From Thuidium tamariscinum (lineage: Eukaryota > Streptophyta > Bryopsida > Hypnales > Thuidiaceae), in assembly GCA_947034885.2 (NCBI GenBank), contig OX344751.2, positions 38,097,082 to 38,161,081 of the forward strand: 64,000 nt of DNA, written 5' to 3'. A program made the position numbers and the translations under genes. How positions within the stretch are numbered: the stretch's first letter is position 1; every line of letters begins with the position of its first letter. Of this stretch, positions 1 to 64,000 are shown piece by piece. Below the pieces are notes generated by a model, which ran no database searches, had not been told where the DNA came from, and worked only from the letters and a program-made list of their open reading frames with translations.

Positions 1-500
1 TGACACCCTTCTTGATATGATTGCATTGCATTTCACCCCTTTATTCCACCTAAACCCTAATAACTTCCCTACAACTTCTTCATGAAACTTTACAAATTCG
101 TGTCCCCATTTTAGATATGAATTTATAGCAATTGGGGATTTCCTTCTAACCCAAGACTTAAGTAAACCCCCAAGAAAATTACATCGGTGCCTGACGGCAA
201 TGAGATTGGTGGCCAACAAAGAAAATACTGTATGTATAGGTTACTTTTGGTAGGTTGTGCTGAAATATTTTAGTTTTTGCAATTCAACAATTCAGCAAAC
301 ATGTAGGAATATTTCTATTTTCAGAACTGTATGAAGATCCTTTAATTTTGGATTCATTCTTTCTATCCATGCTTATATGTGTTCCTTTTTCTAATTTTTC
401 TCAAGGACAATTTTTTCAAATTTTTTAGAAATAGTTATAAATAATTATCTAAATTTCGACATCTTCCAAATTTTCCTGAGTTCTTCATGAAACTCACCTA
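1..500. other. AT-rich sequence, no gene seen
   Basis: No long reading frame, splice-framed exon or repeat terminus was recognised. A short CCTAAACCCTAA stretch near position 50 resembles a plant telo-box but is isolated. Confidence 0.5.
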
Positions 501-1090
501 CACGCTTTTATGTAAAAACAAAAAAAACTGACCTACACGTACAGTAGCTAAGTTCCTTCTGCGGTGTGACCTTGTGAACCACGAGCAGCCAGGAGCAGCC
601 GCAATGTGAGGACGAAGGCCGGGTGGGACAGGCCGGGTGGAGGCAGGGGAGGGAAGGACCCGCGAACGGTCGCCGGCACCCGGAGCGCGGGTGCAGTGCA
701 CGGCCCGTACCCACGGCTTCGTACAGGGCGGGAGGACGGCGCGCAGACGAAGGGACGGAGAAGGGACGACGGGTTCTGACGGGCAGGTACACCTACCCCC
801 GGCCACGCCACTCGGCAGGCAGACACTCGTACCCGGGAACGCGTCGCCATAATTTCCCCTCACTGCCCGTGTTCCCTGAGGTGAGTCAGGCCGCACAGCA
901 AAATTCAAAGGCGGGTTTTGTATGGACTGAGGTAAGGTAGGCCGGTGAAGTGATTGGGTTCCTGACCTCCACACCACCCCAAAAAACAACTCACGTTTTG
1001 GACACGTTTTTTTGCAGACATGAAAGTTGTTGAAACAAAGGATGGTTTTGAAACATCGTGGGCTTAACGGAGAAACACCCATGTCCCGAC
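501..1090. other. GC-rich CpG-rich island, unassigned
   Basis: Roughly 560-850 is far richer in G, C and CpG than the flanks. Several overlapping frames are open on both strands, which is expected in GC-rich DNA. None shows a recognisable domain, and the translations are Arg/Pro/Ser-rich low complexity. It could be a remnant promoter or first exon, or foreign to its surroundings. No terminal repeats were found. Confidence 0.4.
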
Positions 1091-1762
1091 CATGTCCATT
1101 GCAGGAGAGTGTAGACTCACCCCAATTGTGTCAGTAGAGTTCCCTCAATGTGTTTGCCACATGCTTGATTCTAATTGGCTGACGCATTTCAAGGACACAT
1201 ATAAATATTTGACGGGCTCAATGCTGATTTTAGTAGGGTTTAGTTTTGGGTGCACCTATTGCACAATTTCAGTGGTTTAGGGAGTTATCACTTTGAAAAA
1301 GTAGAGAAATTACATACAACATCTGAAAAATCTAATTTTTTTTAATATTCAAGATTTTCACTTGCTAATACTAAAAAAATATCATTTTTAGAAAAAGATG
1401 CCTCCAACTATGCTGAATTCCTTATTTGAACGTTTTTGGGTGCTTCCACCGTACCCCATGGAAAGATGTTGAGGTCAAAAAGGGGGCTAATGGATGTAGG
1501 AATGAATCACCTCCAAATTTGACAATTTTGAAGACAAGAATAAAAGTGTGGCAACAATTATTCGTTTCGAGGGTAAGTAAATGTTGTATGGCATCTAAGA
1601 ACTAATTTAAAAGAAAGTTTTTTAGGAAAACTATAAAAACAAAGAAATACACCTATTCATCTAACACTTTGAGGATTTTGGATTGATTATCTTGGTGATA
1701 GGGTTGTGCTATTTTGGGGCTAAGGAGTGAATCTTGAGAAGATGGGACCTATCTCAACAAAC
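1091..1762. other. AT-rich sequence, no gene seen
   Basis: Only short frames are present and no element ends were recognised. The segment runs up to the TTAA that precedes the next element. Confidence 0.5.
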
Positions 1763-2112
1763 TTAATCCCTAAAATCCCCAGGCCTTTTTGGGTTTTAAA
1801 ACATCATTGCTTTTGAAGAGTTATAGGTCGAAATGTTGCTAAGATATAGAAATCCCAAATGTACAATTTTATAATGTATATGTTGTAGATGACATGAATC
1901 AAGTTGGAGTCATTTGGCCACATAGATTATAAGATTTTAATGTTTTAGTGTTGGAAAAGGATGGTGGAATTTTCCTAGAAATGTACTTGGAGGTCAAATT
2001 GGATTTCTAAACTTACTTAAATGAAAAAAAATTTAACTATATAATAATTCAAAACTAGCATTCAAATACATTGATGAAAGAATATATCATTCAAATAATC
2101 AATTGAATCATT

Positions 2113-2373
2113 TGAGTTATTCGTAAAGTACACTAAACCAGGATTTTAACCCATGAGTTTTGTGAAAAAGTCGGTTGAGTTAAAAAAGTTAAAATAAAAG
2201 TGGGTATGAAACTTATTTTTCCATCAAAATGGTGCCTAAAAAAGTTTAGTCCTCACTTTTGAAGTTGTGTGACATAAGTATCTTGCAAAAAAGTTTGACG
2301 CTTTAACTATAGTTGCCTTCTCAACTTCAAAAAAAGTCATGCCTAGAGTGGGGGGGACTTTACAAATAACTCA
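2113..2373 (+). mobile_element. 260-bp TIR element, TGAGTTATT family, copy a
   Basis: The termini are TGAGTTATTCGTAAAGT and its near-perfect inverted match ACTTTACAAATAACTCA. A second copy of almost the same length lies at 40075-40334 in the opposite orientation and matches throughout. It has no coding capacity. It sits inside E1. The flanks ATT/ATT could be a 3-bp duplication, but this is not confirmed in the second copy. Confidence 0.65.
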
Positions 2374-2908
2374 ATTGTGTCCACAAAATGGATTGGAAAT
2401 GTCAAAAAATAGTTGCAAAAAACACATCTATGACTAAACCTCCTTCTACTAAATTACTTCTTAGTCACCCTCACAAATTCTTGGATTGATATGAAATTTC
2501 AAGCACACAAACAAGACTAGTATACAAAAAAATTCCAAAAAAATTTACTAAAAATGGACCCCAAATGAAGAAGAAATAAGTCACTAAAGTTCACTATCCC
2601 ATTCACTATAATCCAAAAATGTTTAGTTTTTGAACTTCAAATTCCTCTCAAACACTCAAAACAACTTGGAGTGACATGAAAACTTTATCTCAAAAACAAG
2701 ACTTTAAAGGAAACATAATTCAACAATTTTTTTTTGAAAACAAACATTGGCTAAAGGAAATACAAAGCCCTTAGAGTTGCAGCCATCATATGCAATTTGG
2801 TGAACCTAAATTGTGTATATGAACTTTGATTAAATTCTAAAAATCATTACATCTTGGATCATTTTGAGAATATTACCACACAAACTAAAAAAAAGAGTGC
2901 AAATTTAC

Positions 2909-3304
2909 CATTAGAGAAAATGTGGACTCTGTGGAGGGCCGTTAGACTTTGACAAACCAGTCTATTACTGCACTCGTACTGCACTTCTACTAAGCTACTG
3001 AAAGGACGAAATTACTGACAAAGATGCCTTTCAGCTTGTGTGAATATCTTATGCATCTTTCTTTTTTAATTCTAGATATGTCAGGGAGAGATGACAGGTT
3101 CCCTCTTTCGCAGTCTACCTGGAAGCTGGAAGCTGCAACTTGAATTTTTTTTGTATTTCCTTTACGATTAAATGCTCTGACAACACCAAAACTGACACGA
3201 ACGTCAATAGGGGAAAAAAACTGTCAAAATGAAAATAACTCTTTGCGATGGGTCTCTCCGGCAGCGCTTAGCGGCCCTCCGGAGAGTCCATATTTTCTCT
3301 AATG
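2909..3304. mobile_element. 396-bp TIR element with GC-rich ends
   Basis: Inverted termini of about 37 bp start CATTAGAGAAAATGTGGACT and include a GGCCCTCC / GGAGGGCC block. The sequence is inserted in E1. The related copy E10 lacks it at the matching place (about 16553, TTTCC|CAATAAG), so the insertion limits are supported by a paralogous empty site. No clear target duplication is visible. Long GC-rich ends would suit a MULE-like element, but this is only a guess. Confidence 0.6.
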
Positions 3305-4043
3305 CCAACAAGCTTTATTGAATTCAAACATTGCATGCAAAAGTTACAACACTTTGAATTGAACTTTTAGAATTGGGCCTTTTGGGCCCCTGGCTGCAAT
3401 TTTCATCAGAGACAATATATATTTTGTTGCCAAAAATTTCAGGTGCATTCACAACACCACAGATCATATCACTGACTTGCATTTGTTCAACTAAAAAGAC
3501 AGGATTGACAAACAAAAGCAAGCTGGTGCTGGATCTGCTGCTAACAACATCACCATTATACTGGATACTTTTCTGGTTGAGATGGTGACAAAACAAAGGC
3601 ACACAATTCCAGTGGTAGTTTAGGGTTGGCATTTGGCAGGTTTGGACGGCTTGATTTCAAGTAAATGTTGTGGGCTTTGCTCTGGGCTAAAGTGGTACTT
3701 TGACGGACTTTGCGTTTAGAGAAAGCAAGGACTGGTTTATGTGGCAACACTGCATAGTTTTGAGACAAGAAGACAACCAAGTCCTTACTTGGGAGCATGT
3801 CAAGTTAGTTAGCTTTGTTGTGTCCACATTGAAAGGAAAATTAAGCTTCAAGACTCAGTTGTTGCTGAAGTTTGAAGCAACAAATGCTTGTACAGATATT
3901 TTTTTGGCTTGTTATTATGTTGTCAGAGGACTCGTGTCATCTTTTGATTGAAATGGGGGTGCACTCAATCATCTTCATTGAATGTACATGCCACGTATTA
4001 CATTTAATTGACGTGGCAAAATTTAATCGGTGCACACAAATAT

Positions 4044-4215
4044 ATATCTTTGAAATGCGACTTCAACTGATTTGATCAATCAACGCGACCAAAACAACAA
4101 AACCGGACAGATTTTCTACTAGTGTATGTTTGTGAATGTTAAGATAACCCCAACCCACAAAGGTAATATCCTTCAAATGCGACTTCAACTGATTTGATCA
4201 ATCAAATGCTGTAAT
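4044..4215. repeat. Direct repeat of a 30-bp motif
   Basis: The phrase ATGCGACTTCAACTGATTTG, followed by ATCAATCAA, occurs at about 4056 and again at about 4178, about 120 bp apart in the same orientation. It lies in the segment that interrupts the right end of E1. Confidence 0.6.
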
Positions 4216-4409
4216 CACCAAATTTGTCTGGTGTAATCATGATCATGCAAAGAGCTGAAAACACACAATGCAAAGGACTCACAATTTCAATGTCACAATG
4301 AAGTCCCCTAATTTTGTTCCAATCATTGTCAACTCTACCATAATTATTTTGAACATGATCAACTGTAGGGTGTGATTTGTTGAGACATCCATAGGTAGTG
4401 AGGGATTAA

Positions 4410-5670
4410 TAAAAGTGTAAGTAAATTGGTCTGCACAACTCTTTCTTGCCAACTTCACATTTGTACTGCAATTGCTATGATCATAGATATTAGAATTATC
4501 CTACATGGTTGTAAGAGCTTATGCTACTCTTCTTCTAAAGTCAACACCTTCAAACTCCCAAATTTTTATCATGCAGTCTTTTTTTTTTATCACAAACACT
4601 ACACAAAGCACTGAAAGCAGACTCAAAGGAGAAAAACCAAATGATCAGCATTCATTTGGCAGGAAATCAACTCTTCATCAACAGAGTCATACTTTTAAGA
4701 GGAACTCCTACTTAATTAGGTGGGGCATTTGTATGACTTCCTGTGTTTTTTTGTGTTTTTTTTTCCAATACAAATGAAACATAATTTCATTGCAGAAGAA
4801 TGGCTTCCTGTTTCATGCCCGTCAACATTGCATCCCTTTCTTGATCAGAGCTCCAATAACTCCGCTTCAATCATATCCGACCAACTTCCTCCCTTGCTAA
4901 TCTGTGTCTTGTACTTCTGTCTTCAAATGCCAGGAAACCAACCTTTTTTTTTGCCTGCCTTGCATTGCTCAAAAATGAAATATGTCCACACATAACTTAT
5001 CAGCACATGCATTAGCTGCAGTAGCTCCTCCTTTGGGTGGAGCATTGTGTGACTGAAAAAAAAATACTAAATCATGGCTCTCCTTCAATTATAAAGCAGC
5101 ATCAAAAAAGGGCATGCAGGACTACACATTTGAAAACAAATTCCTGGTTTGGAACACCAAGTAGGACTGTGTTTCTACAGTTTGAGACGCACTTCGACTT
5201 GGCCGTACTGCATGTATCCAACAACGTAGAAAAAGACCCACGGTCTGAGCACTTTCTAAGTTGCACCAGTCTCTTTTTTCTCTCCGAACTTGGGGGTACG
5301 GTTATTGTACTGGACAGTACTGGAGGTCCTGATCGGCCAGGGCCCCTGGGCATAGCACAGCCTCATGTCATGTAGAGCTTTGAGTCTTTGGGATGAAAGC
5401 TCTGAGCTGGTGGTATGGAAGGCTCCTTTCTTCTTCGCCATGAAGTTGGGTTTCGGTTTCAATCATTTGTTCACAAAAAGAAAGAAAGAAAGAACCTGGA
5501 AAAACATGTGGAAGGAAACAGAGCAGGTGTTGCAGAATGGAATGTTGGGAGAGAGCAATTTACCGCCACAGCTTGGCCTCTGGAATCGATTGCAGAGGAA
5601 ATGTTGGGTGGACAGAAGGACGGCAGTTTTCCCTGCCTGTGAGAAGCTGGAACTTGCCAGTCTCTTTGTA
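4410..5670. other. Mixed-composition intergenic sequence, no gene seen
   Basis: Only short overlapping frames are present, without family motifs. An (AAAG)n run lies near 5478. GC rises between about 5100 and 5670, but no exon structure could be built. Confidence 0.45.
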
Positions 5671-5672
5671 TA

Positions 5673-5945
5673 AGGTAGGTACACCCAAAATGGCACCTGA
5701 CCTTAAAGCGCCCTGTACAACGTGCATACATTTTCAAAAATCAGTCATGCACCCAGACTGTAGATGGTGGTTTCAGAAACACACTTTGACTGTTAATAAC
5801 TTTTGCATATGGTATCCAAATCCATTGTTCTTTGGTGCATTGGAACATGCTTTCACTCACCAACAAGACTGTAAAAAAACCTAAACAACATAATAACAGG
5901 AACTAGGCTCAGTATGAAAACTGGCGCTTTTGGGTGTACCTACCT
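5673..5945 (+). mobile_element. 273-bp MITE, AGGTAGGTACACCC family, copy 1
   Basis: The termini AGGTAGGTACACCC and GGGTGTACCTACCT are perfect inverted repeats flanked by TA (5671-5672 and 5946-5947). The length equals that of the copies at 20784-21056 and 39294-39566. It is non-coding. The TA duplication suggests a Tc1/mariner-type (Stowaway-like) source, although the terminal sequence is not the classical Stowaway one. Confidence 0.85.
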
Positions 5946-5993
5946 TAAGGCAGTGCCTTACAGGTTACAGGTAGGAACCTAGAACCTGGCTTT

Positions 5994-6040
5994 TGAATGG
6001 GTAGTGAGGCATGATTGTCTCACTACCCACCCAAAAGAAT
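5994..6040. repeat. Short hairpin beside MITE copy 1
   Basis: The inverted arms GGGTAGTGAG and CTCACTACCC are separated by about 10 bases, with partial pairing continuing outward. It may be the remnant of a very small foldback element; the GGTAGTGAG motif also occurs at the right ends of E1 and E10. Confidence 0.5.
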
Positions 6041-7519
6041 TTTAAATTAATAAAAATAAAATTTATTAACACCCCCAACCCCCAACCCCCCAACCCCTCC
6101 CAAACAAACAAAAATTTAAATTTTTATAATTTTTAAATTTCTGACAAAGACAATACACTATAACTCTTCTATGAGTGACTTGTTTGCATTATCTATAGGC
6201 ATAATAGTTGTATCCTACATCATGTTACATGTATGCTTGCCAAAACAAGAAGTATAAGAAGAGAAATTTTGCAAAATAATGTTGTTTGAAGTTGCCTACT
6301 TTGCACAAAAAAATTTAGACAACGTAACTTTTGATTCAAACACTTGATATAAATATTCCCAAAAAAGATACATGTCCACATTTTATCTCAAAATTTCAAA
6401 AAAAATTCATTCAAACTTAGCCTTATAAAACATATCCAAATTTCTAATTGGTCATTTAATAACTATTTATCATTAGTCTTCACGGTATAAATTTTGTAAA
6501 TGATAATGTATTATTTACAATATAAGTATTATATATTATTGAATCTATAAAATAGGTAGTATTTACTATGTAATTTAAAAAAATATTAATATCATAGGTG
6601 TATAGTCTCTTAGGTTCATGGGTTTACACTTCTAACAAGACTTCTAAACTTACATAATAGCAACCCTTAGTCTTCCTATTCAATAAAAATGCATGTTGTT
6701 CTATATTTCTTTTATACTATGTATGTCTTTGAGGCAGTCTTTTTTATAAGCTTCAATGATTAAAAACATTAAAATGCCCTATATTGTATGACAATCTTAG
6801 AATGTTGTTATTACTTCACTAAAAAACAATTTTGCAAAATGAGGGATGCAAACATGCTATTATCGATTTGATCATATGTTTGTTTTCATTTGGCCTTGTA
6901 ACTCTTGACTTCCATTTCACTATTCTAATGACCATATAACTATGATTGTTCTAATATGGTTAGTGTGTTCACTTGGGCTCCAACTTGCTCTTATTGTTGG
7001 TAACACATGTTCCATTTTTAATTTGGCTTCATGAATTTTGAACTTTTGAATAGTCATTGTCAGGTAAAAACACTCAAATTCATCCCTATACTCATTTCTA
7101 ACAATAGACTTCTATTAATCCATGTCCCCTATAGTGTCATCAAACCATTTCCATACTTACTTGCCACTAGATGAATGTTGATTTATCTAAATTTTGGTTC
7201 TAGAACCAACTATATGATAGTTTGAGAGGCCTAAAGAATTCCCATTTTTTTAAATTCACAAGAATTTAATGTTGTATCCAAAAATTTATTTTTTTAGGTG
7301 TTTCTAATTCATACCATTGTTTAATCTCTTCCAATACTTAGTAATAACAAATGTTTGTTACAAAATGATAAACACCATAAATTCAAAATAAGGCATAAAA
7401 TAGCAAATTTCCAATCAAACTATGATCTTTTTATAACTTTTGCATAACTTGATGTTCAAATCAACCATTCTTGAACTTTACATATGTAAGTTTTCAATTT
7501 GTCTACATGTGACTAACAA
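6041..7519. other. Very AT-rich sequence, no gene seen
   Basis: No frame or repeat end was recognised. The segment contains A/T homopolymer runs and C-rich stretches near 6070-6100. Confidence 0.5.
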
Positions 7520-7523
7520 TCAT

Positions 7524-8256
7524 GGGTCATTGCAAGAAACACCTGTACTATTTTGTGTCACACGTTGCATGCTGATCAGTTTTTTGGCCATAACTTTTGT
7601 GTTTTAGCTCCAAATGACTCAAAATTTATAGGGAAGGTACTAATAACTATTATACACCTTCTTTGATTTTTTCATAATTTTCAAAAATATTTTACTATCC
7701 AAAAATAGACCCCGATTGGATGTCACACTTAGCAGTTTAGGGGGTTTTAGTACCTAAGCTATACCTTTTTTTAATGATTTTGAGATGAAATTTAGATGAG
7801 ATGGTCTTCTAGTATATTTCTAGCTCTCCAAGGAAGGATTTTAAAAAAAAGTTAATTTTGTGAGGTGTGGAGGTCTACAAAGTGAGCTCCCTTCTGCTTG
7901 TATTTTGAAACATATAAAATATTATTTTGGTCGGTTTTTTTGTGAATGACCATCTCCATAAAGTTGTTGCAAATTTCACTTTTTATTTTTTGAAAATACT
8001 TATTTTTACTATTTTTCCCTAATTTTTGAATCAAAGTGCCTACTTTCTTGAGATTTGGCACTTTTCAAGTTCTCCTACTTAGAGAATTTTTCTATCAATT
8101 TCCTTAGGTGAAAACCTTCATTTTAGAGGTATATACATTAATCCTATTTTTAAAAAAATTTAAAAATTAGTTTTCTAATTTTATAGTACTCTTGAAAAAT
8201 TCATGAGTACTATTGCAAAACGCAACAAATAGGACAAGTGTTTCTTGCAATGACCC
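7524..8256 (+). mobile_element. TIR element with 4-bp target duplication, copy C1
   Basis: The left end is GGGTCATTGCAAGAAACAC and the right end GTGTTTCTTGCAATGACCC. TCAT flanks both sides (7520-7523 and 8257-8260). The interior matches C3, C4 and C5, including a conserved stretch around TCTCCTACTTAGAGAATTTT. At 733 bp it has no transposase frame. Confidence 0.8.
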
Positions 8257-8584
8257 TCATACCTTATTCATATAGAAAAATGATTGTTAGATTTTTTTTC
8301 ATTTTCATAATTAATGAAATAAGAGCCCTTACACTATTCCTTTTGGATAGACATTCTAAACTATAAGACATTAAAATTGATAGAGAATAGAAAGAAGATA
8401 GACTGTCAAGGTGGTAGCAATTTTGGATGATGAATGGGTTCATTTACATTATTAATTAGAGAATTGAAGCTTTAGAAAGGTGTTTTTTCTATACAATTAT
8501 TTTCAATTAGAATTAGCCTAGTTTAGATGAACATTTAGAAAAAAGATGAATAGTAAAATTAGAGTCGATCTTTCATTCTTCCAA

Positions 8585-8800
8585 GGTACTTCCACATCAT
8601 TATGTTGTTGTCTCTTTTGTTTAGTTCATTGGATCCAAGGTACTTCCACATCATTATGTTGTTGTCTCTTTTGTTTAGTTCATTGGATCCAAGGTACTTC
8701 CACATCATTATGTTGTTGTCTCTTTTGTTTAGTTCATTGGATCCAAGGTACTTCCACATCATTATGTTGTTGTCTCTTTTGTTTAGTTCATTGGATGCAA
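8585..8800. repeat. Tandem array, four 54-bp units
   Basis: Four near-identical copies start at 8585, 8639, 8693 and 8747, each beginning GGTACTTCCACATCATTATG. Since 54 is a multiple of three, frames run through on both strands: on the minus strand an 18-residue repeat containing SNELNKRDNNIMMWKYLG, on the plus strand a Leu/Phe-rich repeat. On the minus strand an in-frame ATG near 8893 would start about 112 residues. No homologous protein is recognised, so coding status is uncertain. Confidence 0.9.
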
Positions 8801-9864
8801 CTTCAAGACTACTAGCAACTTTATTCTTGTAGGCAAACATTTCCTCTACTAAAGAAGTTTGGATTCGCCTCCTAGGCAAGCTCCAAAATGTCTCCATCTT
8901 GTCTACCAAGTTGGCTCTATTGGCTCTATTAGAGGTTTTCTATTAGAAATAGAAAACCCCTCAATTCAACACTTCAATAGACAAAGATGCTATTTCACCC
9001 AATGACTCTTAAAATCATTTTTTCCAAGCACTTGCGTGCACTGAGTCTAAGTTACACTTACAGGCTCTTCCAACCTTCATATTTAAAATTTATAACTAAT
9101 TTATCACGCCACCCGTTTCTTTTGCTTTTCGTAAGCATTTCCCCATGTGCAAAGAATTCTTCATTGTTCTTTCCTCCATACTTGTGAGTGCCACGGAAAC
9201 CATTCCAACCAAGGTTTAGGTCCAATCATGTATGTATGGGAAAATTTGGTGCCTTGTGGGATTCCTTGATGCAGGATCCAAGACATGCACCCAGATCCTG
9301 CATCTTCCACAAGTTATTGATTGGGATTCAGCAAGTGTTCCGAAGATGCACCATGGATAACTACTGAGGGACAGACCCATATGAAGCAGCCGCAATTAGG
9401 CATGATGGAGCAGGCCCCTGAGAATCCGGGGTTCTCATCATTGCATAATTGCAACTAGCAAAGAGTATCGTCGGACCCTACCTTGCCGGCATTCCCCAAC
9501 ATATGGTAGCAGCACCCATAACCATCAAAATAAGCAATTCAGCATGGTTGGAGGCACCGTTTTCTAAAAAATAAATGTTTTTGCACGATTAGCATGAATT
9601 TTAAAAAAAAATTAGAATTTTTGAATAATGTGCTCAAATTTCTATGAATTTTCAAAGTAGAACTCCCTAGGGCACCCTAAATTGCACTCTATTAAAGTTG
9701 CCTAGATTCTCACAACAAAATCTAGGAAAATCAAAGCCCACTAATTTCAATTAAGAATGGGGATGGTTTCAACATACTTTTGGAGACCATTGTTCAACGT
9801 GAAGGTAACTCTAGTGTCAATGAATGGGTACATTAAGTTAATGGTTATAGATGCTTCTACCTTA
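8801..9864. other. Unassigned intergenic sequence
   Basis: About 9200-9560 has clearly higher GC and a short GCAGGATC / GATCCTGC inverted repeat near 9275-9300. I could not assign it to a gene or element. Confidence 0.4.
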
Positions 9865-10220
9865 CATAAGAGGATTTCTGGGCCCCAGAAGACCATTTCA
9901 TGGGTGTTCCCTAAAACTGTTCCCACTGCTGCAGACCACCCCTTTGTTGGGCTGAATTTTTGAATTTTGAAAAAAAAAATTAAAATTTTTTTTCCAAAAA
10001 ACTTTAGAACGTATTAAAAAGGAAAAAAATGATTTAATTTAATTTTTTTTCAAAAGAATATTTTGAAAATATTTAATAATTAATTAAATTTAATAAATAA
10101 TTAGTTTTTTTTGACGTGGTAGTGGCTTGACCACATCAACATTGCGTTCCTAGAGTTCCCAATGCATTCCCAGCATTTGGGAACTCACAGTCTTGTAAAC
10201 CAGCTAGAAATCCTCTTATG
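9865..10220 (+). mobile_element. TIR element, CATNAGAGG family, copy a
   Basis: The left end is CATAAGAGGATTTCTGG and the right end AGAAATCCTCTTATG. The right half holds the family's shared block of a GTGGTAGTGGC-like stretch, then TTCCTAGAGTTCCC and GGGAACTCACAGTCTTGT. Similar blocks occur at about 17050-17250, 34990-35110, 37330-37430 and 55110-55230, and inverted at 46013-46250. Non-coding. Confidence 0.6.
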
Positions 10221-10377
10221 GTTGTTTACTAATTAGGTGCCATACACATAGGTTAGTTTTGGAAATAATAAGAGAAAAGTTGTAGAACTATTATTTAAAA
10301 ATCTGAAGATTTTCATTGCTGCCAATTGTAGATATCCAAAAATTTATTCTTCAAAAAATTTAGAAAAAGGTACTCAT

Positions 10378-11110
10378 GGGTCATTGCAAGAAAGACCGAC
10401 CGATTTATGTAGCGTTTTCCACAGTACTGCTGAAATTTTCGTGAGTACTATATAATTAGAAAAATAATTTTTAAAAAATGTAAAAAATATGTTTTAGGTA
10501 TATACCTCTAAGAAGAAGGTACCCTAGGAAGAAAAAGTGTAGGAAAATTCTCTAAGTAGGAGAACTAGAAAAGTGCAAATTTTCATGAAAATAGCTACTT
10601 TGACATTTTAATTTGTAAAAAATAGGAAAATTTTTTTTAAAAAAAAACTAAAAATTGTAAATTGGGGAGAACTTTATGATGAAGAGATTTCACCAAAAGA
10701 ATGATCTCAAAACCATCTTAAATGTTCAAAAGTATGCGCGCAAGGGAGGCTTGTTCGCGCGTATGTAGAGGAAAGAGAATAACGATTTTTAAGATTTCCT
10801 TTGGTAGAAACATGCCTACCTAGTATGGAAATAGGCCACAGAAATTTCAGCTTTAGATCATTAATTTTGGATGCTCCCCAGTACTAAAAACCCCTAAACC
10901 GCAAAGTGTGACAAATTAGCTTAATTAAAATTTAATTATAAAATGATTTTTGAAAATTTCTGGAAAATAAGTAATTTGATTTTTGTCATGTCAGAAATCT
11001 TTAGTCAAAATTTCAACTTAATATGGTTCATACTTTAAAAGTTATAATCAATAACAACTCCGTCATTCAAAGTGTGACGCAAAATAGTACCGGTCTTTCT
11101 TGCAACTATA
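10378..11110 (-). mobile_element. TIR element with 4-bp target duplication, copy C2
   Basis: The left end is GGGTCATTGCAAGAAAGACC and the right end GGTCTTTCTTGCAACTATA. The interior is in the inverse orientation to C1 (the GTGTGACGCAAAATAG block is at the right). The flanks TCAT and CATG are consistent with a decayed TCAT duplication. Non-coding. Confidence 0.65.
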
Positions 11111-11574
11111 CATGAATACAAAAAATTCATCCAAAATTGAGAGTGTCAAAAAAATACAAAGACTCAAGTGCCAAAATCCGAAGAAAAAAAAGCAAGTTGC
11201 CGAATTGTCTAAATTCTAAAATTGAAATAATTTGGCAACAAGGTACTAAATTTGACCTTAGCATATGACAGCCTCATATCAAGATGTTGAAACTACAACA
11301 CAAAGAAGGTGAAAAATTACTATTACTATCCAAAACATTTGTGGGAATTTTAACAATATAGTAATATAAGAGTTTATAGTAAATTAGGAAGAAGGCTAGA
11401 GTTTCTTCTTTCTTAAATAGGAAAGAAGGCAAAATTGGAGATCAAACTTTTGGAAGGTTCAAAGTGGATTTTTTTAGTTTTGTCCCTAGTTTTGTTTTTA
11501 CCTATGAGAATTCATAAGCATGCAAGTGATTGGGGATTGTAACTCAAGACAAGAACCATGAGTTTAGAACTTAC

Positions 11575-12278
11575 CTTTAAAAGATATTTCATATTTGGCT
11601 TCGTCAAACTTCATTAGATTTCTACATTAAATTTTTTTTTTTAATTTGATATTTTTCACATTTATTAATATATGTATAAAATATACATCATTTGTTCATA
11701 ATCAAAAACATCAAATTGAATGTGATACAATTTTTTTTAATAAATTTCTTTGAAAAAATCATAGTAATTACAAAAGTGATTAAAACAATATGAATTTTTT
11801 AAATGGAAATAATAGTTGCAAACATCATAGAGTGGTTGATGTACTCCTTGAGCTCATTCCAAGAGAAATTCAATACTCCATAGAATTTTTTTTGAAAGTA
11901 GTTATCATAAACTTCATACCTACCCACAAACTAAAATTCCTTGTAACTTTCATGTCATCAATTCAAATGAAATGATTCAAAGCTTCGCATGTGCATATAA
12001 TTCTAAAAAATCAGTTTCAAATTTTCAAATCATAATAAAGTAATATTTCAAGAAGTTTTATCAATTGCCTTGCCTACTCGCCAAATGATGAAAATGATGT
12101 ATCATGCAATAACTTTCTAACTATGTAGTCAAAAGTTATGAAAATTGTTGCAATTTTAAGGTACTCCTTGGGCACATCTTGTGTGAAAATTTCAAGTTAA
12201 GAAAATAAAAACTTCATTCATATTGAGCTGCCCAAAATTGCTATCTTGCCAAAAAAATGGTCTTTGGACCTTTAGGGG
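11575..12278 (+). mobile_element. TTAA-flanked TIR element, copy E2 (left end unclear)
   Basis: The right end GGACCTTTAGGGG is followed by TTAA (12279-12282). The interior aligns with E3 and E4, for example AAATGATTCAAAGCTTCGCA near 11970 and the stretch around ACTATGTAGTCAAAAGTTATG near 12120. The left end is degenerate; the given start is an estimate from a CTTACCTTTAAAAGA motif. Confidence 0.5.
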
Positions 12279-12589
12279 TTAAATGAAGGACATATATTGA
12301 TTAAAGAAAAAAAAGAAAAAAAGAATGGTAATTTTATGATTACAACATCAACAATCAAATTCATACAAATTCCTATTAATTGACAATTTTTCTTATTTTC
12401 AAAACTTTTCTTATAAATGTTGAAAAAGTATTATACCTCCCTACATGTTGAGGAGGCACCTATCACCTAATGCAAGGATAGGGGTTTGAGCCACACAGAC
12501 AATTTTGTTCATTCTAGAATTTCCTTTTGAAGGATGCAAAAGGGATCATTGCCTCATAGGTAAACAATGTCATGTAACCAATCTAACCA

Positions 12590-12870
12590 TCATCCCTTTT
12601 TTATTTAGTTTTTGAAAAAGTGCAAAGATGAAAAATCACTTATACTTTAGTGAAACATTGTATTTCTACATCCATCCATCTTGGAACCAAGGAACACTTT
12701 TCAAATTTCAATCATTGCCTTGCATTTTTTCATCTAAAATTTGACAATTTCATTTATTTTTGGATTTATTTTTTGAATAGAAATGAAAATTTTCTACCAA
12801 TATAAGAATATTTTTATCTAGAAAAAAATAGAAATTTATTTTGTTTTGGAATGGTACAGTCTAGCCAAAG
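12590..12870. repeat. Duplicated segment, copy 1 (without LINE insert)
   Basis: This matches 13685-14060: both have TTTAGTTTTTGAAAAAGTGC, then an A-rich part, a CATCCATCCATCTT motif, TTTTTCATC and TTTGAATAGAAATGAA, and end near TTTATTTT...GGAATGGT. It provides the empty site for the LINE fragment at 13920. Confidence 0.6.
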
Positions 12871-13684
12871 GGAGGCAGGGTTGGTAACCATGTCATGGCA
12901 ACCAATCCTAAGGTAGCATGTAGCATTGTAGCCCTATTTGACATATTCAGTTTTTGTATGCCATATTTGACCCCATCAAAAAAGTTGGGCTAGATTGTTT
13001 TGGTGCCATTTTGACACCAAAAGCTACATTCTTAATAATATAAGTCATTTAAATATTATTTTATCCATACTAAGTAGGTATGGAGATTGACACCAAATTA
13101 ACTTAATTGTATTTCAATGCACCATCATGGTACCATATTCACATGCCCTGAAGCTCCTAATGCCTCCTGTAAGATGATATTGTAATGTGGCTTTTTTTTT
13201 TCCTTTACTTCCATTTGAATGTGAAATGTACACGTCTTCCCATCAATCAGATACGTATGTATTTGGTGCACCATTGGCATGATTCCCAATCATAACTGAC
13301 TGGCCCTACCCTACCTCACAGGTTGGTTGTTTCTCAAGAAAGCAGGGCGCAATTGCTCGACATAATAAGTAAATAAGAACCCTGCTGACATGGTCCCAGG
13401 GGAATTCTTCATTCTATTTACGGTGGGATTGATAGCTATCCACAACTGAAAAAACTGAGGCAATTGCAATGAAACTTCGCTTCATTTGGGTCAAAAAAAC
13501 AACCAAAAACAACCATAAAATTGAGGCAAGATGGTCCGAGATGACCCGAAGAGCAGCCCCACAACAGCAAGCCATAACTGCCCTCTCAAGGTTTTGTGTC
13601 ATTGATCTTCTATGTGAGAGGAATGTCTTCCATTCATTTGCTTCACCATGGTGTTGATGTGGGGTTGATCATAGTGATGGTTGT
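12871..13684. other. Spacer between duplicated segments, no gene seen
   Basis: Moderate GC around 13290-13640 with two short overlapping frames on opposite strands. No domain was recognised. Confidence 0.4.
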
Positions 13685-14060
13685 GAGCAATCCTTTTTCT
13701 TTAGTTTTTGAAAAAGTGCCAAGATGGTGAACACTTAAAATTTGGTGAAGCATTGTATATCTCCATCCATCCATCTTTTTGACCAAAAAAACACTTTTTA
13801 GTCATATCCATGCACTTTTTCATCCAAATTTGCCGATTTCATCTATATTTTGAATAGAAATGAAGAAATTCTGGCAAAAAAAGATTACTTTTTTACTGGT
13901 AAAAAGTAGACATTTATTTATTTATTTATTTATTTTTGAAACAAATGGAAAATTTCCATTGATAAAGAGGAAACAATACATCGAACCAAGGGAAAACCCC
14001 GACAAAGCATTTTTTTGTTTAAAGTAGACATTTATTTTGGAATGGTGCAATTTGACACCA
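13685..14060. repeat. Duplicated segment, copy 2 (interrupted by LINE tail)
   Basis: Second copy of the segment at 12590-12870, diverged, with about 118 bp extra (LINE fragment plus one target duplication). Confidence 0.6.
13920..14020 (-). mobile_element. 5'-truncated LINE (L1-like) 3' end with 17-bp target duplication
   Basis: AAAGTAGACATTTATTT occurs at 13903-13919 and identically at 14021-14037. Between them, read on the minus strand, is a short sequence with GGGGTTTTCCCTTGGTTC, then TATTGTTTCCTCTTTATCAA, ending in an (AAAT)n tail. The layout of a long duplication, an A-rich simple tail and severe 5' truncation is diagnostic of target-primed reverse transcription. The body resembles 3' ends of plant L1-type LINEs as I recall them. 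No coding sequence survives. Confidence 0.75.
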
Positions 14061-14548
14061 TATCGCCCCCAAAAAAAGAATTGGTTGTGAGGTAGTCAAA
14101 TCCAATGGTAGGGGCTAGTATGAACCAACCACCTTCCTTATCTTCGAGGGAAAACACTAAATTTAAAAAATAATTCACTTACAATAAAATTTGCAAATTT
14201 TGTATTTATATTTGCAATCAAAAGTCCCAAATGAGCTAGTAAAGGTGTAAGAGATACTTTTTTCAAACATAAAACATAGGGGCTTTTTTTCACCTATATT
14301 CCTAGAATGACTTTGGCGGGATGACTGATAGGGTCATTTCACCTTGACCATAGTGGGTTTTGATACCTAGCGGTGACATGTTCTTTATTTTGTGTGAAAT
14401 AAGCATCTTTTCTTGATGGAATCCCTCATAGTGTGTTTCGTAAACTCACTTGTGTCAAAAAAATAAAAATGAAATAATGAGACAAAGGTAAATTCAATTA
14501 GTTTTCACTTCAAAGTTTCTAGGCCTATTGTACATGCTACCATATAAT
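14061..14548. other. AT-rich sequence, no gene seen
   Basis: No frame or element end was recognised. Confidence 0.5.
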
Positions 14549-14552
14549 TTAA

Positions 14553-16660
14553 CCCCGCACCGCTCAAGGCCTAACCATGTTAGAAAAACAATGTTGCTTT
14601 TCAAGTCTTATAAGTCTAAATGTAAGTAAAGTATAAAAATCTGAATTGTACAATCTTGTAGTGTGCATGTTGTAGATGGTGTAAATCAAATTTGGGATCA
14701 TTTGACCAAATAATTTGAAAGATTATAACATTGTAAGAGTGTTGAAAAAAGATGCTAAAATTTTCCTGAAAACACATTTGGAGGTGAAATTCAATTTCTA
14801 AACCTACTCAAATGAAAAAAAAATTAAACTACAAAGTGATTCAAAATCAAAAGAAAAATACTTTGGTGAAAAAAATCATTCAATTGACTTATTGCATTTG
14901 CAAAATTGTTTTGAAATGTAAAAAGAAAGTGAAAGAAGTAGCAGTAAAATACATCTATTGTTGAACCTACCTCTACTAAAATGCTTCTTAGTCAATCATA
15001 ACCTCTTGGATTGCTATGAAATTTTTACCACAAGAACTAGACTAGTGTGTGTGCCACTTTTCCAACAAAAATGATTGAAAACAAACCTTGTCTGAAGAAG
15101 TTACAAGCCCTTGAAGTTCTTTATAATGCAAAAAATTCTGGATTTTGAACTTCAAATTGCTCCCAAGCATTCAAAACAACATGGATTGACAAGAAAATTT
15201 TACCACAACAAGTAGAATTTATGGAGAACAAAAATTCAACAAATTTTATTTAAAACTAACATTTGATGAAAAAGATATAAGCCCTTGAAGTTGTAGCCAT
15301 CTCAACGTAGTCACTAGAAGAAAAACATGTCCGCTACAACCGACTGCATTGCAACTACATGTCCTATGCAACTGTTGTGCAACTATAGCCCTCTATATTT
15401 GCATCAAATCAATGTTTACATTGTTGTAGTTGCAAAGTAGTCGCAAAGTAGTTGCAAAATGAAGTTTAGAGTTCACATGAATGAGAAAAAAAAGAATCGT
15501 AAGGTATTCTACATCCAATGTTTATTACAATTGTTGACTAGTATCTATGCAACTATTGTGCAACTACTATGCATTTGTGTGACTTTTGTGTGATTATGCA
15601 ACTACTATGTATTTGTGCAACTACAGTGCAACTATACCACTAGTTGTCAACTACTCTACAACTAGCATTCAACTAGTTTTCAACTATCATGCAACTAGAA
15701 TTCAACTAATACTTAAGCAACTACGTTACAACTAAAAAACAATTAGTATACAATTAGGAAACAACTAGATTAAGTCTCATATCAATTATTTCATATCAAT
15801 TGTTAGGAATACCATTAGATTAAATGTATAAGAATTATAAGTTATAGCATTCTTGTATAATGAATTTTAATGATGAAAATCTATAATATTTCTATACTTT
15901 GTAGATTTCTACAACTTATAATTTTTTACAATTTTTAGATTTCTATAGTCTACATAAGTCTACCAATTGTAAAAATCTATAAAATTGTAAAATTTTCTAA
16001 AGTAGTAAAATCTATTAATATAAATATTTGGATTGCTAATCTAAAGAAAAGATAGACTAAAAATTTTGAAATCTACAAATCGTTGAGATTCAAATTTTAA
16101 AAGCTACAAATAATTTAGTTGCAACCTAGTTGCAAACTAGTTGTAAGTCAGTTACAAGCTAGTTGCAAGCTCGTTGTAAGCTAATTGCAAACTAGTTGCA
16201 ACAAGTCGCAGCAATCAAGTTCCACATCAGCAACCACATCGGAAGAGTTCATCAATGAAGTTCTACAGAGACTAGTGGATGAGAAATAATTTTGCCATTT
16301 TTTGCAAGTAGCTTGCAACTATTGCAACTTGTCCACTACAACTACAGTCTCTAAATTATCACCTAGTTGCAAACGCCAGATGCAACTACAAAACCAGTTG
16401 CAAACTATAGTTGCAAAACCCCTTGTTTTCTTCTAGTGAGTGTGGTGAACGGAAATTGAACCTTCGAACTTTGAATGGCTTTCAAAAACTCAGTACATCT
16501 TGGATAGATCTAAACATTTTACCACAAAAACTAGACTAATATGCACAACTTTCCCAATAAGTTTGATTGAATTTGGACATTGATTGCAAAAGTTACAGCA
16601 CTTTGAAGTTGAATGCTAGATTGTGCGAGGACACTTTTGGTCCCCTTGGGTAGTGAGGGA
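14553..16660. mobile_element. TTAA-flanked TIR element, copy E10 (split by a CACTA element)
   Basis: The left end is TTAA then CCCCGCACCGCTCAAGGCC. The right end is GGTCCCCTTGGGTAGTGAGGGA then TTAA (16661-16664). Without the CACTA insertion (15312-16438) it is about 980 bp. It aligns with E1 over most of its length and lacks E1's two inserts, so it serves as an empty-site reference. No coding frame. Confidence 0.7.
15312..16438. mobile_element. Non-autonomous CACTA element, 1127 bp
   Basis: The termini are CACTAGAAGAAAAACA and TGTTTTCTTCTAGTG, flanked by the 3-bp duplication AGT (15309-15311 and 16439-16441). The left arm carries more than a dozen GCAACTA-like motifs; the right arm carries the complementary TAGTTGCAA motifs, the usual subterminal transposase-binding arrangement of CACTA (En/Spm) elements. 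The middle (about 15780-16080) is AT-rich filler. No TNPA/TNPD-like frame exists. E1 lacks it at the homologous place (about 2790), which supports the boundaries. Confidence 0.9.
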
Positions 16661-16664
16661 TTAA

Positions 16665-18059
16665 GGTTGTCACCTACATATGCATTGTTGACCCCAAATT
16701 GCCATTAGTGCTATTAATACATTTCCAAAATCAATACATACCTATGAAGAAAAAAAAAATTCCAAAAACCTTTGACAAAAAAATTTTGACCCTTCATACA
16801 ATATCCAAATATTGCATTCTTTGGTATGTTGAAATTTTCTTCATCTGCTAGCAAGAAAATATTAAAATTTGACAAGTCTAATAAAAATAGGAGGCAAGGT
16901 AACAAAAAGTTGTGGTTTGAGGAGGGCAACTACGTCATTAGACAATTTTAACTTACATTGACTATTTTTTGAGGCCCTCAAAAGGTTGTTACAAAGTTCT
17001 TTTCCAAACTATGCCATAAACTAGCTGCTTTTGGTTTGAATATTCAAATTTTTTGGAAATCTAAGATTTAAAAAGATATTAAAATTACTTTAAAAAATAT
17101 TTAATAGATATTTAATAATTATTTTTAAGAAAATAATTAATATTATCTCATGCGACAATCTTTGAACTTACCATGTTAGATTATTTACATAGTAGAGTTC
17201 ATATAGTTTGGGAACTCGCGGTCTTCCAAAGGCTTAAAAAACATCTTATAGAATCCTTATTGAACAAACTTTCAACTATATATTTGTGCTAGCTCTATAA
17301 TAGGTTGGAAGTCTTTATATTCAATTAGAAGGTTGAATTGGCTACCTTGCTTGTCCATGTTGGGAATATAAAGATTAAATTGAAAATAACTTTGCAACCA
17401 CTAATTTAGTTTTTATTTATTTAGGTTACATTTAAGACAATCTTTAAATGAAGGCATTTGTATGTAAAACTCAATTGTAGAATTGAAAAATTGTCATTGC
17501 AATTACATGTCCAATCTATCTTTGTTAGGCCTTTAGAAAGGTAGACAAGATGGATTAGAAATTGTCTAGAGTGGATTTTTTTTCAAAGAGTATTCAAATA
17601 CTTTGTAATTCAACTTTGTAATGAATGAATTTACTTAGAAGAGTAAATTTAACTAGGAATACACTAATCAAAAAACATTTTAAACCATTAGTGACAAACT
17701 ACTTTATTGGAAAACTTTAAATTATTAGGAAACTATTTTCTTTAAATGATTTTTTATTACAACAAAGAATAAATTAAGGGATTCTGAAATTGAGTGTCAT
17801 TAATAGTTCAATGGTTAAAATGAATTCTACCCTTTGATATTAGTAGCGCCTCTATCATTTTGAATCTTTTTATTGAGCATTGGACATTTAGAGCAAGACA
17901 TAAGAATAAATGTTTGAAAGATGAAAGCATGTGCAAAAGTTGAACTTACACCTTTGAAGACCAAATTAGAGTTTTCATCTCCCAACTTTCACATCACTAG
18001 TTCCATAATTCCAACATATGATTTGATTAAAAAATTGAATTTGTAGGGATGCAAAAGAT
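16665..18059. other. AT-rich sequence containing a degraded TIR element
   Basis: Apart from the decayed CATNAGAGG-family copy annotated separately, no gene or recognisable repeat end was seen. Confidence 0.45.
16935..17251 (+). mobile_element. TIR element, CATNAGAGG family, copy b (degraded)
   Basis: The right part has the family block GGGAACTCGCGGTCTTCC and ends near AAAACATCTTATAG. The left end is placed at a CATTAGA motif with low certainty. Confidence 0.4.
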
Positions 18060-18994
18060 TTTATCCCTAATGGTTTTTGACTATAGTTTTATGAAAAACG
18101 CTCCAAAATTGCCATTTTTGTTACAAGTACAAAAAATTTTAAAAACACATTTTTTGATACATGTAACCATAAAATCTTGTAATAAGATGGTTTAAGAAGA
18201 CATTCAAAAAATTTCAAAAAATTTCACCTTGTAGATTGCAAGATATTAGCAATTGATTTGACAAAAGAAAAATTTGGCCTTGCAAAAAACCATGCAAATA
18301 CACTTCACGAGCTCACATTTGTATGAAAAAATGTCCAAAATAGTTGTACCTCTTTAAATTCATTCTTGAAAGCAAGTTGGCAACATTCTTGAAGAGTTTT
18401 AGATCATTTGGAATTGCACAACACATAGGAAAAAAATATCAAGAACATAAAAGTAGAAAATGATTCAAAATACTAAATCGTTAATAATTTATTATACTAA
18501 ATGCCAATCCCAATGGTTGTCATGTTGTAATAAACAATCTACACTCAATGTTTTTATTTCATTCCAAAAATACTTAAAACTTGAGTTGAACAAATGACTT
18601 TTAAGTTCATTTTAGAGTAGCAAATTCATAATTGCCTCCAAACTAATAGTCCCTATTACTTTTGTTTCATTAATCCAAATGGAATGATTAAAAGATTCCA
18701 TGTGTATATTACTATAAATCTAGAAAACCAATTTCAAGTTTTTATTTCTCAAAAAAATGATTCTTTTAGAATTTTTTGGGATTGTTGATGCTACCCACTA
18801 AATATTGAAAATTACATATTATACAATAACTTTTTAACCATGTAGTTAAAAATTATGAAGATTGTTGGGCCTGAAAGTTACTCCTTTGAAAAATTTTGTA
18901 TCAAAATTTCAAAGAAAAATGATAGAATCTTTAGTCATAAGTACCTACCTAAAATTTCTATATTGCCCTAAAATGTAGTTTGGTCCTTTAGAGG
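18060..18994 (+). mobile_element. TTAA-flanked TIR element, copy E3
   Basis: The right end is TTTGGTCCTTTAGAGG, then TTAA (18995-18998). The left end TCCCTAATGG is preceded by a decayed TTTA. The interior aligns with E4 along its whole length, for example TTTGTATGAAAAAATGTCCA, AATAAACAATCTAC and GGAATGATTAAAAGATTCC. Non-coding, about 935 bp. Confidence 0.7.
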
Positions 18995-18998
18995 TTAA

Positions 18999-19902
18999 TA
19001 TAGTCTTGGAGGGTTTTCACCCCTATACATTTACATATCACATGTTATAATGGGATATTTTATTGGGGGATATTTATGTATTTACAAGTATTTTTTGCCT
19101 CCTTATTTTTACATAAAAGAATTTAGATTAGTTTTATACTCAATCTTGAATTCACAAAATGATAATAGATGGCAACAACTTCTATAAGGATCGTAGATAG
19201 ATGCAAAAAAACCAACTACTTATTGAATTTTGAGTTCTCCAACACGCAAATATTGTTGGCAACACCAAATAGCCTCTTTGCCTATAAAAACTACTAAGGT
19301 ATTTTCTTCCATAGTCAACACGCATTGCATTTGAAAAGTAAATAGAAAGTGCACAATTTTTCATCCATCCTTGGTACCCTACTATTATTTAATGACCTAC
19401 TTAATGCTTTTGAAGGGATCCAAATTTAACAATCATATTTTTTTTTCCTATTTTTTTCTAAAATGAAGGATTTTTAAGCACCCTATTTTATATATAATCA
19501 TATAAGTGGCATATTTTCAATGCTATGGTATATCTAATGAATTTCTAAACTTTATCTTCAACAAATTAAATTTATCCTATTTTTTTACCTCATCAATGTT
19601 TCCCCCCTGGAATACAATAGGATTAGCTCTATAAAAACAACAAAAGATGTAACAAGGTATCAACTCATTTTCATACTTAAACTAATATATATGTTATTAC
19701 GTGACTAGAATGATTGATTTGATGGACAATTTGAGTTGTATGGGTACAATTGTTCTATGAGGATATAAGTTTTTGTACTTTGAGGATGTGGAAGCAAAAC
19801 ACAAGAAATGATCTTAGGATGATTCTAATATATTTCTTCCATTCTTGTAAATGAGTGGATGGGATGGAATTTTTTAATTTTTAATTTTTAATTATAAAAA
19901 AA
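18999..19902. other. AT-rich sequence, no gene seen
   Basis: Only short frames and A/T runs. No element ends were recognised. Confidence 0.5.
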
Positions 19903-19906
19903 TTAA

Positions 19907-21062
19907 CCCCTAAATGTCCAAGGCTTGTTTTCAGCTTCTTGGAATTTGCTCTAAATTGAACAAAAATCCAATATTTTGATAAGTTGAATCAATTTTTTTG
20001 AATTGTAACCGTACAAATTCAAAATAGACATGTTAGAGATGACATAGGAAAAGAAAACACAACAATATCACTTATGGATTGAAAGATTATTATGTTTGAT
20101 CGTGAGGGTGTAAAAACTATGAAAATCTTTGAGCTCTCTTTTAGCATGTCAAATCTAAAAAGTTAGTCACCAAAAAAATATGAGGTTGAAGGGCCTAATA
20201 AGCATAACCCCAATCAATTTATGGCTTCTCAAAATCTACTCTACAATTTTTTTAAATGAATTTTTAGTGTGATTTTTTTCTCTAAGATCTAGTGTATTTG
20301 AGGCTCATTTCCAAAAGTCCTTAACACTACAGAATGTCAAGATTGCAATGGGTACCCTTGCACTAAATCTTGAATAGAAAAATCATAATCATTCATATTC
20401 AAAATTGGATTATTGATGCTAAAACTAGACTTCAAAAAGAATATTCTAAAAATATAGACTACTAAAAATAGAAATTTGGTAAGGTTTTATTTAACTTCAA
20501 AGTTTCTTTGACACCACTTCCGGGTGCCTTGGGCATGATCCGGGTGGATTGGCCCCCTTGCTCGGCCTTACCATGTTTTACAAGAGGTGCAATTAAAACA
20601 AAAAGCCCCCTAGTTTGGACCATGATCACCCCTACTTCCTTCACGTGCTAGCTAATTTGGGGTCTCTGATCGCAAATATGAATTCAAAATTTGAAAAAAA
20701 AATTGTGTGAAAAAAAAAAATTACAGCATTTTATCCAAGTGGCCAAGTGAGGGGGTCAGTTCTCCCTGCCCCTTGGGCATTTAAGGTGGGTACACCCTAA
20801 AGCGCCCTATTCCTAAAAGCGCCATCTATAGTGCACATACATTTCCGAAATCAGTCATGTTCACAGACTATAGATGGCGCTTTCAGAAACAAACTTTGAC
20901 TGTTAATAACTTTTGCAAATGCTATCCAAATCCTGCGTTCTTTGGTGCGTTGGAACATGCTTTCACTTGCCAGCAAGACTACATAAAAATTTGAACTCAT
21001 TAATAGTAGGAACTAGGCTCAGTATGAATAAGTGGCGCTTTTGGGTGTACCTACCTTAGGGG
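19907..21062 (+). mobile_element. TTAA-flanked TIR element, copy E7 (split by a MITE)
   Basis: The left end is TTAA then CCCCTAAATGTCCAAGGC. The right end is CTTGGGCATTTA, interrupted by the 273-bp MITE, then AGGGG and TTAA (21063-21066). The stretch from 19910 to about 20530 is nearly identical to E8 (22718-23408). About 235 bp (20536-20770) that E8 lacks lies before the right terminus. No transposase frame. Confidence 0.75.
20784..21056 (+). mobile_element. 273-bp MITE, AGGTAGGTACACCC family, copy 2
   Basis: Inverted termini AGGTGGGTACACCC and GGGTGTACCTACCT, flanked by TA (20782-20783 and 21057-21058). It is inserted in the right terminus of E7. E8 shows the uninterrupted site GGGCATTTAGGGGTTAA with a single TA at 23403-23404. 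Internally an AGCGCCATCTATAGT / ACTATAGATGGCGCT inverted pair can form a second hairpin. Confidence 0.92.
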
Positions 21063-21066
21063 TTAA

Positions 21067-22696
21067 GACACAAATGAAACAGAGTTTCATTGCAAGGGAT
21101 GGAAATCATGGAATGTTTGGATCATGCAAATGGCAAGGGCTGCTTGGAGGCATGCCTTTCCTTCCCTGGTCAGGCAAAGAGCGGACTGTACACCTAGTAT
21201 GGTCAAGTAGTACTTACGAGGACACAAAGCTGTCCTTCACAGTCCCTGTGCTTCCCAGTTGGAGAGCTGTATCAATCAAAAACCTCGTCAGAGAGTCCTA
21301 ACCCACCTAAACCCTAACCATAAGGTCAAACTTCAATTTCTCATTTTGTGTGTTTTGGTCATTGACACATGTACAAAACTGATGGTTGTTTACTTGTTTT
21401 GCACTTGAACACAAACTTTACATAATGCCAATGCCAATCTTCCGAATGTTGTACCAATACCTCTCAAATTCCTGTAATGGTTTAGGTATAAAATTTCTGT
21501 GGCACCAACACAAAATTGAAATGCATCAAGACGAGGCCTTTGCTGTCCAGTTTGCACAAAAGTCTAGAGCAGAAGTTGCAGAAACTCATGCAAAGTTTCA
21601 AGACCTTCAGAACATTGTAACATTGTATAACTAGGTGATGGGCTTCCCCATGCCGGGAAGATATTATGCTTGGCTAGAACCCTGAAAGGGACTTATGAGT
21701 TAATTCAAGGATTGAAGATGGCTGCTCAAAGAGTCATCAAGAAGACATGATTTTTGAAATGAAATTTTTTTCTTATAATTTTTTTAATTCCAAAGTTTAT
21801 TCCAAGAAAACCAAGAACAAATGGTGCAAAGCCAAGGGCACAGCTCTGGAGAAAAATAACCGCGTATCAAACAACTAGGGAGACAAAGCCAATGCTAAAT
21901 TACACAAGGGACACGTATTGGGGTTTCTTCAGTTGCCACGTATTGACCATGTTCTCTCCAGTTCCAACTAGTAAGACGTACAATTTTCTTTGTACGGCAG
22001 GGCCCATTTTCAAGGATGCCAAAACAGATCCGTGTGTCGTTGGTAAACAAAATGCTCCAAAGTCATGGAGTTCTTTCGCAAATAGCAACAAATGCCCTTG
22101 CACGAATCTTGACCGGGATATTTTTACACCACCACAAGTTACCCGGAGAGCCCCCAGATCAGACACATTGCACCCCTGCACATAGCAGTCATGAATTGGG
22201 TCATGATGTCATGCCATTTCCACAGAGTTTCGCGAGTTTCGCTAACCATCGAAATAACAATAGGCCCCGGCCTTGGCGTAGATTTTTAAAAAGGTGAGTT
22301 GCAATAGACCTGGCCATCCACGAAGCCCGGAACCTGTCCACTTTAATTGAAGACCCAGGCACCTCTTTTGCAAGGAGATATATGCACCGAATGATGGAGA
22401 CTTGGCAAAAAGGAAATTGTACCCCTCCAACTAATGCTGGAACAACACTTGGCAATCCCAATCCCCACATACATGAATACCACGGCCCGTACACTTGATG
22501 TACAACAAGTAATTTAGCTTGAATACCAAACTTCAAAGGAAAACCCGAAAAATCCATAGAGTTTCGCACAGGTGGACACACAAAATTCACCGTTTAAAGG
22601 GGGCCCAGCAAGGTGGAGATATCTCGAGGGAAAAACGCAGGAATTTGTTATTTTTTACAAATAATTTCTTTTGCAAATTCTGAATTCTTATTTGCA
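21067..22696. other. GC-richer unassigned region
   Basis: GC is noticeably higher from about 21880 to 22620. Overlapping frames exist on both strands, but those of any length begin with non-ATG codons or break, and I recognised no reverse transcriptase, transposase or plant domain. It could be a decayed gene or retroelement. Confidence 0.4.
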
Positions 22697-22804
22697 ATTG
22701 GAGACCTCAAATTGACCCCTAAATATTTGCCCAAGGCCTGTTTTCAGCTCATTGGAGACCTCAAATTGACCCCTAAATATTTGCCCAAGGCCTGTTTTCA
22801 GCTC
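22697..22804. repeat. Two-copy 54-bp tandem duplication at a transposon end
   Basis: Two almost identical 54-bp units (22697-22750 and 22751-22804) each begin ATTGGAGACC and contain the left terminus of element E8 (ACCCCTAAATATTTGCCC). The transposon end has therefore been locally duplicated. Confidence 0.85.
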
Positions 22805-23408
22805 CTTGGAATTTGCTCTAAATTGAACAAGAATCCAACATTTTGATAAGTTGAATCAAATTTTTTTGAATTGTAACCGTACAAATTCAAAGTAGACATG
22901 TTAGAGATGACATAGGAAAAGAAAACACAACAACATCACTTATGGATTGAAAGATTATAATGTTTGATCATGAGGGTGTAAAAACTATGAAAATCTTTGA
23001 ACTCTCTTTTTGCATGTCAAACCTAAAAAGTTGGTCACCAAAAAAATATGAGTTTGAAGGGCCTAACAAGCATAACCCTAATCAATTTGTGGCTTCTCAA
23101 AATCTACTCTACAATTCTTTTAAATTAATTTTTAGTGTGATTTTCTCTCTAAGATCTAGTGTATTTGAGGCTCATTTAAAAGAGTCCTTAACACTATGGA
23201 TTGTCAAGATTGCAATGGGTACCCTTGCACTATCTTGAATAGAAAAATCATAATCATTCATTTTTAGAATCGGATTATTGATGCTAAAACTAGACTTCAA
23301 AAAGAATCTTCCAAAAATATAAACTACTAAAAATAAAAATTTGGTAAGGTTTTATTTAACTTCAAAGTTTCTTCGACACCACTTTTGGGTGCCTTGGGCA
23401 TTTAGGGG
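22718..23408 (+). mobile_element. TTAA-flanked TIR element, copy E8
   Basis: The right end is GCCTTGGGCATTTAGGGG, then TTAA (23409-23412). The left end ACCCCTAAATATTTGCCC is preceded by TTG, a one-base decay of TTAA, and is duplicated in tandem. The interior is highly similar to E7 and, inverted, to E9. It is the uninterrupted reference copy for the insertions in E7 and E9. Confidence 0.75.
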
Positions 23409-23412
23409 TTAA

Positions 23413-24807
23413 AGTTTCAGAGGTGTACAGCATACCCTAATCACGGCACGAAAGAGGTTTTTTTTAAACTTTTACCCCAGACTATCCAAAACTTACTCTG
23501 CATTTTGCAAATGCCAATGGGAACAAAAGTTCGAGGTCCTCATCCGAAATCTCCGCCTCGTGAACATGGGGACGAAATCTACAGACTGGGAAGATGAGGA
23601 GAAACCATGCTGTATTTATGTAGCCTGCGTCTTCCTTTCGCACCACACTCATTCATCCGAGCCTTGCACTTCCAACCTTGCTTCCGTTCAGTTGTCGTTT
23701 GCAAATTTTCCATTCCCATAGCTGCCAGCCTGCTTCTCCTGCTTTCACGGCTGACACATTTCTACTGTAGAGATTGCATGTAAGAGTGCGCTTCCAACAA
23801 GTCAATTCGCGCGTTGATTGGAATCCGGAGCACCGAGGACGGAGTCTCTTCAGTTTCTCTTCAACAAGCTGCTGAATTCGCCGGATTTTCTGTTGACATG
23901 CCCTTGGTAAATGCCTTAACTAATACTATCTATGTGCATTGGTTGTGAGTCGACGGAGCGACCAGGGTCAGGTCGAGTGAGAAGGAAGAGTCTTGAGAGA
24001 GTTTTAGAAGAAATTGATTTACTTATTTCTGTGGGGGAGAATTTGTGAAGATAGAGGAGAGGGAGTGTGGTGCCGGAAGCTTAGGGATTGTATTTCTCCG
24101 GGTTCGCCGCGCGCGCTCCTTGCTTCTAGGTGTTGCGGTAGGGCGATTGGTTGAGGGAAGCTCTACAGTGTAGCGGTTGGAAGAGTCGTCTACACTGCTG
24201 ACGTATGACCGTTTATGTGGAAATTCGGTGTTTGTTCGCTTTTCTGTAGGTCCTACTTAGGCAAGTTGGCTGGTCAGAGAATGCATGTTTTCGTGTCTTG
24301 GTTTTTGGATTTTTTTTTTATTCCTTGTGGTCCCCATATCCCTCAGGTGCCTTCGCACAACACGCCTTGAGAGGAAATGGCCTACCCTTATATGACCTCA
24401 AGGCGTCCATTTGAAGACGCCATTAGTTTCTATTGCCTCTTGCAGCTTTCTTGATTTTCTGTGTGTTTGTGAAAAGCTTCGGATGCATTGTAAGCTTGAG
24501 CTTATGTCTTTACGCGAGATCAGAATGATTTTATGAGCTTTGTGTCTTTGTTCTCCAGTCGAGCACTGTCTTAACTTCTTGAATTCTCTCTTCTGCCTGT
24601 GCTTCAGTCATAGTTTCTGCCAAAAAGGAGTTCCTGCGTGGAGGCTGGGACAACGCCCCTCGACTTTGGACCTGCGGAATTTACCTCTTCCAGGTTGTGA
24701 TGCTTTCTTTTCGACAATAGCATCGGACGAGCAATTTCATACGTTCTTTTAAGCGGATTTTGCACGAAGTAAGGCACTGTGAGATATTTTTACTCTCGAT
24801 CACAACA
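23413..24807 (+). promoter_or_regulatory. Upstream region and long leader of SAUR-A
   Basis: Composition shifts to higher GC from about 23500. A TATTTAT motif at 23613-23619 is followed about 30 bases later by pyrimidine-rich CTTCC...CATTC sequence, a plausible transcription start. A leader intron is possible: GTAAAT donor at 23907 and TGTGCTTCAG acceptor ending at 24607 (an alternative acceptor TTGTTCTCCAG ends at 24558). I saw no perfect TGTCTC auxin-response element. Positions are inferred from sequence only. Confidence 0.35.
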
Positions 24808-25278
24808 ATGGCTGCGTCAAAGAAGCTTACCAAATTCTTGAAGAAGGTGCTCCAAATCTCACCTACGAGCCAGAAGCCATCTTTCTCTCGGCACTCTAGC
24901 GCGACTTCGAACTCGTTTGATTCCTCTTCTCTCGGAATCAACTCAGGGCGCTCATGGGGAAGCATGGCGGATCTCCATAGCTATGACAGCGACACGGACT
25001 CCGCATGTGCTCCCGCTGATGTCCCAAGTGGTTGCCTCGCGGTTTATGTCGGCAAGGAGCAGCAGAGGTTCGTCATCTCGACTTCGTATCTCACGAACAG
25101 AGTCTTTCGAGCGTTGTTAGCGAAGTCCGAAGAAGAGTTTGGTTTCTGCTGTGACGGAGGCCTGCGCATCGCTTGTACTCCGGGTGTTTTCGAGCACCTG
25201 CTGTGGTGGCTGCAAGGTGCTACCTCGGAGTTTGTGGACGACATTGAGATTAGCGGGCATGATGATAGCTCTGATTAG
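24808..25278 (+). CDS. SAUR-like auxin-responsive protein (SAUR-A)
   Basis: A 156-residue intronless protein with the SAUR (auxin_inducible) domain at about residues 70-136. It begins VPSGCLAVYVG, then QQRFVISTSYL, EEEFGF, GGLRIAC and an FEHLLWWL helix, the ordered landmarks of the family. The N-terminus is basic (KKLTKFLKKV), then Ser-rich, with a short acidic SDTDS stretch before the domain. The start is the ATG in AACAATGGC, the plant consensus; the frame is open further upstream without an ATG. SAURs are short-lived auxin-induced proteins; in angiosperms many bind and inhibit PP2C-D phosphatases and so raise plasma-membrane H+-ATPase activity. Whether this holds here is inference. It converges with SAUR-B 5.2 kb downstream. 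Codon GC is well above the surroundings. Confidence 0.93.
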   Translation: MAASKKLTKFLKKVLQISPTSQKPSFSRHSSATSNSFDSSSLGINSGRSWGSMADLHSYDSDTDSACAPADVPSGCLAVYVGKEQQRFVISTSYLTNRVFRALLAKSEEEFGFCCDGGLRIACTPGVFEHLLWWLQGATSEFVDDIEISGHDDSSD

Positions 25279-27031
25279 AATAACAATGTATCTCAAGCTA
25301 GAACTTAGGAGTAAGTAGGCGTTTATCCTTGAAGCGTACTGCACGCGTGACTGCATCTTCTGGGGAGATAAAAGTCTCTTTGTCCTCGTCGAGGGGGTTT
25401 GAGGATGTTTGCTCTCGGAGACTCGGTCTGGCAGAGAAGAAGAAACATTCCGCCTGGCTCTTGCAGTATGTACCACAGTCAGACAGTGAAGGAAAAAACA
25501 GGAAGCGTACTTAGGAACTTTTTGCAGGCGTAATCCTGCTCAGGAGTTGGCTGATCCATCACCAACGTTGCTGAGAACCAGTTGGAGCCGACGACGTTCA
25601 AACGAGAGCCGCAGTTCATTGAGCGTTTCGCAAACGCGATAGATTTTTGTTCTTCCTCATTCCATCCATTGTGTTTCTGTTTGCTCGTTCCTTGAGCGTG
25701 GCTCCTGCTGCTCTTGCGTTGTCCCTAAACAGGCTTGCTTCCGAGCTTGCTTTACCCACGGGACTCGCAACCTGGTCCAAACGGCAACTCAATTTTGTTT
25801 CTGAATAGACTTCCGGAGATGATGGACCTCTTTACAGCGAGCGCCTTTCCGTAAGAATTTTTTTGTTTTTTTTACAAAGTAGCTCTTCTGCTTTTCAGTA
25901 GAACAGAATCTAGTACTAGATGCAGAGTGTTTAGAATTCCGGATGGACTCGGCGCTTCCTACCGCTGTGCTTCACAATTTTGATAGAGACAATGATGAAG
26001 ATACTTAGTTCCAATGGGGATCTGGTCCCTTTCTCTACACAGGAAAGGACAATCCTTGCTAGCAATTATAAATTCGAAGTGCATGATGGACCCTCATCCA
26101 AGGGGTATGCCTTGTTGCATGTTTTTGCAGACTTGGTCTGTATCTCGTGAAAGGAATTGCTACTTAGATAGTAGCACAAACTATTCACTCCCAGCTTTGG
26201 GATTTACTTAAGTTTCCTGCACATTCTCTTGATGCTTCTAGATGGAGGTGCTCTGTGTATGAAATCTTGTTTTGGACAACTAATTGAGAAGCTTGATCTT
26301 TTCCTTCATATACGTATCACGAGACTTTTGGTTTCTGTTTTCAGTTCCAACTTATTGATCTTGGTGAACCTGACCTTTAAGTGTGCTCGTTCGTAGCCCA
26401 CATTCGTCTTGGTTTAAATATGTCTACAGTTGTAACCGCATGCCTCCCGGTGGCTCTCAAAGAATTGTTGATCTCCAGGAACTGCCACTCCTAATTTAGT
26501 CGAGAGGGTAGGATTACGTCTCATAACCCTCTTGGGTACAGCCTCTGATTGTCTGATACATTAGTTCTTACATCTTTGTAGCGTATGTTTATTACATCTA
26601 AAACCCGTTTTGAGACAATTCAGACATTTAGACTTGCTGCTTTTGCGATTTGAAGGATCATTTAGTTTCATTTTGCACGTTGTGCTTGCTATGTTTGAAC
26701 AGCCCATCCTTTTGTGGGTACCGTGTGAATCATTTGCTCAAAAACCCATGAGCACTTGTTCAAGGTCAAACTACTAAATATGCAAGACCTCACACAAGAT
26801 TAGAAGGATGAACATTTGCACTTCTAAATTACAAAAAAGGATTCTTGATAATACATCCATTGGACACTTAGTGTCCGCAACAACGTTGCAAGGTTAAACT
26901 CAAAGAAGCATGTGGAAATGTTACAAAGGACCACTGTACATGCCGATCAGATTTGGTAGCTTATTGTTGAAATATTTTAATTTTAGAATTTTGATAGTTC
27001 AGCAATTTGCTTTCGTTTTCTTGGATTTTGG
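25279..27031. other. Downstream region of SAUR-A, no further gene seen
   Basis: GC declines gradually and the first few hundred bases are probably the 3' untranslated region. Short frames occur (for example 25329-25514 and 26014-26211), but none has a recognisable domain. Confidence 0.45.
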
Positions 27032-27035
27032 TACT

Positions 27036-27769
27036 GGGTGATTGCAAGAAACACTTGTCCTATTTGTTGCGTTTTACTATAATACTCGTGACTTTTTTTG
27101 GAGTGCTTTAAAATTAGAAAATTAATTTGAAAAAAATATGAATAATATGAATAATGTATACACTTCTAAGATGAAGGTTTTCATGAAAGGAAATTGATAG
27201 AAAAATTCTCTAAGTAGGAGAACTTAAAAAGCGCCAAACCTCAAGAAAATACATATCTTCATGTTTTAATTCGGGAAAATTAGTAAAAATAGGTAAATAC
27301 AAAAAATAAAGAGTGACCATTTGCAGCAACTCTATGGAGATGGTCATTCATCAAAAAAATCACTACAATAATACTTTATATGTTTAAAAATGCAACCAGA
27401 AGGAAGCTCACTTTGTGGACTTCCACACGACATAAAAATAACTTTTTTCAAAATCCCTCACATGGAAAGTTGTAAGTCTACTAGAAGACCATCTCATCCA
27501 AATTTCATCTCAAAATCATTAAAAAAAAGGTACTCCTTAGTGACTAAAAACCCCTAAACTACCAAGTGTGACATTCAATCACTAGTACTATTTTGAAATC
27601 AAGATACTTTTGAAAATTATGAAAAATTACAGAATGTGTATGGTACCTGTGAGTATCTTCCCTATAAATCTTGAGTCATTTGGAGCCAAAACATAGAAGT
27701 TATGGCCAAAAAACAAATCAGCACACTAGGTGTGACAGAAAATAGGACAAGTTTTTCCTGCAATCGCTC
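27036..27769 (-). mobile_element. TIR element with 4-bp target duplication, copy C3
   Basis: The left end is GGGTGATTGCAAGAAACAC and the right end CCTGCAATCGCTC. Perfect TACT duplications flank it (27032-27035 and 27770-27773). At 734 bp it is almost the same length as C1, in the opposite orientation. It is the intact reference for the CACTA MITE inside C4. Confidence 0.82.
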
Positions 27770-27773
27770 TACT

Positions 27774-28275
27774 ATGTTTTTCCTACTTTTTCAACACTCC
27801 CAATTTTGGATTAATTTTTTCTATTTGAGTGTAAATGTGTTACTTTTTCTAAATTTTCTCAAGAATAATTTTTGGATATTCAAAATTGACAACAATGAAA
27901 ATTTTCAGATTTTCAAAAAATAGCTCCACAATTTTTAAAATTTTGGACATGTTCCGAATTTTCTCTAGTTATTTCCGAAACTGACGGTGGATAGGCATCA
28001 GCCATCCACTTTCGGTGAAAAACAGACTTTCAGATAAACGTCATGAGAGGTAAATATGCGGTAGTTGAAGTAGAAGTCGGTCATTTCTGGCTGCAGAGAA
28101 AGCACGATCACTCACTCTTCATTCATAAAACGGTTGCAAGTACGGTGTCTGCAAGTACAGTACAGTGTCTGTAATCTGACTACGGCACTTTAGGACTACG
28201 TGGAGGAGGCTTTCATTCAACTGAGGCATAACCTTTGATTTCCATGTTAAGTAGGCCTAACTAAGCTTACCTTAA
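27774..28275. other. AT-rich sequence, no gene seen
   Basis: No gene or element end was recognised. A short direct repeat around AAGTACGGTGTCTGCAAGTACAG lies near 28140. Confidence 0.45.
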
Positions 28276-28507
28276 CCCTTTACGTATGAAGAATTCATGT
28301 TTTTTTTTTGCAGATCTTGATTGATCATACTGTAGAAAGTATAATTTAAATGGGAAATGTTATTATATCATTAGCTTGAGTGAACAACATTGTATACATT
28401 AGTTTAAGATTAATAAATGTTAAAATAAATACAAATCCTCATGTAAACTCTTCCAAATTTGCTCTAGAAACGTGAGGCCCAATTTGGGTTTCTCAGTGCA
28501 TAAAGGG
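28276..28507. mobile_element. Possible small TTAA-flanked TIR element
   Basis: The left end is TTAA then CCCTTTACGTATGA. The right end is GTGCATAAAGGG then TTGA. Inverted similarity covers only about 15 bases, so this is tentative. Confidence 0.35.
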
Positions 28508-30495
28508 TTGATGGCAGCTTTTTGTCTGAGCATTTCTGGCTCGCCTAATTGAGCCCTTCCCACTGACGTGAAGAACTCTGAAAAAATGATGCCATGACGA
28601 AGGCCCAGATTTGATCAGAGAGCAAGACTGTCATTTCTGAGATCAGGACAACTGACTCCTGTGGCCATCGTTACCTGAGCAGTGAGCACTCTGGCTGGGC
28701 AGAGCTTCTTTGGAGCGATTTTAACATCCTTCAGAACTAGAAGAATATCAGACAATAAATAATGCCATTGAATCTTTGAATGTTCCGATTTGCGCTTTTC
28801 AGATTATTAATTAGCTCACATACAAGGAGGCGGATTTTTATGACCCAGACAGCGAGAGAGTGACAAGGTTGCGTATCGAATCTGAAGGCTTCGAGATTAT
28901 GCGACGATGCTTTCGTATGAATGACAACGCTTGAGGTTCTAGTGGGGCTTCTTCAGTCCAGCCACACATGTGACAATCACCAATCCAACACTCAACTCTC
29001 ATGAGTCACGACTTCCCGATCAGAGGTTGCAAGTCTGCTACGCTTCTTAATTGTGACAATTGCATGCTGCATTGTCTCTGTGCAGAGTACGTGTGTCATT
29101 CTCCGTTGACAACAATCTCCAAATTGGTAAATAATGTTCAGCTGCAGAGCTGTGGAGTTTTCGGTTGTGGCATGGATTCTGTGTTGCAGATTGGGATGCA
29201 GTTCACAGGTGCTGGATGCATTATTGATGGGTTCTGGAGTCACTGGCTGCAAGTCAGAGGAGATGATTGTGAAAGAATAGACATGCATGGTCTCGATTGT
29301 GTTGCAAGAACCCATGACTGTCCTCTGGTTTGGGCAATTGTATAATTGTTGTGGGAAACAATGGACACTTTAGGGCTCACCAAGTTTGATTGCACCAAAG
29401 CAAGTCAATAAATCCAAAACTTTAACTAAAAATACTGCTCGAGGCTTAAAAACTATAAGCAACCTGTTCTGGAGGGAGGAAGATGTGAACTTGGGATGGA
29501 ATAAGTTCGTGCGGTTATACACTGCTTATCGAACTATCTTCAGCAGATCTAGTTGATTAGAAAATCTTGACTGATAATTAAGCTTAAAATGGGTTTCTTG
29601 AAGCAAGAGTTGAAGACAACCTTCTGCTCACCTTAAACGCTAAATCAGGAATTTTAAATATATCACTCTTTGGTGACCTCTTCAACTCTTTCTAGTTTGA
29701 GGTCTCCCAATCAATTTACCAACATTCTTTTTGGTGGCGGAATTGGACCGCAGAATTCAACAAGACCAGTCGATAAGCAGATATTCTCGCCTGATTAATT
29801 ATGCACGGAACGTAGTAATGATGGAGAATTATTTTATAGGATTGTGTTACCACCAAGCTGGGGACAACTGAACGTGACAGAAGGTACTTAGAATCATTTG
29901 TTTAAAAAGAAAAAAAAAGAAAAAAAAGAAAGGTGCTTAGACATTCCTACAGTACAATGCAGCGACCCCAGACTCTTGCCACTATTTGGAGCCTAATTGA
30001 CCGTGAATAATACAACGTTTCTGCAGTAGAAAAGCGCGCTGCAGACTAAGCTTAACATTCTCCATTTTTTAATGACATGGCTCGTGGGTTGAAGGAAGAC
30101 TTGGCACAGTAATCAGTGAAGACACTATAGCAAAGGTTATGAGAAAAAGGTCGTCTGAACAACAGTTGATCAGAAATGGCAGTTACAAGATCTTGTTTGG
30201 TTGCTTTTCGAATGGGTAAGCCGTAAGAATAACGAAATCCAAGATGCCCTTGAAATTCCAAGAATCAAATGGGTACAGGAGAAGTAGCTCACAAAAATGA
30301 AATAAAACTCTGACAAGCGCAATCAGAACACCAACGAAGTGGTTCTACTGCAAGTGGTTCTGACCTCTGGCCTATAAAGCAGGGTCACAGTTGAAACTAC
30401 ACTAACCAAAAAAAAAATTCGTCATCATCTTGGATAAATTGCACATGCTTAAGCCTGCCAATTGAACCAGCCTCGTGCAGGCCTTGGTCAGATAC
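28508..30495. other. Intergenic region between convergent SAUR genes
   Basis: Moderate GC. One ATG-started frame of 114 codons (29001-29345) is Cys-rich but lacks a signal peptide and any known cysteine spacing; I do not call it a gene. The part next to 30495 is likely the SAUR-B 3' untranslated region. A purine tract of A and G lies at about 29904-29932. Confidence 0.45.
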
Positions 30496-30993
30496 CTAGT
30501 AGGCATAGTAGCCTGCGAGTTCATCGATCTCCATGCTGGAGAGTGAAGGATCGTTGGTCTCAATGAGATACAGTAGATGCTCAAAGAAGACCACTTCACA
30601 CGCAATCTCCAACCCTCCCTTGTGCTCGTACCCGTACTCCTCCGCCGACTTGTTCAGCAACGCCTTGAAAACCGGGTAACTCAAGTACTTGGCCTTGATG
30701 ACAAACCGGCACCGCTCCTCCCCCACATACACCACCAGGTACCCCTCAGGAACGTCGTCAGGGGCCGAGTCGTCACTCTCATCATCGGAATCACGAAGAT
30801 CCGCCACTGCCAGACGGCCGGACCTGCTAAAGGCACATCCATTCCTCACGGAGCCGCCATTCCCATGCCTGACCGAGCCTCCAGTTTTAGGGGACTTGGC
30901 ATCGTGGTGGTGCGGCACGCTCTGGTAAGTCAAGCTGGAGCTGGAGAGGCTCTTCTGAATCTTCTGCAGAGCTTTCTGCATTTTGTTCGGCAT
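30496..30993 (-). CDS. SAUR-like auxin-responsive protein (SAUR-B)
   Basis: A 165-residue intronless protein with the SAUR domain at about residues 79-145: DDVPEGYLVVYVG, then CRFVIKAKYLSYPVFKALL, AEEYGYEHKGGLEIAC and FFEHLLYLI. The N-terminus has a basic helix (KMQKALQKIQKSL) followed by Ser, His and Gly-rich linker sequence and an acidic run (DSDDESDDSAPDD) just before the domain. The start ATG lies in GCCACCATGCC, a strong context; a second in-frame ATG follows at codon 5. The C-terminus ends in GYYAY. The role is as for the family: fast auxin-responsive growth regulator. It differs from SAUR-A across the linker, so the two are not a recent duplicate. A leader intron is likely upstream. 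Confidence 0.95.
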   Translation of the reverse strand: MPNKMQKALQKIQKSLSSSSLTYQSVPHHHDAKSPKTGGSVRHGNGGSVRNGCAFSRSGRLAVADLRDSDDESDDSAPDDVPEGYLVVYVGEERCRFVIKAKYLSYPVFKALLNKSAEEYGYEHKGGLEIACEVVFFEHLLYLIETNDPSLSSMEIDELAGYYAY

Positions 30994-31262
30994 GGTGGCG
31001 AGTGAGCTTGAAAAAAAACAATCTCAGAACACACGCCTCAGTCAAGTGAGGAACACTACAGAATGCTGTGATGAGGAGCACGTCCGTACGAGTGAGGGGA
31101 GGGAATTGCAGAGGCTATTGAGAGCATAGCTCCTCCGGAAGCCAACGTTCGTGAAATCCAACGTTGCGGATGAAGATGTGCTGTTGGTGCTGGGCCTTCA
31201 TGGAGGAATACAGTGCAGCTGGACTTGTAATAATGTGTCTGGTTATGTCACCATCAAGGGGT

Positions 31263-32005
31263 CTGCAAAGAGAGAAGAAAAGATCAGTAATGTAAGCAAT
31301 CACAAAGATGCACATGTGTGTGACCACAATTGAGCTATAAAAAATTCTTCTCTACATTCAAGGGTGGCGGACTCTACTAGATGTCGCAAGAGAAGGAAAC
31401 AATTATACATGTCTAGAAAGGGCGCCATCGTCGATTTCCTACAACGATCGTAGACTTAAACGAAACATGAAACGGTGCAGCCAGGTGCTTTAACAGACTG
31501 CCTCGCAAACAAAGTTGCATACTGCCATAGCCCGTGTACAAAACCTGGTGGTACCGTGAAAGACAGAGCAACACTGATCCCCTGATATTGGTCCGGGAAT
31601 GAGGCGGCAATACGGACCAAAGCGTATCTTCACGAAACCTTCCAATTCCTACTAATCCAATACGCTTTCAGATCTCTTCATTCCGCGTGATTCCGAAATC
31701 AGTGATGTCTAATCACGGCGAACCAAATCAAACAAAAAGAACAACATTCATCAACAATAACAGACTGCTACTCCCGTCGCGAGATATAACCCTTCATAAC
31801 GTGTGTGATCGCCCAATACATTGAAATTCGCAGACCCTGTACTCTACTACACAACAAGAATAATGCAAATCTCGACTATGATTCAAGAAACGATCTGTAA
31901 CCCCTGCAATTCATTTCGCCACAAAACCAAACCAGCCACTCATTACTCCCCCGCCCCACCCCCACCCCCACCCCCAAAAAAAAAAAAAATCACAACACAA
32001 CTCAC
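31263..32005 (-). other. Probable 5'-leader intron of SAUR-B
   Basis: On the minus strand GGCTTCAG|GTGAGTT at 32006/32005 is a near-ideal donor, and CTTCTCTCTTTGCAG ending at 31263 is a near-ideal acceptor with a long pyrimidine tract. Removing it joins an upstream non-coding exon to the 270-bp segment leading to the SAUR-B ATG. No long ATG-started upstream frame was noticed. The call rests on splice-site quality only. Confidence 0.5.
31948..31975 (-). promoter_or_regulatory. G-quadruplex-forming G-run cluster in leader intron
   Basis: On the SAUR-B sense strand five runs of four or five G are separated by single T or C loops, directly after a run of 13 T and about 30 bases after the proposed donor site. 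Such short-loop runs are among the most stable G-quadruplex patterns in DNA or RNA. A regulatory role is inference. Confidence 0.7.
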
Positions 32006-32700
32006 CTGAAGCCTTTGCAACTATTGTCCACTGCAACAGAACCGTCAACCACTCCAACTGCAATTCCAAGCTCCAAGATCCCCACGAAACCGCCCGACAC
32101 TGGAAACGAAGCACCAAGCGATGTCACATCAAACGGTTCAGACCCCCACCCGTAGTCCCTGCCGCTGCCTTAAAAAACGCTCAAATCCTCTCAAGACGCG
32201 AACCACAGCGGCGCCGCAACTCAATCAACAACACGACTCAACTTCGGCTACCACAAACCCCCAAAGAAAGAACACCACAATTAAAAACGCGTCACTTCTC
32301 TCCCGCCTTACCAAGTTCCTCCCTCCCCGACTGCCTCCTACAAAACGTGAGCTTGCACTGACACCACAAACAACGTCAACGGTTGGTTGCCTCGGCAAAA
32401 GCACAACTGCGGCAATAGAAAGGAATGCAAACAGTTCACGAGAGCGTGAAGCAAAGGTAGTAGAGGAGCGGCTTCAGAAAAATGCAGGCAAGCAATGTTC
32501 AGCAAGCTCGCCAAGGATGGAGAAGAAGAAGAAGATGATGATGAAGAGGAACAAGGCGCCGAAAGAAGAGCGACCGATCTCGTTCCTACCGACCACCTCG
32601 TTACCACCGGCTAGGTACCTACCCAGAAACCTATCTGCCTGCCAAGTTTCCTACCCGGCCTCCTACATGGCGTGAAATTTCTATTTTCGGGGCCAATGAG
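32006..32700 (-). promoter_or_regulatory. Likely first exon and promoter of SAUR-B
   Basis: GC-richer sequence upstream of the proposed donor. Read on the minus strand it has pyrimidine-rich tracts, including (CTT)n and (CAT)n near 32520-32550, typical of plant leaders. The opposite strand holds an ATG-started frame of 184 codons (32121-32675) with no recognised domain and a composition explained by these tracts. No TATA box was identified with confidence. Confidence 0.4.
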
Positions 32701-34874
32701 TGGAGGCGGAGAGTCTAGTTTTGGTGGTGGACGGATGGATGAATTCGTCTCGGATGGATGATTTTCAAGGTGCGGAAGTTTCTTAGAAGGAGCTTGCGTT
32801 CTGAACACGAGTGTTGTAGCATTTGTAAAAAATTAAGAAGTGGGTTTGTAGTGTGGCAGAGTTGTGACTTTCCATTTTCTGTGTATTTTTTACAAATTAA
32901 TTTAAAAATATGTATATATAATGTGACTTGCCATAATGCCATTTTCTTCTTCCTGCAAGTTGCAATGTATTTGATCCACCCCTGCCCTTGGGACCGCCAA
33001 TTGGGCGTCTTTTGTGGATTCAACAATTCTGGGAAGCCTCTTCATCTCAATCCAAGCTCCTGTTGGTACTGCAATTTACTGTTGTTGGCGTGTGCTTGCT
33101 GTTTTCTGGGTGTTTTTTTTGAAACTGTGTGCTTGCTGTTTGGATGCAATCATGATGGGATACTGGAATTCGATGAAAATGGGTTTTTTTAATGGGTAGA
33201 GATCATTGGGATTTGGCTGATTTTTCTTAAATCTTCATTTTTTAATTTTTAATGTATTTAGAACACGCATGGAACAGGGAGATGGTTTTTGAGTAAAGGT
33301 TACTACAGTATTGCGGTTACCATATATAATGATTGTTGTATGCACCTTACAAGTTCCTGATTTTCTCGAGTGCGGTCACTATAGAATGTGTCCCATGTAA
33401 GTTAAACATGGGTTGCATTCCATTGTTCAACCATTGTTCATGAACAAGGAATATGGAATAAAGTATCCTTAACTTATAGGGGTCAAGAAACTTAGGTCAT
33501 CCCATCTTTTCCTAGCTATAAGGTAGACCAGCCTATTTACCACCTAAATTTGTTACGGAGAAGCTACTTTTTAGGTGCCTTGGGAAAAGCACTTTGTCAA
33601 CTCTCATAATTTTTCAAAGATTGGAAACTTTGAGAGAAGCCATTTACAAGCAGTCAAAGCAAAATGAAGACATTCTACCAATAAATGAATTTTATGTGAT
33701 TTTTAAATTTAAAGGAACTAAATTGGTAAAGTGTGGACCTTACTAAAGGGACTAAAAGAAGTCAATCACCAATGCTATAATACATCATTTATAAATTTTA
33801 GATAATTTGAAGTAGAAAATGTTGGATATTGAATTCAGGCCAATTTCTTCTAGAACCAAGTCAAATTTAGTATATTCTAAAATGTTAAATTTAGAATATA
33901 CTAAAAGACATACATGATTTTTAGGAAAAAAACAAGAAGCTTTGTGTAGAAAATGAATGAAAAAACATATTTTCCAACACTAAATGTCACATCAATGAGT
34001 TTCCAAAGTGAGTTAACATAGTAATTCAATGAAGTTGAATTAGGATTTATTTGAACAATTTAAATAATAGACTATGAGTTGATTGTCAAAATCATCCAAC
34101 TAATGATCACTTCCAAATTTAATCTAACACATTTATTTCATATAATAATGCAAGTATTTTCAACCACCACAAAGGGGTTATTACCATCCAACAAGACTAC
34201 ACTCATTGTGAGTAGGAATTTTTCAACCTTTAAAACATTAAAATATCTTCATTATTTCTATGTGCAATCTCCATCTTTTATCAATATTATAATATAGGCT
34301 CTTACATCCTTTTCAAAATTAATCCTTTAATATACAAGTTTTTTGGATTTTTGCACATTTTTGCTTATATTTTCATTCAAATATATTATTTCTATCAATT
34401 TCATTAGATTGGTCATACAAAGAGAGGGCATTTTTTAAAGATTCAAGAATTGCCATAGATGAATGTAAAATTATTTGAACAAAATATGGGCTTGAAGTAC
34501 ATTTTTCATCATGAAGAATATGGATGTTGGAGCACTTAGGAATTAAGATGACTATGAATCTTTCAATGTCAACGCACCCTAGAGTTCATAAATCCCTTAA
34601 TTGTCGGCAATTTTCAACTTGATTGGAAAAATTACAAACCAAGGGGAATTGATGGAAATGAACAGATCCACTTTGGAGAAGTAGCCAACTATTTCTTCAA
34701 TATTCATGTGATATTCAGTGACATCTATATCAAAATTAGGTGATACTTAGGTAATATTTGACTATTTGTTTTCAAATATAGTAGTAATCAGGTTGATTTC
34801 ATCCCCGTCAAATGAATTTTTTTTACAAAATATAGCCACTAATTGGAAAAAAATTGTGACTTACAAGCACAATT
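32701..34874. other. Intergenic sequence, no gene seen
   Basis: Increasingly AT-rich. Apart from the short palindrome annotated separately, no gene or transposon end was recognised. Confidence 0.5.
33868..33903. repeat. Perfect 14-bp inverted repeat
   Basis: TAGTATATTCTAAA and its exact complement TTTAGAATATACTA are separated by 8 bases. It is too short and AT-rich to assign, possibly a solo foldback remnant. Confidence 0.7.
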
Positions 34875-35114
34875 CATTAGATGTTTTTTGAGGGATTAGG
34901 AGACTGTTTCAAGCCCATTCTCAATGTTGTGATCATTCAGGATTAAAAATAATAATAATATTACTTTTATTTTTTTAATTCAAAAGAAAATTTACTATTA
35001 GTATCTAACATGGTAGTCTCTCAACTATGTCAGATGGCATATGTGGCAGAGTTCTCCAATGTTTCCATAGTCAGGAACTTGCAACCTCCTAAACAAAAGA
35101 AAAAACATCTAATG
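34875..35114 (+). mobile_element. TIR element, CATNAGAGG family, copy c
   Basis: Termini CATTAGATGTTTTTT and AAAAAACATCTAATG. The internal block near 34995-35090 matches the family (ATGTGGCAGAGTTCTCC, CAGGAACTTGCAACC). It lies directly beside E5. Non-coding, 240 bp. Confidence 0.6.
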
Positions 35115-35120
35115 AGTTAA

Positions 35121-36031
35121 CTCTTAAAGGACTATTGTCCCCTCGGGAGACAAAATGGATTTTGGATAGGTTCCTATGACTTCAGTTTTAGTGAAACCTT
35201 TTGAAACTTTCTCACAAGATAGAAAAATTGATTGGCTTTGTAAAAATGTAATTTTTATTTTAATTGGTGACCAGGAGCAAAAGTTATACCATTAAAAGCC
35301 CAAATTTACATTCAATGGGTAGAATTTTTTTGGTAAAAAGTCAAAATTTAATTTAATTTTTTCTAAAATAATATAATTTTGCCTACATGTGAAGCTTTGG
35401 TTCATTCTATTTGGACTTATAATGAAAATTTATAGATAAATTTGTTTTTCAAGCAATCTAAACATCTTCTTGAAAAAATAACTTGTAGGATTTATTTATG
35501 AATACAATTTTCACAATTTAAAAAAAAAATTGTTACACAAGGTTATGTTTACTTGCTAGAACAATCTTACCATTGGGATTATTGTATTTCAATCCCATCT
35601 TAGAGTTATTAACCATTTTTCTTTGAATCTTGGACCTACGTCTACTTAACAATTTCTTAAAGAATAAAAATCAAGTGTTTTTTGTGTGAATTCTTTTTCC
35701 TAGACTCTCAATTCAATTTTTTAACACAAAAAAAGTTAAAAATTTGAGTTCTACAGTGCAATTTTCTTTTACAAATGGCGGTCAAAGCCATCTGAAATTA
35801 CAGACCACAATTCAAAAGACTTGTATTTCCAACTTTGAATGCTCATATCTTCCAATCTATATAGTCACACTTCATGAAATTTTTACCACATGATCTCAGT
35901 AAAGTTAGGTACAAGATCCTATGGTTAGATTCATCAAAAAAAAAAAAAAAAAAAAATTCTTGGATGAATGCAATAGAAATGGCAGTTTTGAGAGGTTTTT
36001 GTCAAGAAAAATGGCCTTGGTCCTTTAGAAG
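35121..36031 (-). mobile_element. TTAA-flanked TIR element, copy E5
   Basis: The left end is TTAA (35117-35120) then CTCTTAAAGGAC. The right end is GGTCCTTTAGAAG then TTAA (36032-36035). Its right third, inverted, aligns with the left part of E4 (shared ACCATAGGATCTT and CAAAACTGCCATTTCT-like motifs). A run of about 22 A lies near 35937. Non-coding, 911 bp. Confidence 0.65.
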
Positions 36032-36374
36032 TTAAGGTAGATCACCTATTCTCAATTGGTTTTCCACATTTGCATCAAAGGGTGGGGCATTTCAATACAT
36101 ATGGAGATAAGAATGCAATCAATTGTAGCATGATTATAGTGTATTATGATTGGCTATAAAGATTCTTGATTTTTCAATCAACCCTTGGTTAGAAATAAGA
36201 TGACATATGTAACCAATATAAGATAGAAAAAATTTCATTGAGAAAATCTATGGTAATTTTGTTTTGAAAATAAAAAATTTGAAAGGTTATAGAGTCATTC
36301 TAAAATCTACCTTTGCATACAAGAGAAATTTTTCACTCAACATACTTGTATCATAGATTCGCTCAATTGCTTAA

Positions 36375-37030
36375 CCCCTAAATTTTTGGGCCATTTTCAA
36401 GATGTTAATGTTGTAAGTTGCAAAGAATTGAAGCTCAAATTAGGATGAGTCATTTTAAAGTAAAATTAACCATAGGATCTTGTAGAAAGTCACATAATTA
36501 TCATCTCTACAAAATGTGGTTTCAATCCAAGTTATAGATTTGGAGATTATAACATAAAAGTGAAGGATATTATAAGGATATCAACGTTTTAATACAGCTC
36601 AAATTGTACCTTTATTGGCTCTCTAAGACACATAACATTTTAGAAACTTGACAACCTATGCTCATTTTCAAGATGACCAAGTTCCAGATGCATAGAAACA
36701 AGGTGTATTTTTAAGACCAATAATGAGTGGGAAAATGGTCTTGCAATAGAGACTACTTTATTGTCAAATCTCAATAATTATGAGATAAAATGGAAGAATT
36801 GTCACAAATTTGAAGCCAAAATTTAGGATTGCTATTAGTAGAGTGAAAGTACACAAGAAAACATACACAATAGGAAAAAAAAAAACTTAAAAAATTGCTC
36901 AAATTTGAGTGCAAGTTTCCTATTCTAATGGTTGTCACTAAATTCAAACCAAGAAGAGGTAATAAAAAAACATGCTTCCACCTCATTGGCCAAAATTTCC
37001 CATTTGATGACTCTTTCATTCTTTACTACT
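36375..37030 (+). mobile_element. TTAA-flanked element, copy E6 (left end only)
   Basis: TTAA (36371-36374) is followed by CCCCTAAATTTTTGGGCC and, about 100 bases in, AACCATAGGATCTTGTAG, a motif shared with E4 and E5. The matching right terminus was not found, so the end given is arbitrary. Confidence 0.35.
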
Positions 37031-37137
37031 AGACCACACTTTGGCAATTTTTGAAAATTCATTTGTCACTTTTCTCCTACATCTAAATACACCACTTCAT
37101 AGCTAATTTTATTTTCTTGAAAATCAGCCCTAAGTTC

Positions 37138-37436
37138 TATGAGGGGAGATTTGAGGGCAAGAAAGGGTGTTTTGAGGTTGTTCCCCTAGTAGTTCTTTAT
37201 ACTATCTAGAAACTACTAACTAGTCTTGATAGCTTGATCTTTTGAATTTTTGAAAAAAAAATTCAAAGAATATTAAAAACTAAAAGATGAATTTTAAAAA
37301 ATATTTTAAAATCAATTAACTAACTAATTAAATTAATATTTGACATGGCACATTCTCAACCACGTTAAATTGCTAATGCGGCATTGTTCCTAGAGTTCCC
37401 ATTGGTCGGGAACTTCTAGTCTTGTAATGGATTCTA
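37138..37436 (+). mobile_element. TIR element, CATNAGAGG family, copy d (degraded)
   Basis: The left end is CTATGAGGGGAGATTTGAGG. The right part holds GTTCCTAGAGTTCCCATTGG and GGGAACTTCTAGTCTTG, closely matching copy a. The right terminus is eroded. Confidence 0.5.
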
Positions 37437-39291
37437 ATGAATGGACTCTTTACATTTCTTAGTCCCATAATGGCCATTCCAAAAATAGATTGATTTGTTT
37501 TGGGTTGCTCAAAAATTTAAAAGTTACGAGGTTGGAAATGTAGAGTGATCATCCTTATTATATCTCTCTTGTCCTCCTAGCCACTAACTCTTTTTTGGAC
37601 ACCTTAATTTGAAAATGCCCCAAATTGTCCTTATAGCCACTTGATGTACTTTAGACTTCTACTAAATGCATCCTTACATTTCCATTAAAGTATCCTTTAA
37701 CTAGAAACTTCATCAAACCATCTCGTTTCTTAACCCACAAGTGCCCTAACGCCCCAAATTTGGCCTCTTAAAATTTAAAGATTGCCCTATTTCACTATTC
37801 AAACCTTTTCAATGGTACAATCAAAATCATTAATTTGTCGTTTCACTTGATTGTATGGTTCCAACTATGTCTCTACTACCAATCTCAAATTTTGTGGATC
37901 TTGTTTTTGGTGATAATTTGATTGAAATGAGTTTGAAAGGGTCTAGATTTTAGTAAACATGCTCTTGGTGCCTAGTGCTTAATTACCATTAGCTCATTGT
38001 TGGTTATGTCAATTTTGGTTTTAGGTCCATCTACATGATAGATTCAATGGGCTAGTGAGTTTTTACATTGAAAATTGATAGGAAATATATGCCATATCTA
38101 AAAAATATATATACATATATCTTTTATATTCAAGATTTTCTATTGCTAATATTGTATGATATTTTCTACAAAAGTTGCCTCCAACTTTGGTAGACTAGTC
38201 CATTTCTACCAATTGTCTATTTTTGCCATTCTATTTTTGGCCCCATCTCCACAAATAAGCTCATCCAAATCCGTATACTTTTTTGACAAATTCACTACAT
38301 TAATTCCAACTTGGGTAACATGTCAATCCTTGATTGGTGTATACTCAAGTGCTAACATGTGCATGGAATGGCGGTTGTAGGTTGTTTTGGGGACATTTAT
38401 GCCCCCCTTCATACAAGTAGTTTTGTAATTATGGTCAAACCACTTCAAAAATTCATAGAAGTTTCAATTTGAATCAAAAAAATTTAATTCCACTTGGGTG
38501 TGATTCACAAAACATGTGCACACCTCTGGAAAATATGTGCCCTTCTTGAAGTGGACCCCAAGATATTCAATTTGCAAATCAGGGTGGTAATAGGCTTGTC
38601 TACCTTATGCTGAATTGCTTACATTGACGGTTTTGGGTTGTTTCTCCCGGAAGTTATTTGCACCCCTGATCATTCCGGCAATCAAAACAAAGCCAGAGTC
38701 CCACCTGAGCAATGAGTGAGACCTTGAGTGCCCGGACAACATCCAAAAGGACAAAAGGTTCCATGTACTCACTGCTCCTATTTCAACGCAAATCATCCAT
38801 TTGTTTCAAGAAGAAGAAAAAAAGAAAGAAAGAAAAAAGGGCAAAAGGAGAATTAAAAGGAGTCACACAAATCCCCATCTCTCAGATGTGGCCAAGCTTC
38901 AGTTCAGCCAAAATATCATCAGGTAAATAACTGAAAGGCTCCCTCCCTACTCTAAGACTTTGGAACTTAGGCAGTAAAGAGAGACGCCACCAATGGAAAC
39001 TCTCACTATTCAGTGTTCAGGTTGAGGCCACCAATAACCAGCCACGCCCAATACTCAACCTGTAAGCTTAACAGGGATGCAGTATTTCCAATGGAGGCCA
39101 ATCAAGGCCAGAAGAGATTTCCAACTAGAGCTTGAATCATGGTTTTTGGGTCTTTTTTGAGGTTGAGACCAGGAAGGTTTATGACACATATCCCAAATTA
39201 GTGAGCATAGGAAGCAGGAAGTAAGATATATTAGTAGGCAGGAAAGTCACTCTTGAATGATGGGAAGCGGAAGACTCTAGACATTGGCTAC
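37437..39291. other. Intergenic sequence, no gene seen
   Basis: AT-rich to about 38500, then moderate GC to 39290. A purine-only tract of A and G lies at about 38808-38850. Short frames only. Confidence 0.45.
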
Positions 39292-39293
39292 TA

Positions 39294-39566
39294 AGGTAGG
39301 TACACCCAAAAGCGCCACTTATTCATACTGAGCCTAGTTCCTTCTATTAATTAGTTCAAATTTTTATGTAGTCTTGTTGGCAAGTGAAAGCATGTTCCAA
39401 TGCACCAAAGAACGCAGGATTTGGATACCGTATGCAAAAGTTATTAACAATCAAAGTTTGTTTCTGAAAGCGCCATCTACAACCTGTGAACATGACTGAT
39501 TTCAGAAATGTATGTGCATTGTAGATGGCACTTTTAGGAACATGGCGCTTTTGGGTGTACCTACCT
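39294..39566 (-). mobile_element. 273-bp MITE, AGGTAGGTACACCC family, copy 3
   Basis: Perfect inverted termini AGGTAGGTACACCC / GGGTGTACCTACCT with TA on both sides (39292-39293 and 39567-39568). Inverted in orientation relative to copies 1 and 2 and of identical length. Confidence 0.9.
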
Positions 39567-39568
39567 TA

Positions 39569-40074
39569 GTGAAATGTACTTTTTGTTCCCCAAATTCACA
39601 ATAATTTCAATTTGCAAATAAAATCTTGAAAATTTTGCTATCTCCATCATTCCTATCTTTCTACATGGGAAAAACTTTCCACCACTTCATGCTATGCACA
39701 ATCTACTCTGAAGTCGCTTAAATGATCAGTTACTATTTACTAGGGCCTCAACTTTATTCAGTGTTAGTAGCATTACCCCGAAAGATCCACACAAATGCTC
39801 CTTTTGGAAGGTAAAACTACATTAATTTGTCCTATTTGTGTATAGCACACTAATTTACAAAAGTTACACTATTTCTAAAACAATGAAATTAGTGATGGCT
39901 ATAATAATACCAAACTGCATAAATTTAAAAAATTGATTCAATTTTATTTTTTTTAAACTTATTTTTATAGTGACAGTAGTTTTGTAGATGACATTGATTT
40001 TGTACTCTCACCAAGAAGATAATTCATTTTAAGAAAATTCTACCACATTAAGTTATAGAATTATTTCACTCAAG
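39569..40074. other. AT-rich sequence, no gene seen
   Basis: No frame or repeat end was recognised. Confidence 0.5.
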
Positions 40075-40334
40075 TGAGTTATTTGTAAAGTCCCCCCACT
40101 GTGGGCATGACTTTTTTTGAAGTTGAGAAGGCAACTATAGTTGAAGCGTCAAACTTTTTTGCAAGATACTTATGTCACACGACTTCAAAAGTGGGGACCA
40201 AAATTTTTTAGGCACCATTTTGATGGAAAAATAAGTTTCATACCCACTTTCATTTCAACTTTTTTAACTCAACTGATTTTTTCACAAAACTCATGGGTTT
40301 AAACCCCAGTTTAGGATACTTTAAGAATAACTCA
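40075..40334 (-). mobile_element. 260-bp TIR element, TGAGTTATT family, copy b
   Basis: Termini TGAGTTATTTGTAAAG and AAGAATAACTCA. The full interior is the reverse complement of the copy at 2113-2373, including GGCAACTATAGTTGAAGCGT. Non-coding. Confidence 0.7.
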
Positions 40335-40874
40335 AATATGGTAGAATTTTCTTACAATGAAATATGATTTCTTTTTTAAAAAGCAAACTTAGAGGTCAGC
40401 GCATCAGTGCATGTAAAAGGGTATATATATCTTATCCACGTTCGATCAGAAGTTTGTTTGTTTGTTTTTGTTTTTTCTGAAATGGGTCCATGTTTGGGTG
40501 AGCATTTACAGCCAGCAACTGCTTCTCATGTAATGGGGTAACCAACCCATTTCCAATCAACCCCCATTTCTAGAGTCTATGCTGTCTAATTTCCAAGTAT
40601 AGGAGATGGGAGTTATCAGTCTCAAAGCTTGCAACCCATTTTTTATCACTTGAGAAATTTAGCATAATTCCCAATTGAATTTGGTGGGGGGATAATTTTT
40701 TCTTCTATGGAAAAATAGGTTTAAGATGGATTTGGAATTTTTCCATATTTTTCCACCCAAGAACAAAATTAGTGTGAATTTTTTTTGTGAAGATCTTTTG
40801 AAACCTATTCTTGACATATACGTATGTCTAGTTCCAATCATAGGTTGGTCAAGAAATGCAGAGGAAATCAACAA
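40335..40874. other. Intergenic sequence, no gene seen
   Basis: Contains ACCCATTTCCAATCAACCCC near 40545, which reappears inverted near 42140, suggesting an old repeat pair. Confidence 0.4.
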
Positions 40875-41000
40875 CTCATAATGCATCACAGTGGGCTGGT
40901 TATTTTCACATCCTATACTTGGAAATAGAATAGTCTAAACTTTGAAAATTGGGGGCTAATCAAAAAAAGGGTCAACTATCTTATTACGATGCATTATGAG
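40875..41000. mobile_element. 126-bp foldback element
   Basis: Termini CTCATAATGCATC and GATGCATTATGAG are exact inverted repeats. The interior has weaker symmetry. No target duplication was identified. Confidence 0.6.
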
Positions 41001-41101
41001 CCATTAATTTCCTCTCCAACCAATGGTAAGATCAAAATGAAATTTCCTAGGGAACTGGTTTCTTCACTTCACCAACCAAAGGTAAGATCAAACATACCTA
41101 T

Positions 41102-41102
<1 letters not shown>

Positions 41103-41138
<36 letters not shown>

Positions 41139-41168
41139 AATATATATATGTGTGTGTGTGTGTGTGTG
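41103..41168. repeat. Mirror (AC)n-(TA)n-(TG)n microsatellite
   Basis: An (AC)n run, a short TATATATATA bridge and a (TG)n run together form a self-complementary, cruciform-capable structure. Confidence 0.9.
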
Positions 41169-44100
41169 AAGAATAGGTTTCATGGAATCTTAACGGAAAA
41201 AAATTCACAATCATATTTTTTGTTTTTCAATGAAAAAATATAAAGAAATTTTCAATTTATGTTAAATCTATTTCTCCACACAATAGATTTCCCCCCCACT
41301 CAAATACCCAACCTAGTTGAAAGCTATGTTGAATTACTTAAGTGGTCAAAAATGGGTTGTACCATTGTAAGCTTCTAAATGAAGGTTAGAACTCGTACAT
41401 ATAGCAATCATGGTAGCAACAACTAAACAAATTCAAATTCCGCCACAATTCTCAATGGGGGTTGTTATACCTTCTTCAACCCCACTCCAGTTCTCGGAGA
41501 AAGTGCATGCAATGGTTCTAATTGGTAGGTTATAGTAGGCGTTGCTCAATTTCCTAGAGAATTAATGGTGCCATTTCTTCTCTTGTAGAAGTGAAGAAAT
41601 CAATTCCTGGGGAAATTTTTCAAGGAATTTTGTAATTTGCTTTGTTGTGAGTGATTTGCAAATGCTTATATATGACTTGCAGTACTTTAGAGGTAACAAT
41701 TTCTTCAAGAATTGTTGCAAATAGAAAAGGGGGGTCACACACCTCCTCCATGAGGAACGGCTCACCATTGGCTCCTTATTTTTTTCTTGCCGATTTCTCC
41801 GACTTCAAAGAATTCTACTTCTCCGAGGAGGTATCTGACCCATTTCCAACCACTTAAGCAATTACTCATATGTAGAGTGAAGCTTTTTGAATGCAAATTT
41901 TTTTCATGTACAAAAATAGAATTCAAAAGGATACCATATTTTTCAGAATTTTATTACACAAATTATAATCACTATGAATTTTTTAGTAGAAGATTCTCTG
42001 CAACCTATAACGGTGATATAGGCTGATTGCAAAACCAACCAAGGATTAGTTGCATTTATAAAAGCCTTGCAACCAATCATAATGTGCCACAATTGCTTTG
42101 AGAACTACACCCTACCTTCATGGAAAGAAAACAGTCTATTGATTGGAAATGGGGGCTGATCAGAAATGGGTTGCCATCTTCTAATCAATGGTTGTTGCAG
42201 AAGAGCAGCAGACTCTCTGTAACCAGTGTGAACTGTGAACTGCAGTAAAACCTGACTTTGGTGCTGTGGTTGTACAGTACAGCACAGTACAACTGAATGC
42301 ATCAATGTGATTCAATTCTGCAGAGTGATTTGAAATTCCATTTCATTTGTTTGAGTCCCAAAGAAAATTCTGCATTATTATGGAATTTGCACATAACTGA
42401 ACTGAAATTTTGGGTCGGTAGTTCAACGATTTCACTTTAATTTTGCTTTTCTTTCCATACCAAAAGGCCCACTGACTGAACTGGGACGGAACCATTCTGG
42501 CTGGCTGGTATCTTATCAATGACAGGGTGATGGAAACTTTGTGCAGAGGACAACTGAATGGGATTTATTTCATTTGGTTCAAAAAACAGAAAAAGGAAAA
42601 GAAAAAGAAAAAGCTTTGTGCAGGGGACTAGAGGAGGTACTGAAGCTCAATGCTTGCTGGGTGGAGCCAAAGAAAAGGATGGTTTCAGTACCAAAGAAGG
42701 ACACCTTTGTGTACGTCAATACCAACCGGACTCCACTGCACTGCAATGTTATCCAATGCTCAGGGCTGGTCTGCAAGCAAGTTAGGCCAAAAGCTTCAGC
42801 TTGCCCAAATAATTCAGCAGCCAGGAATATTGCATGATTTACATGACAAATCATTGCCAACTGAATGCCAAAAAACTTTAGGGTAGCATATTGTTTTCCA
42901 TGACGCATTGGCGGAGGGGTTTATCTAGTTGGAGGCCAACTGTGCGAGCATGTGAGCATGGAAATGTGAGCCTACGAGTTTTGAGCATATAGATACTCTA
43001 CAACCATTGAAGGGGTTGAATAGTTTAAACATCAATAATATAGGTGTTTATAATATAGATACATTATAATTATAAAAGGTCTTTAAAATAAAGATACCTA
43101 TAATAGAGGTGGATAGATTCATGTGTTCATGTGCTTGTGATTCTAGACTTGTATTATAGCAACCTTGAGTTTTGGATTGGTAGAAGACATGGATGGCTTG
43201 AATCTAGACATGGGTATTTTTAAAGATTTGTGGGATTCTAGGGATACCAGGATATATCTTGTAAGAATTAGGATTTGAGATATTGTAGGATCATCGAGAG
43301 GGATATCCTTAATCTTGTAGGGGTTTAGATTTAAGACCCCCATTTGTACTTGCTTAAAATGTTATTCTTAGTCTCAATTAAGGATTAAAAGCTAGAAAGG
43401 AATCCAAAAATGATCATTTATATTTAGACACAACGTGGAAATTTATTTTCAAGGACATAATACAATTGTGAGAGTGATTCTAATCTAGGTAGCTTCATAT
43501 TATCCAAAATTTGAATGAAGTTTATAGAAATCATGTATAAATACAATCGTAACACCTTCACAGGATGAATTGATAACTCTTTTTGCCAAATATTCATTAA
43601 TTATTTTTGAAACATTATTTGTTTGAGAGATCTTAAATATATAAATGTTCATTGAAGTTTCAATTTTTCCGAACTAAAAAATTTCCAACATTCGGCCCAT
43701 CCTATTAAGTATACAGTAAATTTATTCTTCTAAGTATAAAGAAATTTGTAACTTCTATGAAAAGTTTCAATTGTTGAAATTATTTAAATTGAACCTTGAA
43801 TCATGACAATCCAACCAAAAATTTTTGGTAGGAGATAGTGGCAATGGATATCTTGGAGAGATTCACGACATATCTATTACTATAGATAGAAAATTTTAGA
43901 TTGAATGTTTTAAAATCATCACCATTACATCCACCATCATCACTTAGGGTGAAATGAGTGAATATGTGTATCAAGTAGAAAATTGACTTTAAAATAGGCA
44001 ATCACTTATACAAAAGAGTGCATGTGGATTTTGTTGAAGGATTTCACCCTCTTTTTTTCACTTTTTCTATGTATAAATATATTTGATATTAAAATAATAT

Positions 44101-44386
44101 AAAATCTTTTAAATTTGGTTGATATAGGTTTAGAAAGTTGACTGTCTTTCTTTTAGATGACAAATTCTAATAAACCAAAAAAAAAATAAAAATTGGCATA
44201 ATGGAAGAAAGTAGGAAATACTTGTACTATAATATATGATTTGTTGCATAGCCAATTCAAATGCAAGCATAACTTTTGGAGCATGGAGTCAACTTATTCG
44301 AAATTAATATTGAAAGTATACCATGCAATCTCTAATTGTAATCTACATTTTCTATAAATTCTAAAAATTTATATAATATTTAAAAT
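41169..44386. other. Intergenic sequence, no gene seen
   Basis: Mostly AT-rich. GC rises between about 42100 and 42960, where several overlapping frames of up to about 110 codons are open on both strands without recognisable domains. Confidence 0.45.
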
Positions 44387-44390
44387 TTAA

Positions 44391-45312
44391 CCCCTAAAGG
44401 ACCACAACTATGTTTCCACCAAAACAGCTCCAAAACTATCATTTCTAGGATAGCTACCAAATTTCAGAATTTTTTTTTTTTTGACATATGTGACCATAGG
44501 ATCTTTTAGTGCACTAGTTTGGAAAGATTTAGGAAAGTTTTAGAAATTTCCACCGTGTAGATTGCAAGATATAAGTGTTTGAAGTTACAAAAATCATTTT
44601 TTTTCCACTGCAAAAGTCTGGGCAGTTGCACTTCAGAAGGCCACATTTGTATGAAAAAATGTCCAAAATGGTTGCAACTCTTTGGATTCATTCTCCAATT
44701 CTAGTTGGCTACATGCTTGAAAATTTTCATATCATTTGGAATTGTAAAACATGTACAAAATAAATAGTAAGTAGAAAGAAGTAGAGAATGATTCAAAATA
44801 CAAAAATGGTAACAATTTATTTATTGAATTGAAAAATGCCAATCCCAACGATTCAAATGTTGTAATAAACAACCTACATCCAAAGTTTTTATTTTTTCAA
44901 AAATATTGAAAATTAAGTAAAATAAAGGACTTCAAAGTTTATTTTAGAGAAGAGAATCCATAACTACCTGCAAACTAAAAATTCTTCAAAATTTTTGACT
45001 CATTAATCCAAATGGAATGATTCAAAGCTTTACATGTATATATAAATCTATAAAATCAATTTCAAATTTTTATTTCCAAAAAAAGTAATTTTTTTAATCT
45101 TCCCAAACTGCCCGAGTTGAGAAACAAACAACATTTTATGTGATAACTTTTCAACCATATAGTCAAAAGTTACGAAAATTGTTGGGCTTTGAAGATACTT
45201 CTCGTCCACACCTTCTATTAAAGTTTGGTTCAAAAATATGGAAATCTCTAGCCACACATACCAGCCCAAAATCGCTATGTTGCCAAAAAAAGGCACATTG
45301 GTCCTTTAGGGG
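44391..45312 (+). mobile_element. TTAA-flanked TIR element, copy E4
   Basis: The left end is TTAA (44387-44390) then CCCCTAAAGGACCA. The right end is TTGGTCCTTTAGGGG followed by TAAA, one base from TTAA. The interior aligns end to end with E3 and in part with E2 and E5. Non-coding, 922 bp. Confidence 0.78.
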
Positions 45313-46012
45313 TAAATCTTCTTATTTTATAGAGATTGGTTATTTTGATGGATTTTAGTATAATTGTGGAATATTCAAACAATGAATTTCACTTTGGAAT
45401 TTTGGAAGAAGGTTCTTCCACTAGGATTACATTCATTTATCAAGAAATTTATGAAAAATATACTTTTCTTGTCCTCCATGGATGCAAAGAAGTCAATTTT
45501 GCATGCACAATTCAAGACATTCAATTTTTTTTAATAGTTTCATTAGTTGAATTTCATCTTTGTAAAGTTTTATGAAACAAAATATTTTTTATTTATTTAT
45601 TTGAACATTTTCACTAGTTTCTAACAATTTAAACATCCAAGCATTTTTGAAGTGAAAATTTCAATTAAGTTGTTTTGTGCATAAATTTTAGAGATTGTTT
45701 TTTGATGCCAAAATATCAAAATAAAATTTTTTGTAGTATTTTTATAATTATTTTTATCCTTATTTTATTTTAATTTATTTTTAAATTTGAATATTTTTCC
45801 AAAAACTTAGAGTACTCCCATTGCTTCTTTTCAAAATAGCCAAATGTAGCCAAACGAGGATGTATTTTATCCTAACAGTAACTTGCACTCTAAATCCTAT
45901 TTTAGTTTATTACAAGGTGTAGTTGAATATTCATTTTGAGAATCTATTTTGTGCAATTCAACAATCTCTTAGGATACAAGAACCATCCTCAAAATCATAA
46001 TATTTACCTTTT

Positions 46013-46303
46013 ATTAGGGGAGATTTGAGCCTTTCAAAGATTGCAAGTTTTCGAATGTTAGAAATGCTTTGAAAATACTAAAAATACTACTACATTAGCA
46101 ATCTGAAGTAGTTGGGTGATTGCCATGTCAAAAAATATAAATTAATTACAAAATAATTTTGAAATAATATTTTCACTTCTTAATACTTTTTGAAATTTTT
46201 GAAAATAAAATAAAATTTGAGATTACAATAGTAGCCAGTATACAACATTGGGAACACTTTTGGAGAAATGGCTTTGAAACAATTTCTCAAAGGCCTCATG
46301 CTC
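46013..46303 (-). mobile_element. TIR element, CATNAGAGG family, copy e (inverted)
   Basis: Starts ATTAGGGGAGATTTGAGCC, followed by a reverse complement of the family block (GATTGCAAGTTTTCGAATG, GATTGCCATGTCAA). The right end is placed near GGCCTCATGCTC with moderate certainty. Confidence 0.5.
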
Positions 46304-46352
46304 TTTAGTCTCTAATTTGCTTCTAATTTTGAATAGCATTTATATTTATATT

Positions 46353-46410
46353 ATATATATATACACATATACATATACATATACATACATACATACATAC
46401 ATATATATAT
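46353..46410. repeat. (TA)n/(ATAC)n microsatellite
   Basis: A TATATATATA run, then repeated ATACAT and ATAC units, then TATATATAT. Confidence 0.9.
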
Positions 46411-47273
46411 TGGATTGTGAACAAGGCATAATTGTGTGCAATTTAATCACATTTGGTCCCCTTCTTTTTAAATTGTGGTTAGGTCCTATACCTCCAAAAT
46501 CGTAATATCATAATGTACTAAGATGTAAAACATTCCAAGAAGAAGAAGATACAAAATAGTAGGCAAGTAACAAAAATAAAATCCTTAACCTTTAAAAGAC
46601 ATACTATTACAAAGATAACCTACCAAAATTTATCAAATTCTAAGATGAATAGGTGTATTCTATATTTCTATAGTTTCTTTAAAAATCATTTATAATTGAC
46701 CCTTTTAGTCCTCAATGTGCAAATTGAGTTAAGGTCCAATTTATATTTAAAACTGGCTCAAATTCTTCAAATTTGAATACTCAAATCCGACCCAAGGGTC
46801 TTACACTAGGGTTGGGCTAGACTTACAACTCATCCTACATATTACCTTAGATAGCATAGTTTGCGCACCAAATCTTCTAGCCCCAATAAAGAAATTAGGG
46901 TGAGATTTTGGCTGGCCTAAAGTTCTATTTAAGATTATATTGGGCTCTTTTGTTAAATCATACAACTACTTCCTATCAATGAAGAATAATTCAATTTTAT
47001 TTTTTTACAATCTCCTTCATCTTTCAAATTTCTTCTTCTTATTTGTCTATATTGTTTCTTGTCACCAAGTGGTGCTTATTGTGTCTTTGCAATGCATTGT
47101 GCTCCTTTTCTACATTGTATTTTCTGTACCATTTAGGTTGCTTTGTGTATATTATTTACTAAATGGCACTTGCTCTACAATTTGTGAAGACAATTGCTTA
47201 TAGTTTCTTTTTTTTAAATGCTATTTGTAGTAGTATCTTGAGAGAAATGGAGAATTTGTATGATTTGGTTTTT

Positions 47274-48129
47274 GGGTGAATGCACAAAAGACTTGTACTA
47301 TTTGTTGCATTTTGGAACAATATTCATGAATTTTTCCAAAATATTTTAATATTAGAAAACTAATTTAAAAATAAATGAAAATATGTGCATTGTAAACTTC
47401 TTTGAGGTAAAGGCAACCATGAAAGGAAATTCATTAAAAAATTTCTCTAAGTAGGAATTAGGAAAATTTGAAAAGTTCCAAAATCAAGAAATAAATAAAT
47501 ACTTCAATGTTTTAATTAATAAAAAATAGTTAAAAAAATTAATTTAAAAATAAAACTTGTCCATTTATAGAAACTTTATGGAGATGAACTTTCACCAAAT
47601 TGAGAGTCACCAAAATAAATTTTTACATGTTTTGAAATGCAAACAAGAAAGACGTTCACTTTGTTGACTTCACTACAAAAAAATGAGTGTTCACAATGAC
47701 TACAAGATGATTGTAAAATGACTACTATAGTCATTTTGCAGTCATCTTGTAGTCATTGTGGACACTCATTTTTTTTGTAATGCTTCTACACCATTTAAAA
47801 TTAACTATTTCTAAAAATCCTTTGTAGGGTACTCACAAATCTACTAGAAGACCATCTCCTCTAACTTCCAAATTTAAATTCATTTATTTGGATACTCAAT
47901 AATACTAAAAGAACCCTAAATTGGCAAGTGTGACATAAATTTGGGTCATTTTTATATAGTAAAATATTTTTTTAAATTTCAAAAAATTATATAAGTTGTA
48001 TAATAGTTATAAGTACGATTTATATAAATTTCAAGCCATTTGGAACCAAAACGTAGAAGATATGGCAAAAGAACAAATTATGCAAGGTGTTTACATACAA
48101 AATAGAACAAGTGTTTCTTACAATCACCC
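47274..48129 (-). mobile_element. TIR element with 4-bp target duplication, copy C4 (carries a MITE)
   Basis: The left end is GGGTGAATGCACAAAAGAC and the right end GTGTTTCTTACAATCACCC. The flanks are TTTT and TTCT, a decayed 4-bp duplication. After removing the CACTA MITE and its duplication it is about 743 bp, matching its relatives. Orientation as C3. Confidence 0.72.
47673..47782. mobile_element. 110-bp CACTA-type MITE
   Basis: Termini CACTACAAAAAAATGAGTG and CACTCATTTTTTTTGTAATG, almost a full palindrome, flanked by CTT (47670-47672 and 47783-47785). C3 shows the empty site at about 27419, GTGGACTTCCACAC, with a single CTT. Confidence 0.9.
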
Positions 48130-48133
48130 TTCT

Positions 48134-50371
48134 TTTGAGAACCTTGACTTCAAGGTTGAGAAGAGAAGTAAGGTTGATGATGATTGTGAAATACTTGTAA
48201 CAAGCCTAGAGAAGAAGTATCAAAAAAAAGAAGAAGAAGGAAAATTTCAAACAGAACAATTTTTTTTTCCAGTAGAAAAAATAGGAAGAGATATGAAAAG
48301 TTTCCAACTATATAAAAAAAACTATCATTTTCATTTTTGAAACAGGAATACAATTGAAAATGTTAAAAATATCAAATTCTCTTTCCTATTTTTGAAATAG
48401 AGTAAATCAAAAGAAAAAAGGAAGAACAAAACAACATAAAATGAATTCTTTTTGTAAAATCAAAAAGAAAGGAAGGTAAAAAAATCATACATGTTTTTAT
48501 AATTTGTAATTGAGCATTATGAAAATCCAACAACACATGAATTAGAAATACGGACCTAGAATTCAACCTCAACACTTCACTTGAACTAGGGACAGAGTGA
48601 TGAATTGGAAATGGCCCACTTAACATTAACTGGGGTTGGGGGGGTTGATGAACGAGGGCCGGATAGACTGACAGAGGGCAAATTGGGGCCGGCCTTCCAT
48701 CTGGTCCGAGTTGTTTAGCTTGTCCCATTCTATTTTTTCAGCATGTCCCACTAATATGCATACTCGAATTTTCTTTCCATTTTGTATTTACCATCATGCA
48801 GATATTGAAATCCAAACTTCTATCGTAAAAGATATCGGCAGCAACTGCACCTTCAAAGCCCACCGACTTCAGTCTTGCATGCAGAGAGTGTGTACTGTAG
48901 AACTCCAGCAACAAGGGAGTAGCCAGGAATATTCTGCTTTTCCGGATGAGGTGACGATGCAAGCGTGGTGACAGATCGATCAAGCGAAGCTTCAACATGC
49001 CGTGAACTGAAACTGAAATCAGACGGATCGAGTACCGATTCAGCATCAACGAATCAACGAGAACGTGCCGATGCTACCGTAGCACTGGCGCTAGCTGACG
49101 GGAAAGATTTTTTATTCTCATTTTTTAGTCAGAAAGAATTGACAGGTTCATTATAAAATTGAAAGCTTGTTATCATAAGTGATTGCAAGAGCACATGGTT
49201 AACGTATCACACCAGTTTTCAGTTTTTAGGTTCTTTTTTCCTATTGTAAGCTTACGGACGAAAAGCCATACGTTGGAACTTTGCAGTACAGTAACAGTAG
49301 AGCAAACAAGCAGTTACTCTATTGTAGCTACTCTAACTTATACAAGAGGCCCTGTAGCTTCCCAAGCTTTGTGAAGGATGATAACTTCAAGCTTTCTGTC
49401 GATGCAAAAGCCTTTCATCAGTTGGCCCTTAGAGAATCGGAAGTGGGGCAGCATCGGGACCAGAATATCTAGGGACCCACACGCGAACCATTCATGCCAC
49501 CCCATCGCAGGTGCGAAGAAACCCCCTGAAACAAGATGGGTTCGGGAAAAAGGAGCAAGCGATGAGAGGTAAATAAGGTAGTGCCCCTCCAACTGGGTCA
49601 GGGTCAACTGCCCCCCCTCACATTGCCCCCTCCTTGGACGGATTGGAGGTCCTCGCAGCTTGTTCCCAGGTTGTTCTTGCTCTTCGACCCCTTCGCTTGT
49701 TCCCAGTACTTCTTCTCGCCGCCTGTTCCGGAAACTCATTCCTACCCCGGCCCCGATTGAACGTGTAGTGGAGTAGGTTGGAGGCAAAGTCTTGCATTTG
49801 GATAATATATTTGCAGTGAGGTGAAAACATATTCTTTGATTTGCAAATGAACTCTTTGTCGTAGCAGCGATGGTGAGGCATCGGCTTCCCGGGCATCTTC
49901 CTTGGGCTCCAGGTTTTTGGAGCTCTTTTGAAGAATGTTACGAGGATAATGCTTTACTTATAATTCTAGAAGTGACAGGTTTTGGAAAGACATAAAATTC
50001 AAAACCCAATTTGCAGCGAAATTCATTATTACTTCTGCCAAATTAAACAAGACAAACAAAGAAACAAGAGTCACATGTCTTAGAAATCCCCTGATTCAAA
50101 TGCAAGGATCAGAAACACAGATAGTCCACGATCTGTGAGCTGCGAAACGAAACGAAACGAGCTGTAACTTGCTTTGAACTGTGACACTGGTGCAGCAGAT
50201 AGGAATTCCAGATGTGCGGGAAATCATGTCGAAATCAAGCAGCGACAAGAGGAGCAGGGAAGTCATCGGAGGACTGGGAACCATCTCAGGGATTGATAGC
50301 AGCCGTGGGAAGGACCCGAGGAAAAACTCAACCGCCCGGCTTGAAGGAACCCGTCCACTGCTTCAGCAATG
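48134..50371. other. Mixed-composition region, no gene supported
   Basis: AT-rich to about 48560, then GC-richer. Frames of up to about 150 codons occur on both strands (for example 49338-49787 minus) but have no recognisable domain and no consistent exon structure. A short CGAAACGAAACGAAACGAG repeat lies near 50143. Confidence 0.4.
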
Positions 50372-50523
50372 TTGCAGTACTGTTTCATTGTTTACGCAGT
50401 AAGCAATTGAAAGTATACTTTGGCAATACAAAAGCAGTACTGCAACAATTCTGAGGCAAAGAAATATTGTGTTTGCGTTGAAACAATACTTTTGCAGTAC
50501 TGCGTAAACAGTGAAGCAGTAAA
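50372..50523. mobile_element. Foldback element 1 of a three-element cluster
   Basis: Arms share CACTGTTTACGCAGTA-like sequence with TGCAGTACTG motifs in inverted orientation around an AT-rich centre. Its motifs (GCAGTACTGCAAC, TTGAAACAATAC) recur in the next two elements. Confidence 0.55.
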
Positions 50524-50604
50524 TATTCCAATATGGGACAATTGAAACTGAACTGAACTCACTCACTCACTACTCACCCGTGAGGAAAGTAACCCCCATT
50601 GCAT

Positions 50605-50793
50605 CAATACTGTTTCAATGGATTCACAGGAGAGGTTTGAAAGCATAGTGTTGCAGTACAAAAGTTATATTGGAACATTATAGTTTCAATGAAAGGCATT
50701 TTTTGCATTGAAACTATATCGTTGCGATATAAGTTTTGAACTGCAATAGTATTTTTTCAATGCTCTTTTGTGAACCCTTTGAAACATTACTAC
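50605..50793. mobile_element. Foldback element 2 of a three-element cluster
   Basis: The left arm CAATACTGTTTCAATGG, then ATTCACAG, is matched by the inverted right arm with TGTGAACCCTTTGAAAC. The segment preceding it, GAGGAAAGTAACC, recurs before element 3, so element plus flank is tandemly repeated. Confidence 0.6.
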
Positions 50794-50872
50794 AATATTA
50801 CTGAGGCAGTGGGAGGCTTTTTCCTGAGTGAAACTGATGGAACTGACCGTAAGGAAAGTAACCGTCCATTGA

Positions 50873-51069
50873 AACAATATTGTTTCAATCAATTCACAGT
50901 CCAACCCTGAAGTTATACTGTTGCAATACAGAGGCAGTACTGCACTGTGTTGTTTTAACAAAAGCACTGTGTTCTCATTGGAGCATATATGTTGCAATAC
51001 TGCTTTTGTTTTACAACATTATAATTTCAGGTTGGACTGTGAACCCATTGAAACAATACTGCAACAGTA
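50873..51069. mobile_element. Foldback element 3 of a three-element cluster
   Basis: Arms of about 70 bp: left CAATATTGTTTCAATC, then TTCACAGTCCAACC; right GGTTGGACTGTGAACCC, then ATTGAAACAATACTGC. The best preserved of the three. Confidence 0.7.
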
Positions 51070-52646
51070 CTAAGGGAGCGGGGGGTTGTTCCCCGATCTC
51101 CCGTGGCAGTGCCCAACCTCCACCCACGCTTCATCCATCGACTTCATCCATGATGGGGGGGCGGGGGGCTGGGGGGGGCCGGTTCACCCTGCCTCCAACC
51201 GAGTGGGATGACGATATTGCATGCTAGCCAGCTACAGCGGCTGCGTCAGGAATCTCCGCCTCCGAGGTCGAGTGGCTTCTGCTGACTTTCTCGCGCGGTC
51301 TGCGCCATTGAAACGCTCAGGTTTTGCGCCTGCATACCCGCTCGCCGTGGTAGCGCGCGCGGTGAAATAGTTGGTTGGTCACCCAAGGAGGCACCCATTT
51401 GTCAACCCTGCCCTTCAGTGCCCTGCCACCCTGCAGGGAGGTCGGAGTGAACTGGAACCCTCGCTCGTCCCCCCGCCCCCCCTCCCCGCCTCCCCACAGC
51501 CACTCCTGGGGGGCATGTATAAAAGAAAAACCTACTTTGTGCCGCATTAAGCGGTTACGTTCTAGTCTTCTAGATCGCACGAGCTCTCTGATTTCAACTG
51601 TGAATTCCGTATTTGCAAATTTTACCATGTGTGGAAAATTAAAAAATTCAGCGTTTTCCCTCGGGGACGGGGTGAGGGGGTCCGTCAGCTCACCCCGGCT
51701 CAGAGATGGCTCAGTTGACAGTTGATGGTCCACCAGCTTCGGTGAATTGGTGACTCATCACGCAACTGCCCCACTGACAGGAATTGAATCCAGGGTCAAT
51801 TCCCTGTTGCGCAAGCGATTTGCAAGTTGCAACCAGCATCCGACGGAAGTTGGTGAAGATCAGACATGACTGCCGCGATTACAGTGGACGCGCCTGCACA
51901 TGGAGCTCCCACATTCGCACCAGGGCCGGGGAGGCCACCATTCTAAGATTGGCAATGGGGATCTTTGCGTGTTGCGGTTGCAAACTTGTGATTGCTAGCC
52001 TTCGATTTCATGAATCCTCCCACCCACTGACCCACCCCATCACCCATTTCCCCCCTTCAGAGCTGTATGGAATGGACGATACTGTGGATTGGGATGTGCA
52101 GTAGACCGACCAGGGAAGGCCGGACCAGTACATCAGGAGGTCTACTGCAGGTCGGGTCCATCGGCCAAGAAAGACCTGGCTGATGGATGAGGACGAGAGA
52201 TCTGGTGGTATTTAGGCGAAGTGGTAAATGAACTTGGATTCAAACTTACAAGCAGATGCGCTTGGAATTACATTAGTTGAGGCCTGAGGGGTCGCATTTC
52301 TGTACTGTCGTACTTTAAACAGGCATTACGGTATACTCTATTTTCAGTAGATACCTAGATCAGAATCTGGATCTCCATTCTGGCTCGGAGGTGAATAATT
52401 TAAATTTAAACTTGTCACTGGAATATAGTCCAATCCCTGGCTGAAGTTAACTAGAGAACTTGCCTAACAACTGCATCAATCCAACTCTCTCCTAGATTAC
52501 TCTCACTAAATTATCATATTATCTTTTGCTTTGTGTAAAAGTAGGATTGCTATCATTGGAAGTGCATAAAGAATCTCATTATTTAATCACAATAAAATTT
52601 GGATTTGGAAAGTGGATAAAGGATTGTTTGCAAGAAACACCTATCC
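51070..52646. other. GC-rich then AT-rich region, no gene supported
   Basis: Between about 51080 and 52140 GC is high, with C-runs and G-runs (near 51150-51180 and 51470-51500). Overlapping frames on both strands have no recognisable domain. The last 25 bases (GTTTGCAAGAAACACCT near 52627) resemble the terminus of the C-family, suggesting that E9 landed in a C-family end. Confidence 0.4.
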
Positions 52647-52650
52647 TTAA

Positions 52651-53469
52651 CCCTTAAATGCATGAGGTCCCAAATTTTGATGTCAACAAGATTTTGAAGT
52701 TAAATAAAACCTAACGAAGTTACTATTTTTATTGATTTTGATTTATGAAAAATCTTTTTTAAACTCTAAATTTAGCTTCAAAAATACAATTTTGAAAATG
52801 AATGATAATGATTTTTCTATTCAAGATTTTGTGCAAGGGTGTCCATTACAAATCTTGATTTTCTAGTGTTGAGCGGTGCTCTTGGAAATGAGTCCCCAAT
52901 ATACTAGATCTTGGAGAAAAAATCACATTAGAAACTCATCTCAAAAAAAGTGTAGAGTAGATTTTGAAAAGGCAAAAATTGATAGGGGTTAAATGTAAGT
53001 TGTGCCCTTTAATCTCATATTTTTCTAGTGACATGCTTTTTAAATTTGACATGTAAAAAGGAAATTGAAAGTCTTCAAATTACTTTCACAATTTTAACAC
53101 CCTCAAGACCAAACATTATAATCTTTCAATCCATCAATCATATTTTTGTGTTTTTTTTTCTAGGCCATCTTTGTCATGTCTAGTTTCACTAGAAGAAAAT
53201 TGTGTTTGCTTCAACAAAGTCTACTTGATGTGTTTGTTGAGGCAAACGCAAAAATTGCGTTGAAGAATGCAAAAAAACGCAGATTTTGCGTTTGCCTCAA
53301 TAAACACATCAAGTGGATTTTGTTGAAGCAAACGCAAATTTCTTCTAATGTTTGAATGTGTTTAGTTACACTTCTAAAAAATTGATACAATTTATCAAAA
53401 TGTTTTTCTTTTGTTCCATTTTTTCAGCAAACTCCAAGAAGCTCAAAAAAAACCTTGGACATTTAGGGA
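52651..53469 (-). mobile_element. TTAA-flanked TIR element, copy E9 (carries a CACTA MITE)
   Basis: The left end is TTAA (52647-52650) then CCCTTAAATGCATGAGG. The right end is CCTTGGACATTTAGGGA then TTAA (53470-53473). Inverted, it aligns with E7 and E8 (for example GATTGAAAGATTATAATGTT in reverse complement near 53120). Non-coding. Confidence 0.72.
53187..53350. mobile_element. 164-bp CACTA-type MITE
   Basis: Termini CACTAGAAGAAAATTG and AAATTTCTTCTAATG, with nearly palindromic arms around GTTTGCTTCAACAAA and CACATCAAG, flanked by TTT (53184-53186 and 53351-53353). E8 has the uninterrupted site (AAATTCAAAGTAGACATG at about 22885-22902). It shares the CACTAGAAGAAAA start with the 1.13-kb element at 15312. 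Confidence 0.88.
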
Positions 53470-53613
53470 TTAAATATATCACATGTAATGTATATCATGT
53501 CTTCTACCATATTTTTTCAAAATACTACAATTTTCTAATAATTTGGTTAGTATGTATGTAATTAAAAAGATGCCCAATTTTTGGAAAGTTATTGACCTAG
53601 TTTACCCATATAC

Positions 53614-53843
53614 CACTACAAAAAAATGATGTTTTAAATATAGTCCAAGAGATAAGATTTTAAGTAATGACCTTTTTAGGAGATTTTTATTAAGAATTTA
53701 CTAAAAATACGTGTCTTTCCTGTAAAATTTTACTAGAAAGACATGTATTTCTAGTAAATTCTTACTAAAAATCTCCTAAAAAGGTCATTAATTAAAATCT
53801 TATCTCTAGGACTATACTTAAAACATCCATTTCCCTTGTAATG
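53614..53843. mobile_element. 230-bp CACTA-type MITE
   Basis: Termini CACTACAAAAAAATGATG and CATTTCCCTTGTAATG, with long inverted arms that include GATAAGATTTTAAGTAATGA and CTAAAAAGGTCATTAATT. The flanks TAC and TAT are consistent with a one-base-decayed 3-bp duplication. Confidence 0.8.
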
Positions 53844-53844
53844 T

Positions 53845-53900
53845 ATACTTATATACATATACATACATACATACATGAATATATATACTTACTTACTTAC

Positions 53901-53954
<54 letters not shown>

Positions 53955-53978
53955 TTACATACATACAAATACATTCAT
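53845..53978. repeat. (ATAC)n / (TTAC)n / (TA)n microsatellite
   Basis: A long compound simple repeat with an uninterrupted TA stretch of about 40 bases near 53910-53952. Confidence 0.92.
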
Positions 53979-54015
53979 TTATTCATGAAGAGTTTTCTAA
54001 TTCATAGGAATTCAA

Positions 54016-54734
54016 GGGTCATTGCAAGAAACATCCATCCTATTTTCCGTCACAATGTGGATCACTTTTTTGTTATCTACTATAACTTTTGGAGCAAAAG
54101 TCCAATGAACATGAATTTTTTATTGAAAATGCCTACCTTTATGGTAATTATATTCCTTTTTTTAAAATAAAAAATCATTTCATATTCAAAAATCATTTTT
54201 GTTGAGCTATCACAAGGTATAATTTATGAGTTTCTCTGTGTTATGAGTGCCTAAATTTAATGATTTGTAGACAAAAATTTCATGGTCTATTTGAATAGGT
54301 ATAAAACATATATCTTCCAAATACAATCTAAAAATATGTTGTTTTATGACCTCCACATGAGTACAAATACAACTCCTGTTGCATACAATTTTTGAATATT
54401 TAGGATGGTTCTAAGATCATTCTTCTCGTGAAATATCATCAATATCAATTCTTTCCAAATAAATTTTTTTTAGTTTGAAACAAGATAATTGTTTTCCTAT
54501 TTTTTATAGATTAAATTGTAAAAGTACTCATTTTCATGAGATTTTGCACTTTTCTCTCCTACTTAGAGATGTTTTCTATGCTTTTCCTTTTTAGGGTACC
54601 TTCTTCTTAAAGGTATAAAACATTTTTTTCACTCTCTTTAAAAATTGTTTTTCTAATTTTAAAGTACTCCAAAAGAAATAAAAGATAATTGTGAAAACCC
54701 TTCAAAAAACACGTGGTGTTTTTTGCAATAACCG
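54016..54734 (+). mobile_element. TIR element with 4-bp target duplication, copy C5
   Basis: The left end is GGGTCATTGCAAGAAACATC and the right end GTGTTTTTTGCAATAACCG, with perfect TCAA duplications (54012-54015 and 54735-54738). The interior matches C1 in the same orientation. Non-coding, 719 bp. Confidence 0.8.
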
Positions 54735-54893
54735 TCAATTTGCATATTTGTAATCTAACTTGTGTTCTTAAGTTGGTACAAGTATTAAATTTAGTAATTA
54801 TATTTGGGCAACTCAAATAATATTGACAAATACTAGTAAAAAAAAGTATTGCTTCTCAAAAATAACACAAGGTAAAGAGTCTAGAATTTGGAG

Positions 54894-55236
54894 CATTAGA
54901 GGAGTTTGGACTTCTAGGAGATATTTTTAGGACTATTTCTTGAAATTGTTCCTAGTGCTGCAAACTAGCCCTTGCTAATCTAAATTTTTTATTTACAAGA
55001 AAAAATTAAAAATTAAAAATGATTAAAAAGCAAAAAAATATTAAATTTTTTTTTTTTCTAATGGTATTTTTAATTTATTTAATATTTAATTAAAATAATT
55101 AATTAATTAGTATTATCTAATGTGGCAATCGCCTTACTATGTCAAATTGTTGATGTGGTAGCATTCCCAACATTTCCACAACATTCATAACATTCAAGAA
55201 CTTGTAGTCTTCATAAAGCCCAAATCTCCTCTAATG
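54894..55236 (+). mobile_element. TIR element, CATNAGAGG family, copy f
   Basis: Termini CATTAGAGGAGTTTGG and CCCAAATCTCCTCTAATG. The interior holds the family blocks (TAATGTGGCAATCGCC, GATGTGGTAGCATTCCC, CAAGAACTTGTAGTCTTC). Non-coding, 343 bp. Confidence 0.65.
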
Positions 55237-58200
55237 ATTACGAGAAGCATGGATGGTCTAAAGATGTAAGAACAACTTGGATGAATGCCTAACTTTTACT
55301 TTTAAAATTTCCAATTTCTATATATATTTTTTGGACTTCCTAAATATTTTTTGTACTTTACTTGATTATTAGACAAGATCTCTTAAAATTGATAGGAAGC
55401 TATTATATAGAGTCAATGGATTTGAAATTTAAAATAAAGATTGGCAATACTCTTTTTGTTGTACAAAATATTTTTGAAGACTAATATATAAACAACTTTT
55501 CTAATCTATCATACATTGAGTTTTCATGGTTTGAGAGACTCTTGAATACCTAAAATTATCATCATAGATGTGGACTTCCAAAAATATATTTCTACAATAG
55601 GTATATCTGTGCAGTCCAAGGAACAACTAAAAATTATAAACTTCAATAGTAAACTTCAAATCCTTTACATGAGTAAAGAAGTCTCCCTTTTATACAAATT
55701 TTTAGAGACTTGAAAACACTTTTCCATTATATCTTTAAAATAAATCTTATCTCCATGAATTTCTTACGAATGACTAAATTTTGTTTTGATTTTTTAAATG
55801 TTTTCACTATTCTCCAATAAATATAAAGATCAAAGTGTTTATTTTCTTTAAGAAAAATTGTCAATCTATTTTGTGAATACTTTTTTACCTACATTTTTTA
55901 GATCTTAAATTATTGTGATATGTTATTTCTAGTGTTATACTAATTATCTTTATCTTTATCTTGATTTTATTTTGATTTTATTTTCAAAACCTTGTAGTAT
56001 TGTATTATTTTATTTTATTTTATTTAACTTCAAAGTTTAGTTGACACCAAAATTTGGTTCCCTAAGCGACTAGGAATAAAGAATTTGTGTGAAAAACTCA
56101 TTGGTATTTTTAATATTGAAATTTTTTCTTTTGAATTTCCTACGAGTACTTTAAATAAAAAAGTAGAAACTACCTATTAGTGTTCATAGACATGTATTAA
56201 AACATTATTGAAAAAATAGGATTCAAAGAGATGAAAGTCCATGACTATTACAAAAAGGTGAGTGAGTTTCAATTAAATTATACTACAAAGAAGTTGCTTT
56301 GGGGTGAAAAAGTAGGCATTAGGAATGAATATAGAGTCCAAAATTGATTGTTCTACCTTACATATCTAGTGAACTCCAATTTATACTCCTTTCAAGTCTA
56401 TTCCTATTTAATTTGAAAATCTAAATGAATTGTATTTGTTCTATAAGAGTTTTGAAAGTCAAAATTGTTAAATTGACATATTCTATGGCTTTGGAACCTT
56501 CATGTGACTTGAAATATAATTTTATAGAGGTGCTAGTCTTTAGAGCTTTCTTAGGACTTCTAAAATCATAATTCTTTGTATGAAAATTTTACCAAATTAG
56601 ATAAATTGGTAGAATTAAAAATTAAAAAAAAAACTAAAAATTTGCCAAGCAATCCAAAGGGAGAGAATTCAATAACTTTGTTAAGGTAAAGTAGGTGAAG
56701 TAGGTAATGTTGAATGCATCATTTTCTAATTTGTCACCTTACCTTTGATGGAATGTGGGTTGGAAAAAGTATGAATTGCTCCTATACCATTCTTCCAAAG
56801 ACTATAAGGGTTTCAAGACCAACTAATGAGAATTGAATTGTGCTTTGAGGCAACCCATAGAAATTGAAGTATTTTGTACATCAAGGAAAGATACTACAAG
56901 AGAGTCTAGTGATGTACATAGGCATTTAAAGGTTTTCAACTTTCAACTAACAAATTCTTTGAATATGATGTGAATGTGAAAAAATTATAAAATTATAATC
57001 TTAAAATTATTTTAAAGAAGCTACCACCTACCTAATTGGAATAAAATAAGTGATGATTTTGGATGCTACTTTCTAATTTACTTCTAAAATTTTGTAAATG
57101 AACATATAAACAATGTTCCTAAGATATACCTTAATTCTAACTCCAATTTTTAAGTTGTGTTTTTTGGTTGATGTCCTATAAATAAGTGCATTTAACAATG
57201 AATGGGTTGAATTCATCTCAAATTATTTGAACTTCTTCAAATTCAAATTGTGAAACAATTCATACATTGTAGGATATAGAGTAAGAAGAATGGAGGTTTC
57301 AAGTTGACTATGAGTTCATTGAACTTTGAAGGTTGTATGAGAAACAAAGTGAAATGTATCCCATTAGATTGTTTGCAACCTTGTAGACTTAACCAATCAT
57401 TGAATTCCAATTTTTTTGTAAGGTATCAAGCCTTTTTGAATTCATAAGTGGTGAAATAAGTCGTGAAGATATATTGAAGAAAAAGAAATATGAAATTAAT
57501 CTAATATGGCTTCATCTCATTGAAGACATGACCTTCATCTTATGTTTTGTTCAATCTCTTTTTTTTGTCATAAGATGCATTTGAAAAGCCTCCAACACCT
57601 TTGAGAGGATTTGAAATGGATTGTTCATTTCACTTAGTAATAACATTGAGCTAACTAATCTAGTAGGATATATTTCACTTTATTTCATATACAAATTTCT
57701 TAGTTGAATGAACGTAAGATCAACTTGAAATCTTTATATTTGTTATTCTACACCTCTAATATTTGAATTGAGAAATTTCTATTGGTTTTGTGAAAAATTA
57801 TAAATGTCATCAAAATTAAAAATAAACATGCAAAAATAGAAAAAAACACAATATAAATTATTAAATTTTTTCTCAAGAGGTACAAGTAGCAATAATGATT
57901 AGAGTAAAAATCAATTGGTTATTTTATTGTTTACACCTATAACAACCACAACAAAGACCTTGAGGTCAAATTCAACTATCAAACAAAATTTATTAATTTA
58001 TTTAATTGATGTGTAAAACCTTGATATTTTTTGTTATGGAAAAATGTAGTTTCTATTCATGCTATTTTTTCACGATTTTTGAGGAAAATAATCAAATTGT
58101 TGTGATTCATTAAAGTTAAAGGTGAAAATAAAATAATATCAATTATAATAGATTAGAATAATCCAAGTTTTTTTTAAACCATAAATGAAGGTTAGAATGA

Positions 58201-58480
58201 AAAACTTAATATTGTAATTTAAATCAAAAATCATTTAAAAAGAAGAATTGTGACTGAAAAGTATACCAAACTCTATTTTGGGATGTTAAGACGTGGATGG
58301 ATACATGGAACTTGCAATTGCAATATTTCTTTCAATTTTTGAATTTTTCCAAATTTTCAAGATGAAGCATAAAGAAAACTTGTCAAACTTCACTTTCTTC
58401 ATGTAAGTCAAATACCGAAAATGGTTATATGTTGAAAGTTACAACCGAGGTTGACAAAGTCTTCTTCACTTTCTTGGATT
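55237..58480. other. Very AT-rich sequence, no gene or element recognised
   Basis: Over 3 kb with only short frames, A/T runs and no clear inverted termini. It is the longest stretch of the window in which I could not identify any structure. Confidence 0.5.
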
Positions 58481-59499
58481 TGTAGACCTTTTGCGAATCC
58501 TCAAAACACTCACTGATCTGAAGCGAACTGACGTGCTGCGGATGCCGCAGCTCGGGACACAGCTATCACAACCGCACGGCAAACTGGGAGTGCGCGGTTT
58601 GCCAAGCACTTGGGACGCGGCGGACGGACAAAGTAGCGTGATTTGAATGGATGAATGAGATTAAGAAGCGAGAATGCGGATTTTTTCATCGATCAGATTC
58701 AGTCCAGTTGGCTCCTCCTGTGGTCCAGGTGGAAGCCAGTAATCCAGGTGGAAGCAGGAGGGGGTCCACTTGTCCCTTTCTCTGTGGCCCTCGCGGCGTA
58801 GCTTCTCATGCTTCTTCAATAGTTGCCATGATAACTCTTCAGCTTTGTAGGGAAGCTTTTTCAAAGCAGCCTTCAGTTCAGGTAGTTCCCAGCCACTTCT
58901 TTTTAAAATTTTTCTTAAATTCTTAAATTTTTTTGGAAATTCACCTGAAAATTTCAAGTTCAATACCGGGCAGTACAGTAGATGCACTGTGCCGCTGGTG
59001 GTTGACGGATGAGTGGGACTGCGAGCGACGTGACATCATATTCAACAGGGGTCAAAGTCTGTCACTTTACTACAAATTTATGTTGATGTTGCGGAGTGTT
59101 GAAAATTCAATACATTATGATGATTGACTTGTACATTAATATGAAGACTTTCAAGGCTCTCCAGTGTGCAAACAAGCGATAAACATATAACACACCGTCG
59201 TCGATCATGGCCTGAAACACAAGCAATTGAAGACGGTCACACTTACAATTGGAGACGCTTACCACCAATTCGATCAGGTGAGATTATATTGGTCATAAAA
59301 ATATGAATTCGCTTCGTAGATTTATGAAGGAGGCACTTTCCCAAGGCAGCTCGTGTGACATATCTTGTACACTTCCTGAAAATCTTCCCGTCCATGTGGA
59401 AGGTGACGTCTACACACAATGCAGACAGCAGTCTTCTCGATGGGAAGCTGAAATCTGGGAAATCAATCAAAGTTGCAAGGACCTTGATTGTGAGAGCGG
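58481..59499. other. GC-richer region, no gene supported
   Basis: Composition changes sharply at about 58490. A minus-strand frame (58661-58987) is open for over 100 codons but has no ATG at its start and no recognised domain. A short direct repeat, CCAGGTGGAAGC, occurs twice near 58725-58755. Confidence 0.4.
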
Positions 59500-60435
59500 T
59501 CCACAGTTAGTAACGTAACAGCACCTCGTAGTGTCGAAATTAAAATGGGTCTCAGAGCGGTTTCTATTGAATGGACAAAATGCTTTTGTTGGTACTCAAA
59601 AAGAGATTGTAGAGTGCCTTGGGAAGCATTTTATGAACTCCGAATGAAACAACTATGAATTTTAAAAAATGATGAAATTAGGAGTACTTAAAAATCGACT
59701 CCACACTCTCATACGTAGAGAATATACATTTTAGAAAAAGAATGTAGATGGGACAATTAGACGCAGTTCATTTACAGGCCGAACTGAAATTTCATAAAGC
59801 CTCCATTCTTCATTGTTGGGTGTTGGGAGATCGGAGACAGCATGCCAATTCAAGTTGAAAATTTTCACCTCATGGTCACGCATCCAACAAGGACGTGGGA
59901 TATTGTAGATATCCAGTGATGTTGACAGTAATACCCAAATGTGGTTTAGGGTTGATAATAATCACAACTGAATTAGGGCACTCGAATTTGTGTTTTTCCA
60001 ATCTTTTTGACTGTGTACAGTCTCTGAATTGTCATGACACAGATTTACTCGCACATGAACGAACTCAAGAAGTTCGTTTTGCGAACTTCGGCTGGATATG
60101 CACTTGTGCGAGCTCCTCATGTCAATATGATGTTTTTTCTCGTGTGCGAAGATGTCACAGATGTCTTTAACTTGATCAACAATGACTACTAATACTTTAA
60201 TTGGCCCTATTGTGTGAAAAGATGCCATGGTAGTTCTCAAGAATCTTCTGGTTATAATGGTCACCTCCTTTGAGTTCTTTCATATAAAAAAACAGAATCT
60301 TCTGGTTTAGGTACGAACAGCATGTCACTGTCACAAGTAGGACCAAGGAAACAGCATAAATTCGGTTCTGATAATTGGGCTGCATTTGCACTGCGTTAGG
60401 AAATGGTTTGGTACATCGCCAACATTTAATTTTTA
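59500..60435. repeat. Diverged tandem duplication, unit 1
   Basis: Aligns in order with unit 2: CAGCACCT...AGAGCGGTTTC (59518-59563), AAAGAGATTGTAGAG, GAATGAAACAA, AAATTTTCACC (59855), CAGTCTCTGAATTG (60019), TGCACTTGTGCGAGCTCCTC (60100), ACAATGACTACT (60178), CACAAGTAGGACCAAG (60330) and GATAATTGGGCTGC (60369). No intact gene is evident. The unit could derive from a gene fragment. Confidence 0.65.
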
Positions 60436-61600
60436 ATCAAACGACTAACGGCACCTACTAGTGGCCAAGTAAGGGTCTGAGAGCGGTCCCAAATGAATAG
60501 GGATTGCTTTTGTTGGATCTTGTGGGTTTGAAAGAGATTGTACATTCTCTTGCAATTCAATTAATGAACTGAGAATGAAACAGTTAAGAATTCTTAAAGA
60601 GTTGAATGCTTAGGAAAAAAGACCTTAAGCATGTGTAGACAATGCGCATTTCAAGAGGTGGGACAGTTATGCAAACGAGTTACAATCCAGTCATACTACA
60701 GGCCATACTACGTGCATTTCACGTTCACATACAATCTATATTCTTTATTGATGCGTATTGGAGCATCAGAAATAGGGTGAAGTTCGGCTGGAAATTTCAC
60801 CATAAGCCGCAACCCACAATGATGTGGCATATATTCGGTTTGCAGAGAAGATGAAACGTGATGTTCGAATAGGGGATATAAAATCAAATGAAAGGTAAGA
60901 GGTTCTAAAATGGAGCAGGCATTAAAATGGTGCCCTATCTTAAATGTACAATGTTTGTACATGTTGCTTTTTCATAGCCTTCAGTAGTGTATTGACAGTG
61001 TTCATTTAAATTACGGCACCATTTTAGAGCACTATGCCTTTTCAACTTCAAAATGTGATAACTAATCCAAAAAAGGTCCAAAATATATGACACAATTTGG
61101 GTTAGATATCAACTCCGCTTGTCTTTATAGGAAAATATATTGCAAATTATTTCAAGATGTTTCACCTCCCCAAAATTCATTTTCAGCCCTTAGATTTTAG
61201 GCCCTTCTGCCTTACACTATTCAAGGAAGCCACTGGGATTTGCTGTTCAGGAGTCTCTGAATTGGCACCCCGGTATTTCTCACATATTCATCCCCAAAGT
61301 GTCTTTATCTGCGAGCTCGGGCGGGATTTGCACTTGTCCGGGTTCCTCGTGTGCACAAATGTTACCGAAAGCTTCCACGTGCTTAACAATGACTATTGTG
61401 AATTCATAGCCCTTCGTGAAAGTAGAATGGTAGGTTTCAAGAATTTTGTAGTTAGGGTAAGTGAAACTATCAGCATGTTATTGTTACAAGTAGGACTAAG
61501 AAAACTGCTTAAAGTCGGTGCAGCTAATTGGGCATGTGCGGTTTGAGGAAATCAATGCTTCCGTCGAACATTAGTCACCAACTTCAACAAAGATGATCGA
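60436..61600. repeat. Diverged tandem duplication, unit 2
   Basis: Second copy: CGGCACCT...AGAGCGGTCCC (60449-60491), AAAGAGATTGTACAT, GAATGAAACAG, GAAATTTCACC, GAGTCTCTGAATTG (61250), TGCACTTGTCCGGGTTCCTC (61331), ACAATGACTATT, ACAAGTAGGACTAAG (61487) and GCTAATTGGGCATG (61522). A plus-strand frame of 129 codons (61157-61546) is open across the second half, but unit 1 is broken there, so it is probably not a conserved gene. Confidence 0.65.
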
Positions 61601-62040
61601 AGTTTACTTTCGTAAGTGGTAAGCGCTTTGACATGTCGTCTGACAGGACACTTAATAATATTGGCCGCGGCATACGAGAGAAATGAATCAAGTTACAGCT
61701 AAATTGAGTGACATCCAATTTTCCATACAGAAGTCCACTGCACACAAACATATGTTACTGATGTCACATCCACATAGCAGGAGGATGCAAACCCTGACGA
61801 GACCAAGTCTAGAAACATGGTAGCAGACCTCGTGCTTGCAATCGAGTTGGCTTAAACTCGTGGGTCAATTTCATAGTTTGGAGCTCAATCAGAATGGAGC
61901 AAATTCTTTATAAGAGTGTAAAGTATCTCAAAATGCTAACTACTAAACTTGCAGGCTCTAAATGTGAAATGCGGGGAACCCTAGGCTACAAAAAAAAATG
62001 TGAAGCCAATTAAGAGGGGAAACTAAAACTACCAGTCTCT
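61601..62040 (-). other. Probable 3' flank of the proline-rich protein gene
   Basis: No frame of note. On the minus strand this follows the stop codon at 62041 and should contain the 3' untranslated region; no polyadenylation signal was chosen. Confidence 0.4.
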
Positions 62041-64000
62041 TCATAATAGAGTGAATGCCACTATCAGGCAAGTAGCCGTGGTCACTGCGAACAGTCTCCA
62101 TGGCTGCGCGAGTCTTGATCGGACGCCCTGCAGTACCACAAAAATGACAATCATTTCGTGAGCACGAATTCTGGAATTCAATACACCGTACTCAAGAAAG
62201 GATCGGCGAGTAAGGATTGAATGGCCAAGGAGGGGCCAATTCAATCGATCTTATTCGGATAAAAGCAATTCAGATGGGTAAAAAAAATTTAGTCTCCACA
62301 AGATCTGAGCACGAATTGGTCAAAAACAAAATAATACTCAACAAAAATAAGTGTCCCACGTGCAAAATTCTAAACTGCTAAAAACATGGTTAATAGAGAA
62401 TTCTGGAAGCGAAGGATATGGACACATACCGTGTTCGTAGCCGGAGATGATTCCGGTTCGTTGGAATACGGAACGTCTGACTCAGGAGAGAAAGCCGTGG
62501 GAGCTGGTGGGGACGACACTGGAGCATAAGCGGAGGGTACTGGTACAGGTGACTCCGCAGGAGATGGCGCTGCAAAGGACAATCCCAGAAAAAACTCATT
62601 AGGTACATGCAATGTAGGGGGTACTAATATAAACCATTATACCATCCCCTGTACTGACCCCTGTAGGAAAATACATACTCGTCCATTAAGCTGGTTTAAC
62701 TTCTGCTTGCAAGTACCAAGGTGTAAGCAAGACTCTTCTGAATGTCTACAATGATCTCTGCATCAAATTGGGGTATCCTACTATTACTTAAGCTGGTCTC
62801 CACCTCCCACTCACAGACAGCACAAGAATCAGGCGTAATCAGAAGATTTCCATATAAAAAGTTGCATAGAGCAGTTTAGAGGTTTGTCCTCCGCTCTACA
62901 CATCATACCAAATAGCATACCCACACAAGGGTCGAAATAGACGCAAGTTCTGAGCTCTTGCACCTTAGACATACATGACAGTGCTCTACAGTAAATTGTC
63001 AAGCAGTACACGTCCTCACCGGAGCCCATGTCAGAAGAGATGGCCACCAAGCTTTAGATAAGCGTAACATACTTTTGTCTCCTAATCATGATATGTCCAC
63101 TTTCAACTTATCAATTCCATCCTTTAAGTGAACATGATCCAACTACTGAGGTTAATTTCATCCGGTGGCACTTACGCACGGCCTTGTTACAGAAACAACA
63201 TCCCTATCCAGCAACATTCGTTCTCATAACTACGCTGAAATTGCAACAACTGAATCGGCCTTCCCAAAACCAGTACAAAACGAAATCAGTGATTCACTGT
63301 CGAGAATGCTGAATCTCAACAGACTGGAGAACAATATATTCGATTGAATGTGGGAGTAGAACGTTGAAGTACATACCAGGCGTCGGCGACGGGACGTATG
63401 CTGGTGTTGGCGTTGGGGTCGGAGCCACTGTTGGAGTGGGAGTGGGAGTGGCGACGGGTGACGTCCAAGGAGTGTAAACCGGAGCAATAGGAGCCACGAA
63501 AGGAGCGTATGCAGGCGCAGACACTGGTTCATAGGCAGGCGAACCTACAGGGCCTTGTTCCGGTGCAGGACTAGACGCCGTCCAGGGACCAGGAGCGTAA
63601 ACTGGAGCTGGCCCAGCGTCTGTCCAGGGACCAGGAGCTTGGTATGGAGCGGGGCCGACGGGAGCTTTCCACGGAGCGTACACTGGGGCTGGTGCCGTGG
63701 GAGGGGTCCAAGGTGTGGGCGCTTCCGGCGGTGTGTAGGGTGCTGGTGCCGTGGGAGGGGTCCATGGCGTAGGCGCTTCTGGCGGCGTGTAGGGTGCTGG
63801 TACTGCAGGAGGAGTCCAAGGCGTGGGCGCTTCTGGCGACGTGTAGGGTGCTGATACAGCAGGAGGGGTCCAAGGCGTGGGCGCTTCTGGCGGCGTGTAG
63901 GGTGCCCATGTCGGAGGGACGGTAACCTCTGGAGGAGAGTGAGGGGCGTAGTGAGGGGAGGGGGCCTTGGGAGGGTAGTATGGCGTCCATGCTGGAGCTG
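62041..64000 (-). CDS. Proline-rich, AGP/extensin-like cell-wall protein, 3' part (5' end outside window)
   Basis: Three exons on the minus strand: 64000-63377 (partial), 62569-62430 and 62127-62041. The introns 63376-62570 and 62429-62128 both have GTATGT donors and TTTGCAG or ACTGCAG acceptors, and the reading phase is kept across both joins. About 282 residues are visible. The first exon is rich in Pro, Ala, Thr and Tyr, with four repeats of a unit like APYTPPEAPTPWTPPAVP, then APGPW repeats and a PTPTPT tract. The second exon adds PSPAESPVPVPS-type sequence. The last exon encodes GVRSRLAQPWRLFAV and a hydrophobic tail ending LIVAFTLL. The AP/TP/SP dipeptides are typical O-glycosylated hydroxyproline sites, and the tail after small residues (ATNTG) looks like a GPI-anchor signal. 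An extracellular, wall or plasma-membrane role is inferred. The signal peptide would lie outside the window. Confidence 0.75.
63684..63899 (-). repeat. Coding 54-bp tandem repeat, four units
   Basis: Units start at 63684, 63738, 63792 and 63846 and encode the 18-residue proline-rich repeat in frame. Units differ at several third positions and at a few residues (S for P, T for A), so they are not very recent. Confidence 0.88.

What the first reader, a model, noticed from the sequence alone, without database searches (positions are those of the whole stretch)
7520..54738. A ~735-bp TIR family with 4-bp target duplications
Five copies (7524, 10378, 27036, 47274, 54016) share ends GGGTCATTGCAAGAAACAC. 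Three have perfect 4-bp direct flanks (TCAT, TACT, TCAA) and two have near-matches. Four-base duplications do not fit the main plant superfamilies (TA, 3, 8, or 9-11 bp). Among described groups Sola2 and Ginger make such short duplications, so this may be a rarely recognised or undescribed plant lineage.
Basis: partly seen in the sequence, partly recalled or inferred. Interest (0 to 1): 0.72.

Follow-up and report, generated by a model that had tools for sequence, protein, structure and literature searches.

The report
Plant jumping-DNA family, 4-base duplications
The window holds five copies of a short jumping-DNA family that carries no gene of its own; the family has over a thousand copies in this plant genome, its insertions duplicate four bases of the target, and the enzyme that moves it has not been found.

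Summary
The window has five copies of a non-coding terminal-inverted-repeat (TIR) element of about 734 bp, in a 363-Mb land-plant assembly with 2141 exact copies of the 19-base end. Of 78 genome copies with both ends found, 60 have identical 4-base flanks, 12 more differ by one base, and none match over 5-9 bases; shuffled flanks give mean 1.5, maximum 6. Empty-site alignments also single out 4 bases, and one copy nested in another copy's end gives a clean example. So this is a real DNA transposon family with a 4-bp target duplication and no evident target motif. No copy checked carries a gene. Ginger fails on ends and target sites; Mutator, hAT, Harbinger, Tc1/mariner and CACTA do not fit. 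Sola fits on duplication length and is recorded in a moss and in Azolla, but no long copy with a transposase was found, so membership is not shown. The genome is rich in long open DUF7869 genes. I suspected these as helpers, but the two lineages examined end differently, apart from one ambiguous copy. Verdict: real, old, many subfamilies, most likely Sola-like; helper unknown.

The parts
7524..8256 (+). Copy 1, 733 bp, TIRs GGGTCATTGCAAGAAACAC (the two ends 93% alike over 30 bp), duplication TCAT at 7520-7523 and 8257-8260; youngest subfamily seen (cl0)
   Evidence: 39 other genome copies listed at 94-96% identity over almost the full length (40 of 6331 candidates scored)
10378..11111 (-). Copy 2, 734 bp, another subfamily (cl2), right end mutated (GCAACTATAC), flanks TCAT / ATGA do not match
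27036..27769 (-). Copy 3, 734 bp, duplication TACT on both sides, 81% identical to copy 1
47274..48129 (-). Copy 4, 856 bp including a palindromic insertion of about 115 bp; flanks TTTT / TTCT (one mismatch)
54016..54734 (+). Copy 5, 719 bp, duplication TCAA on both sides, 55-67% identical to the other four

Best explanation
A non-autonomous cut-and-paste DNA transposon family (large-MITE type): about 734 bp, non-coding, ends GGGTCATTGCAAGAAACAC in inverted orientation. Shown: the family, its ends, its copy number, the 4-bp target duplication without an evident motif, nested insertions, and diverged subfamilies of nearly constant length. Inferred: a DDE transposase encoded elsewhere binds the inverted ends, cuts the element out and joins it across a 4-base staggered cut; gap repair makes the 4-bp duplication. 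The helper is most likely a Sola-superfamily transposase, because that superfamily makes 4-bp duplications and is recorded in a moss and in Azolla.
For: 60 of 78 copies with exact 4-bp flanks, 0 with a match of 5-9 bp. Ungapped empty-site alignments for 18 of 80 elements when 4 bases are removed, against 0-4 for any other number from 0 to 10 (the 80 counted). A copy nested at TGTA inside another copy's end: removing it with one TGTA restores GGGTGATTGTAAGAAACAC. No open stretch above 103 codons in 26 copies, and at most 66 in the consensus of 36 young copies. Duplications are diverse (48 different in 60), 28% GC, no target position above 0.1 bit. 1064 forward and 1077 reverse exact ends, 0 and 0 for the reversed control. 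Sola: 4-bp duplications, TIR 11-1124 bp, found in moss (PMC10741241, passages).
Against: No copy with a transposase was found, so the superfamily rests on duplication length alone. The two DUF7869 lineages tested as possible helpers have other ends. Published Sola2 duplications in slime moulds are AT-rich, such as AWWT (PMC3627910, passages); here only 12 of 60 are A/T only. 18 of 78 copies lack an exact duplication (12 by one base); 5 of the 18 empty-site junctions are weak, 15-17 identical of 24.
Confidence: 0.6

Rival explanations
1. The family belongs to an undescribed superfamily of plant DNA transposons with 4-bp duplications and GGG ends, with a helper unlike Sola.
For: Ends match no superfamily end that I tested or recall; no helper found; the end sequence is in no transposon paper of the library (4 papers hold an 11- or 13-base piece of it, none on transposons by title and start of abstract).
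Against: Absence of a helper reflects limited sampling: 78 pairs and 25 single ends were read out of thousands of ends, and 40 of 44 genome searches did not complete.
Confidence: 0.15
2. The helper is a DUF7869 transposase-like protein. These genes are numerous here, and one group-A copy (C10) has a GGGTCATTGCAGGAAACAC end right at its 3' boundary.
For: 150 scored of 854 candidates in the genome, the listed rows all above the Pfam cut-off, many with open frames of 950-1076 codons. D, DN and GHTHEDID motifs shared by two lineages 27% identical, though the C9 copy reads ANN and the C6 copy GHMHED. GGGTC end at L079:1053 abutting the group-A boundary; score 34 against the family end, reached by 0.0004 of random window pieces.
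Against: The 10 other group-A copies whose 3' boundary was read have no recognisable GGGTC end after it (similarity reached by 8-95% of random pieces). Group B ends in ...GAATAAGGCCTT, and 7 of 8 further B copies end at the same place. C10 may be group A inserted into a 734-type copy, but the other half of that copy was not found within 10.4 kb upstream of the frame, so that reading is not proven either.
Confidence: 0.12
3. Ginger-type (integrase-like) elements mobilise it.
For: Ginger makes 4-6 bp duplications and occurs in plants (PMC10741241, passages).
Against: Ginger ends TGTNR, targets CCGG/CCGT or RTATAY (PMC2836005, passages); here ends GGGTC, 0 of 60 CCGG/CCGT/ACGG sites, no position above 0.1 bit.
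Confidence: 0.03
4. A Mutator-like family with an atypical short duplication.
For: G-rich TIR start is common in MULEs (recalled).
Against: MULE duplications are 7-12 bp (PMC10741241, passages); 0 of 78 flanks match over 7, 8 or 9 bp, 0 of 46 over 10-12, and empty sites support 4.
Confidence: 0.06

Closest known systems
Sola superfamily (Sola1/Sola2)
   Same: 4-bp duplications; TIRs of variable sequence and length; recorded in Physcomitrella, Azolla and Capsicum
   Different: No transposase seen for this family; the duplication is less AT-rich than the slime-mould Sola2 AWWT; the original Sola paper was not held
Ginger1/Ginger2 and plant Ginger
   Same: 4-bp (4-6 bp) duplications, TIRs
   Different: Ends TGTNR and CCGG/CCGT or RTATAY targets; here GGGTC ends and no target motif
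Tourist/Stowaway/hAT/Mutator MITEs of plants
   Same: Short non-coding TIR elements in high copy number
   Different: Duplications of 2, 3, 8 (partly recalled) or 7-12 bp instead of 4
Pfam DUF7869 (PF25273) genes of this genome
   Same: Same genome, abundant, long open frames, repeated D/DN/GHTHEDID motifs
   Different: Element ends AACACCCAATTAG (group A, 3' end) and AAGGCCTTATTCG (group B, right end), not GGGTCATTGC; one group-A copy ambiguous

Membership tests
Non-autonomous TIR (class II) DNA transposon / large MITE | Terminal inverted repeats | tested here: met
   Ends agree in 78% or more of copies at each of the first 19 positions in 78 copies above 600 bp, less so to about 30, then not
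Non-autonomous TIR (class II) DNA transposon / large MITE | Target duplication of fixed length | tested here: met
   60 of 78 exact at 4 bp, none at 5-9; empty sites 18 of 80 against 0-4
Non-autonomous TIR (class II) DNA transposon / large MITE | No coding capacity, high copy number | tested here: met
   Longest open stretch 103 codons in 26 copies; 2141 exact ends
Sola | 4-bp target duplication | tested here: met
   definition from PMC10741241, passages
Sola | DDD transposase of the Sola type | not testable with these tools
   No transposase-bearing copy found; no Sola reference sequence in the libraries used
Sola2 | AT-rich duplication (AWWT in slime-mould elements) | tested here: inconclusive
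   12 of 60 duplications are A/T only; GC 28%; that preference was read for one host group only
Sola3 | TTAA duplication (recalled) | tested here: not met
   0 of 60
Ginger1 | TGTNR ends and CCGG/CCGT duplication | tested here: not met
   Ends GGGTC; 0 of 60 CCGG/CCGT/ACGG; definition from PMC2836005, passages
Ginger2 | TGTNR ends, RTATAY target | tested here: not met
   Ends GGGTC; no position of the 24-bp target profile exceeds 0.1 bit
Mutator (MULE) | 7-12 bp duplication | tested here: not met
   0 of 78 flanks match over 7, 8 or 9 bp; 0 of 46 over 10-12
hAT, PIF/Harbinger, Tc1/mariner | 8-, 3- or TA duplication (hAT and Harbinger lengths recalled; TA) | tested here: not met
   0 of 78 at 8, 1 of 78 at 3; the 60 exact duplications are 4 bp and diverse
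CACTA / Chapaev | CAC... ends (recalled) | tested here: not met
   Ends GGGTC or close variants in the paired copies
DUF7869-encoding elements of this genome as helper | Shared terminal sequence | tested here: inconclusive
   Group A: 10 of 11 read boundaries have no recognisable GGGTC end, 1 (C10) has it abutting; group B right end AAGGCC; left ends of both unknown; other lineages among the 854 candidates not examined

The most novel reading that the evidence does not exclude
A superfamily of plant DNA transposons not yet described, defined by GGGTCATTGC ends and a strict 4-bp duplication without target motif. It would have been active in this lineage long enough to leave about 734-bp groups that now share only 49-80% identity (11 groups in the sample, seven of them single copies), with a helper that is neither Sola nor any named transposase.
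Probability: 0.13. Interest if true: 0.7.

Novelty: new member of a known kind. Interest (0 to 1): 0.38.

Why it matters
Plant transposon annotation commonly relies on 2-, 3-, 8- and 9-bp duplications (my general knowledge), so a family with thousands of ends and a 4-bp duplication can go unnamed or be misfiled. Its near-constant length over a wide range of divergence also raises a concrete question: which transposase has kept a gene-less 734-bp element moving, and which internal blocks are needed.

Tried and rejected
Longer duplications (5-9 bp) and shifted element edges: rejected. Coding remnants in the elements: none of note. Long GGGTC-ended copies: 25 unpaired ends were examined. Four of them had no long match to the known subfamilies (L036, L044, L056, L079); L036 and L044 were extended (L108, L109). 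L108 proved an 813-bp copy without a long frame inside; at L109/L044 no partner end or transposase turned up, and other long frames there look like a peroxidase gene (by eye). L056 lies at a locus edge; L079 is the C10 case. DUF7869 (PF25273, an accession I picked from memory as a possible Sola-like domain): strong hits, but groups A and B have other ends; their left ends were not recognised, as a copy of the right end, within 10-11 kb upstream of the frames, so their own duplication length is unknown. I checked whether the other group-A boundaries hide a decayed GGGTC end: only C10 stands out. The structure model of the group-A core had mean pLDDT 38 and was not used. PDB by sequence: no match at E up to 1. 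Rfam on the window at gathering scores: none. The Bao 2009 Sola paper is not held. DUF7869 is in no held paper.

The 1.08-kb form (L005, L011, L012) is a foldback of about 520-bp arms of the same family, not a long autonomous copy; L029 (1082 bp) looks alike. L013 is a 734-type copy with a foreign insertion (by eye).
Full report
Observation. The 19-base end GGGTCATTGCAAGAAACAC has seven matches with up to three mismatches in the window against 0.01 expected. Five full copies align from end to end, with pairwise identity 55-81%. Their edges and flanks are 7524-8256 TCAT/TCAT; 10378-11111 TCAT/ATGA (right end mutated); 27036-27769 TACT/TACT; 47274-48129 TTTT/TTCT, with a palindromic insertion of about 115 bp; 54016-54734 TCAA/TCAA.

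Genome. The window is part of a 363.2-Mb assembly in 19 contigs. The 11 contigs whose lengths were printed add up to 362.9 Mb, so it looks like 11 chromosomes. Two auxin-responsive SAUR genes in the window (PF02519) mark a land plant. The exact end occurs 1064 times forward and 1077 times reverse, the reversed control 0 and 0. A search with copy 1 scored 40 of 6331 first-look candidates.

Duplication. I fetched stretches around listed ends near the start of contig C1, took the loci of the 30 best matches of copy 1, and paired forward and reverse ends (up to 5 mismatches of 19, 250-3000 bp apart). Of 78 pairs, 60 have identical 4-bp flanks, 12 differ by one base, 0 match at any length from 5 to 9 and 1 matches at 3; 2000 shuffles gave mean 1.54, maximum 6. 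Among pairs with at most one mismatch in both ends together, 47 of 58 are exact. With later loci, 60 of 81 are exact and 13 differ by one. The duplications are diverse (48 different in 60), 28% GC, with no target position above 0.1 bit, 0 TTAA and 0 CCGG/CCGT/ACGG.

Empty sites. When the flanks were joined with k bases removed and aligned to other fetched sequence, an ungapped junction appeared for 18 of 80 elements at k=4 and for 0-4 at the other k from 0 to 10 (the 80 counted). Five of the 18 junctions are weak (15-17 identical of 24), and three lie in the element's own locus (L009, L014, L070). One 733-bp copy in L018 sits inside another copy's end, and taking it out with one TGTA gives GGGTGATTGTAAGAAACAC. 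Other copies are nested in family members (L009, L010, L038), and L057 is inserted in sequence 87% identical to the group-B DUF7869 gene.

Anatomy. The inverted ends agree strongly over 19 bases and weakly to about 30. The consensus of 36 young copies is 734 bp with mean divergence 3.2% and maximum 9.3%. Of 68 copies of 680-760 bp, an 80% threshold gives 11 groups (37, 18, 4, 2 and seven single copies), with first members sharing 49-80%; the size of the first group is inflated because 30 loci were fetched with copy 1. Other forms: foldbacks of 1.08 kb with two inverted arms of about 520 bp, 804 bp, 389 bp, 813 bp. No open stretch exceeds 103 codons in the 26 copies checked. So the copies seen are gene-less and must be moved in trans.

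Helper search. I guessed from memory that Pfam PF25273 (DUF7869) might be a Sola-like catalytic domain. It has 150 scored of 854 candidates here, many with open frames of 950-1076 codons, some with stops, and 0 of 14 control genomes. Two lineages share D, DN and GHTHEDID motifs, with changes in two of the three group-A copies aligned. Group A: in 11 copies whose 3' boundary was read, the shared sequence stops at ...AATTGGGTGTT or a close variant. In one (C10) a GGGTC end follows directly; the 30 bases after the boundary of the other ten resemble the family end no more than random pieces do (P 0.08-0.95; C10 0.0004). Group B: 11 copies are 97-100% identical to the query over its first about 4072 bases, with the end ...GAATAAGGCCTT; 7 of 8 more divergent copies stop at the same place. 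So neither group is shown to be the helper; C10 leaves a small opening for group A. Their left ends were not found, and other lineages were not examined. Twenty small group-A windows held two GGGTC ends, both of ordinary gene-less type.

Comparison. Plant superfamilies with other duplication lengths do not fit. Ginger fails on ends and targets (passages). Sola fits by its 4-bp duplication and variable TIRs (PMC10741241, passages), and is listed for Physcomitrella and Capsicum (PMC9033089, passages) and for Azolla (PMC6786969, one passage). Giant elements of three superfamilies including Sola-1 in a brown alga generally exceed 10 kb (PMC12477816, passages), which may explain why long copies are easy to miss. 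Without a transposase, membership stays open. The end sequence was looked for in the paper library: four papers hold an 11- or 13-base piece, none about transposons by the listing.

Verdict. A real and old family, most likely a non-autonomous Sola-like family.

Noticed in passing
L079, L080, L082, L083 and places: The genome holds hundreds of DUF7869 candidates, many with long open frames; group B has 11 copies 97-100% identical to the query copy, 7 of them on the small contig C11, so it looks recently active. Its full element and duplication were not resolved.
   Followed up: partly
L079:1040-1080 (G000:C10): A group-A DUF7869 element ends where a 22-23 bp GGGTCATTGC end begins; either it inserted into a 734-type copy or this copy carries that end itself.
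   Followed up: partly
window 47274-48129, inside copy 4: An inserted palindrome of about 115 bp (ACAAAAAAAATGAGTGTC...GAACACTCATTTTTTTGT), apparently another tiny foldback element.
   Followed up: no
L013:153-1157: A 734-type copy with a foreign insertion near one end, flanked by inverted CATTAGATG / CATCTAATG sequence, apparently a different foldback element.
   Followed up: no
window 8580-8800, 22697-22810 and 63688-63905: Three separate tandem arrays all have a 54-bp period (18 codons); the first lies in an open frame and the last mostly in one.
   Followed up: no
window 20782-21059 / 39291-39568, 5732-5918, and 2110-2355 / 40092-40337: Other dispersed repeats, with pairs up to 93% alike in inverted orientation; one matches other genome loci.
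   Followed up: no
window 24721-25275 (+) and 30499-31023 (-): Two diverged SAUR (auxin-responsive, PF02519) genes.
   Followed up: no
L080:4059-5393 (-): A CACTA-type transposase fragment (Transposase_21, PF02992) adjoining the right end of the group-B element.
   Followed up: no
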